Source of the DNA: Bolinopsis microptera
Lineage: Eukaryota > Ctenophora > Tentaculata > Lobata > Bolinopsidae
NCBI RefSeq assembly: GCF_026151205.1
Contig: NC_087083.1
Location: forward strand, 4,070,460 to 4,134,459
Direction of reading: 5' to 3'
DNA length: 64,000 nt
This document shows, piece by piece, positions 1-64,000 of the stretch. Position numbers and translations under genes: made by a program. The notes beneath the pieces are model-generated. The model ran no database searches. It worked only from the letters and a program-made list of their open reading frames with translations, and was not told the origin of the DNA. How positions within the stretch are numbered: position 1 is the first letter of the stretch; each line of letters begins with the position of its first letter.

Positions 1-1314
1 ATGACGCAGAGGAGGAATTGGAGATTTTTCATCAACCCAATCAGGACTACATTAAAATTCCTGGTATTTAACCTAGACCAGCCTGAGTACTTGACCAGGC
101 CCACACACGAGCTGCTGATAACATTAATTCAAAGGCTACTCATCGTCAACGACGACCGGTTTCACTGAGATTTAATTTACCTAGCAGAACAGTTTAAATT
201 ATTTTACATTAACTTTTAGGGAGGGTTTTATTTAATCTAACGTTTGAGGGGGAGAGTTGGACAATCTAAGACAGAGACTCCCCCCTCTAAACTTGTATCA
301 CGTTAAGTTTTATCTCATTAAGTTTTATCATATTAATTAGATTGAGGGAGAAGTTAATTAAACCAGGAAATAGGTATATATATATTAACATGGAGTAACC
401 CTATTAGGGGCAATTTACCCAGCTCCAGTATACCTCCTTATCACTCTATCGATAATTAATTACCCAATCGAGGGCTATATATATATGGGATACGAGGGCA
501 GTTTTTACAAGTTATCAACTTTTACCTTTACAACCTTGATCTCACGGCTTTTTAACCGTTGAGTAATTTAACCTAGAACGGGTTGCCATTTATTTAAGAC
601 TTAGTTATTCTTTACATATTATACCCTAAAATACTATTATATTAAGTCACATTACCTTATCCTACCAGGATTTCATATAACTTGTCTCCTTTGTACTCAC
701 TTAAATATCAAACAAAATACAGTCCCCTTTTAATTCAAACCGAGTAGCTCTACATGATGACAAACGCTGGATCCTGGAAGATGGGGTCACTACCGTCCCT
801 CATGGACACTAGTGAGTAACTGAGCTGTTTGCTAGGTTTCAGAAGGTGATATTACCAGATCAAGATGCTGCAATAAAATTGCACGGCTCCTATAATTGGA
901 TCCAATTATACGCGATACACTATACTATTCCATGTAAGGCCTGATCAAGTAGCTTGAACTCTGGTTACGTAGTAGTATGCCGACTATATTAGTCGGCATA
1001 CGACACGTTACGAATGTGATCGAGTGTCCGTGGATTAACGAATCAAGGTCACGTGATAGGATCAGCGGTCACGTGATAGTTATCCCTTATATGGCACAAG
1101 TAGCTGCGATTGATCAGCTCTTAATTGGGCTACAATCCTTGACAGGATTTTAATTACCGAATTTTAAATGAACGATATCTCATCCTACAGTATGATGAGA
1201 GCGTATAGTAAAGAGAATGCTTCCCGGAATCAGCACAATGAAGGGAACAAGATGCTGTTGAAATTTTAATTATTCATCAACCTCCACCCGTAGTCCCTAA
1301 CCTTATAGTTCTAC
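1..1314. other. Unassigned AT-rich sequence
   Basis: Contains no exon I can assign to ATG2. A plus-strand frame from 1 to 168 (about 55 codons, with RPTHELLITLIQRLL) is open from the window edge and could be the tail of a gene or retroelement. A purine run near 244-257 follows it. Two TCACGTGAT motifs lie near 1050 and 1070, and a hairpin lies at 975-1001. Confidence 0.4.
975..1001. repeat. Perfect 12-bp hairpin
   Basis: GTATGCCGACTA is followed after 3 bp by its exact complement. The role is unknown. Confidence 0.8.
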
Positions 1315-1424
1315 CTCTGTGAGCAGTACTGGTGCACATTTTGAAGATCTCCGGTTCCAACTTCACGTTTGTTTCTTGAACTACAGGACAGCCAGGAGTC
1401 CACAAACATAGGTCAGTGAATATC
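1315..1424 (-). CDS. ATG2: ATG2 exon 22
   Basis: Follows ACTTCCCCAG. Encodes IFTDLCLWTPGCP to LEPEIFKMCTSTA, matching INNDLLMWEP...SFKMCKSA. Ends AGAG|GTAGAA, phase 1. I found no phase-compatible next exon in 1-1300, so it probably lies outside the window. Confidence 0.92.
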
Positions 1425-4400
1425 CTGGGGAAGTAATTAGCATGAAATAAGCAGTTAATTAGCGGTAATTTAGCATACGATTAGCTCACCAAGACACCTG
1501 GTGTTTACATTTTAGCATTACCCACAAACCTGTTATAGAGGACCTCAAGACACCTGGTGTTTACATTTTAGCATTACCCACAAACCTGTTATAGAGGACC
1601 TCAAGACACCTGGTGTTTACATTTTAGCATTACCCACAAACCTGTTATAGAGGACCTCAAGACACCTGGTGTTTACATTTTAGCATTACCCACAAACCTG
1701 TTATAGAGGACCTCAAGACACCTGGTGTTTATATTTTAGCATTACCCACAAACCTGTTATAGAGGACCTCAAGACACCTGGTGTTTACATTTTAGCATTA
1801 CCCACAAACCTGTTATAGAGGACCTCAAGACACCTGATGTTTACATTTTAGCATTACCCACAAACCTGTTGTAGAGGACCTCAAGACACCTGATGTTTAC
1901 ATTTTAGCATTACCCACAAACCTGTTGTAGAGGACCTCAAGACACCTGGTGTTTACATTTTAGCATTACCCACAAACCTGTTATAGAGGACCTCAAGACA
2001 CCTGGTGTTTACATTTTAGCATTACCCACAAACCTGTTGTAGAGGACCTCAAGACACCTGGTGTTTACATTTTAGCATTACCCACAAACCTGTTATAGAG
2101 GACCTCAAGACACCTGGTGTTTATATTTTAGCATTACCCACAAACCTGTTATAGAGGACCTCAAGACACCTGGTGTTTATATTTTAGCATTACCCACAAA
2201 CCTGTTATAGAGGACCTCAAGACACCTGGTGTTTATATTTTAGCATTACCCACAAACCTGTTGTAGAGGACCTCAAGACACATGGTGTTTACATTTTAGC
2301 ATTACCCACAAACCTGTTGTAGAGGACCTCAAGACACCTGGTGTTTACATTTTAGCATTACCCACAAACCTGTTGTAGAGGACCTCAAGACACCTGATGT
2401 TTACATTTTAGCATTACCCACAAACCTGTTGTAGAGGACCTCAAGACACCTGGTGTTTACATTTTAGCATTACCCACAAACCTGTTATAGAGGACCTCAA
2501 GACACCTGGTGTTTACATTTTAGCATTACCCACAAACCTGTTGTAGAGGACCTCAAGACACCTGGTGTTTACATTTTAGCATTACCCACAAACCTGTTAT
2601 AGAGGACCTCAAGACACCTGGTGTTTATATTTTAGCATTACCCACAAACCTGTTATAGAGGACCTCAAGACACATGGTGTTTATATTTTAGCATTACCCA
2701 CAAACCTGTTATAGAGGACCTCAAGACACCTGGTGTTTATATTTTAGCATTACCCACAAACCTGTTATAGAGGACCTCAAGACACATGGTGTTTACATTT
2801 TAGCATTACCCACAAACCTGTTGTAGAGGACCTCAAGACACCTGGTGTTTACATTTTAGCATTACCCACAAACCTGTTGTAGAGGACCTCAAGACACCTG
2901 GTGTTTACATTTTAGCATTACCCACAAACCTGTTATAGAGGACCTCAAGACACCTGGTGTTTATATTTTAGCATTACCCACAAACCTGTTATAGAGGACC
3001 TCAAGACACATGGTGTTTACATTTTAGCATTACCCACAAACCTGTTATAGAGGACCTCAAGACACCTGGTGTTTATATTTTAGCATTACCCACAAACCTG
3101 TTATAGAGGACCTCAAGACACATGGTGTTTACATTTTAGCATTACCCACAAACCTGTTATAGAGGACCTCAAGACACCTGGTGTTTACATTTTAGCATTA
3201 CCCACAAACCTGTTTTAGAGGACCTCAAGACACCTGGTGTTTACATTTTAGCATTACCCACAAACCTGTTGTAGAGGACCTCAAGACACCTGGTGTTTAC
3301 ATTTTAGCATTACCCACAAACCTGTTATAGAGGACCTCAAGACACCTGGTGTTTACATTTTAGCATTACCCACAAACCTGTTATAGAGGACCTCAAGACA
3401 CCTGGTGTTTACATTTTAGCATTACCCACAAACCTGTTGTAGAGGACCTCAAGACACCTGGTGTTTACATTTTAGCATTACCCACAAACCTGTTATAGAG
3501 GACCTCAAGACACCTGGTGTTTACATTTTAGCATTACCCACAAACCTGTTATAGAGGACCTCAAGACACCTGGTGTTTACATTTTAGCATTACCCACAAA
3601 CCTGTTATAGAGGACCTCAAGACACCTGGTGTTTACATTTTAGCATTACCCACAAACCTGTTTTAGAGGACGTCAAGACACCTGGTGTTTACATTTTAGC
3701 ATTACCCACAAACCTGTTATAGAGGACCTCAAGACACCTGGTGTTTACATTTTAGCATTACCCACAAACCTGTTATAGAGGACCTCAAGACACCTGGTGT
3801 TTACATTTTAGCATTACCCACAAACCTGTTATAGAGGACCTCAAGACACCTGGTGTTTACATTTTAGCATTACCCACAAACCTGTTATAGAGGACCTCAA
3901 GACACCTGGTGTTTACATTTTAGCATTACCCACAAACCTGTTTTAGAGGACCTCAAGACACCTGGTGTTTACATTTTAGCATTACCCACAAACCTGTTAT
4001 AGGGGACCTCAAGACACCTGGTGTTTACATTTTAGCATTACCCACAAACCTGTTATAGAGGACCTCAAGACACCTGGTGTTTACATTTTAGCATTACCCA
4101 CAAACCTGTTATAGAGGACCTCAAGACACCTGGTGTTTACATTTTAGCATTACCCACAAACCTGTTATAGAGGACCTCAAGACATCTGGTGTTTACATTT
4201 TAGCATTACCCACAAACCTGTTATAGAGGACCTCAAGACACCTGGTGTTTACATTTTAGCATTACCCACAAACCTGTTATAGAGGACCTCAAGACACCTG
4301 GTGTTTACATTTTAGCATTACCCACAAACCTGTTATAGAGGACCTCAAGACACCTGGTGTTTACATTTTAGCATTACCCACAAACCTGTTATAGAGGACC

Positions 4401-7400
4401 TCAAGACACCTGGTGTTTATATTTTAGCATTACCCACAAACCTGTTATAGAGGACCTCAAGACACCTGGTGTTTATATTTTAGCATTACCCACAAACCTG
4501 TTGTAGAGGACCTCAAGACACCTGGTGTTTACATTTTAGCATTACCCACAAACCTGTTGTAGAGGACCTCAAGACACCTGGTGTTTACATTTTAGCATTA
4601 CCCACAAACCTGTTGTAGAGGACCTCAAGACACCTGGTGTTTACATTTTAGCATTACCCACAAACCTGTTGTAGAGGACCTCAAGACACCTGGTGTTTAC
4701 ATTTTAGCATTACCCACAAACCTGTTATAGAGGACCTCAAGACACCTGGTGTTTACATTTTAGCATTACCCACAAACCTGTTATAGAGGACCTCAAGACA
4801 CCTGGTGTTTACATTTTAGCATTACCCACAAACCTGTTATAGAGGACCTCAAGACACCTGGTGTTTACATTTTAGCATTACCCACAAACCTGTTATAGAG
4901 GACCTCAAGACACCTGGTGTTTACATTTTAGCATTACCCACAAACCTGTTATAGAGGACCTCAAGACACCTGGTGTTTACATTTTAGCATTACCCACAAA
5001 CCTGTTATAGAGGACCTCAAGACACCTGGTGTTTACATTTTAGCATTACCCACAAACCTGTTATAGAGGACCTCAAGACACCTGGTGTTTACATTTTAGC
5101 ATTACCCACAAACCTGTTATAGAGGACCTCAAGACACCTGGTGTTTACATTTTAGCATTACCCACAAACCTGTTATAGAGGACCTCAAGACACCTGGTGT
5201 TTACATTTTAGCATTACCCACAAACCTGTTATAGAGGACCTCAAGACACCTGGTGTTTACATTTTAGCATTACCCACAAACCTGTTATAGAGGACCTCAA
5301 GACACCTGGTGTTTACATTTTAGCATTACCCACAAACCTGTTATAGAGGACCTCAAGACACCTGGTGTTTACATTTTAGCATTACCCACAAACCTGTTAT
5401 AGAGGACCTCAAGACACCTGGTGTTTACATTTTAGCATTACCCACAAACCTGTTATAGAGGACCTCAAGACACCTGGTGTTTACATTTTAGCATTACCCA
5501 CAAACCTGTTATAGAGGACCTCAAGACACCTGGTGTTTACATTTTAGCATTACCCACAAACCTGTTATAGAGGACCTCAAGACACCTGGTGTTTACATTT
5601 TAGCATTACCCACAAACCTGTTATAGAGGACCTCAAGACACCTGGTGTTTACATTTTAGCATTACCCACAAACCTGTTATAGAGGACCTCAAGACACCTG
5701 GTGTTTACATTTTAGCATTACCCACAAACCTGTTATAGAGGACCTCAAGACACCTGGTGTTTACATTTTAGCATTACCCACAAACCTGTTATAGAGGACC
5801 TCAAGACACCTGGTGTTTACATTTTAGCATTACCCACAAACCTGTTATAGAGGACCTCAAGACACCTGGTGTTTACATTTTAGCATTACCCACAAACCTG
5901 TTATAGAGGACCTCAAGACACCTGGTGTTTACATTTTAGCATTACCCACAAACCTGTTATAGAGGACCTCAAGACACCTGGTGTTTACATTTTAGCATTA
6001 CCCACAAACCTGTTATAGAGGACCTCAAGACACCTGGTGTTTACATTTTAGCATTACCCACAAACCTGTTATAGAGGACCTCAAGACACCTGGTGTTTAC
6101 ATTTTAGCATTACCCACAAACCTGTTATAGAGGACCTCAAGACACCTGGTGTTTACATTTTAGCATTACCCACAAACCTGTTGTAGAGGACCTCGAAGAA
6201 CTGTTTATCCTGGAGATAGATGAGCAGCTCTGGAATGCAAAACTCTAGACTCAATCTACTGTTCTCTTTCACTCCTTTCTCAAACAGATCCATTTCAGGA
6301 CGACTACCGGGCATTACCAGCTGCAATACAAAGTTTAAATTATTGTTTAATAGATGTGGATACTGGTGAGGAGGTGAAACACATTTGTTTACTTTAATAG
6401 TGAGCACATGTTCGGCGGGTTGAGGAGGTGAAACACATTTGTTTACATTTTTAGGGTAAGCACATGTTCGGCGGGTTGAAGAGGTGATACACATTTTGTA
6501 TTATAGAAGGCTTGTAACACTTGTAACGCTTTCTTGTTACCCCCCTTTGAAGGCCCCGAATTATTTTCTGAACGAAAGCTCAAAAATAACCGAGAAATCG
6601 ACCTTCTTATTAACTCATTTTGATGACTATTTCTGACCTAAAATTGCACGAAAAATCGATTTAGCTAGGTTTCAGAACCTATAAACACTTCCTTATCCCT
6701 AAAAATTGATGTTTTATAGCTAATACGAGCAACAAGCAACATATGTTTTGATCCTTCGGTTCTACTCATGACCTAGGCAGTTAAGCTGAAACCGACAGAT
6801 CGAGGCAATCCTCACCTTAACTGATAAAACTGGTACTAACACACTTTTCAGATATAAATGTTCTTTGCGATATACGTTTATTGCAGCTTTGCAACTTAGT
6901 GAAGACCAGAGTACGAAAACACACAGCAGGTAAGCAACTCACTTTTTGTGACTGTTCATCACGAACATTCTGATCCTGCAACATATGAACAAGGATATCG
7001 TCTCCTTAACAAATCGAACAGGTACTATCACAATTTCCAGAGCACAGCATGATAACAAATTCAAAAGAAACACAATGAAGGTAGGTTACCAACACCACAA
7101 TATAACAATCATACTAACAACTGAATTAAGTTTATTCTGACGACGGGCAGCCCTGATGTGCTCCGTGATCCTCAACGAGCGACCACTTGTAATAGAGGTG
7201 GTATGTCACGTGACACCGATCCGTCCAATCACAAACAGGAAGAATGACCAGATCGATATCGTGTGTTTACTATCCTTATCTTTATTTGACCCTCTGTTCA
7301 AATTGTTATCTCTATCACATCTCGGCTCGGCAAGGTCCGCGTGCAATATCTGCACCGCGGTAAACACGCCATGATTGTTGTACTTATATAACCGTGCCCA

Positions 7401-10400
7401 TTGCTCACCATTGCCCACCTACAATACAAACTGTTGGGGGGGGGGGGGGGGGGGGGTTGAAGATAAACAACCGATCTTGATAGTGTGTTGGTCGCTCCTC
7501 CAACTGACTGTGATGCTAACTGTTCAATCATGAACGGAACATTAACATATATCCATGAGTGCTCCTTTGCTTAACTTAGACAGTAAGTGTTTGAAAACGG
7601 AATATAGGACACGACTTCACTGACAAGAACTGTATGTTCCAGGAGGAGGCACTTGCAGTGTACAGGAGGACAAGCATGGTTATACATGACAGATTTGAAG
7701 TACTAGTTCAACATGGTGCAGTTCATTTTTACCAGGTTAGACACTCAAAATTTCAATTTGTGCTGTGTAATCAGTCATTGCCGTTTTAAATATGTAAACT
7801 TGGAATCATTCTCACAATTGTAATAAGAGTTTGTGTAACTTTAAATGTTGCACTTGCCCTCAAAGTCAATGGAATTCATTTTGTGTGCGGGGTGTTTATT
7901 TTAGATGAGATACGGAAGTATTGATAAAATCGATAACGGGTAATGGGTGCGCTGTTGAAATGGTTCATTGGACCTGTGGACCCCTCTTTAGTTCGTTTAC
8001 CAGCTGCATTTTATTTCGGATCATGGGTAAGAGCTTTGCTGTATATACTTGTACTGACAGATATTTTAGCTGGTACCGTACATACATATTCGTATCGTAT
8101 TTTTGGCCACATTGACGGTCCTTTACATTTAGGCCCGCAAACTGAAAACGTACTCCATCGTTAACTGATGCTACTGCAAATAACACTGTTTGTCTGTTTA
8201 AATCCATGCTACCACATGATTACTGTGTTCGTGCTTAAAAATTAACTGTGCATGTAGCGACGTGAATTTAATTTCCTCTTAGTCTTAGAATCTAAATATG
8301 CCGTTTTGGTGCACGTAACGTGCGTAATCCGCGTCCGGTTCGTTCAGTGGACCCCTCTTTAGATCGTTTACCAGCTGCATTTTATTTCGGATCATGGGTT
8401 AGAGCTTTGCTGTACACTATTCAAATTTCTATTTAAAATCCTGCATGCAGTAAGCAGTTACTCAGAGCCAGCTAGAGAACGTGTTGTAACGTCACGTAAT
8501 AGTTGAGTGTAGAGTGATTATTCATCGTCCGGTTAGTTAAGAATAAGCGGAATAAAAAGCGAATTAAATTTCAGGAGTTACACTTAACATCCCAGAGGTG
8601 ATGTGGAGCAAGACTCAGTTCACGCCGGAAGAAGTAGCTGCCAGCAGAAAAGTAAGCATCGCCCGCATTCACGTGGAACGCTCCATTGGCTATCTGAAGC
8701 GGTACAAGATTTTGGGAAACAAAGTTGTGGCGAAGATATTGCCTTATCTGAGCGACATCGCATTCGTGTGTGCCCAAATTGTCAACCCTGTTTTTTAAGG
8801 GAGGTGGACAGTGATTTTTTTAAATGACCAGGTCTACCTAAACTTGTTGAGCTTGCTGAATAGGAGGAGCGACCGACACACTATCAAGATCGGTTGTTTA
8901 TCTTCAACCCCCCCCCAACAGTTTGTATTGTACGTGGGCAATGGGTACGGTTATATAAGTACAACAATCACACTATTTCAAGTTCATGACGTTATCATGG
9001 CGTGTTTACCGCAGTGCAGATATTGCACGCGGACCTTACCGAGCCGAGATGTGATAGAGATAACAATTTGAACAGAGGGTCAAATAAAGATAAGGATAGT
9101 AAACACACGATATCGATCTGGTCACTCTTCCTGTTTGTGATTGGACGGATCGGTGTCACGTGACATACCACCTCTATTACAAGTGGTCGCTCGTTGAGGA
9201 TCACGGAGCACATCAGGGCTGCCCGTCGTCAGAATAAACTAAATTCAGTTTTTAGTATGATTGTTATATTGTGGTGTTGGTAACCTACCTTCATTGTGTT
9301 TCTTTTGACTTTGTTATCATGCTGTGCTCTAGAAATTTTGATAGTACCTGTTCGATTTGTTAAGGAGACGATATCCTTGTTCATATATGTTGCATGATCA
9401 GAATGTTCGTGAGGAACAGTCACCAAAAGTGAGTTGCTAACCTGCTGTGTGTTTTCGTACTCTGGTCTTCACTCAAGTTGCAAAGCTGCAATAAACGTAT
9501 CGCAAAGAACATTTATATCTGAGAAGTGTGTTAGTACTAGTTTGATCAGTTAAGGTGAGGATTGCCTCGATCTGTCGGGTTCAGCTTTACTGCCTAGGTC
9601 ATGAGTAGAACCGAAGGATCAAAACATATGTTGCTTGTTGCTCGTATTAGCTATAAAACATCAATTTTTAGGGATAAGGAAGTGTTTATAGGTTCTGAAA
9701 CCTAGCTAAATCGATTTTTCGTGCAATTTTAGGTCAGAAATAGTCATCAAAATGAGTTAATAAGAAGGTCGATTTCTCGGTTATTTTTGAGCTTTCGTTC
9801 AGAAAATAATTCGGGGCCTTCAAAGGGGGGTAACAAGAAAGCGTTACAAGTGTTACAAGCCTTCTATATAATACAAAATGTGTATCACCTCTTCAACCCG
9901 CCGAACATGTGCTTACCCTAAAAATGTAAACAAATGTGTTTCACCTCCTCAACCCGCCGAACATGTGCTCACTATTAAAGTAAACAAATGTGTTTCACCT
10001 CCCCACCAGTATCAACATCTATAATGTATAATAATAATTATTGTTAAATAATGTATAATTTTTATATTATTAAGAAAACTCCAGTAATCGAGACCCTATA
10101 TCTTACGAAGTGTAAGAAAACTTTAAAATTACATCGATTACTCATTGGAATACTACTAACTATCAAAGATGATTCAAGATATTAGTAATTAAATAATTAA
10201 ATAATTAGCTAATTAATTAGCAGACCTCTTGAGACTCGTACATGACACGTTTACTGGCGAATGGGGAGGGTTTGCTCTCGGGCATGTGTAGAATGTTGTC
10301 AAGAGAAGGAGGCGGAGAGGGACTGTGAGCTACAAGGAGGGAGCTGTCCGTTACTTGACTTGTCTTTATTACAATCCTGTAAGTTATTTACTCTTTAACT

Positions 10401-13400
10401 ACTCATGAGTCATGACCATTAACATTAGCTATTTGAAGCTTCTATAACAAGGAACCGTCGTGACATATATATATGTTTCTAGAACCCACTCCCGATTTTG
10501 ACTCAGAGTACCTCAATTTGCTTTTTTACCATCATTAATTAACTGACTTATCTGTTTCTGGGCAAAAATTAATCCAATATGCCAAATTTGTGTTCAGAAA
10601 ATTTCATATTTGAAAATGGGACAGAATTTTAAAAATACAACTTTTCGTTTTGTTAAGCTTTCTGCTGTGGGCTTCCTCCGACCGAAATCAAACTTCCGGC
10701 ACCTCAATCGTGTCATATGGCATATATATAGTTGACTTACTATTTGGTTGCGGGTGAAAAATCAGTCAAACTGTAAAATTTCGGTCCTGCGAATTACATC
10801 TTCAAAAACTGAAAATGGGACAGACATTGGGACAATATGATTTTGCAATTTCATTAAGGATTTTGACTCCCAGTACCTCAATTTGGTTTCATACTATCAT
10901 CAATTAACTAACTAATTGGTTTCTGTGCAAAAATTTCATCCAATCTGTCAAATTTGGGTTCAGAAAATTTCATATTTGAAAATGGGACAGGATTTTTTTA
11001 ACTTTTCGTTTTGTTAAGCTTTCTGCTGTGGGCTTCCTCCGACCGAAATCAAACTTCCAGCACCTCAACTGGTCATTTGCCATCTATAGTTGACTTACTA
11101 AAAAAATCAGTCAAAACTGTAAAATTTCGGTCCTGGAAATTTCATCTCAAAAACTGAAAATGGGACAGACATTGGAACAATATGATTTTGCAATTTTATT
11201 CGGGATTTTGACTCCCAGTACCTCTGCCCCTCTACCCCTCTACCCCTCTGCCACTCTACCCTTCTACCCTTCTACCCCTCTACCCCTCTACCCCTCTACC
11301 CCTCTGCCCCTCTACCCCCTGCCCCTCTACCCCTCTGCCCCTCTGCCCCTCTACCCCTCTACCCCTCTACTCCTCTACCCCTCTACCCCTATACCCCTCT
11401 ACCCCTCTGCCCTCTACCCCTCTATCCCTCTGCCCCTCTACCCCTCTGCCCGTCTACCCCCTGCTCCTCTACCCCTCTGCCCTCTGCCCCTCTACCCTTC
11501 TACCCCTCTACCCCTCTACCCCTCTGCCCCTCTACCCCCTGCCCCTCTACCCCTCTGCCCCTCTACCCCTCTACCCCTCTGCCCCTCCGCCCCTTTACCC
11601 TCTGCCCCTCTACCCCTCTGCCTCTCTGCCCCTCTACCCCTCTGCCCCTCAACCCCCTGCCCCTCTACCCCTCTACCCCTCTACCCCTCTACCCCTCTAC
11701 CCCTCTACCCTCTGCCCCTCTACCCCTCTGCCCCTCTACCCCTCTACCCATCTGACCCTCTACCCCTCTGCCCCTCTACCCCTCTACCCCTCTACCCCTC
11801 TACCCCTCTACCCCTCTACCCCTCTGCCCCTCTGCCTCTCTACCCCTTTACCCCTCTGCCTCTCTGCCCCTCTACCCCTCTGCCCCTCTGCCCCTCTACC
11901 CCTCTACCCCTCTGCCCCTCTACCCCTCTGCCCCTCTGCCCCTTTACCCTCTGCCCTCTGCCCCTCTACCCCTCTACCCCTCTACCCCTCTGCCCGTCTA
12001 CCCCCTGCTCCTCTACCCCTCTGCCCTCTGCCCCTCTACCCTTCTACCCCTCTACCCCTCTACCCCTCTGCCCCTCTACCCCCTGCCCCTCTACCCCTCT
12101 GCCCCTCTACCCCTCTACCCCTCTGCCCCTCCGCCCCTTTACCCTCTGCCCCTCTACCCCTCTGCCTCTCTGCCCCTCTACCCCTCTGCCCCTCAACCCC
12201 CTGCCCCTCTACCCCTCTACCCCTCTACCCCTCTACCCCTCTACCCCTCTACCTCTCTACCCTCTGCCCCTCTACCCCTCTGCCCCTCTACCCCTCTACC
12301 CATCTGACCCTCTACCCCTCTGCCCCTCTACCCCTCTACCCCTCTACCCCTCTACCCCTCTACCCCTCTGCCCCTCTGCCCCTCTACCCCTCTACCCCTC
12401 TGCCTCTCTGCCCCTCTACCCCTCTGCCCCTCTGCCCCTCTACCCCTCTACCCCTCTGCCCCTCTACCCCTCTGCCCCTCTGCCCCTTTACCCTCTGCCC
12501 TCTGCCCCTCTACCCCTCTACCCCTCTACCCCTCTGCCCCTCTGCCCCTCTGTCCCTCTACCCCTCTACCCCTCTACCCCTCTACCCCTCTGCCCCTCTA
12601 CCCCTCTACCCCTCTACCCCACATACCTAGGACGTCTATCTGGTTCCTCCTCTAACGACCCGACTAACAGGAACTGTATGGGGTCACTATCACTGTTCTC
12701 CAGATATTCACCTGGTTAACAATATGTTTAATAATTAACCAATTAACTAATTAACTAATTAATTAATTAACTAATTAACAAATTACCTAATTAACTAATT
12801 AACTAACTTGCGTATTAAATAAACGTGATTTGAGTTAATTATTTTCCACTTAGTGAGTACTTACAGTTTAGTTTAGTGAACTCAGCAGTGAAACTAGTAG
12901 TGAGTACTTACAGTTTAGTTTAGTGAACTCAGCAGTGAAACTAGTAGTGAGTACTTACAGTTTAGTTTAGTGAACTCAGCAGTGAAGCTAGTAGTGAGTA
13001 CTTACAGTTTAGTTTAGTGAACTCAGCAGTGAAACTAGCAGGCGCACTAAGTGTATTGTACTCCGCAGTTGCCTCGTCTATGTGAATAACAACGTAATCA
13101 GCGCGCAGTGCAGGAGCCCACCACGTTCTCTGAGCTGAGGGCCGCATATCCGGGATAGGGAACCTAGCAATTATTAAATATAACCTAGTATATCCGGGAT
13201 AGGGAACCTAGCAATTATTTAATATAACCTAGCATATCCGGGATAGGGAACCTAGCAATTATTTAATATAACCTAGCATATCCGGGATAGGGAACCTAGC
13301 AATTATTTAATATAACCTAGCATATCCGGGATAGGGAACCTAGCAATTATTTAATGTAACCTAGCATATCCGGGATAGGGAACCTAGCAATTATTTAATG

Positions 13401-16400
13401 TAACCTAGCATATCCGGGATAGGGAACCTAGCAATTATTTAATATAACCTAGCATATCCGGGATAGGGAACCTGTAGCAATTATTTAATGTAACCTAGCA
13501 TATCCGGGATAGGGAACCTAGCAATTATTTAATATAACCTAGCATACCCGGGATAGGGAACCTAGCAATTATTTAATGTAACCTAGCATATCCGGGATAG
13601 GGAACCTATCAATTATTTAATATAACCTAGCATATCCGGGATAGGGAACCTGGCAATTATTTAATGTAACCTAGCATATCCGGGATAGGGAACCTAGCAA
13701 TTATTTAATATAACCTAGCATATCCGGGATAGGGAACCTAGCAATTATTAAATATAACCTAGCATATCCGGGATAGGGAACCTAGCAATTATTTAATATA
13801 ACCTAGCATATCCGGGATAGGGAACCTAGCAATTATTTAATATAACCTAGCATATCCGGGATAGGGAACCTAGCAATTATTTAATGTAACCTAGCATATC
13901 CGGGATAGGGAACCTAGCAATTATTTAATGTAACCTAGCATATCCGGGATAGGGAACCTAGCAATTATTTAATATAACCTAGCATATCCGGGATAGGGAA
14001 CCTAGCAATTATTTAATATAACCTAGCATATCCGGGATAGGGAACCTGTAGCAATTATTTAATATAACCTAGCCTATCCGGGATAGGGAACCTAGCAATT
14101 ATTTAATATAACCTAGCATATCCGGGATAGGGAACCTAGCAATTATTTAATATAACCTAGCATATCCGGGATAGGGAACCTAGCAATTATTTAATATAAC
14201 CTAGCATATCCGGGATAAGGAACCTAGCAATTATTTAATATAACCTAGCATATCCGGGATAGGGAACCTAGCAATTATTTAATATAACCTAGCATGTCCG
14301 GGATAGGGAACCTAGCAATTATTTAATATAACCTAGCATATCCGGGATAGGGAACCTAGCAATTATTTAACATAACCTAGCATATCCGGGATAGGGAACC
14401 TAGCAATTATTTAATATAACCTAGTATATCCGGGATAGGGAACCTGTAGCAAATATTTAATGTAACCTAGCATATCCGGGATAGGGAACCTAGCAATTAT
14501 TTAATATAACCTAGCATATCCGGGATAGGGAACCTAGCAATTATTTAATATAACCTAGCATATCCGGGATAGGGAACCTAGCAATTATTTAATATAACCT
14601 AGCATATCCGGGATAGGGAACCTGTAGCAATTATTTAATGTAACCTAGCATATCCGGGATAGGGAACCTAGCAATTATTAAATATAACCTAGTATATCCG
14701 GGATAGGGAACCTGTAGCAAATATTTAATATAACCTAGCATATCCGGGATAAAACTAACCTAAATGTGATTGATATAGAGTTACAGGTACATGTTGATAC
14801 AAATATTTCCTGGTATCTGTCATTCGACCAGTCTTCTCCCATCACTTGCTCGTAAATGTCTTGTCTTACCTGAAGAGACAATTCCCTAATCATACTATAT
14901 ATTAGTTACTAGTTATTAGTTACACTAGTATTATATATTATCATATCAGAAAGTTCAACATTTACCCTGTCTAAAGCTAGTGGAATTCCATATTCAGGAA
15001 AGTGAAGATCCTACCCATGCATTGTAAGATTAATGTGGAATAGAAAGATCGTACCATACTAGCTGTGGGAAGGTGAAGGTCTTACCATACTAGCTGTGGG
15101 AAGGTGAAGATCTTGCCCAGGTACTGTAGGGAGATGCACGGTCCTCTTGGAGTTCTGTGGTTTGTGGAAGACCCCGACTCTGTCTAACATAGTTATATCT
15201 GCTATTATTGACAAACTTCCTAAATCCAGCTGGAAGTTCGTTCTGTACTCTTCGTTCTGAATAAGGGAGACTTGTTACCATAGTTACCATAGTTACCATA
15301 GTTACCATAGTTACCATGACTGATGACAACACTTGTTACCATGACGACACTTATTACATACAGTTCAATAACACTGAGTACACTTTCAACATACATATTA
15401 TAGGCAACATAGATACATATAGGCAGCTGTAACCGAGTAACTAATACCGAGTAACTAATACTTACAGCAGTAGTAGATTTGAAGATAAGATTGAGAGTAG
15501 GTGAAGTAACTAATACTTACAGCAGTAGTAGATTTGAAGATAAGATTGACAGCAGGTGAAGTAACTAATACTTACAGCAGTAGTAGATTTGAAGATAAGA
15601 TTGAGAGCAGGTGAGGTAACTAATACTTACAGCAGTAGTAGATTTGAAGATAAGATTGAGAGCAGGTGAAGTAACTAATACTTACAGCAGTAGTAGATTT
15701 GAAGATAAGATTGAGAGCAGGTGAAGTAACTAATACTTACAGCAGTAGTAGATTTGAAGATAAGATTGAGAGCAGGTGAAGTAACTAATACTTACAGCAG
15801 TAGTAGATTTGAAGATAAGATTGAGAGCAGGTGAAGTAACTAATACTTACAGCAGTAGTAGATTTGAAGATAAGATTGACAGCAGGTGAAGTAACTAATA
15901 CTTACAGCAGTAGTAGATTTGAAGATAAGATTGAGAGTAACTAATACTAGTAGAGGCTCTTACGGGCATTGTCTGCTCGATACGTTAGGGACCCCAGATA
16001 CACCTTACTAGACGTATTTTTGACCGTAGAATCGATTGAAAGTGGTTTCAAGATGATTGGACTGATTGTTCTGGGGTAAAATCGCAAAAAACCGATTTTT
16101 GGGCCAAAAATAGGCCAAAAAACCATGTTTTTTGATATTTTGAGCAAGTTAATTTTGTTGGCATGTCGGCAAAACTTGCATAAAGATAGCTAAAAGACAG
16201 CCGCACAAGATTGTATAAAAATAAAACAAATCCCTCTATTTGTTCTGAGGTAAAAATCCAAAAAAGTGGTAAAAATTTTGACTTTTTTGCTTTAAGTTTG
16301 AATAATTTTTTGCAGTTGTATTAAATCAACCCAAAAATAGTCACATCGTGTTTGCCTAAATTTTTCCTTTCCGAGAAGTACCCACTTCATATACTTAATC

Positions 16401-19400
16401 GAAGTTTGAATATTGTCACTCCGCAAGCGTTTTTGCCAAATTTTCGACGCGCACTACGCGCAAAAGCATTTAGTTGTTATCAATTGGCACCCGCGCGTTC
16501 ATCATAAATTTCAAACAGCTATAACTCAGCGAGATTATGTCCGTTCTAGCTCATATTTTCACACTAAATAGAAAATAATGTGATCTTATTGCTGACAAAA
16601 TATGGATATAATTACTTTATTTGCCTTAGAGTAATAGACTGTCAAAGTTTAAAACGCGCATTGGTATAGCACGTGACTAATAAGGCCAAATTTATACTTC
16701 TTAACATATTATCGATCCTTAGACATCATACTATTGTGTCCAATTAGCGGTTAGGTCTCTAAACTCGTAGCAGAAAACACGTCTTTTTGCCCGTAAGAGC
16801 CTCTACTATACTTACAGCAGTAGTAGATTTGAAGATAAGATTGAGAGCAGGTGAAGTAACTAATACTTACAGCAGTAGTAGATTTGAAGATAAGATTGAG
16901 AGCAGGTGAAGTAACTAATACTTACAGCAGTAGTAGATTTGAAGATAAGATTGACAGCAGGTGAAGTAACTAATACTTACAGCAGTAGTAGATTTGAAGA
17001 TAAGATTGACAGCAGGTGAAGTAACTAATACTTACAGCAGTAGTAGATTTGAAGATAAGATTGAGAGTAACTAATACTAGTAGAGGCTCTTACGGGCATT
17101 GTCTGCTCGATACGTTAGGGACCCCAGATACACCTTACTAGACGTATTTTTGACCGTAGAATCGATTGAAAGTGGTTTCAAGATGATTGGACTGATTGTT
17201 CTGGGGTAAAATCGCAAAAAACCGATTTTTGGGCCAAAAATAGGCCAAAAAACCATGTTTTTTGATATTTTGAGCAAGTTAATTTTGTTGGCATGTCGGC
17301 AAAACTTGCATAAAGATAGCTAAAAGACAGCCGCACAAGATTGTATAAAAATAAAACAAATCCCTCTATTTGTTCTGAGGTAAAAATCCAAAAAAGTGGT
17401 AAAAATTTTGACTTTTTTGCTTTAAGTTTGAATAATTTTTTGCAGTTGTATTAAATCAACCCAAAAATAGTCACATCGTGTTTGCCTAAATTTTTCCTTT
17501 CCGAGAAGTACCCACTTCATATACTTAATCGAAGTTTGAATATTGTCACTCCGCAAGCGTTTTTGCCAAATTTTCGACGCGCACTACGCGCAAAAGCATT
17601 TAGTTGTTATCAATTGGCACCCGCGCGTTCATCATAAATTTCAAACAGCTATAACTCAGCGAGATTATGTCCGTTCTAGCTCATATTTTCACACTAAATA
17701 GAAAATAATGTGATCTTATTGCTGACAAAATATGGATATAATTACTTTATTTGCCTTAGAGTAATAGACTGTCAAAGTTTAAAACGCGCATTGGTATAGC
17801 ACGTGACTAATAAGGCCAAATTTATACTTCTTAACATATTATCGATCCTTAGACATCATACTATTGTGTCCAATTAGCGGTTAGGTCTCTAAACTCGTAG
17901 CAGAAAACACGTCTTTTTGCCCGTAAGAGCCTCTACTATACTTACAGCAGTAGTAGATTTGAAGATAAGATTGACAGCAGGTGAAGTAACTAATACTTAC
18001 AGCAGTAGTAGATTTGAAGATAAGATTGAGAGCAGGTGAAGTAACTAATACTTACAGCAGTAGTAGATTTGAAGATAAGATTGAGAGCAGGTGAAGTAAC
18101 TAATACTTACAGCAGTAGTAGATTTGAAGATAAGATTGAGAGCAGGTGAAGTAACTAATACTTACAGCAGTAGTAGATTTGAAGATAAGATTGAGAGCAG
18201 GTGAAGTAACTAATACTTACAGCAGTAGTAGATTTGAAGATAAGATTGAGAGCAGGTGAAGTAACTAATACTTACAGCAGTAGTAGATTTGAAGATAAGA
18301 TTGAGAGCAGGTGAAGTAACTAATACTTACAGCAGTAGTAGATTTGAAGATAAGATTGAGAGCAGGTGAAGTAACTAATACTTACAGCAGTAGTAGATTT
18401 GAAGATAAGATTGAGAGTAACTAATACTTACAGCAGTAGTAGATTTGAAGATAAGATTGAGAGCAGGTGAAGTAACTAATACTTACAGCAGTAGTAGATT
18501 TGAAGATAAGATTGAGAGCAGGTGAAGTAACTAATACTTACAGCAGTAGTAGATTTGAAGATAAGATTGAGAGCAGGTGAAGTAACTAATACTTACAGCA
18601 GTAGTAGATTTGAAGATAAGATTGACAGCAGGTGAAGTAACTAATACTTACAGCAGTAGTAGATTTGAAGATAAGATTGAGAGCAGGTGAAGTAACTAAT
18701 ACTTACAGCAGTAGTAGATTTGAAGATAAGATTGACAGCAGGTGAAGTAACTAATACTTACAGCAGTAGTAGATTTGAAGATAAGATTGAGAGCAGGTGA
18801 AGTAACTAATACTTACAGCAGTAGTAGATTTGAAGATAAGATTGAGAGCAGGTGAAGTAACTAATACTTACAGCAGTAGTAGATTTGAAGATAAGATTGA
18901 CAGCAGGTGAAGTAACTAATACTTACAGCAGTAGTAGATTTGAAGATAAGATTGAGAGCAGGTGAAGTAACTAATACTTACAGCAGTAGTAGATTTGAAG
19001 ATAAGATTGACAGCAGGTGAAGTAACTAATACTTACAGCAGTAGTAGATTTGAAGATAAGATTGAGAGCAGGTGAAGTAACTAATACTTACAGCAGTAGT
19101 AGATTTGAAGATAAGATTGAGAGTAACTAATACTTACAGCAGTAGTAGATTTGAAGATAAGATTGAGAGTAACTAATACTTACAGCAGTAGTAGATTTGA
19201 AGATAAGATTGAGAGCAGGTGAAGTAACTAATACTTACAGCAGTAGTAGATTTGAAGATAAGATTGACAGCAGGTGAAGTAACTAATACTTACAGCAGTA
19301 GTAGATTTGAAGATAAGATTGAGAGTAACTAATACTTACAGCAGTAGTAGATTTGAAGATAAGATTGAGAGCAGGTGAAGTAACTAATACTTACAGCAGT

Positions 19401-22400
19401 AGTAGATTTGAAGATAAGATTGAGAGCAGGTGAAGTAACTAATACTTACAGCAGTAGTAGATTTGAAGATAAGATTGAGAGCAGGTGAAGTAACTAATAC
19501 TTACAGCAGTAGTAGATTTGAAGATAAGATTGAGAGCAGGTGAAGTAACTAATACTTACAGCAGTAGTAGATTTGAAGATAAGATTGAGAGCAGGTGAAG
19601 TAACTAATACTTACAGCAGTAGTAGATTTGAAGATAAGATTGAGAGCAGGTGAAGTAACTAATACTTACAGCAGTAGTAGATTTGAAGATAAGATTGAGA
19701 GTAACTAATACTTACAGCAGTAGTAGATTTGAAGATAAGATTGAGAGCAGGTGAAGTAACTAATACTTACAGCAGTAGTAGATTTGAAGATAAGATTGAG
19801 AGCAGGTGAAGTAACTGATACTTACAGCAGTAGTAGATTTGAAGATAAGATTGAGAGCAGGTGAAGTAACTAATACTTACAGCAGTAGTAGATTTGAAGA
19901 TAAGATTGAGAGTAACTAATACTTACAGCAGTAGTAGATTTGAAGATAAGATTGAGAGCAGGTGAAGTAACTGATACTTACAGCAGTAGTAGATTTGAAG
20001 ATAAGATTGAGAGCAGGTGAAGTAACTAATACTTACAGCAGTAGTAGATTTGAAGATAAGATTGAGAGTAACTAATACTTACAGCAGTAGTAGATTTGAA
20101 GATAAGATTGAGAGCAGGTGAAGTAACTGATACTTACAGCAGTAGTAGATTTGAAGATAAGATTGAGAGCAGGTGAAGTAGGGTGGTAGATAGATCCACT
20201 AGTAGCTCTCGTTTCTCTTTGATCCAATAGTAGTACCTAAATTTAATGACAATTTAACATCTTAGAAATCAAAAACCGGATTAAGTAAATATGCAGTACA
20301 AGAATCAGGTCTGAGCTCGGCCCACCACCAATGTAGTCTTAGTTTTTCCAGACAATCTGTGATAGCGGGGAGGCAGTGTAATAAGTTAGTGTAATCAACT
20401 AGTGTAATCAACTAGTGTAATCAACTAGTAATATCGATTGATCAAATCCCAGTCTCCAGCTACTACATTGTTTGTGTAGGTTTTAATACAATATGTGAAA
20501 GTACATAAACTCATAAACTACACTTGTTACCATGACCACTACTGCACTACATCACTTATTCAGGTTTATTGAGATGGTATTGTTCATATCGACAGTATTA
20601 CTCTAGTGCTCTAGTATATTGTTTCAGTCACTGATACACTGATACTTGAGTTTCTCCGCCGTCCAAATATTGAACTTGGTGACAGTCAATCGCTCACATG
20701 ACTCACAAGTCTAATCTACACGCGCGCGCTAAAACATCGCGTGACTAGATAATTGGAAGCAGAAGTGCAATAACAAAGCGAAATGTCGCCGCGCGCTACG
20801 AATATCACGATAAACATATAATGATTCCTCAAAATGGAGACATTTGATCAATTTCAGATTTCGCCCAAAACAGCCTAAAACTGATCTATCTTACAAGTTA
20901 TCAGTTCTAATATGAAAGGAAAGTTTTTTGAACCGGTGAAAAAGGATAGTGAAGATAAAATATGCCAAAAATTTAAATTCTGAAATTCATCGAAAAACAT
21001 CGTTGGGAACCGGAATTCCAAGATAAGAATAAATTTTAACTGTCCTAATAGACCAGGGAGGGCATTTACAGTTGACACCCTGGTAGATCTGGAAGTATTT
21101 GGGGCCTTCAGGGGGAAAAATGGGCCGAAAAGGGGCATTTTCGGGTGTTTTCAAATTTGAGATTTCAAAGCCAGATTTTCGGCTTTAGTTGGCTGGGACA
21201 TGCCCAAATTGGTGTGGGTGAGTTGCATAGAGGTAGTACAAGTGTGATCCGTTGCAGAAATCCGGGTTCCCAAGATTCAAAATGACTTGAAAAGATTTTG
21301 TAAAAAATTGGAGACATTTTGGAATCCATGGGAATTTTTTGGAGACATCCATATTTCGCCCTAAAACGTCTCCAATGAGTTTGGTTGGCACCCTGGTTGA
21401 TCTGGAAGTACGTTACCAGTTATTTGGGGCCTTCAGGGGGGAAAATGGGCCGAAAAATGGGCCGAAAAGGGGCATTTTCGGGTGTTTTCAAATTTGAGAT
21501 TTCAAAGCCATATTTTCGGCTTTAGTTGGCTGGGACATGCCCAAATTGGTGTGGGTGAGTTGCATAGAGGTAGTACAAGTGTGATCCGTTGCAGAAATCC
21601 GGGTTCCCAAGATTCAAAATGACTTGAAAAGATTTTGTAAAAAATTGGAGACATTTTGGAATCCATGGGAATTTTTTGGAGACATCCATATTTCGCCCTA
21701 AAACGTCTCCAATGAGTTTGGTTGGCACCCTGGTTGATCTGGAAGTACGTTACCAGTTATTTGGGGCCTTCAGGGGGGAAAATGGGCCGAAAAATGGGCC
21801 GAAAAGGGGCATTTTCGGGTGTTTTCAAATTTGAGATTTCAAAGCCAGATTTTCGGCTTTAGTTGGCTGGGACATGCCCAAATTGGTGTGGGTGAGTTGC
21901 ATAGAGGTAGTACAAGTGTGATCCGTTGCAGAAATCCGGGTTCCCAAGATTCAAAATGACTTGAAAACATTTTGTAAAAAATTGGAGACATTTTGGAATC
22001 CATGGGAATTTTTTGGAGACATCCATATTTCGCCCTAAAACGTCTCCAATGAGTTTGGTTGGCACCCTGGTTGATCTGGAAATACGTTACCAGTTATTTG
22101 GGGCCTTCAGGGGGAAAATTGGCCGAAAAATGGGCCGAAAAGGGGCATTTTCGGGTGTTTTCAAATTTGAGATTTCAAAGCCAGATTTTCGGCTTTAGTT
22201 GGCTGGGACATGCCCAAATTGGTGTGGGTGAGTTGCATATAGGTAGTACAAGTGTGATCCGTTGCAGAAATCCGCGTTCCCAAGATTCAAAATGACTTGA
22301 AAAGATTTTGTAAAAAATTGGAGACATTGTCTCTTTGAAAACACCCGAAAATGCCCCTTTTCGGCCCATTTTTCGGCCCATTTTCCCCCCTGAAGGCCCC

Positions 22401-25400
22401 AAATAACTGGTAACGTACTTCCAGATCAACCAGGGTGCCAACCAAACTCATTGGAGACGTTTTAGGGCGAAATATGGATGTCTCCAAAAAATTCCCATGG
22501 ATTCCAAAATGTCTCCAATTTTTTACAAAATCTTTTCAAGTCATTTTGAATCTTGGGAACCCGGATTTCTGCAACGGATCACACTTGTACTACCTCTATG
22601 CAACTCACCCACACCAATTTGGGCATGTCCCAGCCAACTAAAGCCGAAAATATGGCTTTGAAATCTCAAATTTGAAAACACCCGAAAATGCCCCTTTTCG
22701 GCCCATTTTTCGGCCCATTTTCCCCCCTGAAGGCCCCAAATAACTGGTAACGTACTTCCAGATCAACCAGGGTGCCAACCAAACTCATTGGAGACGTTTT
22801 AGGGCGAAATATGGATGTCTCCAAAAAATTCCCATGGATTCCAAAATGTCTCCAATTTTTTACAAAATCTTTTCAAGTCATTTTGAATCTTGGGAACCCG
22901 GATTTCTGCAACGGATCACACTTGTACTACCTCTATGCAACTCACCCACACCAATTTGGGCATGTCCCAGCCAACTAAAGCCGAAAATCTGGCTTTGAAA
23001 TCTCAAATTTGAAAACACCCGAAAATGCCCCTTTTCGGCCCATTTTTCGGCCCATTTTCCCCCCTGAAGGCCCCAAATAACTGGTAACGTACTTCCAGAT
23101 CAACCAGGGTGCCAACCAAACTCATTGGAGACGTTTTAGGGCGAAATATGGATGTCTCCAAAAAATTCCCATGGATTCCAAAATGTCTCCAATTTTTTAC
23201 AAAATCTTTTCAAGTCATTTTGAATCTTGGGAACCCGGATTTCTGCAACGGATCACACTTGTACTACCTCTATGCAACTCACCCACACCAATTTGGGCAT
23301 GTCCCAGCCAACTTAAGCCGAAAATCTGGCTTTGAAATCTCAAATTTGAAAACACCCGAAAATGCCCCTTTTCGGCCCATTTTTCGGCCCATTTTCCCCC
23401 CTGAAGGCCCCAAATAACTGGTAACGTACTTCCAGATCAACCAGGGTGCCAACCAAACTCATTGGAGACGTTTTAGGGCGAAATATGGATGTCTCCAAAA
23501 AATTCCCATGGATTCCAAAATGTCTCCAATTTTTTACAAAATCTTTTCAAGTCATTTTGAATCTTGGGAACCCGGATTTCTGCAACGGATCACACTTGTA
23601 CTACCTCTATGCAACTCACCCACACCAATTTGGGCATGTCCCAGCCAACTAAAGCCGAAAATCTGGCTTTGAAATCTCAAATTTGAAAACACCCGAAAAT
23701 GCCCCTTTTCGGCCCATTTTCCCCCCTGAAGGCCCCAAATAACTGGTAACGTACTTCCAGATCAACCAGGGTGCCAACCAAACTCATTGGAGACGTTTTA
23801 GGGCGAAATATGGATGTCTCCAAAAAATTCCCATGGATTCCAAAATGTCTCCAATTTTTTACAAAATCTTTTCAAGTCATTTTGAATCTTGGGAACCCGG
23901 ATTTCTGCAACGGATCACACTTGTACTACCTCTATGCAACTCACCCACACCAATTTGGGCATGTCCCAGCCAACTAAAGCCGAAAATCTGGCTTTGAAAT
24001 CTCAAATTTGAAAACACCCGAAAATGCCCCTTTTCGGCCCATTTTTCGGCCCATTTTCCCCCCTGAAGGCCCCAAATAACTGGTAACGTACTTCCAGATC
24101 AACCAGGGTGCCAACCAAACTCATTGGAGACGTTTTAGGGCGAAATATGGATGTCTCCAAAAAATTCCCATGGATTCCAAAATGTCTCCAATTTTTTACA
24201 AAATCTTTTCAAGTCATTTTGAATCTTGGGAACCCGGATTTCTGCAACGGATCACACTTGTACTACCTCTATGCAACTCACCCACACCAATTTGGGCATG
24301 TCCCAGCCAACTAAAGCCGAAAATCTGGCTTTGAAATCTCAAATTTGAAAACACCCGAAAATGCCCCTTTTCGGCCCATTTTTCGGCCCATTTTCCCCCC
24401 TGAAGGCCCCAAATAACTGGTAACGTACTTCCAGATCAACCAGGGTGCCAACCAAACTCATTGGAGACGTTTTAGGGCGAAATATGGATGTCTCCAAAAA
24501 ATTCCCATGGATTCCAAAATGTCTCCAATTTTTTACAAAATCTTTTCAAGTCATTTTGAATCTTGGGAACCCGGATTTCTGCAACGGATCACACTTGTAC
24601 TACCTCTATGCAACTCACCCACACCAATTTGGGCATGTCCCAGCCAACTAAAGCCGAAAATCTGGCTTTGAAATCTCAAATTTGAAAACACCCGAAAATG
24701 CCCCTTTTCGGCCCATTTTTCGGCCCATTTTCCCCCTGAAGGCCCCAAATAACTGGTAACGTACTTCCAGATCAACCAGGGTGCCAACCAAACTCATTGG
24801 AGACGTTTTAGGGCGAAATATGGATGTCTCCAAAAAATTCCCATGGATTCCAAAATGTCTCCAATTTTTTACAAAATCTTTTCAAGTCATTTTGAATCTT
24901 GGGAACCCGGATTTCTGCAACGGATCACACTTGTACTACCTCTATGCAACTCACCCACACCAATTTGGGCATGTCCCAGCCAACTAAAGCCGAAAATCTG
25001 GCTTTGAAATCTCAAATTTGAAAACACCCGAAAATGCCCCTTTTCGGCCCATTTTTCGGCCCATTTTCCCCCTGAAGGCCCCAAATAACTGGTAACGTAC
25101 TTCCAGATCAACCAGGGTGCCAACCAAACTCATTGGAGACGTTTTAGGGCGAAATATGGATGTCTCCAAAAAATTCCCATGGATTCCAAAATGTCTCCAA
25201 TTTTTTACAAAATCTTTTCAAGTCATTTTGAATCTTGGGAACCCGGATTTCTGCAACGGATCACACTTGTACTACCTCTATGCAACTCACCCACACCAAT
25301 TTGGGCATGTCCCAGCCAACTAAAGCCGAAAATCTGGCTTTGAAATCTCAAATTTGAAAACACCCGAAAATGCCCCTTTTCGGCCCATTTTTCGGCCCAT

Positions 25401-28400
25401 TTTCCCCCTGAAGGCCCCAAATAACTGGTAACGTACTTCCAGATCAACCAGGGTGCCAACCAAACTCATTGGAGACGTTTTAGGGCGAAATATGGAAAAC
25501 AAAATTTTGACATTTTTTTTTGGCAAATATGGTTCGCCACCCCCCTTTTTTGTCTTCTTTTCGTATGTGAAAGGTCTTAGTTTGTTTGAGGGACAGACCA
25601 GAACTCAGTTAAGCCATATACAGCTAATTTAGGTGCTTAAATATCAATAATACGTAATTCCCCTCTAATTCCCCTCCAATTCCCATGAAATTCCCATGGA
25701 GACAATGTCTCCAAAATGTCTCCAAATATGAGGAATCATAATATCACAATAAAAATGCTCAAATGTTTTGATGCCAACGCATCTCTGCTATTATCGGCCT
25801 TCAAGCGATCAAGGCAAAAATTAACTGTCGCTGATATAGGAAGATACTCTGGCACCCGCCTGTTCTACGACAGGAATGGCGAACCGTCTGACCCAAAAAT
25901 ACCTCTCTTTCTTATGACATCAAACGAAATTTTACAAGCGTGACAGTTAAGCTCTGCTTGCTTAAGAGTAGTAACCCATTCTAATAAATCCTTATTTCTG
26001 ATCGCGCTCAAACCACTGTACTGGTAGATACTTCACTTGTGAGTACAACACTGCTAGGTTTTAACAACAGTGTTTTTACTTTTTTACAACAGTACAGACT
26101 ACAAATTGTACACTGTGTGGCGAGTAATTACTTCCTAATTAAGAGAATACTATTTTAGGCTTAATAGATTCAATAAGTAGGTATGATAGATTCAATAAGT
26201 ATAGTAGGTATGATAGATTCAATAAGTAGGTATGATAGATTCAATAAGTAGGTATGATAGGTATTATAATGTGGCATTACATGTATAGTCAGTAATGTAA
26301 GATTAATCCAAGATATGTTCGGATCTTTTTAGACTTAAAATTTATCTTATCCACAAATTGGTTTAACATGCCAACAGTATTATATCCAGATGAAGTTTTA
26401 TTCAGAGCAACCAAAACTACGACTGGGCGAGGAGCTATTTTCTAATTTCTGAGTGTTTTCGGAAGAAAGAAAGGAATAATAAGAAGTGATTACCGGTTGT
26501 TTGTTGGGCGAAGAAAGGTTTGTTTCTGTGAGAGAACCTGGTAACCTGGTAACCTGGTAACCTGGTAACCTGGTTACCTGGTTACCTGGTTACCTGGTTA
26601 CCCGGGAATAATAAGAAGTTATTACCGGTTGTATGTTGGGCGAAGAAAGGTTTGTTTCTGTGAGAGAACTGAATAAGGCTTCTTCAATCTCGCATCTTAC
26701 AATCGACAGTGACGCACTCGTATCTATCTGAAACAATTACCTTCAGTAACCTTATGTAGCCTTGCTTCTATTGAAAATATGTACATTCAGTAAGGTTACA
26801 TAATTACATAATTACATAATTATATAAAGTAAATGATTTTTAGTTTAAATAGACATTTATATTAATTTTTCTTAGATTAAGAATCTCCACAGTTTTTTTC
26901 TTCTTTCGGAGAGAGTTAGCCTATTTTGGAATAAACTCCCTCCGGACGTCAAGAACACTATCCACTACTCAGACAGTTCCAAAATTTAAAAGTTAAATTA
27001 GAAAGATTTAGGTAAGATATTATTTTTAAAAGTATTGTAAATAATTATTATTTTTGGTATGTTTCGAATGAAGTTTTGGGAAGAATTGAGAAAACCAATA
27101 ATGTTAATACACACAAAATGAATATCTTAGGTTTAATCCTCGTTTTGCTAAACAACTTTTTATTAACTTACATATAATATATAGTAGTGGAAAGCTTGAT
27201 TAATTACATTTTACTGGGTCTTTGTACCTAGCATTTTATTTTAATATTAAATTGTCGTAGAAATATTCTTAATGATAATTGTGTAATGTGCAATCCTGAA
27301 CCCTTACAATTTATAGATTTAATTAAGTAAAACTATTAATATCATATTATATTTATATTCTTCAGTGTCAGATACAATATTATTATTATCAACCACCTTT
27401 TCAAGCTAAATTGCTCTAGTAGCAGAGTGTAGTTGTGGCAGTGAAAATTCTATAGAATTTAATTACACTGTTTTTCTTAAATACAGAAATATGTACATTA
27501 GAATATTTACTCTGTATTAATTACTGTTAGACTACTGTTAGTTTTAAAAAATTAAACAAACTAAAGTTCATGATAGGAAGAAATTGGCATTTAACAATCT
27601 GAGTCTGAAGCTTGTTGTTTTTAACAAGTAATAGTACAAATAAAAGACAAAGTAAAACTAAAACTCACATGTTGAGTGGTAGTCATAAGCTCTAGTCTAA
27701 AGTTCGTATTCACAGAAACAAGGAACAGATGATCATGAGGACACACCTGGGACAATATTCGTCTAATTAATTGATTAATTAGATAATTAGATATAATATT
27801 TGTTTAATTAATTGATTAATAAGATAATTCATTATAGATCATTACAATGATGAGATAATAGTTGATAAACCAAGATGCAGCATATAAAACGTTTATAATG
27901 TTTTTGTGATAGACCCAATAGATATGTAAAGAGTAAGAATAAACCTTGTTTAAGGAGGCGCGAATGCATGCGGAGTGATATGTAAAGAGTAAGAATAAAC
28001 CTTGTTTAAGGAGGCGCGAATGCATGCGGAGTGATATGTAAAGAGTAAGAATAAACCCTGTTTAAGGAGGCGCGAATGCATGCGGAGTGATATGTAAAGA
28101 GTAAGAATAAACCTTGTTTAAGGAGGCGCGAATGCATGCGGAGTCGTTCTCGTAATTGTTCGTTACTTGATCAGCTACCTGTAATAAAATCTGCTGTTGA
28201 AAAAAATTATAAAACATTCTCCTGGGAGCCTGGTTACACTACTAGTTACCATGGTTACACTACTAGTTACCATGGTTACACTACTAGTTACATTCACCTG
28301 GGAGTCGAGAGGAAACTAACATTTTAACATTTTACTTTTTATCTCAGGCTACTGAGTAAACTGACAGCCCTAAAAACAAGCAATATTTGATAAACATTTT

Positions 28401-31400
28401 TAAATGAAACTTTCAGTATTCCTAGTTACACTACTAGTTACCATGATTACACTACTTCAGTATACATACCTCAGCAAAGTACTTGGCAGATAAAGTGACC
28501 ATAGGTTCAATAGGTAGGTTAGGTTGGGAGAGATCGCCACTAACACTGACACTGGTTAAGTTCTGATGTAACAGTGTAACCGCGATATATCGCACATTTA
28601 GTTGTACCTGTAAGTGTTATCTCCGTCAGCTCAACAGCATGTACATTGTACACAAAAGCAAAAGCAAAAGTAAAATTGAAAGGTTACGTGAGAGAGAAAG
28701 TGAAATAGAAAGGTAACGTGAGAGAGAAATTTAAATTGAAAGGTAACGAGAAAGTGAAATTGAAATTGAAAGGTAACGTGAGAGAGAAATTTGAATTGAA
28801 AGGTAACGTGAGAGAGAAAGTGAAATTGAAAGGTAACGTGAGAGAGAAATTTAAATTGAAAGGTAACGAGAAAGTGAAATTGAAATTGAAAGGTAACGTG
28901 AGAGAGAAAGTGAAATTGAAAGATAACGAGAGAGAGAGAGAGTGAAATTGAAAGGTAACGTGAGAGGGAAATTTAAATTGAAATCCGTCAGCTCGACAGC
29001 ATGTACAGTGTACACAAAAGCAAAAGCAAAAGTAAAATTGAAAGGTAACGTGAGAGAGAAATTTAAATTGAAAGGTAACGAGAAAGTGAAATTGAAATTG
29101 AAAGGTAACGTGAGAGAGAAATTTGAATTGAAAGGTAACGTGAGAGAGAAAGTGAAATTGAAAGGTAACGTGCGAGAGAAAGTGAAATTGAAAGGTAACG
29201 TGAGAGAGAAAGTGAAATTGAAAGATAACGAGAGAGAGAGAGTGAAATTGAAAGGTAACGTGAGAGGGAAATTTAAATTGAAATCCGTCAGCTCGACAGC
29301 ATGTACAGTGTACACAAAAGCAAAAGCAAAAGTAAAATTGAAAGATAGCGTGAGAGATAAATTGAAATTGAAAGGTAACGTGAGAGAGAAAGTGAAAGTG
29401 AAAGGTAACGTGAGAGAGAAAGTGAAATTGAAAGGTAACGTGAGAGAGAAAGTGAAATTGAAAGGTAACGTGAGAGAGAAAGTGAAATTGAAAGGTAACG
29501 CGAGAGAGAAAGTGAAAGTGAAATATAACGTTAGAGAGAAAGTGAAATTGAAAGGTAACGTTAGAGAGAAAGTGAAAGTGAAAGGTAACGTGAGAGAGAA
29601 CCAAACTGACCACGATCTGATCCTCAAGTAGTTCGCTGTGTTTCTGTTGTTTAGGAGTTGCGCGGTGAGATGTAGTGTTTAGAACTGGTTTATCTGCTGC
29701 CCCTCCCAGTGGTATACTCTACAGGCAATTAGTTATTTAGTTATTAGTTGAGCTATTTAGTTGCTTAGATATTATTTTATTTATATCTTAATTCATATTT
29801 TGTTAATTAGCTGATTTTTAAATGAATCCAGCTTTATTATTTTTATAATGAGTTAACAAAGAGAAGATAAGAAAAGTAAGTCAATAACTTAAAGTAACAT
29901 AAAGTAAAAGTAAATAACCTGCATATCAGTATCTAGAGGAGGAAGGTCGAGGTTAGGGAAGGGGGTAGGACCTGAGTGCATAGAGTAGAAGAAATCACTC
30001 TCGAACCCCTCATGAGACAAACCTCTACCCTGGGGGAAGAGACGATTATTATTATTATTATAAAACAGGATCTTACCGACAAAAAAGATTCCTAAAAATA
30101 CCTTAATGCGGTTAACTGTACCCTTGAAAAAGATTTTCCCAACATCTGTTGTATGCAGCTATATCTCTAATTTCGTTCAATTCATGAGAGTTGTCCATTT
30201 GCAAATTTCTAATACTTAAATCACTTCTTAAAACCGATAACAAGTTCATTCTAGGTCTACTATATATAATTATATATAAATTATATGTATTATAAAATTA
30301 TTTGTTATATATAACAAATAATTTTAGGAAACGATGTAACAGAGTCGATATATTTTAATGTTGCCATGGGGTGGCAAGTCCCCATACATCGTGGTCCGGT
30401 AGTTTCATTGCGTCCTAATATAAGGTTATAACCTTTATTCCAATTATTAGATAGTTATATCTATGTATATATACATATACTGTACTTATATATAAGTACA
30501 GTAAAACCCCGATTTACTGCGGACTTTGGGGGAAAGCAGAAACCCGCGGTAAATCGGGGTTTGCGGTAAATCGGGGTTTTGGTTTGTATCATTCAGTTCT
30601 ATCAACCCTACAGTACAACATATTTAATGTATAATATTATACCTTGATATGGTTACTATGGTTACCTTTATATGGTTACTATGGTTACCTAGATATGATA
30701 TGGTTACTATGGTTACCTAGATATGGTTACTATGGTTACCTTGATATGGTTACTATGGTTACTATGGTTACCTTCAGTTCTATCAACCCTACAGTACAAC
30801 ATATTTTGTATAATATTATACCTTGATATGGTTACTATGCATACCTTAATATGGTTACTATGGTTACCTTGATATGGTTGGTATGTAGTTCCTGTTCTAA
30901 CTTTGCGAAATCATCGTTACTCATCTTCTGGCATCTTAGAGGAGTAGCCTCCTTCCTACTGTCTGTAACAATATTTATTATTGCACAAATTGCAATCTAT
31001 AAAACTTAAGTTTAGATAAACCCATACGATTTATTTAATTAAGTTAATGTGTTAATAATAACCTGATAAAGTTGTGTTGATACTGTGGATAAGATCTGAT
31101 AATATGTGTACATCATGTGGAGACAGCATAGCGTGTATACTCCCTACATTACACTCCATGTCCAGCTGAGTGTTGTTAGTTGATTAGCAGTTAATTAGCT
31201 AATTAGTTAATCAGAAAATTAGATATTAATCAGTTAATTAGATTTTAATCAGTTAATACTATAATATTAATTAGTTTATCAGATAATGTGCGATTAATTT
31301 AACGCGCGATATCTTAAGATGGGAAACTTTTTTCGGTCAGGACAAATGCATTTGACAATTTCGATCGAGCTCTAAAACATATCTCAACCCCACGTCACCC

Positions 31401-34400
31401 CACCCCCTGTGGCCTTAATAGTATAATAAAACTGCTTATAATAATAAATAGTAACTAATTATTGTAACTAATAATAAAGTTTAATGAAGCTACGAACTAA
31501 CCTTAGGCCCAGGGAGTTGGTCATTTATCTTCAGATGTATTTTTATCTCTTGCTCTCCCAAGAATTTAGCTATAACATTAGGTTGTGTGGTCTGTGGGGG
31601 TGTCTCCTCTTCTCTGTCTTCGTCGCTCTCTAGATAAAGAGATCACGTGTTTAGAATACAGCTCTCTGATTGGTTGATAGGTATCACGTGTTTAGAATAA
31701 CAAGAATTTAGCTATAACATTAGGTTGTGTGGTCTGTGGGGGTGTTTCCTCTTCCTCGCTCTCTAGATGATTAGTATGGAGATTCATGAGTTCATTAGCA
31801 TTAATCGGTTTAATAAGAAACACTTTATACGATCAACAAAAAAACGTGCTGTATGCCGTATAGCTGTATAGGTTATATGATTATACAGTAAGATCTATAT
31901 TATAGTATTATATATATATATAATATATAATATATATATTATAATCTTTTGCACTGTTTATACTTGAGCAATTCAATTGCGATAATGAAATTCCGGCCGT
32001 ATGCACGGGTTACACTAGTCTTTTATTATACCGTTAAAATAAGAAAAGAGCGGAGTAGGAGAAGAACTATATAATACCGTTAAAATAAGAAAAGAGAGGA
32101 GTAGGAGAAGAACTATATACTACCGTTAAAATAAGAAAAGAGAGGAGTAGGAGAAGAACTATATAATACCGTTAAAATAAGAAAAGAGAGGAGTAGGAGA
32201 AGAACTATATAATACCGTTAAAATAAGAAAAGAGAGGAGTAGGAGAAGAACTATATAATACCGTTAAAATAAGAAAAGAGAGGAGTAAGAGAAGAACTAT
32301 ATGATACTGTTAAAATAAGAAAAGAGCGGAGTAGGAGAAGAACTATATAATCAGGGTTGCCGGCATTTTTGAGAGTCATTTTTAAGGTTTTTTCACGTCT
32401 TTTAAGGCCCCTTTTGACCCATTTTTAAGGTCCAAAACAGTTAAATTCAAGGTTTTTTAAGGTCCACAGTGCGAAAGTTTGGACAAACGTAATGCAATAA
32501 AGGTGCAAATTTAAGGTTTTTCAAGGTTTTCCGATACAGAAATTGCAATCATATCTAAAGGGGGAAGGTATAATTTCAGAAAACCCCGATTAGATCTACA
32601 ACAAGCTAGGTATAATTTCAGAAAAACCCAATTAGATCTACACCGAGCTAGGTATAATTGCAGAAAAACCAAATTAGATCTACAACAAGCTAGGTATAAT
32701 TTCAGAAAAACCCAATTAGATCTACACCGAGCTAGGTATAATTTCAGAAAACCCCAATTAGATCTACAACAAGCTAGGTATAATTTCAGAAAAACCCAAT
32801 TAGATCTACAACAAGCTAGGTATAATTTCAGAAAAACCCAATTAGATCTACACCGAGCTAGGTATAATTTCAGAAAAACCCAATTAGATCTACACCGAGC
32901 TAGGTATAATTTCAGAAAAACCCAATTAGATCTACAACAAGCTAGGTATAATTTCAGAAAAACCAAATTAGATCTACACCGAGCTAGGTATAATTTCAGA
33001 AAACCCCAATTAGATCTACAACAAGCTAGGTATAATTTCAGAAAAACCCAATTAGATCTACAACAAGCTAGGTATAATTTCAGAAAAACCCAATTAGATC
33101 TACAACAAGCTAGGTATAATTTCAGAAAAACCCAATTAGATCTACACCGAGCTAGGTATAATTTCAGAAAAACCCAATTAGATCTACAGCGAGCTAGGTA
33201 TAATTTCAGAAAAACCCAATTAGATCTACAACAAGCTGGGTATAATTTCAGAAAAACCCAATTAGATCTACAACAAGCTAGGTATAATTTCAGAAAAACC
33301 CAATTAGATCTACACCGAGCTAGGTATAATTTCAGAAAAACCCAATTAGATCTACAACAAGCTAGGTATAATTTCAGAAAATCTTATCAGATCTACATCA
33401 AGCTAGGTATAATTTCAAAAAATTTTACTAATCCGGAAAATCCATTTAAATCTAACATCAAGCTAGGTATAATTTAGGTATGGAACCTTAAAAAACCTTA
33501 AAAACCCGAAAATTTGCCCGTTTTTCACGTCTTTTTTAAGGTTTTTTGCCCAAAATTGCCGTTTTTAAGGTTTTTAAGGTTTTTTAAGGTTTTTAAGGTC
33601 CCCCGGCAACCCTGTATATAATACCGTTAAAATAAGAAAAGAGCGGAGTAGGAGAAGAACTATATAATACCGTTAAAATAAGAAAAGAGAGGAGTAGGAG
33701 AAGAACTATATATAATACCGTTAAAATAAGAAAAGAGAGGAGTAGGAGAAGAACTATATAATACCGTTAAAATAAGAAAAGAGAGGAGTAGGAGAAGAAC
33801 TATATAATACCGTTAAAATAAGAAAAGAGCGGAGTAGGAGAAGAACTATATAATACCGTTAAAATAAGAAAAGAGAGGAGTAGGAGAAGAACTATATAAT
33901 ACCGTTAAAATAAGAAAAGAGAGGAGTAGGAGAAGAACTATATAATACCGTTAAAATAAGAAAAGAGAGGAGTAGGAGAAGAACTATATAATACCGTTAA
34001 AATAAGAAAAGAGAGGAGTAGGAGAAGAACTATATAATACCGTTAAAATAAGAAAAGAGCGGAGTAGGAGAAGAACTATATAATACCGTTAAAATAAGAA
34101 AAGAGAGGAGTAGGAGAAGAACTATATAATACCGTTAAAATAAGAAAAGAGAGGAGTAGGAGAACTTGAACTATATAATACCGTTAAAATAAGAAAAGAG
34201 AGGAGTAGGAGAAGAACTATCACAATGCTGGCAAGCATTACCGTCGCCCTTATATTCACAACACTATTTACCCCCTATACGATTATATCCCCTTTATTGT
34301 TTTCCAGGCATTAAGACTCATCGAAAGTAGTTCAGCAGGTACATTTAAGTTCAAAACATTCTAATTCAATGTTGAAGATGACAGGAATAAGAAATAGTTA

Positions 34401-37400
34401 TATGGAGGTTTTTAAGAAATTTGCGCAAAATACGCGCCAGCATGTTATACGAAATTAGGTAAAAAACCCAAAATCGCCATATTCAGGTGCCTTAAAAACC
34501 ATGTTAAAATTGAGTTAGAGATCTGAAACTTTGCAGAGCATCTAGACCTTGTCCAAATCGACTGTAAAAAAAAGTCATGTTTCAGGAGTATCGGGAAGTG
34601 GGTTTTCTGGAACCCCTGTTTTACAACAGATTGTCGTGAAGATATATATATATATATATATATACTAATAAATAGCCAAAGATATATATATACTATATAT
34701 GTATAGACGCTTTTTGCAGTCAATTGTAGCCTACATTTAAGTGTCCGTAGATTCAAAAGTATAAACGATACAGTCATCTCGAACCACAGGTTTTAAAGGT
34801 AATTGTTTAAGCTTTAGTTTACATTGTATTGAAAAATAATTTAACGTCATCATCATCACTTGATGACGTCATCAAGTTAAGTGTTTTTAAAACTTGACTT
34901 TTGACAAAGTAACAACTTTTTAAATCGATTTTACACTATTATAGAGTAATTTTATTCAAAATCTGAGGACATTTTCACCTTAGATAATTGTTCAAGCATT
35001 CCGAAAATCTACCGGAATAGTTTCCTACCTTGCTCCTTCATAAAGATATTTGCTATTGAAGTTAGTGCTTTTTTGAAGAATAATTTTATAAAAACACAAA
35101 AGTTGTGAATTAGTATTCTCTGGTGTTGGGCCATCCCTTGGGTTGTGGAGCTCAATTTTGCTTCTTAAAGGTGTAAATTGTGTTATAGGCTAGTTTTAAA
35201 GTTAAAAATCGAAAAGTTGCACACGTGGGGACACGCCCAAATTCATTTAAAATAGCTAAAATCGCTAAAAATTTTGATTTTCACGATTTTTATCAACTTT
35301 GGAGTCCCGTTGTGATCCAAGTTCTTTTTGAAATCTTCTGAAACTTTGCATGCTTATCAAACTATATATTAAATACCACTATGCAAAAATGTACGGTGAT
35401 TCCATATTGTATGCGCACGCGACGTCCGCTCAAAGTTTGCACGTGCGAAAGGTGAGAAATTTGCTCATTCGTGATTTCGAATATATTCTGCTTTCCACGA
35501 TATTTAAATGGCATTATATATGAATTTAATGCCAACTTGAATGAGTAAAAAGTGCCATATTCAGTCGGTTATCGACAGAAATACCTAACTAAACACAAGG
35601 AAACGTTTTCAAAGGCAGAATTTCGAAATCGTCGAAATTACCTCCTTGTTAATGAAGTTTCGACTAGCTGTGTAAATTATCCTGACATTATAATCAAAAA
35701 GAGATGATATTTGACCAAAACCCATAATCATGGGTAGAGTGTACCGCTGCCAGTGTCTCTCTTTTCCAAACAAAAGGAAATGATATTAATTTGAGGAACA
35801 GTCCGCTAATGCAAATTGATACCGAGAATGAAATCGGTCGCTCGCTTTTTCCATTCGATCACGGCTTACGAATTGTAATAAAGCTTATTGATTTGAAAAA
35901 GCGAGCGACCGATTTCATTCTCGGTATCAATTTGCATTAGCGGACTGTTCCTCAAATTAATATCATTTCCTTTTGTTTGGAAAAGAGAGACACTGGCAGC
36001 GGTACACTCTACCCATGATTATGGGTTTTGGTCAAATATAATACCGTTAAAATAAGAAAAGAGAGGAGTAGGAGAAGAACTATATAATACCGTTAAAATA
36101 AGAAAAGAGAGGAGTAGGAGAAGAACTATATAATACCGTTAAAATAAGAAAAGAGAGGAGTAGGAGAAGAACTATATAATACCGTTAAAATAAGAAAAGA
36201 GAGGAGTAGGAGAAGAACTATATGATACTGTTAAAATAAGAAAAGAGAGGAGTAGGAGAAGAACTATATAATACCGTTAAAATAAGAAAAGAGAGGAGTA
36301 GGAGAAGAACTATATAATACCGTTAAAATAAGAAAAGAGAGGAGTAGGAGAAGAACTATATAATACCGTTAAAATAAGAAAAGAGAGGAGTAGGAGAAGA
36401 ACTATATAATACCGTTAAAATAAGAAAAGAGAGGAGTAGGAGAAGAACTATATAATACCGTTAAAATAAGAAAAGAGAGGAGTAAGAGAAGAACTATATG
36501 ATACTGTTAAAATAAGAAAAGAGCGGAGTAGGAGAAGAACTATATAATACCGTTAAAATAAGAAAAGAGCGGAGTAGGAGAAGTCTCAGACACTCTGATG
36601 GAAATGCCACTCCACAAGATCACTTTGTGAGCAATAGAAGTGGGGATGTACTTGTTGGCGTCCTCTTCTAATACTGAGGTTACTTCCTGCTCTCTCTCGT
36701 CAAAATAGTTTATCCTGGGGGGAGTTGTTATTATCCTCATATTATTATCTTATTATTAGCATATTATTAATATATTGATGTAAACCAGTTCCTTCATTGT
36801 TAAAAATAAACCTATTTTTAAAAAATTTATAAATCTTGTAAAATTTAATAATTATAATTAAAGACTAACTTATCAATAACAAGTTCCAGGCCAACCCCAA
36901 TAGAAGTGTCTCTGCTCTGCAGTCTAATAGCAGTGTTGCTGAAGGAGCAAGTAACACGTGACAGCACGCTCTCTATCATGTGAGCGAACGCTTCCAGTCC
37001 CTCTAGTTTAGTGTCCACCTCCTCCTCCATAACATGCTGTGCTAGAACCAGACTGGGAAAGTCACGTGATCACGTGGGGTTAGACTGGGGGTCACGTGAT
37101 CACGTGGGGTTAGACTGGGGGAGTCACGTGATCACGTGGGGTTAGACTGGGGGAGTCACGTGATCACGTGGGGTTAGACTGGGGGAGTCACGTGATCACG
37201 TGGGGTTAGACTGGGGGAGTCACGTGATCACGTGGGGTTAGACTGGGGGAGTCACGTGATCACGTGGGGTTAGACTGGGGGAGTCACGTGATCACGTGGG
37301 GTTAGACTGGGGGAGTCACGTGATCACGTGGGGTCAGACTGGGGGAGTCACGTGATCACGTGGGGTTAGACTGGGGGAGTCACGTGATCACGTGGGGTTA

Positions 37401-40400
37401 GACTGAGGGAGTCACGTGATCACGTGGGGTTAGACTGGGGAGTCACTTGATCACGTGGGGTTAGACTGAGGGAGTCACGTGATCACGTGGGGTTAGACTG
37501 TGGAGTCACTTGATCACGTGGGGTTAGACTGGGGGAGTCACGTGAGCACGTGGGGTTAGACTGGGGAGTCACGTGATCACGTGGGGTTAGACTGGGGGAG
37601 TCACGTGATCACGTGGGGTTAGACTGGGGGAGTCACGTGATCACGTGGGGTTAGACTGAGGGAGTCACGTGATCACGTGGGGTTAGACTGGGGGAGTCAC
37701 GTGATCACGTGGGGTTAGACTGGGGGAGTCACGTGATCACGTGGGGTTAGACTGGGGGAGTCACGTGGGGTTAGACTGGGGGAGTCACGTGATCACGTGG
37801 GGTTAGACTGGGGGAGTCACGTGATCACGTGGGGTTAGACTGAGGGAGTCACGTGATCACGTGGGGTTAGACTGGGGGAATCACGTGATCACGTGGGGTT
37901 AGACTGGGGGAGTCACGTGGTCACGTGGGGTTAGACTGAGGGAGTCACATGATCACGTGGGGTTAGACTGGGGGAATCACGTGATCACGTGGGGTTAGAC
38001 TGGGGGAGTCACGTGGTCACGTGGGGTTAGACTGGGGGAGTCACGTGGGGTTAGACTGAGGGAGTCACGTGGGGTCACGTGGGGTTAGACTGGGGGAGTC
38101 ACGTGGGGTCACGTGGGGTTAGACTGGGGGAGTCACGTGGGGTCACGTGATTTAGCGGCCAGGGAATACAGATATTCTACATTCTGTATATTCTCAAACA
38201 CGTGATCACGTGATCACGTGGGGTTAGACTGGGAGTCACGTGATCACGTGGGGTTATACTGGGGGAGTCACGTGGGGTGAGACTGGGGGAGTCACGTGAT
38301 CACGTGGGGTTAGACTGGGGGAGTCACGTGATCACGTGGGGTTAGACTGGGGGAGTCACGTGATCACGTGGGGTTAGACTGGGGGAGTCACGTGATCACG
38401 TGGGGTTAGACTGGGGGAGTCACGTGATCACGTGGGGTCAGACTGGGGGAGTCACGTGATCACGTGGGGTTAGACTGGGGGAGTCACGTGATCACGTGGG
38501 GTTAGACTGAGGGAGTCACGTGATCACGTGGGGTTAGACTGGGGAGTCACTTGATCACGTGGGGTTAGACTGGGGGAGTCACGTGAGCACGTGGGGTTAG
38601 ACTGGGGAGTCACGTGATCACGTGGGGTTAGACTGGGGGAGTCACGTGATCACGTGGGGTTAGACTGAGGGAGTCACGTGATCACGTGGGGTTAGACTGT
38701 GGAGTCACTTGATCACGTGGGGTTAGACTGGGGGAGTCACGTGAGCACGTGGGGTTAGACTGGGGGAGTCACGTGATCACGTGGGGTTAGACTGGGGGAG
38801 TCACGTGATCACGTGGGGTTAGACTGAGGGAGTCACGTGATCACGTGGGGTTAGACTGGGGGAATCACGTGATCACGTGGGGTTAGACTGGGGGAGTCAC
38901 GTGGTCACGTGGGGTTAGACTGAGGGAGTCACATGATCACGTGGGGTTAGACTGGGGGAATCACGTGATCACGTGGGGTTAGACTGGGGGAGTCACGTGG
39001 TCACGTGGGGTTAGACTGGGGGAGTCACGTGGGGTTAGACTGAGGGAGTCACGTGGGGTCACGTGGGGTTAGACTGGGGGAGTCACGTGGGGTCACGTGG
39101 GGTTAGACTGGGGGAGTCACGTGGGGTCACGTGATTTAGCGGCCAGGGAATACAGATATTCTACATTCTGTATATTCTCAAACACGTGATCACGTGATCA
39201 CGTGGGGTTAGACTGGGAGTCACGTGATCACGTGGGGTTATACTGGGGGAGTCACGTGGGGTGAGACTGGGGGAGTCACGTGATCACGTGGGGTTAGACT
39301 GGGGGAGTCACGTGATCACGTGGGGTTAGACTGGGGGAGTCACGTGATCACGTGGGGTTAAACTGGGGGAGTCACGTGGAGTCACGTGATTTAGCGGCCA
39401 GGGAATACAGATATTCTACATTCTGTATATTCTCAAACAGGTGATTTGTTTTACTTAGTAGTCAAGGTTGGTTAGTTTATTCCTCAAGAAAACAATTTTA
39501 GAGGCCACTATAAAGATTCCTCTTTAGAAACAGATGTCTGATATATAATATATCGTAACTAGAATAAAAGTCACTGATTGGCTGCTCTCTCACCTGGATG
39601 TCATGTTTCTTACAGAGTCCATCATGCTGGTTGTTGCAGTTGCACAGTAGTGTTTAGGTTGCACTGTTATCTCCAGCCCCTCCACCTCCACGTTAGTGCT
39701 GCTCGACACCAGGGCTTGCCAGGGCACGTCTATTGAAACACGCCTGTTCAAGTAGTGTCACGTGACTACAATTATATTTAGTTACCATAGTAACCACCTT
39801 TATTTAGTTAATCCCATTATTTAACCGTAATCATGCGGAATCATGGTGAATAAATAGAATTCAAAATTCCTGTTGAGTGTTGACATTAGATTGTCACACA
39901 ACATAATATTATGAAAATACAATTATCATTATAAGTCGTGATTAAAATAAACTACTCCTTCTTTAATTGAAGCAACACTAGGGCAGGATACAAGAGTCTG
40001 ATTGGCTGTTAACTTACCCAATAGAGCCCCCAGTTATCTCGAAAGGTAAGTTGAGCTGTTAATTTACCCAATAAAGCCCTCAGTTATCTCGAAAGGTAGG
40101 TTGAGCTGTTAACTTACCCAAATAAAGCCCTCAGTTATCTCGAAAGGTAAGTTGAGCTGTTAATTTACCCAATAAAGCCCTCAGTTATCTCGAAAGGTAG
40201 GTTGAGCTGTTAACTTACCCAATAAAGCCCTCAGTTATCTCGAAAGGTAGGTTGAGCTGTTAACTTACCCAATAAAGCCCTCAGTAATCTCGAAAGGTAG
40301 GTTGAGCTGTTAACTTACCCAATAAAACCCTCAGTTATCTCGAAAGGTAGGTTGAGCTGGTCGAGTAAATCGTTAAGAGTCTCAGTGTTGAGTGCGACGT

Positions 40401-42289
40401 TGTGTATAGTTCCTTTACCAGCGTACAGTTCTATACTCATCTGATCTAACGATAGCTTCTCCTCTAGATAGTGACCAATGTAGTGCTGAATAAGGATTGG
40501 TTGTTAGTGTCACAGTTACAAGGATTGGTTGTTAGTGTCACAGTTACAAGGATTGGTTGTTAGTGTCACAGTTACAAGGATTGGTTGTTAGTGTCACAGT
40601 TACAAGGATTGGTTGTTAGTGTCACAGTTACAAGGATTGGTTGTTAGTGTCACAGTTACAAGGATTGGTTGTTAGTGTCACAGTTACAAGGATTGGTTGT
40701 TAGTGTCACAGTTACAAGGATTGGTTGTTAGTGTCACAGTTACAAGGATTGGTTGTTAGTGTCACAGTTACAAGGATTGGTTGTTAGTGTCACAGTTACA
40801 AGGATTGGTTGTTAGTGTCAAGGTTACAAGGATTGGTTGTTAGTGTCACAGTTACAAGGATTGGTTGTTAGTGTCAAGGTTACAAGGATTGGTTGTTAGT
40901 GTCACAGTTACAAGGATTGGATGTTGTGTCACAGTTACAAGGATTGGTTGTTAGTGTCACAGTTACAAGGATTGGTTGTTAGTGTCACAGTTACAAGGAT
41001 TGGTTGTTAGTGTCACAGTTACAAGGATTGGTTGTTAGTGTCACAGTTACAAGGATTGGTTGTTAGTGTCACAGTTACAAGGATTGGTTGTTAGTGTCAA
41101 GGTTACAAGGATTGGTTGTTAGTGTCACAGTTACAAGGATTGGTTGTTAGTGTCACAGTTACAAGGATTGGATGTTGTGTCACAGTTACAAGGATTGGAT
41201 GTTAGTGTCACAGTTACAAGGATTGGTTGTTAGTGTCACAGTTACAAGGATTGGTTGTTAGTGTCACAGTTACAAGGATTGGTTGTTAGTGTCACAGTTA
41301 CAAGGATTGGTTGTTAGTGTCACAGTTACAAGGATTGGTTGTTAGTGTCACAGTTACAAGGATTGGTTGTTAGTGTCAAGGTTACAAGGATTGGTTGTTA
41401 GTGTCACAGTTACAAGGATTGGATGTTGTGTCACAGTTACAAGGATTGGTTGTTAGTGTCACAGTTACAAGGATTGGTTGTTAGTGTCACAGTTACAAGG
41501 ATTGGTTGTTAGTGTCACAGTTACAAGGATTGGTTGTTAGTGTCACAGTTACAAGGATTGGTTGTTAGTGTCACAGTTACAAGGATTGGTTGTTAGTGTC
41601 ACAGTTACAAGGATTGGTTGTTAGTGTCACAATTACAAGGATTGGTTGTTAGTGTCACAGTTACAAGGATTGGTTGTTAGTGTCACAGTTACAAGGATTG
41701 GATGTTGTGTCACAGTTACAAGGATTGGTTGTTAGTGTCACAGTTACAAGGATTCGATGTTGTGTCACAGTTACAAGGATTCGATGTTGTGTCACAGTTA
41801 CAAGGATTGGATGTTGTGTCACAGTTACAAGGATTGGTTGTTAGTGTCACAGTTACAAGGATTGGTTGTTAGTGTCACAGTTACAAGGATTGGTTGTTAG
41901 TGTCACAATTACAAGGATTGGTTGTTAGTGTCACAGTTACAAGGATTGGTTGTTAGTGTCACAGTTACAAGGATTGGATGTTGTGTCACAGTTACAAGGA
42001 TTGGTTGTTAGTGTCACAGTTACAAGGATTCGATGTTGTGTCACAGTTACAAGGATTCGATGTTGTGTCACAGTTACAAGGATTGGATGTTGTGTCACAG
42101 TTACAAGGATTGGTTGTTAGTGTCACAGTTACAAGGATTGGTTGTTAGTGTCACAGTTACAAGGATTGGTTGTTAGTGTCACAGTTACAAGGATTAGTTG
42201 TTAGTGTCACAGTTACAAGGATATAAACTCACGTGAAGAAGAAAGCGACATAGTCTGGTTTTGATAGAGTCACTCCACGGAAACCACAT
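1315..42289 (-). CDS. ATG2: ATG2 autophagy lipid-transfer protein, 5' half (22 exons)
   Basis: ATG2 is the large rod-shaped protein that moves lipid from the ER to the growing autophagosome membrane. The spliced product starts at 42289 and runs for about 879 codons. It follows remembered human ATG2A/B in order: an N-terminal PWSDSIKTRLCRFLL helix, HYxGHxLEEKLSLDQ, VPW, GLEAFAHMIESVLSRV, the GPK and LGSxH segments, FPIPDMRP, PSPFASKRVMYE and FKMC. All exon phases agree. The human protein is about 1,900 residues, so the C-terminal half lies beyond coordinate 1. Identity to human looks like one third, so the host is probably distant from vertebrates. Intron lengths run from about 200 bp to over 6 kb and most introns are minisatellite. 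Exon 9-14 boundaries rest more on phase and splice signals than on strong similarity. The family call is near certain. Confidence 0.94.
1491..6194. repeat. 56-bp minisatellite, 84 copies, carrying ATG2 exon 21 donor
   Basis: The period is exactly 56 bp and the span is 84 units. On the minus strand each unit contains GAGGTCCTCTACAACAG|GTTTG (ATA replacing CTA in most), i.e. the end of exon 21 and its 5' splice site. Variant bases (ttata/ttgta, tacat/tatat, cctgg/catgg) recur in blocks, showing higher-order duplication. Copies at 4700-6150 are almost uniform, so they are the youngest. Confidence 0.97.
6178..6320 (-). CDS. ATG2: ATG2 exon 21
   Basis: Follows TTGTATTGCAG. Encodes LVMPGSRPEMDLFEKGV to QFFEVLYNR, matching MVIPGDPEEM...EVYESIYNR. 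Ends AACAG|GTTTGT, phase 2. The Harbinger element is inserted about 30 bp upstream of the acceptor. The donor is the start of the 84-copy array. Confidence 0.95.
7966..8418. repeat. 78-bp direct duplication inside the Harbinger spacer
   Basis: TGGACCCCTCTTTAG and the following ~60 bp occur at about 7977-8043 and again at 8349-8418 with few changes. Function unknown. Perhaps the residue of an internal deletion or duplication. Confidence 0.75.
8575..8798 (+). pseudogene. Transposase C-terminal exon (DDE_Tnp_4, Harbinger-like)
   Basis: Follows AAATTTCAG and reads LNIPEVMWSKTQFTPEEVAA, then RIHVERSIGYLKRYKIL and FVCAQIVNP, then stop. The IHVERxIGxxKRxKIL block is the typical end of animal Harbinger-derived transposases. 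The DDE residues are upstream and absent here. Confidence 0.85.
10226..10376 (-). CDS. ATG2: ATG2 exon 20
   Basis: Follows AACTTACAG. Encodes a serine/proline-rich stretch, then SPFASKRVMYESQE, almost the same as human SPFSSKRTMYETEE. Ends GAG|GTCTGC, an atypical donor, phase 0. Confidence 0.94.
10490..11220. repeat. About 360-bp tandem duplication
   Basis: Two full diverged units, marked by GATTTTGACTC at 10494, 10860 and 11208, each with TTCTGCTGTGGGCTTCCTCC and GGGACAGACATTGG. The third unit is cut off by the CTACCCC array. Confidence 0.8.
11222..12620. repeat. Strand-biased 9-bp array (CTCTACCCC/CTCTGCCCC)
   Basis: About 1.4 kb of nearly pure pyrimidine on the plus strand. The minus strand is GGGGTAGAG/GGGGCAGAG. 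A block of about 544 bp is duplicated within it (marker CTGCCCGTCTACC near 11446 and 11990). It starts at the exon 19 donor of ATG2 (GTATGTGGGG). The long open frame through it is a repeat artefact. Confidence 0.95.
12627..12711 (-). CDS. ATG2: ATG2 exon 19
   Basis: Follows GTTAACCAG. Encodes EYLENSDSDPIQFLLVGSLE, corresponding to the CSDLHGIYEDGG...CLRV region. Ends CCTAG|GTATGTGGGG, phase 2, directly abutting the G-rich array. Confidence 0.87.
12851..13039. repeat. 47-bp array, 4 copies, carrying ATG2 exon 18 donor
   Basis: The minus-strand unit contains GAGTTCACTAAACTAAACT|GT, the exon 18 end and donor. Only the copy nearest the exon keeps the frame. Confidence 0.93.
13006..13163 (-). CDS. 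ATG2: ATG2 exon 18
   Basis: Follows AATTGCTAG. Begins FPIPDMRPSAQRTWWAPALR, then ADYVVIHIDEA, matching FPIADLRP...AVRAEQLRLEL of human ATG2A. Ends AACT|GTAAGT, phase 1. Both boundaries are embedded in minisatellites: the acceptor in the 44-bp array and the donor in the 47-bp array. Confidence 0.95.
13141..14758. repeat. 44-bp array, ~37 copies, carrying ATG2 exon 18 acceptor
   Basis: The minus-strand unit contains TTGCTAG|GTTCCCTATCCCG, i.e. the acceptor and the first codons of exon 18 (FPIPDM). The array fills intron 17 from 8 bp after the exon 17 donor to exon 18. Some units carry a 2-bp insertion (CCTGTAGC). Confidence 0.95.
14760..14869 (-). CDS. ATG2: ATG2 exon 17
   Basis: Follows TCTCTTCAG. 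Encodes VRQDIYEQVMGEDWSND, then EIFVSTCTCNSISITFR. The ITFR end aligns with the LRLRF preceding FPIADLRP in human ATG2A. Ends AG|GTTAGT, phase 2. The downstream intron is the 44-bp array. Confidence 0.92.
15053..15113. repeat. 30-bp duplication at ATG2 exon 16 donor
   Basis: TACCATACTAGCTGTGGGAA occurs at 15053 and 15083. On the minus strand it is the exon end, ATG and donor GTAAGA or GTACGA. Confidence 0.88.
15086..15256 (-). CDS. ATG2: ATG2 exon 16
   Basis: Follows CCTTATTCAG. Encodes NFQLDLGSLSIIADITMLDR, matching the LANFQADVELGALDRL block of ATG2. Ends ATG|GTAAGA, phase 0. One extra copy of the junction follows. Confidence 0.94.
15948..16808. mobile_element. 861-bp TIR element, copy 1
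   Basis: The ends are 20-bp perfect inverted repeats (TAGTAGAGGCTCTTACGGGC). It is flanked by TAC on both sides, inserted in a 55-bp repeat unit. No transposase. Non-autonomous DNA element of unknown family. Confidence 0.85.
17078..17938. mobile_element. 861-bp TIR element, copy 2
   Basis: Appears identical to the copy 1130 bp earlier, at the same position of the 55-bp unit, so it arose by amplification of the array after one insertion. Confidence 0.85.
20138..20236 (-). CDS. ATG2: ATG2 exon 15
   Basis: Follows TTAAATTTAG after a 6.4-kb intron. Encodes VLLLDQRETRATSG, then HPTSPALNLIFKSTTA. Ends GCT|GTAAGT, phase 0. The last 30 coding bases plus the donor make the 55-bp unit repeated down to 15434. 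Confidence 0.82.
20835..25735. repeat. 337-bp satellite in two head-to-head arrays
   Basis: Period 337 bp. Copies run in one orientation to about 22328 and in the opposite orientation from there to 25495, roughly 4 versus 9 units. One unit lacks 12 bp. Diverged fragments flank both sides (20835-21030; 25680-25735). Each unit has the same 68-codon frame, which I take as incidental. The array sits in ATG2 intron 14. Confidence 0.93.
26150..26265. repeat. Short tandem repeat (GATAGATTCAATAAGTAGGTAT)
   Basis: About four units of 22 bp, one with a 5-bp insertion. Intronic. Confidence 0.8.
26475..26670. repeat. Duplicated ATG2 exon 14 end and donor with GGTAACCT microsatellite
   Basis: A 65-bp segment (ATTACCGGTTGT...GTGAGAGAAC) occurs at 26478 and 26605, 127 bp apart. 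The copy nearer the exon is used. Between them is a self-complementary run of CCTGGTAA then CCTGGTTA (26535-26604). Confidence 0.85.
26626..26727 (-). CDS. ATG2: ATG2 exon 14
   Basis: Follows TTGTTTCAG. Encodes IDTSASLSIVRCEIEEALF to SSPNIQP. Ends CCG|GTAATA, phase 0. A second copy of the exon end and donor lies at 26475-26540. Confidence 0.8.
26880..27190 (+). pseudogene. LINE ORF2 3'-end remnant
   Basis: Frameshifted frames give ERVSLFWNKLPPDVKNT and FWYVSNEVLGRIE, closely resembling the C-terminal tail at 51981-52422. Decayed non-LTR retrotransposon fragment. Confidence 0.65.
27669..27746 (-). CDS. ATG2: ATG2 exon 13
   Basis: Follows TTGTCCCAG. Encodes VCPHDHLFLVSVNTNFRLEL, resembling the CPCSHVRLTGTAVxLxWEL segment of human ATG2A. 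Ends CAT|GTGAGT, phase 0. Confidence 0.82.
27904..28144. repeat. 56-bp array, 4 copies, carrying ATG2 exon 12 donor
   Basis: The minus-strand unit contains GCGCCTCCTTAAACAAG|GTT, the exon 12 end and donor. The length match with the exon 21 array is coincidental, as the sequences are unrelated. Confidence 0.93.
28113..28178 (-). CDS. ATG2: ATG2 exon 12
   Basis: Follows TTTTATTACAG. Encodes VADQVTNNYENDSACIRASL plus NK. Ends AACAAG|GTTTAT, phase 0. The last part of the exon and its donor are repeated at 27904-28144. Confidence 0.78.
28222..28290. repeat. 21-bp GGTTACACTACTAGTTACCAT repeat
   Basis: Three copies in ATG2 intron 11, with a related fragment near 28425. The unit begins and ends in GGTTAC/GTTACC. 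Confidence 0.8.
28470..28607 (-). CDS. ATG2: ATG2 exon 11
   Basis: Follows ACACTTACAG. Encodes VQLNVRYIAVTLLHQN to MVTLSAKYFAE, matching the central VxLxxxxLTLL...FF segment of ATG2. Ends GAG|GTATGT, phase 0. Confidence 0.85.
28664..29604. repeat. 30-bp array between ATG2 exons 10 and 11
   Basis: Unit GGTAACGTGAGAGAGAAAGT plus GAAATTGAAA, with shorter variants. A 60-bp segment with CCGTCAGCTCGACAGC recurs at about 28626, 28986 and 29286, so blocks of roughly 300-360 bp were duplicated. Frames stay open on both strands because 30 is a multiple of 3. Confidence 0.93.
29614..29718 (-). CDS. ATG2: ATG2 exon 10
   Basis: Follows GCCTGTAG. Encodes SIPLGGAADKPVL to KHSELLEDQI. The donor is ATC|GTGGTC at 29613, or GTG|GTCAGT 3 bp on. 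Both are phase 0. The frame stays open into the downstream 30-bp array, so the exon end is less certain than the start. Confidence 0.72.
29919..30029 (-). CDS. ATG2: ATG2 exon 9
   Basis: Follows CTTCCCCCAG. Encodes FESDFFYSMHSG and LDLPPLDTDMQ. The DxFFSM motif is shared with ATG2 proteins. Ends CAG|GTTATT, phase 0. Confidence 0.8.
30637..30880. repeat. GATATGGTTACTATGGTTACC repeat at ATG2 exon 8 donor
   Basis: Units with the minus-strand junction ATCAAG|GTAACC. Two blocks are separated by a copied ACCTTCAGTTCTATC... segment also present at 30590. Confidence 0.88.
30868..30962 (-). CDS. ATG2: ATG2 exon 8
   Basis: Follows TTGTTACAG. Encodes DSRKEATPLRCQKMS, then NDDFAKLEQELHTNHIK, like the DxxxIEQxL segment of ATG2. 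Ends ATCAAG|GTAACC, phase 0. The junction ATCAAGGTAACC recurs in the array at 30637-30866. Confidence 0.86.
31063..31165 (-). CDS. ATG2: ATG2 exon 7
   Basis: Follows AACACTCAG. Encodes LDMECNVGSIHAMLSPHDVH and ILSDLI, matching the LGSLHLLLTPRQLQxLxEL helix of ATG2. Ends TCAG|GTTATT, phase 1. Confidence 0.93.
31502..31629 (-). CDS. ATG2: ATG2 exon 6
   Basis: Follows TTTATCTAG. Encodes SDEDREEETPP, then KFLGEQEIKIHLKINDQLPG and PK, matching the KLKQNExxPGPK block. Ends AAG|GTTAGT, phase 0. A second copy of the 5' half with its own acceptor sits at 31702-31767 but runs into a stop. Confidence 0.92.
31702..31767 (-). pseudogene. ATG2: Partial second copy of ATG2 exon 6
   Basis: Repeats the acceptor CATCTAG and the first ~22 codons of exon 6 (EETPPQTTQPNVIAKFL), then diverges into a stop. 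About 138 bp upstream of the real exon. Confidence 0.85.
32352..33614. mobile_element. hAT-type MITE with internal 42-bp array
   Basis: The ends CAGGGTTGCCGG and CCGGCAACCCTG are inverted, and the 8-bp flanks TATATAAT (32344-32351, 33615-33622) are identical, the classic hAT signature. Subterminal TTTTTAAGGT runs are inverted. The middle (about 32565-33400) is some 19-20 copies of a 42-bp unit, CTAGGTATAATTTCAGAAAA plus ACCCAATTAGATCTACAACA and AG. No transposase. Confidence 0.92.
34223..36042. mobile_element. 1.8-kb insertion in the 46-bp array, unknown type
   Basis: Interrupts the array between GAAGAACTAT and ATAATACCG. No recognisable coding. Contains a TA microsatellite (34640-34700), CATCATCACTTGATGACGTC near 34850 and, at its right end, the long fold-back. 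Could be one element or two nested ones. Confidence 0.55.
35707..36039. repeat. Perfect 145-bp fold-back
   Basis: Arms 35707-35851 and 35895-36039 are exact complements with a 43-bp loop. Transcribed within ATG2 intron 5, it would form a 145-bp perfect double-stranded RNA. Confidence 0.93.
36551..36714 (-). CDS. ATG2: ATG2 exon 5
   Basis: Follows ACTCCCCCCAG. Encodes INYFDEREQEV, then SIAHKVILWSGISIRVSE, corresponding to the AFxHKxLxxxGV block of ATG2. Ends in SPTPLFSYFN with donor AACG|GTATTA (phase 1). These last bases plus the donor are the 46-bp unit that fills intron 5. Confidence 0.9.
36870..37036 (-). CDS. ATG2: ATG2 exon 4
   Basis: Encodes EGLEAFAHMIESVLSRVTCS and IGVGLELVIDK, one of the best-conserved ATG2 blocks. 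The acceptor is taken as CTAGCACAG for phase. An alternative AG lies 5 bp upstream. Ends AA|GTTAGT, phase 2. Confidence 0.92.
37060..39385. repeat. 32-bp array of CACGTG boxes in ATG2 intron 3
   Basis: Unit TCACGTGATCACGTGGGGTT plus AGACTGGGGGAG, about 70 copies, most with two CACGTG hexamers. A non-repeat marker (TTTAGCGGCCAGGGAATACA) occurs at 38151, 39135 and 39390, so a block of about 984 bp was duplicated. The array ends next to the exon 4 acceptor. Confidence 0.96.
39614..39743 (-). CDS. ATG2: ATG2 exon 3
   Basis: Follows TTGAACAG. Encodes VSIDVPWQALV, then EVEGLEITVQPK, matching the SVPWxxL and VxGLE segments of ATG2. The phase-0 donor TCT|GTAAGA is preferred because exon 4 fits it. 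A second donor 19 bp on, CCAG|GTGAGA at 39595, would be phase 2. Confidence 0.88.
40015..40370. repeat. 50-bp array, ~7 copies, carrying ATG2 exon 2 donor
   Basis: The minus-strand unit contains TTTCGAGATAACTGAGGG...GGGTAAGTTAAC, the exon 2 end (FEITEGFIG) and donor. Since 50 is not a multiple of 3, use of any distal donor would break the frame. Confidence 0.95.
40319..40485 (-). CDS. ATG2: ATG2 exon 2
   Basis: Follows CTTATTCAG and encodes HYIGHYLEEKLSLDQMSIEL to LPFEITEGFI, the chorein-type N-terminal region of ATG2. Ends GG|GTAAGTTAAC, phase 2. The exon end and its donor are the repeat unit of the 50-bp array just downstream. Confidence 0.94.
40490..42222. repeat. 28-bp array, ~62 copies, filling ATG2 intron 1
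   Basis: Unit GGATTGGTTGTTAGTGTCAC plus AGTTACAA. Variants with GGATGTTGTG or GATTCGATG form repeating blocks, e.g. 41697-41830 and 41960-42100. It begins about 10 bp after the donor and stops at the exon 2 acceptor but does not contain either site. Confidence 0.96.
42233..42289 (-). CDS. ATG2: ATG2 exon 1
   Basis: The frame reads MWFPWSDSIKTRLCRFLLH, matching the start of animal ATG2 proteins (WPWSxxxKxRxCRYLL). The ATG is the first in the frame, and the exon ends CAC|GTGAGT in phase 0. Confidence 0.92.
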
Positions 42290-42312
42290 TATCTAGGAGT
42301 AGCAATACAGCT

Positions 42313-42365
42313 CTTTGATTGGTTGATCAGTATCACGTGACTAGAATCCAGCCCTCTGATTGGTT
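42313..42365 (-). promoter_or_regulatory. Possible ATG2 promoter elements (CCAAT and CLEAR-like box)
   Basis: On the minus strand, CCAATCAGAG, GTCACGTGAT and CCAATCAAAG lie 29-75 bp upstream of the ATG2 start codon. GTCACGTGAT is one base from the CLEAR motif GTCACGTGAC bound by TFEB/MITF on autophagy genes in vertebrates. The same GATTGG plus CACGTG combination is dispersed elsewhere in the window, so it may be a repeat. Confidence 0.4.
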
Positions 42366-43367
42366 AGTTGTAGTTAGGAACTACGCTGAACAGCTCATCT
42401 GTTACATGTCTACAAAGAAAAATATTTATATTGATATAAAATTGGGGAATTGTTTGCAATCAGAACAAAACCGTTCTTAAACTTGCATAATATTTCGAAC
42501 AACAATTGATAGAACAGTAAGATGGTTTAGCTGGGAGTAAAACTTATTATAGTACGTTTTCTAATATTCAACTAGTCAAGTACTTTACGTTCTACTAATA
42601 ATCACTTCAATAAAATAATATGCATTGATTATTGAAAAAAAAACTTATCCAACTAGCGATTTAAGCAAATACTGAACCCCCTCACCCCCACCCACCTGCA
42701 CCCCCCCCCCCCCCCCCCCCCCCCCCTCACCCACTCTCCTCTATTAAAAAACATTAAATTACAATAAACAATATCTTATTCTGATAACGTAAATATAGCA
42801 GTACTAACTCTGCATCAGCTTCAATAAAAACAGAGCACAAAATATATTATCCTCTTTCTATAGTTTACTACTAGTCAGTTTGCAAGCTCACTGGGTTGTG
42901 AGTGTAACTAGATAACCTATAAAATAAACATGTTAATACGTATAAATACGTATAAATATTTGATTGATAATTATTTGCATACTTATTCCAACTTGAAGTT
43001 CAATGTAAAATTTGAAAATGTAACAATTAAAATATTATATAATATGATAAAGTATTATTATATTATATATATATATTACGTACCCAAGAAATAGGGTATT
43101 ACGTACCCAAGAAATAGAAAATCTTACGCATAAAAACCTATAAAATTTTCCTAAGTCGCACAACAAATAAACTTCCATACATACATAACAACAGGCACAA
43201 CAATAATATATTCAAATTATACTATATCCTCTTAGAGACATAACATAAACTTGAAATTGCCAATCCGGGTGAGTTCATCAACACGCGCCTAAAATAGGGC
43301 TCTTTGATTGGTTGATCAGTATCATGTGCAGTGTTTAGAATACAGCTGTCTGATTGGTCATTAAAAG
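42366..43367. other. Intergenic region between TRPT1 and ATG2 genes
   Basis: AT-rich. A C-run of about 27 lies at 42700-42726, and a 20-bp duplication TTACGTACCCAAGAAATAG at 43077-43118. Further GATTGG/CACGTG motifs near 43310-43350. No coding seen. Confidence 0.5.
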
Positions 43368-43489
43368 CTAAGCAGTTTTCCTCCAGTTGTTAGAGCGGTC
43401 TGCTTCACTATTACTAGTACCAGGATTGTTACCATGACAACTTGCTGACTGTTCAGGGTCAAATCCCACCGGTCTTGTTTCGTGCAACA
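43368..43489 (-). CDS. TRPT1: TRPT1 terminal exon 8, overlapping a tRNA-like repeat
   Basis: Follows ACGTTTTCAG in the right phase and reads LHETRPVGFDPEQSASC to NNWRKTA, then TAG. The tail lies outside the catalytic fold. On the plus strand the same DNA has a tRNA-like head, so this exon looks like an exonised SINE. Confidence 0.7.
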
Positions 43490-46400
43490 CTGAAAACGTA
43501 CACGATGATTAGTTGTGTCACGTGACTAGAATACAGCTCTCTGATTGGTTAGTTAAATCCTAGAAGTTTACTGACGTAGTCGTATTGTACGAATTAATGA
43601 TTTGAAGTACTTTAATCCGTACTTTAATCACTCGCGGGAATTGCTGACTCGATCTCCTAAATATTAGGATAAAATACCACTAAAACTGTTAACTTACACT
43701 GTCTCTGTCCTTTTATTCGTATAACAGAAGTAAAGTATTTTGTAGGTAGTAACCCATCCTCGTTACCAGAGCAGAGAATAACGTTATTTTTAGATTTGTA
43801 GAACTGTAACCCGTCTGTTAGAGGTTTGATGTTATTATCATTATTTACTAAATTAATTTATTATTTATTTATTTACTAAATTAATTTAGAAGTAATAAAT
43901 AAACTGGTCAGTAGTAGATATAAATTGAAGCTTAATATTGTTAACAGATTAATCTATTAACCAAACTAAAAATAAAGATGTTAATGAAACTCCCACCTTT
44001 GATAGCAGCAGACATGTCTATATAAATAACAACCTGACAGTCACCCCTCATTCCGCTAATAACCTGACGGTTAGAAGGCAGTCCCACAGCAAAGTGGATG
44101 TGGGTCCTGTTCATCTTACTGAGACCCTGAAACACACTCGCATTAGGGTCACTATATCATATTATAATATTATATATAATATACATAACTAATTACTTAG
44201 TATTTGTGACCAGATTATATTACTCAGTAGTCAGTAACCTAATTACTTAGTATTAGTGACCAGATTACATTACTCCGTAGTCAGTAACCTAATTACTTAG
44301 TATTAGTGACCAGATTACTTAGTATTAGTGACCAGATTACATTAGTCAGTAACCTAATTACTTAGTATTAGTGACCAGATTACATTAGTATTAGTGACCA
44401 GATTACATTACTCAGTAACCTAATTAAGTAACGAGCATACCTTTCTTCTAATAGACTCCCAGGCTGCGTCGTAGGTTCCATGAACAATACCAGTGTACCC
44501 ATCTGCCGACTCTATTCTCTCCAGTTCTAAACCTTGAACCTAAAATATAAACATTTAATTGATAATTTACTTAGTAAACATGTGTGCTACGTTTATCAAA
44601 TATTTAATCGGAAGAAAGGCTCCCCCGGGGGTACCCCCCGATCCCCCTTAAGTTTGTCTTCAAAATCATCATGTTTCCAAGACGTGTGATCTGAACACGC
44701 ATCTGATCATCATCCTTCATTAAAAACTGGAGATGTAATGGCAATAAGATAAGAGTCACTATTTTCTCAGGTCAGCAACACCTCTTCTTTGTGATATATC
44801 AGTCAAGTGTCTCTGGGTAACTACTGAACTGTAAATTGGAGGTCCTTCTTTCCACGTCTAATCGAATAAACGCACAATAACGTACACATTTCCGAGCTTA
44901 AAGAACCAGGACCGTCTCGATACGACCGTTGTCGTTCTATTCAACCATTCAAGATGGTAACACGACTCCTGTCCGACAGCGACATCTGTCCGAAATCCCT
45001 AATTCGGCTGTAGCTGTCGGACAGATGTCGCTGTCGGACAGATGTCACCCAATCAACTTGAACTTCTTAATGTGATTTTTCTAAGTAAATGTCCACCACT
45101 TCTTACATAGGAACCCTCCTTATATTTATTAAATTGTGTTCACTGCTACTTACTACAACTGCTATGATATCAAAGACTTACTTCAAAAGAGTGCCCTGGT
45201 TGCCTGGTTGCCTGGTTGCCTAGTTACCTGGTTACCTGGTTGCCTAGTTACCTGGTTGCCTGGTTGCCTGGTTGCCTAGTTACCTGGTTACCTGGTTGCC
45301 TGGTTGCCTGGTTGCCTAGTTACCTGGTTACCTGGTTACCTGGTTACTACTACTGCTATGATATTAAAGACCTACTTCAAAAGAGTGCCCTGGTTGCCTG
45401 GTTGCCTGGTTGCCTAGTTACCTGGTTACCTGGTTGCCTAGTTACCTGGTTACCTGGTTACCTGGTTACCTGGTTACCTGGTTACTACTAATGCTATGAT
45501 ATCAAAGACTTACTTCAAAAGAGTGCCCTTGGTTGGCACATATCAGCAGGTTTCCCTCCAACTCCTTCAAACTAAACCTCTGTTTGTCATTGCTCTTTAC
45601 AATGTCCTCCACTTCAGCTTGTGTAACGGACAGCTGTTTGAATCGGGAGGTGTTCAGTATTTCCTCCACAGAGAAGTACCCGCCTTCTAACATCATGAGA
45701 GTCTCTGTTCCGTGTTTGTGTCTACATATTCCAGACAGAGCTTTAGAAATCTTCACTTCTCTCTGAAAACCAGACAGAGCTTTAGAAATCCTCACTTCTC
45801 TCTCATAAACATTTAGAATATAGTCTCAAAATCTACTATAATATATGGAAAAGAAATAATAATATCTATAAAAATTGAGAATTTAAAAAGTAGAATTCAC
45901 TGCATTTGAAACATTAGATTTGCAGCGTCTCCATTCTCCAAAAACAGGACTCAATGATTAAGAAATTAGAGCTTCAATAATGAATTACAGTAATGGGAGA
46001 AGAGTTGCTAGATCGGGGTTTGCCAGTGTATCTGCCTCTATTTGAAGGAGAGGAGTGTCGACCTGCTCTATTCAAGGGAGAAGAGTATCGACCTGCTCTA
46101 CCTGCTCTCCCGGCTGGACTACTGGTCCCGCTGTCTGATAGTGGAGAAGTATGTATATTGTCTGATAGCACCCCGGATCCTGGGGACCAGTGACTGTCCT
46201 GCACGCGGTTGTTGCTACTTGATCCAGGTGGTGTTTGGTACTGAAATTGTTAGTTTTAGTTTCAAATGATGGAGTAGTAACCATGGTAACAAGGAACTTA
46301 GTTCGCTGTTTAGTTTCATGACTACTTGTGGTACATGGGATTGCGGAAAGTAAAATTTATGTAACTATAATCCAAGAGCTTTACAAGTTATATTTTCAGC

Positions 46401-48860
46401 CCCAAAAATATTCGTCAGAGAAGAACAGCTAATAGAAAGGTTCATCACCAGTTGCAGTGTACACACATAATACACACAATATTACACAATGCGTATGACG
46501 ATCAAGCCTGATAAAATCACTTTGTTTATCAATTCTACACAATTTTATTTCATGTTAGATGTGATATAATGATCAGAATTATTCGATTTCATAAACTTGC
46601 AATCATATCATGCTTTAAAGTGAGATTTGCACATTACTAGGTACAGTAAGATCAATACATTCACGGCAGGCGGGGGGGGGGGGGTGGGGGCAGGGGGCCG
46701 AGGGGGGTCGGCAGGGGGCCGGGGGCAAGGGGGTCTTTATGCAACAAGCATCAGCACAGGCAAATTGAAAACAAGAGTTAGTGTTTTGATGGCAATGCTT
46801 TGCTGAACTCACTGTATCCTCTACAATTCTACTACTTCTAGGCTTTCCTCTGCCCCTACTATCCCTTGATGGAACCTGGTCTTTTTTTGCACACATTTTA
46901 GTTCAATCAACATATGGCTTATAGGCTCATTGCTGTAATTTAGGGTTTGGTGAAAAAATGGACCAAACATCAAGATATATTTTATATACATAAATAGAGA
47001 GTATGATTCAATCTGGTTTAATTTTTCACTATGCATCATCTAATGTTGTTAATACTAATTAAACAAATGAGATAAATAAATAAAATAGCCCACCTGATGT
47101 ACCGAGGAGCTTTTAAGCTGACTGAAACAAGGAATGGTACTTTTTGGGTTATGATCGAGTTTGTCAGAGGTAGGATATTTCTGCGATCTGACTTCACCTC
47201 TGTTGCTCAAATCACCACTTGCAGTTCTATAAGGCTGACCTAATTTATAGTCTGGTGAGACACTGTAGGGAGAAACTTTCGGCTTATTTTGATTTCCGCC
47301 CATGAGAATTGCTCCAACTTCACCATCAGAGTCTGTGCGAGTAGAAGATGCTCTGACCTCATCGTATAACTTGTCACGAGATTTCATAGTCAACGAGGGA
47401 TGTTTCCCGATAAAACTGTAAGGATTATTCACTTTCGGCTTATTTTGATTTCCGCCCATGAGAATTGCTCCAACTTCACCATCACAGTCTCTGTGAGTAG
47501 AAGATGCTCTGACCTCATCGTATAACTTGTCACGAGACTTCATAGTCAACGAGGGATGTTTCCCAATAAAACTGTAAGGATTATTCAAAGAATCTGATAT
47601 TTCAGTACTACATGTTTCATCATTGAAAAATGTAGGTTTGTAGGCTGGAGTGAGTAGTTCTGAATTAGAATACTTCAAAAAGTTACTGACAGCAGACCTA
47701 TTTGAGCAAACATCGACCTGTGTGTCTATACTACCCTCTCGGTTTTGTATGTGTGAATTGAATGATGGAAGAACTGAAGTCTTCACTTGAGTTGGTCTTA
47801 ATCCTATTGGTCCTAATTGGGGTGTTTCAAACACAGGAGGTCCTAATTCAGGAGGCCCTAATTCAGGAGGTCGTAATCCAAGTGGTTCTAATTCAGGTGG
47901 TCCTAATCCAGGAGGTCCTAATCCAAGTGGTCCTAATCCAGGAGGCCCTAATCCAGGAGGTCGTAATCCAGGAGGCCCTAATCCAGGAGGTTGCAATCCA
48001 GGAGGCCCTAATCCAGGTGGTCCCATTCCAGGAGGATAGTTGTGTGACATAAGTTCGGGAAAAGCATTATTTTGATTGAAGAACTGATATGATAGTTCCA
48101 AATCTCCAAAGCTTGAGATTTCATGATGATTATAGCTATGATTGTCTTGAACTTGCTGCGGTCTTGAATACCTTGATTGACCATAGCTCATTTTTGATTG
48201 CATTGGAGATAAAGTGTAAGACTGGGTCTCTGAAGCGAGCTGCTTAGCTAGTTCTTGCAATTCTTGGTTATAATCAGTAGGCTGATTTGGGATCACCAAA
48301 CTCATCTCTGAAGAACTGCTTAGGGATACCTTTAGGGAATCTAGTATAGGTGGTTTTTCTGATTTGTACTGTTGAAGCACATTAGCCACTAAATTAGTTT
48401 CAAGTAATACTTTTGAGTTCTCATCGGACTTGCCATGATATTCTGAATGAGCTAAAACATTAAAGCGTTTCCGTTTCTTTTGATCAGGTGATCTGCTGGT
48501 TGGAGATACCTCTACTGTTTGTCGAAAGGATTTGCCACTGCAATCATCATTAGAGGAATTTGTCTTCTTTTTTGTTGAGGAAGTTTTGCTAGGTAAGTTA
48601 TTTTCGCGAGGAACCTCCTTTAAGATAGGCATTGATTGATCATTATCAGTCATTGAACCCTTTACACTAGAAATTATATCCTCAGACTTCTTCTTTGATC
48701 TGATTTTGCCTGTTTCCACAGGCTCACATGAAGACTTTTTTGATCGAATTCTATCTGATACTATTCCAGTGCCATTTAAGTTCTTGTTATCAACCTTAGC
48801 TCTGGCTATCAGAACATTTCTCTGAAAGTTGACAATCTTGTCCTGGTTGTCTGATGACAT
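43368..48860 (-). CDS. TRPT1: TRPT1/Tpt1-domain gene with long N-terminal extension (8 exons)
   Basis: The C-terminal part is a tRNA 2'-phosphotransferase (KptA/Tpt1), the NAD-dependent enzyme that removes the 2'-phosphate left by tRNA splicing. It has the ISKALSG..CRH start, a winged-helix-like middle with KQRF, ANQGHS, IVHGTY, GLSKMNRTHIHFAVGLP, VISGMR and a final NNVILCSGNEDGLLPTKYF. The conserved arginine before ANQGHS is cysteine here. Five exons (from 45762 down) are well supported. Two short arginine/serine-rich exons and a 589-codon first exon join them in phase 0 throughout, giving about 910 codons against roughly 250 in human TRPT1. The join to the 589-codon exon is inference. It could be a separate gene whose 3' exons I cannot see. 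Confidence 0.8.
43376..43478 (+). repeat. tRNA-like SINE head
   Basis: AGTTGTTAGAGCGGTCTGC resembles a tRNA A box and GGGTCAAATCCCACC a B box, about 60 bp apart, like a tRNA-derived SINE head. It does not fold into an intact tRNA as read. Antisense to the terminal TRPT1 exon. Confidence 0.5.
43698..43814 (-). CDS. TRPT1: TRPT1 catalytic exon 7
   Basis: Follows CTCTAACAG. Encodes DGLQFYKSKNNVILCSGNED and GLLPTKYFTSVI, the end of the Tpt1 fold (FFRSANGVILTPGNxDGFLLPKYF in human). Ends CAGT|GTAAGT, phase 1. Confidence 0.94.
43997..44126 (-). CDS. TRPT1: TRPT1 catalytic exon 6
   Basis: Encodes GLSKMNRTHIHFAVGLPSNR, then VISGMRGDCQVVIYIDMSAA, the most conserved Tpt1 block, with the HIHF and GMR motifs. 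Ends AAAG|GTGGGA, phase 1. Confidence 0.95.
44160..44420. repeat. Irregular TTAGTATTAGTGACCAGATT repeat
   Basis: About six units of 30-60 bp in TRPT1 intron 5, alternating with CAGTAACCTAATTA. Adjacent to the exon 5 donor. Confidence 0.85.
44441..44539 (-). CDS. TRPT1: TRPT1 catalytic exon 5
   Basis: 33 codons between ATTTTAG and AAG|GTATGC. Encodes VQGLELERIE, then TGIVHGTYDAAWESIRRK, matching the VVHGTFWxHWxSIxxKGL segment of TRPT1. Confidence 0.93.
44969..45041. repeat. Perfect 25-bp hairpin
   Basis: The arm containing CTGTCCGACAGCGACATCTG (44969-44993) is exactly complementary to 45017-45041, with a 23-bp loop and an internal CTGTCCGACAG repeat. In TRPT1 intron 4. Confidence 0.9.
45163..45500. 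repeat. GGTTGCCT/GGTTACCT array with copied TRPT1 exon 4 donor
   Basis: Runs of CTGGTTGC and CTGGTTAC alternate with copies at about 45163-45198 and 45354-45389 of the minus-strand junction GCACTCTTTTGAA|GTAAGTC. The real exon end is the third, at 45514. Confidence 0.92.
45514..45762 (-). CDS. TRPT1: TRPT1 catalytic exon 4
   Basis: 83 codons after GGTTTTCAG. Encodes KISKALSGICRHKHGTE, GGYFSVEEIL, SNDKQRFSL and LLICANQGHS. The Arg-His pair of Tpt1 is present (CRH). The usual Arg before ANQGH is Cys (TGT). Ends GAA|GTAAGT, phase 0. A 30-bp copy of the exon's first bases sits directly upstream of the acceptor. Confidence 0.93.
45989..46240 (-). CDS. TRPT1: Probable exon 3 of TRPT1-domain gene
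   Basis: 84 codons after CTAACAATTTCAG, a good branch point plus acceptor. The peptide is serine/glycine/arginine-rich with GRYSSPLNRAGRHSSPSNR, a short repeat. Ends ACT|GTAATT, phase 0. It sits where human TRPT1 has a short basic N-terminus. Confidence 0.6.
46665..46735. repeat. G-rich tract
   Basis: About 70 bp of G runs with CAGGGGGCCG repeats on the plus strand. In the second intron of the TRPT1-domain gene. Confidence 0.85.
46813..46875 (-). CDS. TRPT1: Probable exon 2 of TRPT1-domain gene
   Basis: 21 codons, VPSRDSRGRGKPRSS plus RIVEDT, between AGACCAG and ACA|GTGAGT, phase 0 at both ends. RGRGKPRSS resembles GRYTGKPRSS in the next exon, suggesting an old exon duplication. The acceptor lacks a good pyrimidine tract. 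Confidence 0.55.
47094..48860 (-). CDS. Low-complexity 589-codon exon with GPPGL repeats
   Basis: The frame opens at an ATG at 48860, just after an AG in TTTAATGCAG, and ends at CATCAG|GTGGGC. The N-terminal third is lysine/serine-rich with SRSPDQKKRKRF, a possible nuclear signal. Around residues 270-340 is a run of GPPGL/GPPEL pentapeptides. A 52-residue segment with NPYSFIGKHPSLTMKSRDKL is present twice in tandem (about residues 430-540), differing at only a few positions. I recognise no domain. It is either the N-terminal exon of the TRPT1-domain gene or a separate fast-evolving gene. Confidence 0.7.
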
Positions 48861-48922
48861 GATTATACAACCTGCATTAAATGTGATTAATTATGATGAT
48901 GAAAATCGAAAAATATTGGAGA

Positions 48923-49180
48923 CAGTGGCGTAACAAAGGGCTCCGCTGACCCCGCTGTGCGGGGGTGCGCCGTCTTAGGGGGCCGGGGGGCGCCAAATCG
49001 TCGTTTGAATGTGGGACAATTTCGAAAACTTAACTAAAGTACTAACAAAACTGCCCGTTTTGCTCTAGATATACACTTTTTTAGAGATTTTATCGGCGTA
49101 TCCTATAAAATCACCTAATTTGTTCAATTTTAGGGAGGGGCATGATTAGGGGAGGGGGCGCGTTATATTTGAAGCCATTG
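48923..49180. mobile_element. hAT-like terminal fragment
   Basis: Begins CAGTGGCGTAAC, a common hAT terminal sequence in animals, followed by a GC-rich stretch with GGGGGCCGGGGGGCGCC. No matching opposite end was seen, so it is a partial copy or was cut by the retroelement next to it. Confidence 0.45.
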
Positions 49181-49191
49181 ACTCAAAGTTA

Positions 49192-51396
49192 GTGAAAAAG
49201 GCTGCTAAGCTGACATCAGGCTCAGGTGGCCCAACACTAGTAGACTCAGAGTGCTGGCAACACATCTTATGCTGCTGTGCTTTTAGTAAATCTCAGGATC
49301 TTTTTGCTGAAGCAATTGCCAGATTAGCCAGGCGCATATGTACTGAAGATGTTAACTTCCAATCAATAGCAGTGCTTACAGCTGGTAGACTGGTTCCTCT
49401 AGATAAATGCCCAGGCCTTAGGCCAATTGGTATTGGTGAGATATTGAGACGGATTATCGGGAAGTGTGTGATGATGGTGTTAAAGAAAGATGTTCAGAAG
49501 GATGCAGGGCCACTTCAAACATGTGCAGGTCACGAAGGGGGAATTGAAGCAGCAATACACGCTATGGCAGAGGTTCATAATAACGAGGAAACAGAAGCCA
49601 TTTTGCTAGTGGATGCTTCCAACGCATTCAACGCTCTCAACAGGACCGCTGCTACCAACAACATGCAGTATGTTTGCCCACCGCTTGCCAAATACTTCGA
49701 AAACACCTATAGGGAACCAACAGACCTCTATGTAGCTAATAGTGAGGGAGTGATCATCAAGAGCAGTGAAGGTTTCACTCAAGGAGACAATATTGCTACT
49801 GGTGGATATGCTCTTAGCACCAAGCCATTTATTGACCACCTGAGAAACATCGTCAAACAGGTGTGGTTTGCAGATGATAGTGCTGCTGGTGGGAAATTGG
49901 AGGCTGTGTATAAGTGGTGGAAGGAGTTGCTCCAAGTTGGACCTAAGTATGGTTATTTTCCTAACCCATCTAAGAGCATTTTAGTAGTAAAGGACCCACA
50001 GATGATCGACCAGGCCAAGGCATTGTTTGGAGAGTTCAATATGCAAATAACATCAGGCACACGGCATCTTGGTGCAGTACTTGGCAATACAGGTGTCAAA
50101 GATCAGTACATTTCCGATAAGGTCCAAGGGTGGTGTAACGACATCAAGATGCTAGCTGATATTGCAGAATCTGAGCCTCAAGCAGCCTACTCAGCCTACA
50201 TCTCTGGCATCCAACACAGATGGAAGTTTGTTCAAAGGACTGTTCCTAACATCTCTGAAGCCATGGAGCCGCTAGAACATGAGATAAGACAAAAGCTTCT
50301 GCCAAAGATGCTGGGCAGGGAGATCTCAGACTTAGAGAGGGACGTGTTAAGTCTACCAATAAGATTGGGAGGATTGGGCATTGGTAAACCCCACGAGGAA
50401 TGCCACGCTGCGTACACAGCTTCCAAGCTACTCACCACCGAGCTTACAAAGGCAATAGTGGACCAACAGGAAAGTTACACTGCATCCAGTAACCTAAGCA
50501 AATCAGGGAAAGAAATGATCAAAAATTTGAAGAACTCCGAGCTCCAAGCCAAGTTTAACGCTATAGCTGAAAGATGTGGCACCTCCTCCAAGAGAGCACT
50601 ACTAGCAGCAAGAGAAAAGGGAGCATCCAGTTGGCTTAACACATTGCCACTTCAGCAGTATGGCTACACTCTGAACAAAGAGGAGTTTCGTGACAGCGTC
50701 TGCTTACGCTACAGCTGGTGGATACCAAACACTCCCATCACTTGTGGATGTGGGAAAACAAGTGATCTTGACCACCTTCTCACCTGTAAGCTAGGGGGCT
50801 ACGTGATAATGACCCACAACAACATCAGAGACACATTGGCAAATCTCCTTCGTGAGGTATGTCATGATGTGAAAGTCGAACCCCAGCTACAGAAGGTAAA
50901 TGAGGGTGACTGCCTCAACCCCAAGACTATAACAGGTGACCAAGCTCGGCTTGACGTATCTGCTAGAGGAGTTTGGACTCCATTTGATAAGACCTTTCTT
51001 GACATAAGGGTTTCACACCCCAATTGCTTATCAAACAGGACCAAAACTCTTCAAGAAGTATACGAAGAGAACGAGAAGGAGAAGAAGGATGAGTACTTGG
51101 AGAGAGTGTTGAACGTAGAGAAGGCCACTTTCACCCCGGCTGTATTTCTCACAACTGGAGGCATGTCCAAAGAATGTAAGCGATTTGTAAATAGAGTAGC
51201 AGACCTCATCGCCAGGAAAAGGAAAGAGAGGTATTGCGATGTGGTAAGACATGTGAGGACAAGAATAAGATTCGCAATGTTAAGAACCACACTCATTGCT
51301 CTACGAGGGTACAGAGGGAAAAAAATGGACAGCAAATATGAGAAACCACTATCAGAAGTCTCTTATAACCTCATCCCTGCCCCTATGATGGAGTAG
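49192..51396 (+). CDS. Reverse transcriptase of a non-LTR-like retroelement, 5'-truncated
   Basis: A 734-codon open frame without a clear initiator Met. RT motifs in order: LRPIGIGEILRRI (about 75), LLVDASNAFNALNR with Asp 141, GFTQGDN (194), VWFADDSAAGG with Asp-Asp 228-229 and GTRHLGAVLG. Then a C-x-C-x7-H-x4-C zinc knuckle (CGCGKTSDLDHLLTC, from 518) and a segment with Asp 588 and FLDIRVSHP at about 602-610, resembling the restriction-like endonuclease end of R2-type elements. No stop codons inside, so it is young or a host-retained frame. The clade is not determined. Lies between two genes in opposite orientation to both. Confidence 0.85.
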   Translation: MKKAAKLTSGSGGPTLVDSECWQHILCCCAFSKSQDLFAEAIARLARRICTEDVNFQSIAVLTAGRLVPLDKCPGLRPIGIGEILRRIIGKCVMMVLKKDVQKDAGPLQTCAGHEGGIEAAIHAMAEVHNNEETEAILLVDASNAFNALNRTAATNNMQYVCPPLAKYFENTYREPTDLYVANSEGVIIKSSEGFTQGDNIATGGYALSTKPFIDHLRNIVKQVWFADDSAAGGKLEAVYKWWKELLQVGPKYGYFPNPSKSILVVKDPQMIDQAKALFGEFNMQITSGTRHLGAVLGNTGVKDQYISDKVQGWCNDIKMLADIAESEPQAAYSAYISGIQHRWKFVQRTVPNISEAMEPLEHEIRQKLLPKMLGREISDLERDVLSLPIRLGGLGIGKPHEECHAAYTASKLLTTELTKAIVDQQESYTASSNLSKSGKEMIKNLKNSELQAKFNAIAERCGTSSKRALLAAREKGASSWLNTLPLQQYGYTLNKEEFRDSVCLRYSWWIPNTPITCGCGKTSDLDHLLTCKLGGYVIMTHNNIRDTLANLLREVCHDVKVEPQLQKVNEGDCLNPKTITGDQARLDVSARGVWTPFDKTFLDIRVSHPNCLSNRTKTLQEVYEENEKEKKDEYLERVLNVEKATFTPAVFLTTGGMSKECKRFVNRVADLIARKRKERYCDVVRHVRTRIRFAMLRTTLIALRGYRGKKMDSKYEKPLSEVSYNLIPAPMME

Positions 51397-51980
51397 ATGT
51401 GTATATATTTGATTTTTGATATTTCATATTATATAATATTGGTAGCAGTGGACAATTTCCGTTACCTCTGTATTGTGCTCTGCCAATTGCAACACTTGAA
51501 TTAATTTATTGTATATATAATACTGTTTGACACACTTATCTTCATAATGAAAAAAATTTATGGAAAAATATAATTAGTAGATCGGTATGAATATTGTTTC
51601 AAAGATAAAGTGCAATATTAAAAGCTCTAAATTAAGGAATCTTCGTAAAGCTTTTCTATTTAACGTAGAATATTTGTTCCAATTACAGGACCGTCGACGA
51701 GTCCAACTCGGCGCGCGTCCAGGTAGGTTGTAAACCTACAATTTTCTATCTGAGAGAGTTATACCTTATTGGAATGCCCTGTGGATGTTAAGAATTCTTA
51801 TAAAGTAAAGTAAAGTAAAGTAAAAATTGTGACATAACATCATCACACATGTCTACAAAGTATCAAATCACTATATGGAAAAATATAAATATCTTACCCC
51901 CAAAATTAATAAATTGTTAACTACATCTTTATTTTAAAAAATTTTCAAATAAATTCAAAAAGCATCCCCAAAAGATAACC
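51397..51980. other. AT-rich spacer with LINE-tail trace
   Basis: Around 51750 plus-strand frames give ERVIPYWNALW and DVKNS, a third decayed copy of the LINE tail. The rest shows nothing recognisable. Confidence 0.4.
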
Positions 51981-52422
51981 CTATTCATACTTCCCAGTGG
52001 AATAAATATTTACATATCGCTTTTTTGCCACAAAAGGATGAAAATAAAGATAATCATTATGCTTCTCTTTATTACTAACATAGCTAGGTCCTTCAATTCT
52101 CCCTAATACTTCATTTGAAACATTCCAAAAATGTGAATTATTAGAAATATCCTTAGAAATCATATCTTTCTTAAACCCTTCTAATTTAATCTTAAAACTT
52201 AAAACAGTCACCGAGTTCTTAACATCTGGAGGGAGTTTGTTCCAGTAAGGAATAACTCGCTCTGGAAGAAATGAACTTTGGAGATTCCTAATCTTTGCCA
52301 TACTCTTACAACATCTGTTGGATGATACAAGATTAAGACCAGATCTGCTCACTTTGAACAAATCAGAGCCGTAATCGGTTAAACCATTAATAACTTTAAA
52401 AGCTTCAATAAGGTCCCCACGT
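51981..52422 (-). pseudogene. LINE ORF2 C-terminal fragment
   Basis: Open frame with RGDLIEAFKVINGL, then FLPERVIPYWNKLPPDVKNS and FWNVSNEVLGRIEGP, the tail typical of CR1/L2/Jockey-type reverse transcriptase proteins. The RT core is absent, so it is a fragment. Confidence 0.75.
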
Positions 52423-53794
52423 ATTCACTGCTAAGTAAAACAAAATTTAGGTAAAACAAAATTTAAATTTTATTGCCATATTACAATGAATAATAATATC
52501 ATAATAAACATAGTATTATAGTTAAACTTAAACATCCGATAATAAACTCATGAAAATTAGATATGCTTATGAAAATTACTCTTATAACCCTTTTTACCAT
52601 ATACTTGACCATTGCTAATGATCTGGCCCGGCGCGCGCTACTTCGTAGCACTTGCCATCGAGAAGAAAGCGGCGCGCGCTACTTCGAAGAAATTTAGACG
52701 AGTAACATCCGTCAACCATAAAATATACTACTTGAAAATTCATCTCAATCATAAATTTCTATCAGCGCGGTGCCATGCACTCATTATAATGATGAATGAC
52801 GGCACCGAGCCTGAACTAATGAATTCAAAATTAAATAGAAATTCTATTTGTAAAGCAGAAGTGAAAGTTATTTTTAAAATAGTTCATTAACTGACTTGTA
52901 TTTTAATGTCATACGTTGTATGACCCACCGCGCACGAGTGCGCGGCTCCCCTGTATCGTAGAAACTCCATACACAGGAGGGGCTAAGTGCAAAGAAACTG
53001 CTGCTCACTGCAGCTGCACTCACTAGCAGCAGTGAGCAGCAGGAATGACAGGCTGAGCACGGTCCAGTAAAGTACACACGTTTACAAAATTATTTGCTCT
53101 CAACTCTAACTAGAGCCCTGATCGCGCTTGCAGTATTCATAAATTCATAGCTATGTGAACATAATCGTTTACGTTATCCATTTACAATATAAAAAAAAGA
53201 CTTTTAGTAATTTATAAATTGCAGAAAGTTAATTTGATTATTATATATAGCCGGATAATGATTGAATTAGTTATTTTACATTTTACGTTTGTTCTCAAGT
53301 GAATACTTTAAATGGATGATGATTAATCACTCTACACTCGACTGTCACGTGACTTAATCACCTCCTTATATGTTATAGATGGCGATATCTCGCTAGGGGA
53401 GTATTTTAACTCTATGTCATGACTTATGTGGGGTGATTCGGAATCAGCGTTCGATAATACATCGAATGAAATAGATTTCAATTATCGATCATGGGCCCTT
53501 TCAGAAAAATCTCAAAGATCGACTGTAGAGTGATTTTGCACGCTCGACTTTAAATCGTTTTTAGCATTGTATTACATTTTTATTAGGGGCCATGTGCTTA
53601 AGGCGTTCAGTATCAAGCATATATGATATAATTATAAGGAGGGAGGTTTTGTAGTACTAGTAGATAAACCCTTTATATTATTATTACTTTGATAAACGCT
53701 CCAAACTCTTACTCCCAATGATCAGAAATTTGCCCATAGTTGAAAATTCGTCTGAGAAGCAATTAAATCTAATGCCATCTGGAGTGATTAGAAA
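52423..53794. other. Intergenic DNA downstream of the channel gene
   Basis: Holds a direct repeat GGCGCGCGCTACTTCG (52630 and 52672), a CCGCGCAC/GTGCGCGG palindrome at 52928-52945, a 14-bp hairpin (CTGCTGCTCACTGC, 52998-53042) and otherwise AT-rich DNA. No convincing gene. Confidence 0.5.
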
Positions 53795-54943
53795 TCAGCG
53801 TTCAAATATAAGTCTTAGATTTTTCACTCCAGGGAAAGGTTTAATTTCAGGATCAAAAGATTCATTGTCAGTTTTTTGCACTCTCTCGAAAGGTTCAGTT
53901 TCTTGTACTTCCTCGAAAGATTCAATTTTACTTTCTTGCACTCCTTCGAAAGGTTTATTTTCATTTTCTTGCATTCCCTCGAAAGATTCAGTTTCTTGCA
54001 CTTCCTTGAAAGGTTCAGTTTCTTGCACTCCCTCGAAAGATTCAATTTTACTTTCTTGCACTCCCTCGAAAGGTTCAGTTTCTTGCATTTTCTCGAAAGA
54101 TTCAGTTTCAGTTTCTTGCACTCCCTCGAAATGTTCAGTTTCTTGCACTCTCTCGAAAGATTGAGTTTCTTGCATTTTCTCGAAAGATTCAGTTTCATTT
54201 TCTTGCACTCCCTCAAAATGTTCATTTTCTTGCACTCCCTCAAAATCTTCAATTGTTGCGTTGGTAATGTCCATACTAACATGTCTCCTGAATGCTTTTT
54301 GCAGCACAATCGTCGCACTACACCTCGATCGTACCCTGGTTGTTTTGACGGTCACTATAGAAAGCATTGGGAAGGCTGTTGTAAAGTTTTCAGACATGAG
54401 CGATTTAATCATATCAAACTCATCTGCATTGCTATTAGGACCGAGAGTTCGCGAGATAAGAGCCTGAAGAACGTCAATACAATGGGTCCTATCATAAGGA
54501 TAAAGTGGAATATCCAACTGCAACACTTCCTCCTCTGTAACACCGGGTATCCCTAGAGGTTGTGATAGCTGTCTCACTAGGTCTGGCAACACTCTCACGT
54601 TTAGAAATCCTGTCGCTTTCGGATCAAAGACCTTCCATTTCTCGTAAAAGAGATTGATGTCATCTACGTCTACTCCGACCTCGTCATCTTGTTGAGCAAT
54701 GCTGAAATTGTCTAGGATGACAGCAATATACATGTTTACCATGATCAAGAAAGCGATGAGAATGAAGGAAGAAATGTAGACAATAGCAAAACCCTTGGAC
54801 CCACAGTCTCCGGGAGAGTCTGCGGTAGAAACACTGCAGTCTGGCGGGGAGACCATGAGGGCATCTAGCACATCATTCCAGCCAGCTGATGTGGCCAACC
54901 TTATCATTAGGATTATTGCAGCAGGTGTTCGTTCAAAGTTCAT
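53795..54943 (-). CDS. Nav exon K: domain IV pore, S6, C-terminal tail
   Basis: Follows ATTTCACAG. Encodes the pore LATSAGWNDVLDALM with the filter Ala, S6 SSFILIAFLIMVNMYIAVIL, and an EF-hand-like segment INLFYEKWKVFDPKATGF. Then an IQ-like site CSATIVLQKAFRRHV and a tail of 9-11-residue acidic repeats of the form FEGVQETE. Stop TGA at 53795. Confidence 0.95.
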   Translation of the reverse strand: MNFERTPAAIILMIRLATSAGWNDVLDALMVSPPDCSVSTADSPGDCGSKGFAIVYISSFILIAFLIMVNMYIAVILDNFSIAQQDDEVGVDVDDINLFYEKWKVFDPKATGFLNVRVLPDLVRQLSQPLGIPGVTEEEVLQLDIPLYPYDRTHCIDVLQALISRTLGPNSNADEFDMIKSLMSENFTTAFPMLSIVTVKTTRVRSRCSATIVLQKAFRRHVSMDITNATIEDFEGVQENEHFEGVQENETESFEKMQETQSFERVQETEHFEGVQETETESFEKMQETEPFEGVQESKIESFEGVQETEPFKEVQETESFEGMQENENKPFEGVQESKIESFEEVQETEPFERVQKTDNESFDPEIKPFPGVKNLRLIFER

Positions 54944-57900
54944 CTGTGAAATGAAATGTTAGGAAACAGTTAGACTGTATATTAAGACGAAAGAAATGGA
55001 TAATTTAAATTCCCGTCTTGGGTACCTACTATACTTAATGTCAATATCGAGCAGCTGTTAGAAGCCGAGAGGTAAAGGGACAGCACACAAATACCTCGTT
55101 CCCTACTTCGCGAATATTTACTAGTGTTTATAACAAAAATTACCATTAACTTTAAAAAGGTTCGAAACTTAAAAAACCAAACCTGGTCATTCAAAACCCC
55201 CTGCCTCTTAACTTGACCAAACATCGCCACACCCATCACCGCGTAGATATAAACAATGAGCAGCAGCAAAGTTCCTATGTTTATTAGAGCAGGCAGAGAG
55301 CACACTAGGGTGTAGAGGAGTCGTCTGATCCCCTTTGCTACTTGGATAACTCTCAGTATTCGGGCTACCTGGAAAAGTCTTAAACTCCGGAGAATCGAGG
55401 GGTCGATCACAAAGTTCTTCACAACACTGTCCAGAGCGATCCCAAGCCAAGCACACATCACAATCACAAAATCAAAGATGTTCCAGGATTTGTAGAAGTA
55501 GAATTTGTGGGTACCAATAATCTTAAGGGAAGCCTCAACAGTGTAGATGGCAGTGAAGATGTAGTTAGCATACATCATAGCTTTTTTAAACTCGGGACTA
55601 GCTGCATCGTGCTCCATACCCATCTGTACCATGTTCAACAATATCACAATCGTTATCACCACCTCAAACTTTTGGTTTTCAGATAGGTCGTGACAGAACC
55701 TCATGAACAGGTTGGTGGGACGGGTGGTCATGCGTATAGGCTTTGTTTTGGTCATTTTCCTGAAGGTTGACATCCATTGGCGTTGTGTGGGTGTGAGAAG
55801 TACTCCTAATTGTCCTTTCTCGTCGTACTGAAATAGTTGTGAAACACTTGTGAAACACTTGTGAAACACTTGTGAAACACTTGTGAAGCACTTGTGAAAC
55901 ACTTGTGAAACACTTGTGAAACACTTGCGAAACACTTGTGAAACACTTGCGAAACACTTGTGAAACACTTGTGAAACACTTGTGAAACACTTGTGAAACA
56001 CTTGCGAAACACTTGCGAAACACTTGTGAAACACTTGTGAAACACTTGTGAAACACTTGCGAAACACTTGTGAAACACTTGTCAAACACTTGTCAAACAC
56101 TTGTCAAACACTTGTCAAACACTTGTCAAACACTTGTCAAACACTTGTGAAACACTTGTCAAACACTTGTGAAACACTTGTCAAACACTTGTCAAACACT
56201 TGTCAAACACTTGTCAAACACTTGTGAAACACTTGTCAAACACTTGTGAAACACTTGTCAAACACTTGTGAAACACTTGTGAAACACTTGTGAAACACTT
56301 GTGAAACACTTGTGAAACACTTGTGAGACACTTGTGAGACACTTGTGAAACACTTGTGAAACACTTGTGAAACACTTGTGAAACACTTGTGAAACACTTG
56401 TGAAACACTTGTGAGACACTTGTGAAACACTTGTGAAACACTTGTGAAACACTTGTGAAACACTTGTGAAACACTTGCGAAACACTTGCGAAACACTTGT
56501 GAAACACTTGTGAAACACTTGTGAAACACTTGTGAAACACTTGTGAAACACTTGTGAAACACTTGTGAAACACTTGTGAAACACTTGTGAAACACTTGTG
56601 AAACACTTGTGAAACACTTGTGAAACACTTGTGAAACACTTGTGAAACACTTGTGAAACACTTGTGAAACACTTGTGAAACACTTGTGAAACACTTGTGA
56701 AACACTTGTGAAACACTTGTGAAACACTTGTGAAACACTTGTGAAACACTTGTGAAACACTTGCGAAACACTTGTGAAACACTTGTGAAACACTTGTGAA
56801 ACACTTGTGAAACACTTGCGAAACACTTGTGAAACACTTGTGAAACACTTGTGAAACACTTGTGAAACACTTGCGAAACACTTGCGAAACACTTGTGAAA
56901 CACTTGTGAAACACTTGTCAAACACTTGTGAAACACTTGTGAAACACTCTTGAAACACTTGTGAAACACTTGTGAAACACTTGTCAAACACTTGTGAAAC
57001 ACTTGTGAAACACTTGTGAAACACTTGTGAAACACTTGTGAAACACTTGTGAAACACTTGTGAAACACTTGTGAAACACTTGTCAAACACTTGTGAAACA
57101 CTTGTGAAACACTTGAGAAACACTTGTGAAACACTTGTCAAACACTTGTGAAACACTTGTGAAACACTTGAGAAACACTTGTCAAACACTTGTCAAACAC
57201 TTGTGAAACACTTGTGAAACACTTGTGAAACACTTGTGAAACACTTGTGAAACACTTGTGAAACACTTGTGAAACACTTGTGAAACACTTGAGAAACACT
57301 TGTGAAACACTTGTCAAACACTTGTGAAACACTTGTGAAACACTTGTGAAACACTTGTGAAACACTTGTGAAACACTTGTCAAACACTTGTGAAACACTT
57401 GTGAAACACTTGTGAAACACTTGTGAAACACTTGTGAAACACTTGTGAAACACTTGTGAAACACTTGTGAAACACTTGTGAAACACTTGTGAAACACTTG
57501 TGAAACACTTGTGAAACACTTGTGAAACACTTGCGAAACACTTGCGAAACACTTGTGAAACACTTGTGAAACACTTGTGAAACACTTGTGAAACACTTGT
57601 CAAACACTTGTGAAACACTTGTGAAACACTTGTGAAACACTTGTGAAACACTTGTGAAACACTTGTGAAACACTTGTGAAACACTTGTGAAACACTTGCG
57701 AAACACTTGCGAAACACTTGCGAAACACTTGTGAAACACTTGTGAAACACTTGTGAAACACTTGTGAAACACTTGTCAAACACTTGTGAAACACTTGTGA
57801 AACACTTGTGAAACACTTGTGAAACACTTGTGAAACACTTGTGAAACACTTGTGAAACACTTGTGAAACACTTGTGAAACACTTGTGAAACACTTGTGAA

Positions 57901-60900
57901 ACACTTGTGAAACACTTGTGAAACACTTGTGAAACACTTGTGAAACACTTGTGAAACACTTGTGAAACACTTGTGAAACACTTGTGAAACACTTGTGAAA
58001 CACTTGCGAAACACTTGCGAAACACTTGCGAAACACTTGCGAAACACTTGTGAAACACTTGTGAAACACTTGTGAAACACTTGTGAAACACTTGTGAAAC
58101 ACTTGTGAAACACTTGCGAAACACTTGCGAAACACTTGCGAAACACTTGTGAAACACTTGTGAAACACTTGTGAAACACTTGTGAAACACTTGTCAAACA
58201 CTTGTGAAACACTTGTGAAACACTTGTGAAACACTTGTGAAACACTTGTGAAACACTTGTGAAACACTTGTGAAACACTTGTGAAACACTTGTGAAACAC
58301 TTGTGAAACACTTGTGAAACACTTGTGAAACACTTGTGAAACACTTGTGAAACACTTGTGAAACACTTGTGAAACACTTGTGAAACACTTGTGAAACACT
58401 TGTGAAACACTTGTGAAACACTTGCGAAACACTTGTGAAACACTTGCGAAACACTTGCGAAACACTTGTGAAACACTTGTGAAACACTTGTGAAACACTT
58501 GTGAAACACTTGTGAAACACTTGTGAAACACTTGTGAAACACTTGCGAAACACTTGTGAAACACTTGTGAAACACTTGTGAAACACTTGCGAAACACTTG
58601 TGAAACACTTGTGAAACACTTGTGAAACACTTGCGAAACACTTGTGAAACACTTGCGAAACACTTGTGAAACACTTGCGAAACACTTGTGAAACACTTGC
58701 GAAACACTTGTGAAACACTTGTGAAACACTTGTGAAACACTTGCGAAACACTTGCGAAACACTTGTGAAACACTTGCGAAACACTTGCGAAACACTTGTG
58801 AAACACTTGCGAAACACTTGTGAAACACTTGTGAAACACTTGTGAAACACTTGCGAAACACTTGTGAAACACTTGTGAAACACTTGTGAAACACTTGTCA
58901 AACACTTGTGAAACACTTGTGAAACACTTGTGAAACACTTGTGAAACACTTGTGAAACACTTGTGAAACACTTGTGAAACACTTGTGAAACACTTGCGAA
59001 ACACTTGTGAAACACTTGTGAAACACTTGTGAAACACTTGTGAAACACTTGCGAAACACTTGTGAAACACTTGTGAAACACTTGTGAAACACTTGTGAAA
59101 CACTTGTGAAACACTTGTGAAACACTTGTGAAACACTTGTCAAACACTTGTGAAACACTTGTGAAACACTTGTGAAACACTTGCGAAACACTTGTGAAAC
59201 ACTTGCGAAACACTTGTGAAACACTTGCGAAACACTTGTGAAACACTTGCGAAACACTTGTGAAACACTTGCGAAACACTTGTGAAACACTTGTGAAACA
59301 CTTGTGAAACACTTGCGAAACACTTGTGAAACACTTGCGAAACACTTGTGAAACACTTGCGAAACACTTGTGAAACACTTGTGAAACACTTGCGAAACAC
59401 TTGTGAAACACTTGTGAAACACTTGCGAAACACTTGTGAAACACTTGTGAAACACTTGCGAAACACTTGTGAAACACTTGTGAAACACTCGCGAAACACT
59501 TGCGAAACACTTGTGAAACACTTGTGAAACACTTGTCAAACACTCATTCATTTGTGTGCACTCAGGGGTCAGAAGACTCAAATGTATAACTAACTAATCT
59601 ACCACATTTTCTACTGACCTCTTTTTTCAGTCTGTTGAAGTTATCGATAACAACTCCAACCAGCAGTTTTAACGTGAAGAAGGAACCAATAAATATGAAC
59701 ACCAAAAAGAACACGTATGCTTTAAAGTTGTGCTCAAAAGATGGCTGTTTATCTATGCCCACGGAGTCGATGGCATCATCCATAACCTCCATCCAGCCCT
59801 CAAATGTAGCCTGGAAATGAAAGGATGGTCGTATATAATATACATATAATTATATTGATAACCTCCATCCAGCCCTCAAATGTAGCCTGGAAATGAAAGG
59901 ATGGTCGTTACACGATATTTAAACATATAATTATATTGAGAATGAAGCTTCCAAGTAAGAATTAAGGGTTTACTAACCACTTGGTACAAAGCAACGAATG
60001 CCATTATTGTGTTATCAAAGTTAATTTTTGAATTCTGCCACGCGTCTTGTCCAAATTGTGCTATACACATAGTCTTGTTCTTGATTTCAGTACTCTTATT
60101 ATCCAATGGTCCATCATCTCCAACACACTTGTAAAACGTGTTTCCAAAGAACTGGACTCCCAATATACTGAAAATGTTCGTTTATTTTGGTTATCAAATA
60201 AAAATCCCATAAATCTCAATCAGAAATTTGTGGAAAGTTGCCAAAACTGTGTTCGGATTTGTTATCTAGCTTTTAAAAGCTTACAAGTGACTGCAATTCA
60301 AAATAGAGCTATACTTATAGCTGAATATACATTTTGCAAGTTATCGAACCCAAAACAAACCAGAAAACAAGCCAAAGGACCAAGCAAACCAAAGACACAT
60401 TTCCAAATGAGGGAATTGAGGAAATCAGGGCGTTTACTGAAAGTCTCATCCCTTTCCAGCGAGATATGGCCCTCAAGGGTCTTAACGCTCTGAAAGACCT
60501 GATAACTTTCAAACCACCAATGTTGGCATTACTCGCTACAGTGCTGACTATTGATATCTGCGGAGTTGTAAAGTATGGGAAAATAGTATTTATTAGAGCG
60601 TTTCGGTACAAGTTAAACTTTAAACAAAGTATTCGTGTTACGGAGCAAGGATTTGAAATGGCTTTTAGCCGCTTAAAATATTTCCATCCATTTTGCAATC
60701 ACAACATTATAATCAACAAAATAAATGTAGTATTGTGTATGTGCGTATATTAGATATGAGGAATGTTATGGTATTAATATGATGTTTTAGTGTACCGGAT
60801 GAAATGTATTTCACAATTATTATAATCGTCAACAAGTTGAATAACTTACCGTGACAACAAGTGAATCAATCCAGTTCCAGGCGGACTCGAAGTAATTTAT

Positions 60901-63900
60901 CACGCCGAATGTAAAGAGCTTGAGGCACATCTCAACAGTAAAGACTACAACATAAAACAAATTGAGAGTATCAACTATCCGCTTCAGAGAAGGGGATGTC
61001 TCCAACGAGGAGTCTTCAAAAGCGAGGGTAACACTAGAAGCCATAATCAAGATAAGGATAGTCCAATCGAAGACTTTGTGTTGCACAATCCGTCTAGTGG
61101 CTTCCCGGAACATGGAGCAACAAACACAGAGAGGTCTACAGCAGATACTACAGCACTGGCAACAGTCGTCACAGCTGTAGGGGTCGTTACCCTCGTGTTC
61201 GTCCACGTCTATCATATTCATGTCTAGTGAAGAGAGCAGTACATGAGAAGGGGGGGGGGGGGGGGGGGGCATAAAATAGGGGAGGCATAAAATAGGGGGG
61301 GGGGGGCATAAAATAGGGGGGGGGGGGGGGGGGTGGGGGCAATAAAATAGGGGGGGGGGGGGGGCATAAAATAGGGGGTATAAAATTAAAATAGGTTTGA
61401 TAATAATAATCTTACATTCAGATCCCTCGCTGTACTCAGAAGATGCGCCGTTACCGTGGTTACCACAGTTACCGTGGTTACCACAGTTACCAGGGTTATC
61501 ACTGTTACCAGGGTTATCACTGTTACCAGGGTTTCGGCGATGTCTGCACGGGGTCTTCATGCGCTCAAGAGCAGTCAGATCTAGTGTTGACATTCTTATC
61601 TCTGAAGCTAATTTGTGTTTACTTTTTGTTATGTTAAACAGTTTCTTTTTTAAGAAAGCGGTCAGAGATACCTCTTTTTCAGCAACTTCCGCCGCAGTTT
61701 CTTTCTTCTCATTGATTGATTCCGACCCAAATGCGTTGAGCAGAAGCGCCAAGAAGAGATTGAGAAGAAGGAAGTTGCCCAGAACCAAAGCCCCCAAGTA
61801 AAACAGAACAGGCCACATCTGGCCCCGAGTAACTTGGAGAGTCTCCCAAAGTAGCTCAATCCATTCGCCACACAGTATACGGAACACTAAGACAAAAGAA
61901 TGGTAGAAGTCCTGGTAATTCCAGCGCGGCATGTTACCATAGCTGTCCGGGTGGAGGGCCTCGTTGTTGAAGAAGTTTTCATATTCCTTCTTGAATAGGT
62001 TCATCCCAATTACGGAGACAGTGAATATTACAACTCCCAATATTATGGATAAATACATTAAACCTGATATTGACTCAGCTATGATGTCGATCAGCGCCTT
62101 CATAGTATTCCACGACTTTGCTAGTCGAAATACCCGCAGCTGAAAGAGAGTTTGAGCTTGTTAATATGTATTGCGCTGATACATAAAGTTGAGTAAATAT
62201 ATTAGTAAATAAATGTGGAAACGTTACCCATATTTACCCCACCAGTATCCGTAATTCATATTTATAAGTTATCACGTGAAAGTCTTTTGTTTTAGTTGTT
62301 ATTAATCAAATATTTACGAAAAATTGAACAGCACGATTAAGCAACAATTAGGTCGTTAAAATTAACTTAATTTACAACTTATCTTAATCTATAAATTATC
62401 TTCATTTTAAACAATACTCCATTTAATCTACAAATTAACTCAATTTAAAACAAAACTTAACTTCATTTACAAATTAACTTAATTAATGATAATTGATTTT
62501 ACTTACAAATTAACTTAATTAATGATAATTAGTTTTACTTACAAATTAATTCAATTAACAACATACCACTCTGAGAGACCGCAAGCCGGAAACATTGAAA
62601 GAAGCATTTTCAAGATTTAATTCAACTAGTGACACAATCACGATTATCGCATCGAAAATGTTCCATTTCGTTTTCCAAAACTCTGTTGGAAGTAAACCAA
62701 CTAGTTTTATAACCAATTCTGTTGTAAAGATCCATGTTAGACACTGAAAATAGATCCTAATTATTTGATACTAAAAACCCAAGTAGAAATACATGCCTAA
62801 AATAATATATCAAATAAAATTCTTGATTGAAAAATATTGAATCCCTGATTTGTATTTTATAAATCAGATGGTAACAATATCAATGATTATATGTAATACA
62901 TATAACAAAATAAAATTTATTTAATTTACATCGTTAACTTTAGAGAGGACCTCTCCCATCTCCTCACTGATACCATGGGAGTCCAGGGCTAGACAAAGTG
63001 TATTCAGAACAATACAGCCCATCACTCCGTTCTCAAACCAGAAACTATAAATAAAACTCCTTATCTGACTGCGGAACCAGGTCCACACGTCACACAATAT
63101 TTCGTAGTATGTTTCTTTTGTTGGGTCCTTTACCTTGAAGAGAGCAGTACATGAGGGGGGGGGGGGGGGGCATAAAATAGGGGGGGGGGGGGGGGGGCAT
63201 AAAATATCACGTCACCCAATATCTCGTAGTATGTTTCTTTTGTTGGGTCCTTTATCTTGGGACCCCAGGCTATTATATTTATGTTCATAATCATATAGAT
63301 AATAATAATCATATAATAAAATAATTCATAATCATATATATAGCCGAATAGAGATTCGGCGGAATGACAGCGCCAGTAAATAGGTCCTATACCTTGACCT
63401 CCGGGTACACTCCAAACATCTTGTACCACAGGAACTGTTTAGAGCAGCAGATCTTGAGAGCAGCCAGGAAGCCCCGTTTGGGGGGTCTCCGTGTGTCACG
63501 TGGTGTAAATACTGTGTTCTGATTGGTTGTGTGGGGTCTCTTGGGCAACCCGTAAGTGTAGTCTAGGTAATAGGCAGAGTGACTCAGGTGGGGGGAGTCG
63601 TTGTTGAACGATTGTGTAACGGTGTAACTTTCGCGGGGAGTGAGGGGAGTGAGGGGCCATGACGGGTGGTTTTCGTCTTCTTTGTTGGAATCAACGTCCG
63701 ACTTAGTTGAACATGCCTGCGGTAATAATTTATTGATTTGAGATCACCAATATAGGACCAGTTTACCATTATGTAAACAATGATGTTATCAAAATTAACT
63801 GAAGGACTATCATGGTCCACGTGTAAATCATTACCTTTTCTTTTTGTGGAGCCAAGACTTCCTGCTCATAAGAAATAAAAACAACCGCCAGGACCAGGTT

Positions 63901-63975
63901 AAGGAGGTAGAAGGACCCGAAGAAGACAACAATTAGAAAGTAGAAGATGTAGATCTCCCCACTAGCCCCTAACAC
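53795..63975 (-). CDS. Voltage-gated sodium channel alpha subunit, Nav2-like (11 exons, 5' part missing)
   Basis: A four-domain membrane channel. The window holds the end of domain I (S6) through the C-terminus: domain II (exons C-E), III (F-I) and IV (J-K), about 1,440 codons. S4 segments carry spaced arginines (LRSLRV/LRVFRLAKSW; RSFRALRPLRAISRWKGM; LRLFQVARILRVIQVAKGIR). The selectivity residues seen are E in LCGEWIE (II), E in ATFEGWMEV (III) and A in ATSAGW (IV). This is the DEEA-type pattern of Nav2/BSC1-like channels, not DEKA. The domain I residue is outside the window. The III-IV linker has GVLLTPTQ where vertebrate Nav has IFMTEEQ, so classical fast inactivation may be absent. The C-terminus has an IQ-like motif and an acidic repeat tail. 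Confidence 0.96.
53825..54260 (-). repeat. Coding minisatellite in the Nav C-terminal tail
   Basis: 27- and 33-bp units in frame encoding FEGVQETE, FEKMQETE and variants, about 15 units, directly after the IQ-like motif. Confidence 0.93.
55183..55827 (-). CDS. Nav exon J: III-IV linker and domain IV S1-S5
   Basis: Follows AACTATTTCAG at the end of the 11-bp array. Starts YDEKGQLGVLLTPTQRQW, the inactivation linker without IFM. Then S1-S3, S4 LRLFQVARILRVIQVAKGIR and S5 ALINIGTLLLLIVYIYAVMG. Ends CAG|GTTTGG, phase 0. Confidence 0.95.
55837..59549. repeat. 11-bp array, ~337 copies, filling the Nav III-IV linker intron
   Basis: Unit CACTTGTGAAA (minus TTTCACAAGTG), with variants TTGCGAAA and TTGTCAAA. 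Uniform in length for 3.7 kb. Because 11 is not a multiple of 3 and has no stop in any minus frame, all three minus-strand frames are open, giving spurious VFHKCFTSVSQ repeats. It ends at CACAACTATTTCAG, the exon J acceptor. Confidence 0.97.
59619..59810 (-). CDS. Nav exon I: domain III filter and S6
   Basis: Follows CATTTCCAG. Encodes ATFEGWMEVMDDAIDS, where vertebrate Nav has ATFKGW. Glu replaces the selectivity Lys. Then S6 FIFIGSFFTLKLLVGVVIDN and FNRLKKE. Ends GAG|GTCAGT, phase 0. The exon's 5' part and acceptor are duplicated immediately upstream. Confidence 0.95.
59781..59940. repeat. Duplicated Nav exon I acceptor and exon start
   Basis: About 78 bp including ATAACCTCCATCCAGCCCTC (exon 5' end) and CTGGAAATGAAAGG (acceptor) is repeated once upstream of exon I. 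Confidence 0.92.
59978..60167 (-). CDS. Nav exon H: domain III S5 end and pore turret
   Basis: Follows ACATTTTCAG. Encodes ILGVQFFGNTFYKC to INFDNTIMAFVALYQV, the extracellular turret and first pore helix. Ends GTG|GTTAGT, phase 0. Confidence 0.93.
60361..60557 (-). CDS. Nav exon G: domain III S4-S5
   Basis: Follows ACTCCGCAG. Encodes RSFRALRPLRAISRWKGMRL and VNALISSIPS, near-invariant in Nav channels. The phase-2 donor TTCTG|GTTTGT is chosen because it joins exon H as LVFCILGVQFFGN. Confidence 0.94.
60850..61223 (-). CDS. Nav exon F: domain III S1-S3
   Basis: Follows TCTTCACTAG. Begins with a cysteine-rich stretch (CCQCCSICCRPLCVCC) before S1 WTILILIMASSVTLAFED, then S2 and the S3 start WNWIDSLVVT. 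The acceptor region again comes from the G-rich inserted repeat. Ends ACG|GTAAGT, phase 0. Confidence 0.94.
61224..61380. repeat. Poly-G/CATAAAATA insert at Nav exon F acceptor
   Basis: GAAGAGAGCAGTACATGAG is followed by runs of 9-20 G separated by CATAAAATAG. Its minus-strand end forms the acceptor CTCTTCACTAG. Confidence 0.88.
61416..62139 (-). CDS. Nav exon E: domain II S4-S6 and II-III linker
   Basis: Follows CTCTTTCAG. Encodes LRVFRLAKSWNTMK, the pore loop FRILCGEWIELLW with selectivity Glu, and the S6 helix LVLGNFLLLNLFLALLL. The linker ends in a short NPGNSDN/NHGNCG repeat encoded by a GGTTAC-type microsatellite (61445-61540). Ends GAAT|GTAAGA, phase 1. Confidence 0.95.
62567..62743 (-). 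CDS. Nav exon D: domain II S2 to S4 start
   Basis: Follows CTATTTTCAG. Encodes WIFTTELVIKLVGL, WNIFDAIIVIVSLVEL and GLRSLRV, i.e. S2, S3 and the first S4 arginines. Ends GTG|GTATGT, phase 0. Confidence 0.94.
62930..63133 (-). CDS. Nav exon C: start of domain II, S1
   Basis: Encodes VKDPTKETYYEILCDVWTWF, then VMGCIVLNTLCLALDSHGI, the S1 helix with the conserved NTL. The acceptor CTCTTCAAG is provided by an inserted G-rich repeat. Ends GAT|GTAAAT, phase 0. Confidence 0.9.
63134..63262. repeat. Poly-G/CATAAAATA insert and copied Nav exon C start
   Basis: The same GAAGAGAGCAGTACATGAG and G-run unit as at 61224, then a copy (63208-63260) of the first ~45 bases of exon C. Confidence 0.88.
63399..63716 (-). 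CDS. Nav exon B: I-II linker
   Basis: Follows TTACCGCAG. 106 codons of hydrophilic linker ending in CCSKQFLWYKMFGVYPE. The donor is GAG|GTCAAG, or AAG|GTATAG 6 bp on. Both are phase 0, so two splice forms differing by Val-Lys are possible. Confidence 0.88.
63835..63975 (-). CDS. Nav exon A: domain I S6
   Basis: Follows TTTCTCCAG. Encodes VLGASGEIYIFYFLIVVFFG and SFYLLNLVLAVVFISYEQE, the domain I S6 helix with its conserved Asn. Ends AAG|GTAATG, phase 0. Confidence 0.94.
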
Positions 63976-64000
63976 CTGGAGAAAATATTATATTTTTAAA

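Follow-up and report, generated by a model that had tools for sequence, protein, structure and literature searches.

Introns of four neighbouring genes of Bolinopsis microptera (ATG2, TRPT1, Nav and UNC45) contain repeats seeded from the splice junctions of those same genes. Blocks of roughly 20-140 bp straddling a splice site, in most cases the donor, are present in 2 to about 171 copies within the adjacent intron. Each array begins at the exon it derives from, and it is the copy nearest the exon that the annotated protein uses. We consider it fairly probable (roughly 60%) that these are junction-spanning, 'mirage'-type tandem duplications that were born independently, tolerated in the intron and then expanded, with donors favoured. 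The observation had been predicted from a 64,000-nucleotide stretch of DNA, termed here the window, and it is confirmed; the interpretation attached to it is, as a whole, partly supported.

Gene models

The exon model of ATG2 is based on the annotated NCBI B. microptera protein P0121, whose spliced alignment to the locus gave 45 exons and 44 GT-AG introns with all residues identical, and our exon numbering follows this protein. The Mnemiopsis protein P0122 could be aligned over the full length of ATG2, and PF13329 gave five ATG2 exon matches. Regular splicing may be kept: the exon-proximal sites are those used in the annotated protein, and this protein is conserved in Mnemiopsis. For Nav, we used a spliced alignment to P0241/P0242/P0244, leaving exons above 67289 and below 54277 out of the counts. 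Exons "C" and "I" of the original prediction would correspond to acceptors 59810 and 63133 if lettering runs from the low-coordinate end and a doubtful last exon is omitted. The TRPT1 and UNC45 models were guided by human protein sequences. The first predicted exon of TRPT1 and its last three were excluded as junction sources, as were UNC45 junctions without a secure model, which kept nine introns in the 20-mer test and seven in the BLAST tests. TRPT1 "exon 4" was equated with donor 45514 by numbering the secure exons from the low-coordinate end, a guessed match. Counts over four genes refer to ATG2, TRPT1, Nav and UNC45. Arrays with a period below 9 were left out, and the best-scoring row was retained where TRF rows overlapped.

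Junction-seeded repeats in the window

Table 1. Junction-seeded repeats and the ATG2 gene, in window positions.
Feature	Positions	Strand	Details
ATG2 gene, exons 1-22 of 45	1315..42289	-	remainder left of window; P0121 spliced alignment, 1956/1956 aa
ATG2 exon 2, donor-seeded array	40005..40359	-	50 bp x 7.1; 41 exon bp within array
ATG2 exon 5, donor-seeded array	36036..36583	-	46 bp x 11.9; 33 exon bp
ATG2 intron 5, detached exon-5 units	32024..34220	-	two blocks (33615-34220, 32024-32351)
ATG2 exon 6, diverged single copy	31694..31769	-	first ~70 bp of exon + acceptor (by eye), upstream of true acceptor 31629
ATG2 exon 8, donor-seeded array	30818..30879	-	23 bp x 2.7; 12 exon bp
ATG2 exon 12, donor-seeded array	27921..28144	-	56 bp x 4.0; 32 exon bp
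ATG2 exon 14, two-copy donor duplication	26473..26669	-	65-bp block flanking 67 bp of GGTAACCA-like repeats
ATG2 exon 15, donor-seeded arrays	15450..20180	-	55 bp; three blocks (17938-20180, 16808-17067, 15450-15937)
ATG2 exon 16, donor-seeded duplication	15045..15114	-	31 bp x 2.3; 29 exon bp
ATG2 exon 18, acceptor-seeded array	13144..14751	-	44 bp x 36.3; 20 exon bp
ATG2 exon 18, donor-seeded array	12851..13038	-	47 bp x 4.0; 33 exon bp
ATG2 exon 21, donor-seeded array	1490..6199	-	56 bp x 84.1; 22 exon bp
TRPT1 donor 45514, two copies	45251..45535	-	138-bp spacing, 8-bp repeats between; 22 exon bp
Nav acceptor 59810, two-copy duplication	59780..59910	-	41-bp match; 29 exon bp
Nav acceptor 63133, two-copy duplication	63086..63259	-	52-bp match; 48 exon bp; copies flank 70 bp of filler

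Nine ATG2 donors had been named in the prediction (exons 2, 5, 8, 12, 14, 15, 16, 18 and 21); at each, the junction 20-mer recurs in the next intron with at most 3 mismatches, and all nine were recovered by BLAST too. Likewise, both tests found a junction copy of the TRPT1 donor 45514 in the adjacent intron, and such copies are present for the acceptors of ATG2 exon 18 (an array) and exon 6 (one diverged upstream copy) and for both Nav acceptors. In the exon-6 case the BLAST match begins 17 bp inside the exon, and the copied CTAG acceptor was recognized by eye. The term minisatellite holds for the arrays but not for the ATG2 exon-14 donor, the exon-6 acceptor and both Nav acceptors, which are two-copy cases, some with filler, or for the TRPT1 donor repeat with its 2.1 copies. 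That nearly every minisatellite adjoining an exon holds the exon's end was too strong a statement, since 15/23 array sides in ATG2 do so (period 20-120, at least 2.3 copies, overlapping an exon or at most 20 bp away), with at least 6 exon bp in 13/18 donor sides and 2/5 acceptor sides. Counter-examples are the ATG2 arrays at 40492-42222, 28667-29600 and 37050-39388 (3 exon bp), Nav 55829-59544 and TRPT1 44189-44417.

Junction-seeded repeats make up nearly all of several ATG2 introns. The exon-21 donor array occupies 4,688 of the 4,753 bp of intron 21 and the exon-18 acceptor array 1,588 of the 1,596 bp of intron 17, while the exon-15 array blocks are set apart by a repeated segment of ~870 bp. 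Of the 95,178 bp of ATG2 intron sequence, 27,319 (28.7%) are junction-seeded, and introns here therefore grow by copying their own splice sites. The exon-23 array, the longest, contributes 9,575 bp of this sum, the share being 18.6% without it; TRF assigns it 7 exon bp, with mismatches among them, and it gave no match at 36 bits.

Seams were analysed in 18 cases, of which 4 gave no alignment. Filler measured 2 bp (TT) at UNC45 acceptor 145630, 41 bp at UNC45 donor 147594, 38 bp at the ATG2 exon-44 acceptor and 70 bp at Nav acceptor 63133, and the microhomology CAGC was seen by eye at the ATG2 exon 2 seam.

Repeat units are locally derived

The 208 array units, collected from a 264-kb region that contains the window and from five random loci, could be grouped into 114 families, and exon-edge queries against non-adjacent introns of the same gene matched in 0 of ~4,198 pairs at a threshold of at least 32 bits. 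The events are therefore local and independent, which upholds the claim of a recurrent process rather than a single spreading element. In the same pairs and families, similar copies in unrelated introns, as introner-like or other mobile intron elements would leave, were not found. A common recombination motif was rejected as well, as no 6- or 7-mer dominates across the 114 unit families; the largest excesses, for words shared by 6 or more families, were AGTAGG (6 vs 1.1 expected), ACTAGG (6 vs 1.2) and CTACTA (8 vs 2.0), and GGTAAC occurred in 8 vs 2.6 expected.

Donors exceed expectation under most nulls

The donor excess over expectation ranged from about 1.2- to 11-fold by choice of null, and two variants were not significant. 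Among 41 TRF arrays in ATG2, 13 overlap a donor (1.14 expected, P 3e-11) and two an acceptor (1.14 expected, P 0.32). Capping introns at 300 bp gave 5.47 expected donor overlaps (P 1.6e-3), and admitting periods of 9-500 and at least 1.9 copies under this cap gave 14 vs 11.2 expected (P 0.20). Within ATG2 introns of collapsed length up to 700, 11/21 arrays lie at donors vs 2.55 expected (P 6e-6). None of the three Nav TRF arrays overlaps a donor.

Junction 20-mers recurred for 21/72 donors in the four genes (7.1 expected, P 4e-6) and for 7/72 acceptors; without ATG2, four donors stood against 2.15 expected (P 0.16). Exon-edge BLAST at no less than 36 bits in the adjacent intron recovered 19/70 donors and 9/70 acceptors, and 27/28 best matches span the junction. 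Self-BLAST in the four genes marked 20/70 donors and 7/70 acceptors (Fisher P 0.009), with an interior duplicated fraction of 15.3% (P 3.5e-3), or of 12.7% when junction-seeded repeats were removed (donor excess P 3e-4). The proposal that duplication starts at exon-intron borders in general is thus not supported as worded, since donors alone lie above expectation. Restricted to introns up to 2 kb, self-BLAST found 15/58 donors vs 4.9% (P 9e-8); for introns now up to 700 bp, a choice by which the expanded introns are dropped, it found 6/41 vs 10.2% (P 0.23). ATG2 alone gave 16/44 donors vs 13.8% (P 1.5e-4), and the genes outside ATG2 gave a trend (4/26 vs 6.2%, P 0.07; Nav 1/16).

We also scanned the units for donors independently of homology. 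The signal was clear in ATG2 at score 6. Outside ATG2, 12/53 units stood against 8.1 expected at this score, with 28/200 controls as high, and score 8 gave no excess there; dinucleotide shuffles of all 99 units, run at score 8 alone, yielded 8.3 vs 10 observed. In random 50-kb stretches from five other contigs, and in 20 kb more on one of them (C5), no secure multi-exon gene overlapping arrays was met. One array on C5 (36 bp x 12.1, CAG|GTTAGT at a predicted 124-bp exon) was a donor candidate but was set aside as lacking homolog evidence; the weak matches obtained are probably repeat-driven.

Donor-seeded arrays are longer than interior ones (n=15, median 355 bp vs n=37, median 114 bp, P 0.014), and interior arrays show no excess of donors on the sense strand (5/51 sense, 8/51 antisense), in comparisons for which some less secure UNC45 exons were also used. 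Position therefore matters more to the effect than the donor motif does.

Possible origin of the repeats

According to the reading we favour, each repeat would start with an independent small duplication across an exon end, by break repair or template switching, whose seam would carry short microhomology or filler. The exon and its first donor would remain unaltered and the additional copies would end up in the intron, which is why the duplication could be tolerated; unequal exchange or slippage may then provide growth. Acceptors added upstream of an exon would interfere with splicing more readily, which would explain why they are fewer than donors; the excess of donors over the intron interior would further require a higher birth or expansion rate at exon ends.

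The strongest alternative is that donors are true mutational hot spots, where duplications would be set off by breaks coupled to transcription or splicing (paused polymerase or R-loops at exon ends). Donors above the interior in most nulls, the longer donor arrays with position rather than motif counting, and the duplications with filler all speak for it. We nevertheless regard it as rather doubtful, since the exon share of units is, by eye, roughly even, so that breakpoints are not at one place, and since the donor excess is significant only when ATG2 is included. Hot spots of this kind amount to a sharper version of the favoured explanation, and both are compatible.

Alternatively, minisatellites might arise anywhere and cover some splice sites by chance, with ATG2 as a picked extreme. 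The two non-significant null variants, the mere trend in the other genes, acceptors at chance level and the homology-free scan outside ATG2 would fit; such an account is unlikely, however, given the 16/44 donors and 13/41 arrays of ATG2.

Even less probable is that selection retains donor-bearing arrays, for example as spare U1 sites that safeguard splicing or keep transcripts from being polyadenylated prematurely in long introns. The GT is intact in 385/386 scored copies of ten arrays (one exon-23 array copy excluded), but homogenization alone predicts near-perfect copies; the donor core columns are less often variable than others (3/54 vs 42/217, P 0.014), weak evidence that depends on the exon-23 array. 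The interior arrays with no sense-donor excess argue against selection, as do the mirage donors, which by eye are not visibly weaker than other donors in the score table. Compensation for weak donors was discarded on the same visual comparison.

DNA repair that uses splicing intermediates (lariat or pre-mRNA) as its template, part of the original interpretation, is very improbable: nothing but the splice-site location favours it, the donor units examined are contiguous exon-intron DNA, and those sequences that were read through showed no exon-exon joins, branch-site ends or poly(A). An assembly artefact is equally hard to credit, although near-identical long arrays are difficult to assemble, because copies differ by substitutions, distinct units occur at many loci and the two-copy cases with filler are short.

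Independent junction-spanning duplication followed by expansion, our preferred reading, would, if general, tie splicing signals to the place of minisatellite birth, offer a testable way for introns to lengthen and perhaps to be gained, and show that 'mirages' reach beyond amphioxus to a deep-branching animal lineage. We suggest only tentatively that, in ctenophores, breaks coupled to transcription or splicing make 5' splice sites the favoured places for minisatellites to arise, and that this is one of the main ways in which introns grow across the genome. The donor bias provides a handle to tell mutational origin from selection.

Comparison with known systems

The amphioxus mirages named in the prediction are genuine. 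In the portions of the two reports drawn on here (PMC3087553, PMC3902484), they are described in Adh3, the globins BflGb6/BflGb9, TnC and PGBD5, with splice signals in many copies and regular splicing. As in amphioxus, tandem repeats cross exon-intron boundaries with unit lengths varying by locus; in B. microptera the unit includes an exon end plus splice signal, its length and sequence are locus-specific, and both 5' and 3' boundaries are involved (the exon-edge BLAST counts above). A further trait of mirage minisatellites is that their length is unstable, even somatically. The differences lie in the ctenophore phylum, the 16/44 introns affected in one gene and up to 171 copies; a donor bias is not among the features reported in those portions.

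Human and plant loci offer further parallels, as far as the parts of the sources used here describe them. The 31-bp VNTR of human CBS, c.1444_1467+7(16_21) (PMC2630376), comprises, in our reading of the name, an exon end and the first 7 intron bases and is thus a donor-spanning array, but one confined to a single locus in human, where it has 16-21 repeats. The CBS 844ins68 duplicates the intron 7/exon 8 junction, one copy being spliced out, and resembles our two-copy acceptors, although it is one event without an array (PMC2630376). Human segmental duplications likewise carry boundary minisatellites, which reportedly can give rise to new introns, but these were detected as paralog differences, some altering transcripts (PMC2812944). 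In the intron gain of potato RdRp, tandem duplication also supplies splice sites; there a new intron arises, whereas in B. microptera existing introns lengthen (PMC4974935). Relative to the amphioxus mirages and the CBS VNTR, the host, the scale and the donor bias are new.

Junction duplications in the gene models

Spliced alignment of the NCBI Bolinopsis microptera ATG2 protein (P0121) to the locus reproduced 1956 of 1956 residues in 45 exons separated by GT-AG introns, and the exons are backed by Mnemiopsis ATG2 (P0122), which could be aligned over the whole length. The exon models of TRPT1 and UNC45 were guided by human protein sequences, which serve as approximate guides. The Nav gene (54277-64000 and the right flank to 67289) encodes a four-domain sodium channel paralogous to the annotated B. 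microptera Nav channel P0242, which is encoded on another contig (23,028,209 bp) and is identical at 1154 of 1614 positions in the spliced alignment.

We searched for the 20-mer across each junction in the next intron, allowing up to three mismatches. This 20-mer recurred for 17 of the 44 ATG2 donors; nine of these lie within the window and are exactly the nine that the original prediction had listed independently. The 14 arrays overlapping donors extend into the exon by 6 to 43 bases. This exon content was directly visible in self-comparison at the period given by Tandem Repeats Finder (TRF), weakly at exon 23 and with the exception of exons 39 and 43, where the TRF period covers several shorter repeats. 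The TRPT1 donor at 45514 (22 exon bases, spacing 138), the acceptors of ATG2 exons 6 and 18 and the Nav acceptors at 59810 and 63133 also proved to be copied in the adjacent intron as proposed, several of the listed cases being duplications with two copies. The assertion that nearly every exon-adjacent array is seeded from a junction held for 15 of 23 array sides in ATG2 and was overstated. UNC45 also carries such duplications (see table); the phenomenon therefore extends beyond a single gene.

Positions of ATG2, UNC45 and the UNC45 junction duplications, relative to the window start
Feature	Position	Strand	Copies	Remarks
ATG2	42289 to ~58.8 kb left of window start	minus		spliced alignment of P0121
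UNC45	~145-154 kb from window start
UNC45 acceptor	145630		2
UNC45 donor array	146341		8
UNC45 donor	147594		2
UNC45 acceptor	147853		2
UNC45 donor	151704		2	found by 20-mer test; no self-BLAST match (exon edge against introns) at 36 bits

A candidate donor array on another chromosome (locus L034, 7842-8278, minus strand; 36 bp x 12), found without homolog support, has a strong donor in its copies and lies 3' of a predicted exon of 124 bp that encodes a hydrophobic segment.

Repeats with a match to a unit of any array that overlaps a junction occupied 27,319 of 95,178 intronic bp in ATG2, in 16 of 44 introns, and made up 93-99.5% of introns 17, 21, 23 and 40. Intron 23, whose unit has few exon bases, contributed 9,575 bp of this total. 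Arrays of any kind with a period of at least 20 covered 42,008 intronic bp. By comparison, TRF is reported to have marked 13% of the genome in the ctenophore Hormiphora californensis (PMC8527503).

Other repeats and an open frame were also observed. ATG2 intron 14 holds two tandem arrays of a 337-bp unit (21115-22328 and 22334-25496), by eye in opposite orientation. The exon-15 array is interrupted at 15950-17930 by a segment of ~870 bp, present twice and probably a mobile element, translated fragments of which were also found on another contig (L035). At 55829-59544, about 338 copies of an 11-bp unit end beside a Nav acceptor (exon start 55827) without including exon bases. An open frame of 748 aa (49150-51396) matched the reverse-transcriptase family RVT_1 weakly, at 25.9 bits and thus below the cut-off of 29.6.

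Independent origin

Our sequence comparisons indicate that the junction repeats are independent births. The 208 array units fell into 114 families, and exon-edge queries had zero matches in non-adjacent introns of their own gene, in agreement with the predicted recurrent process rather than one spreading element. The low-copy cases may indicate the starting form of arrays: a perfect 63-bp block with 2 bp of filler at UNC45 acceptor 145630, 65-bp blocks flanking 67 bp of filler at ATG2 exon 14, and 52-bp blocks flanking 70 bp of filler at Nav acceptor 63133. Two different Nav introns (ends 61223-61245 and 63133-63153) share a C-rich segment containing CATGTACTGCTCTCTTCA, immediately upstream of the acceptor. 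Apart from the copy in the 63133 filler, CATGTACTGCTCTCTTCA is matched in the window (up to two mismatches) at a single place, before the other of these Nav acceptors, 1.9 kb away, which suggests that the filler is a templated insertion. Break repair or template switching could first create a small duplication at a junction, and unequal exchange could then raise the copy number. In the left flank, between about -56362 and -55865 counted from the window start, the unit at ATG2 exon 42 includes an inverted donor copy (TTATTTACCTGGTAAATAA), in contrast to the direct duplications at other sites.

Donor excess and its possible basis

Donor overlap was ~1.2 to 11 times expectation, depending on the choice of null. 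For ATG2, the strongest null gave 13 of 41 arrays against 1.14 expected, and a fairer one, limited to introns with a collapsed length up to 700 bp, gave 11 of 21 against 2.55. With a junction-centred null over all four genes, 20 of 70 donors were duplicated, as opposed to 12.7% of interior positions. Two null variants yielded non-significant donor excesses (P 0.20 and P 0.23), and acceptors were significantly above expectation under none of the nulls. Outside ATG2 (Nav, TRPT1 and UNC45), 4 of 26 donors were duplicated against 6.2% (P 0.07; 20-mer test, P 0.16). Thus, these results establish a donor excess for ATG2 and show a trend in the other three genes.

Selection for donor-bearing arrays could be considered as the cause. 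However, interior arrays contained no excess of sense donors (5/51 against 8/51 antisense), and donor-seeded arrays were longer than interior ones (median 355 vs 114 bp). Both observations weigh against such selection and favour position, rather than a sequence motif, behind the donor effect. The difference between donors and acceptors would be the expected outcome of tolerance. The donor excess over interior positions would then require locally raised birth or expansion.

Among the papers listed in a limited literature check, none described junction-spanning minisatellites in ctenophores. Repeats of the same kind are the "mirages" of amphioxus (PMC3087553, PMC3902484) and the human CBS VNTR c.1444_1467+7 (PMC2630376).
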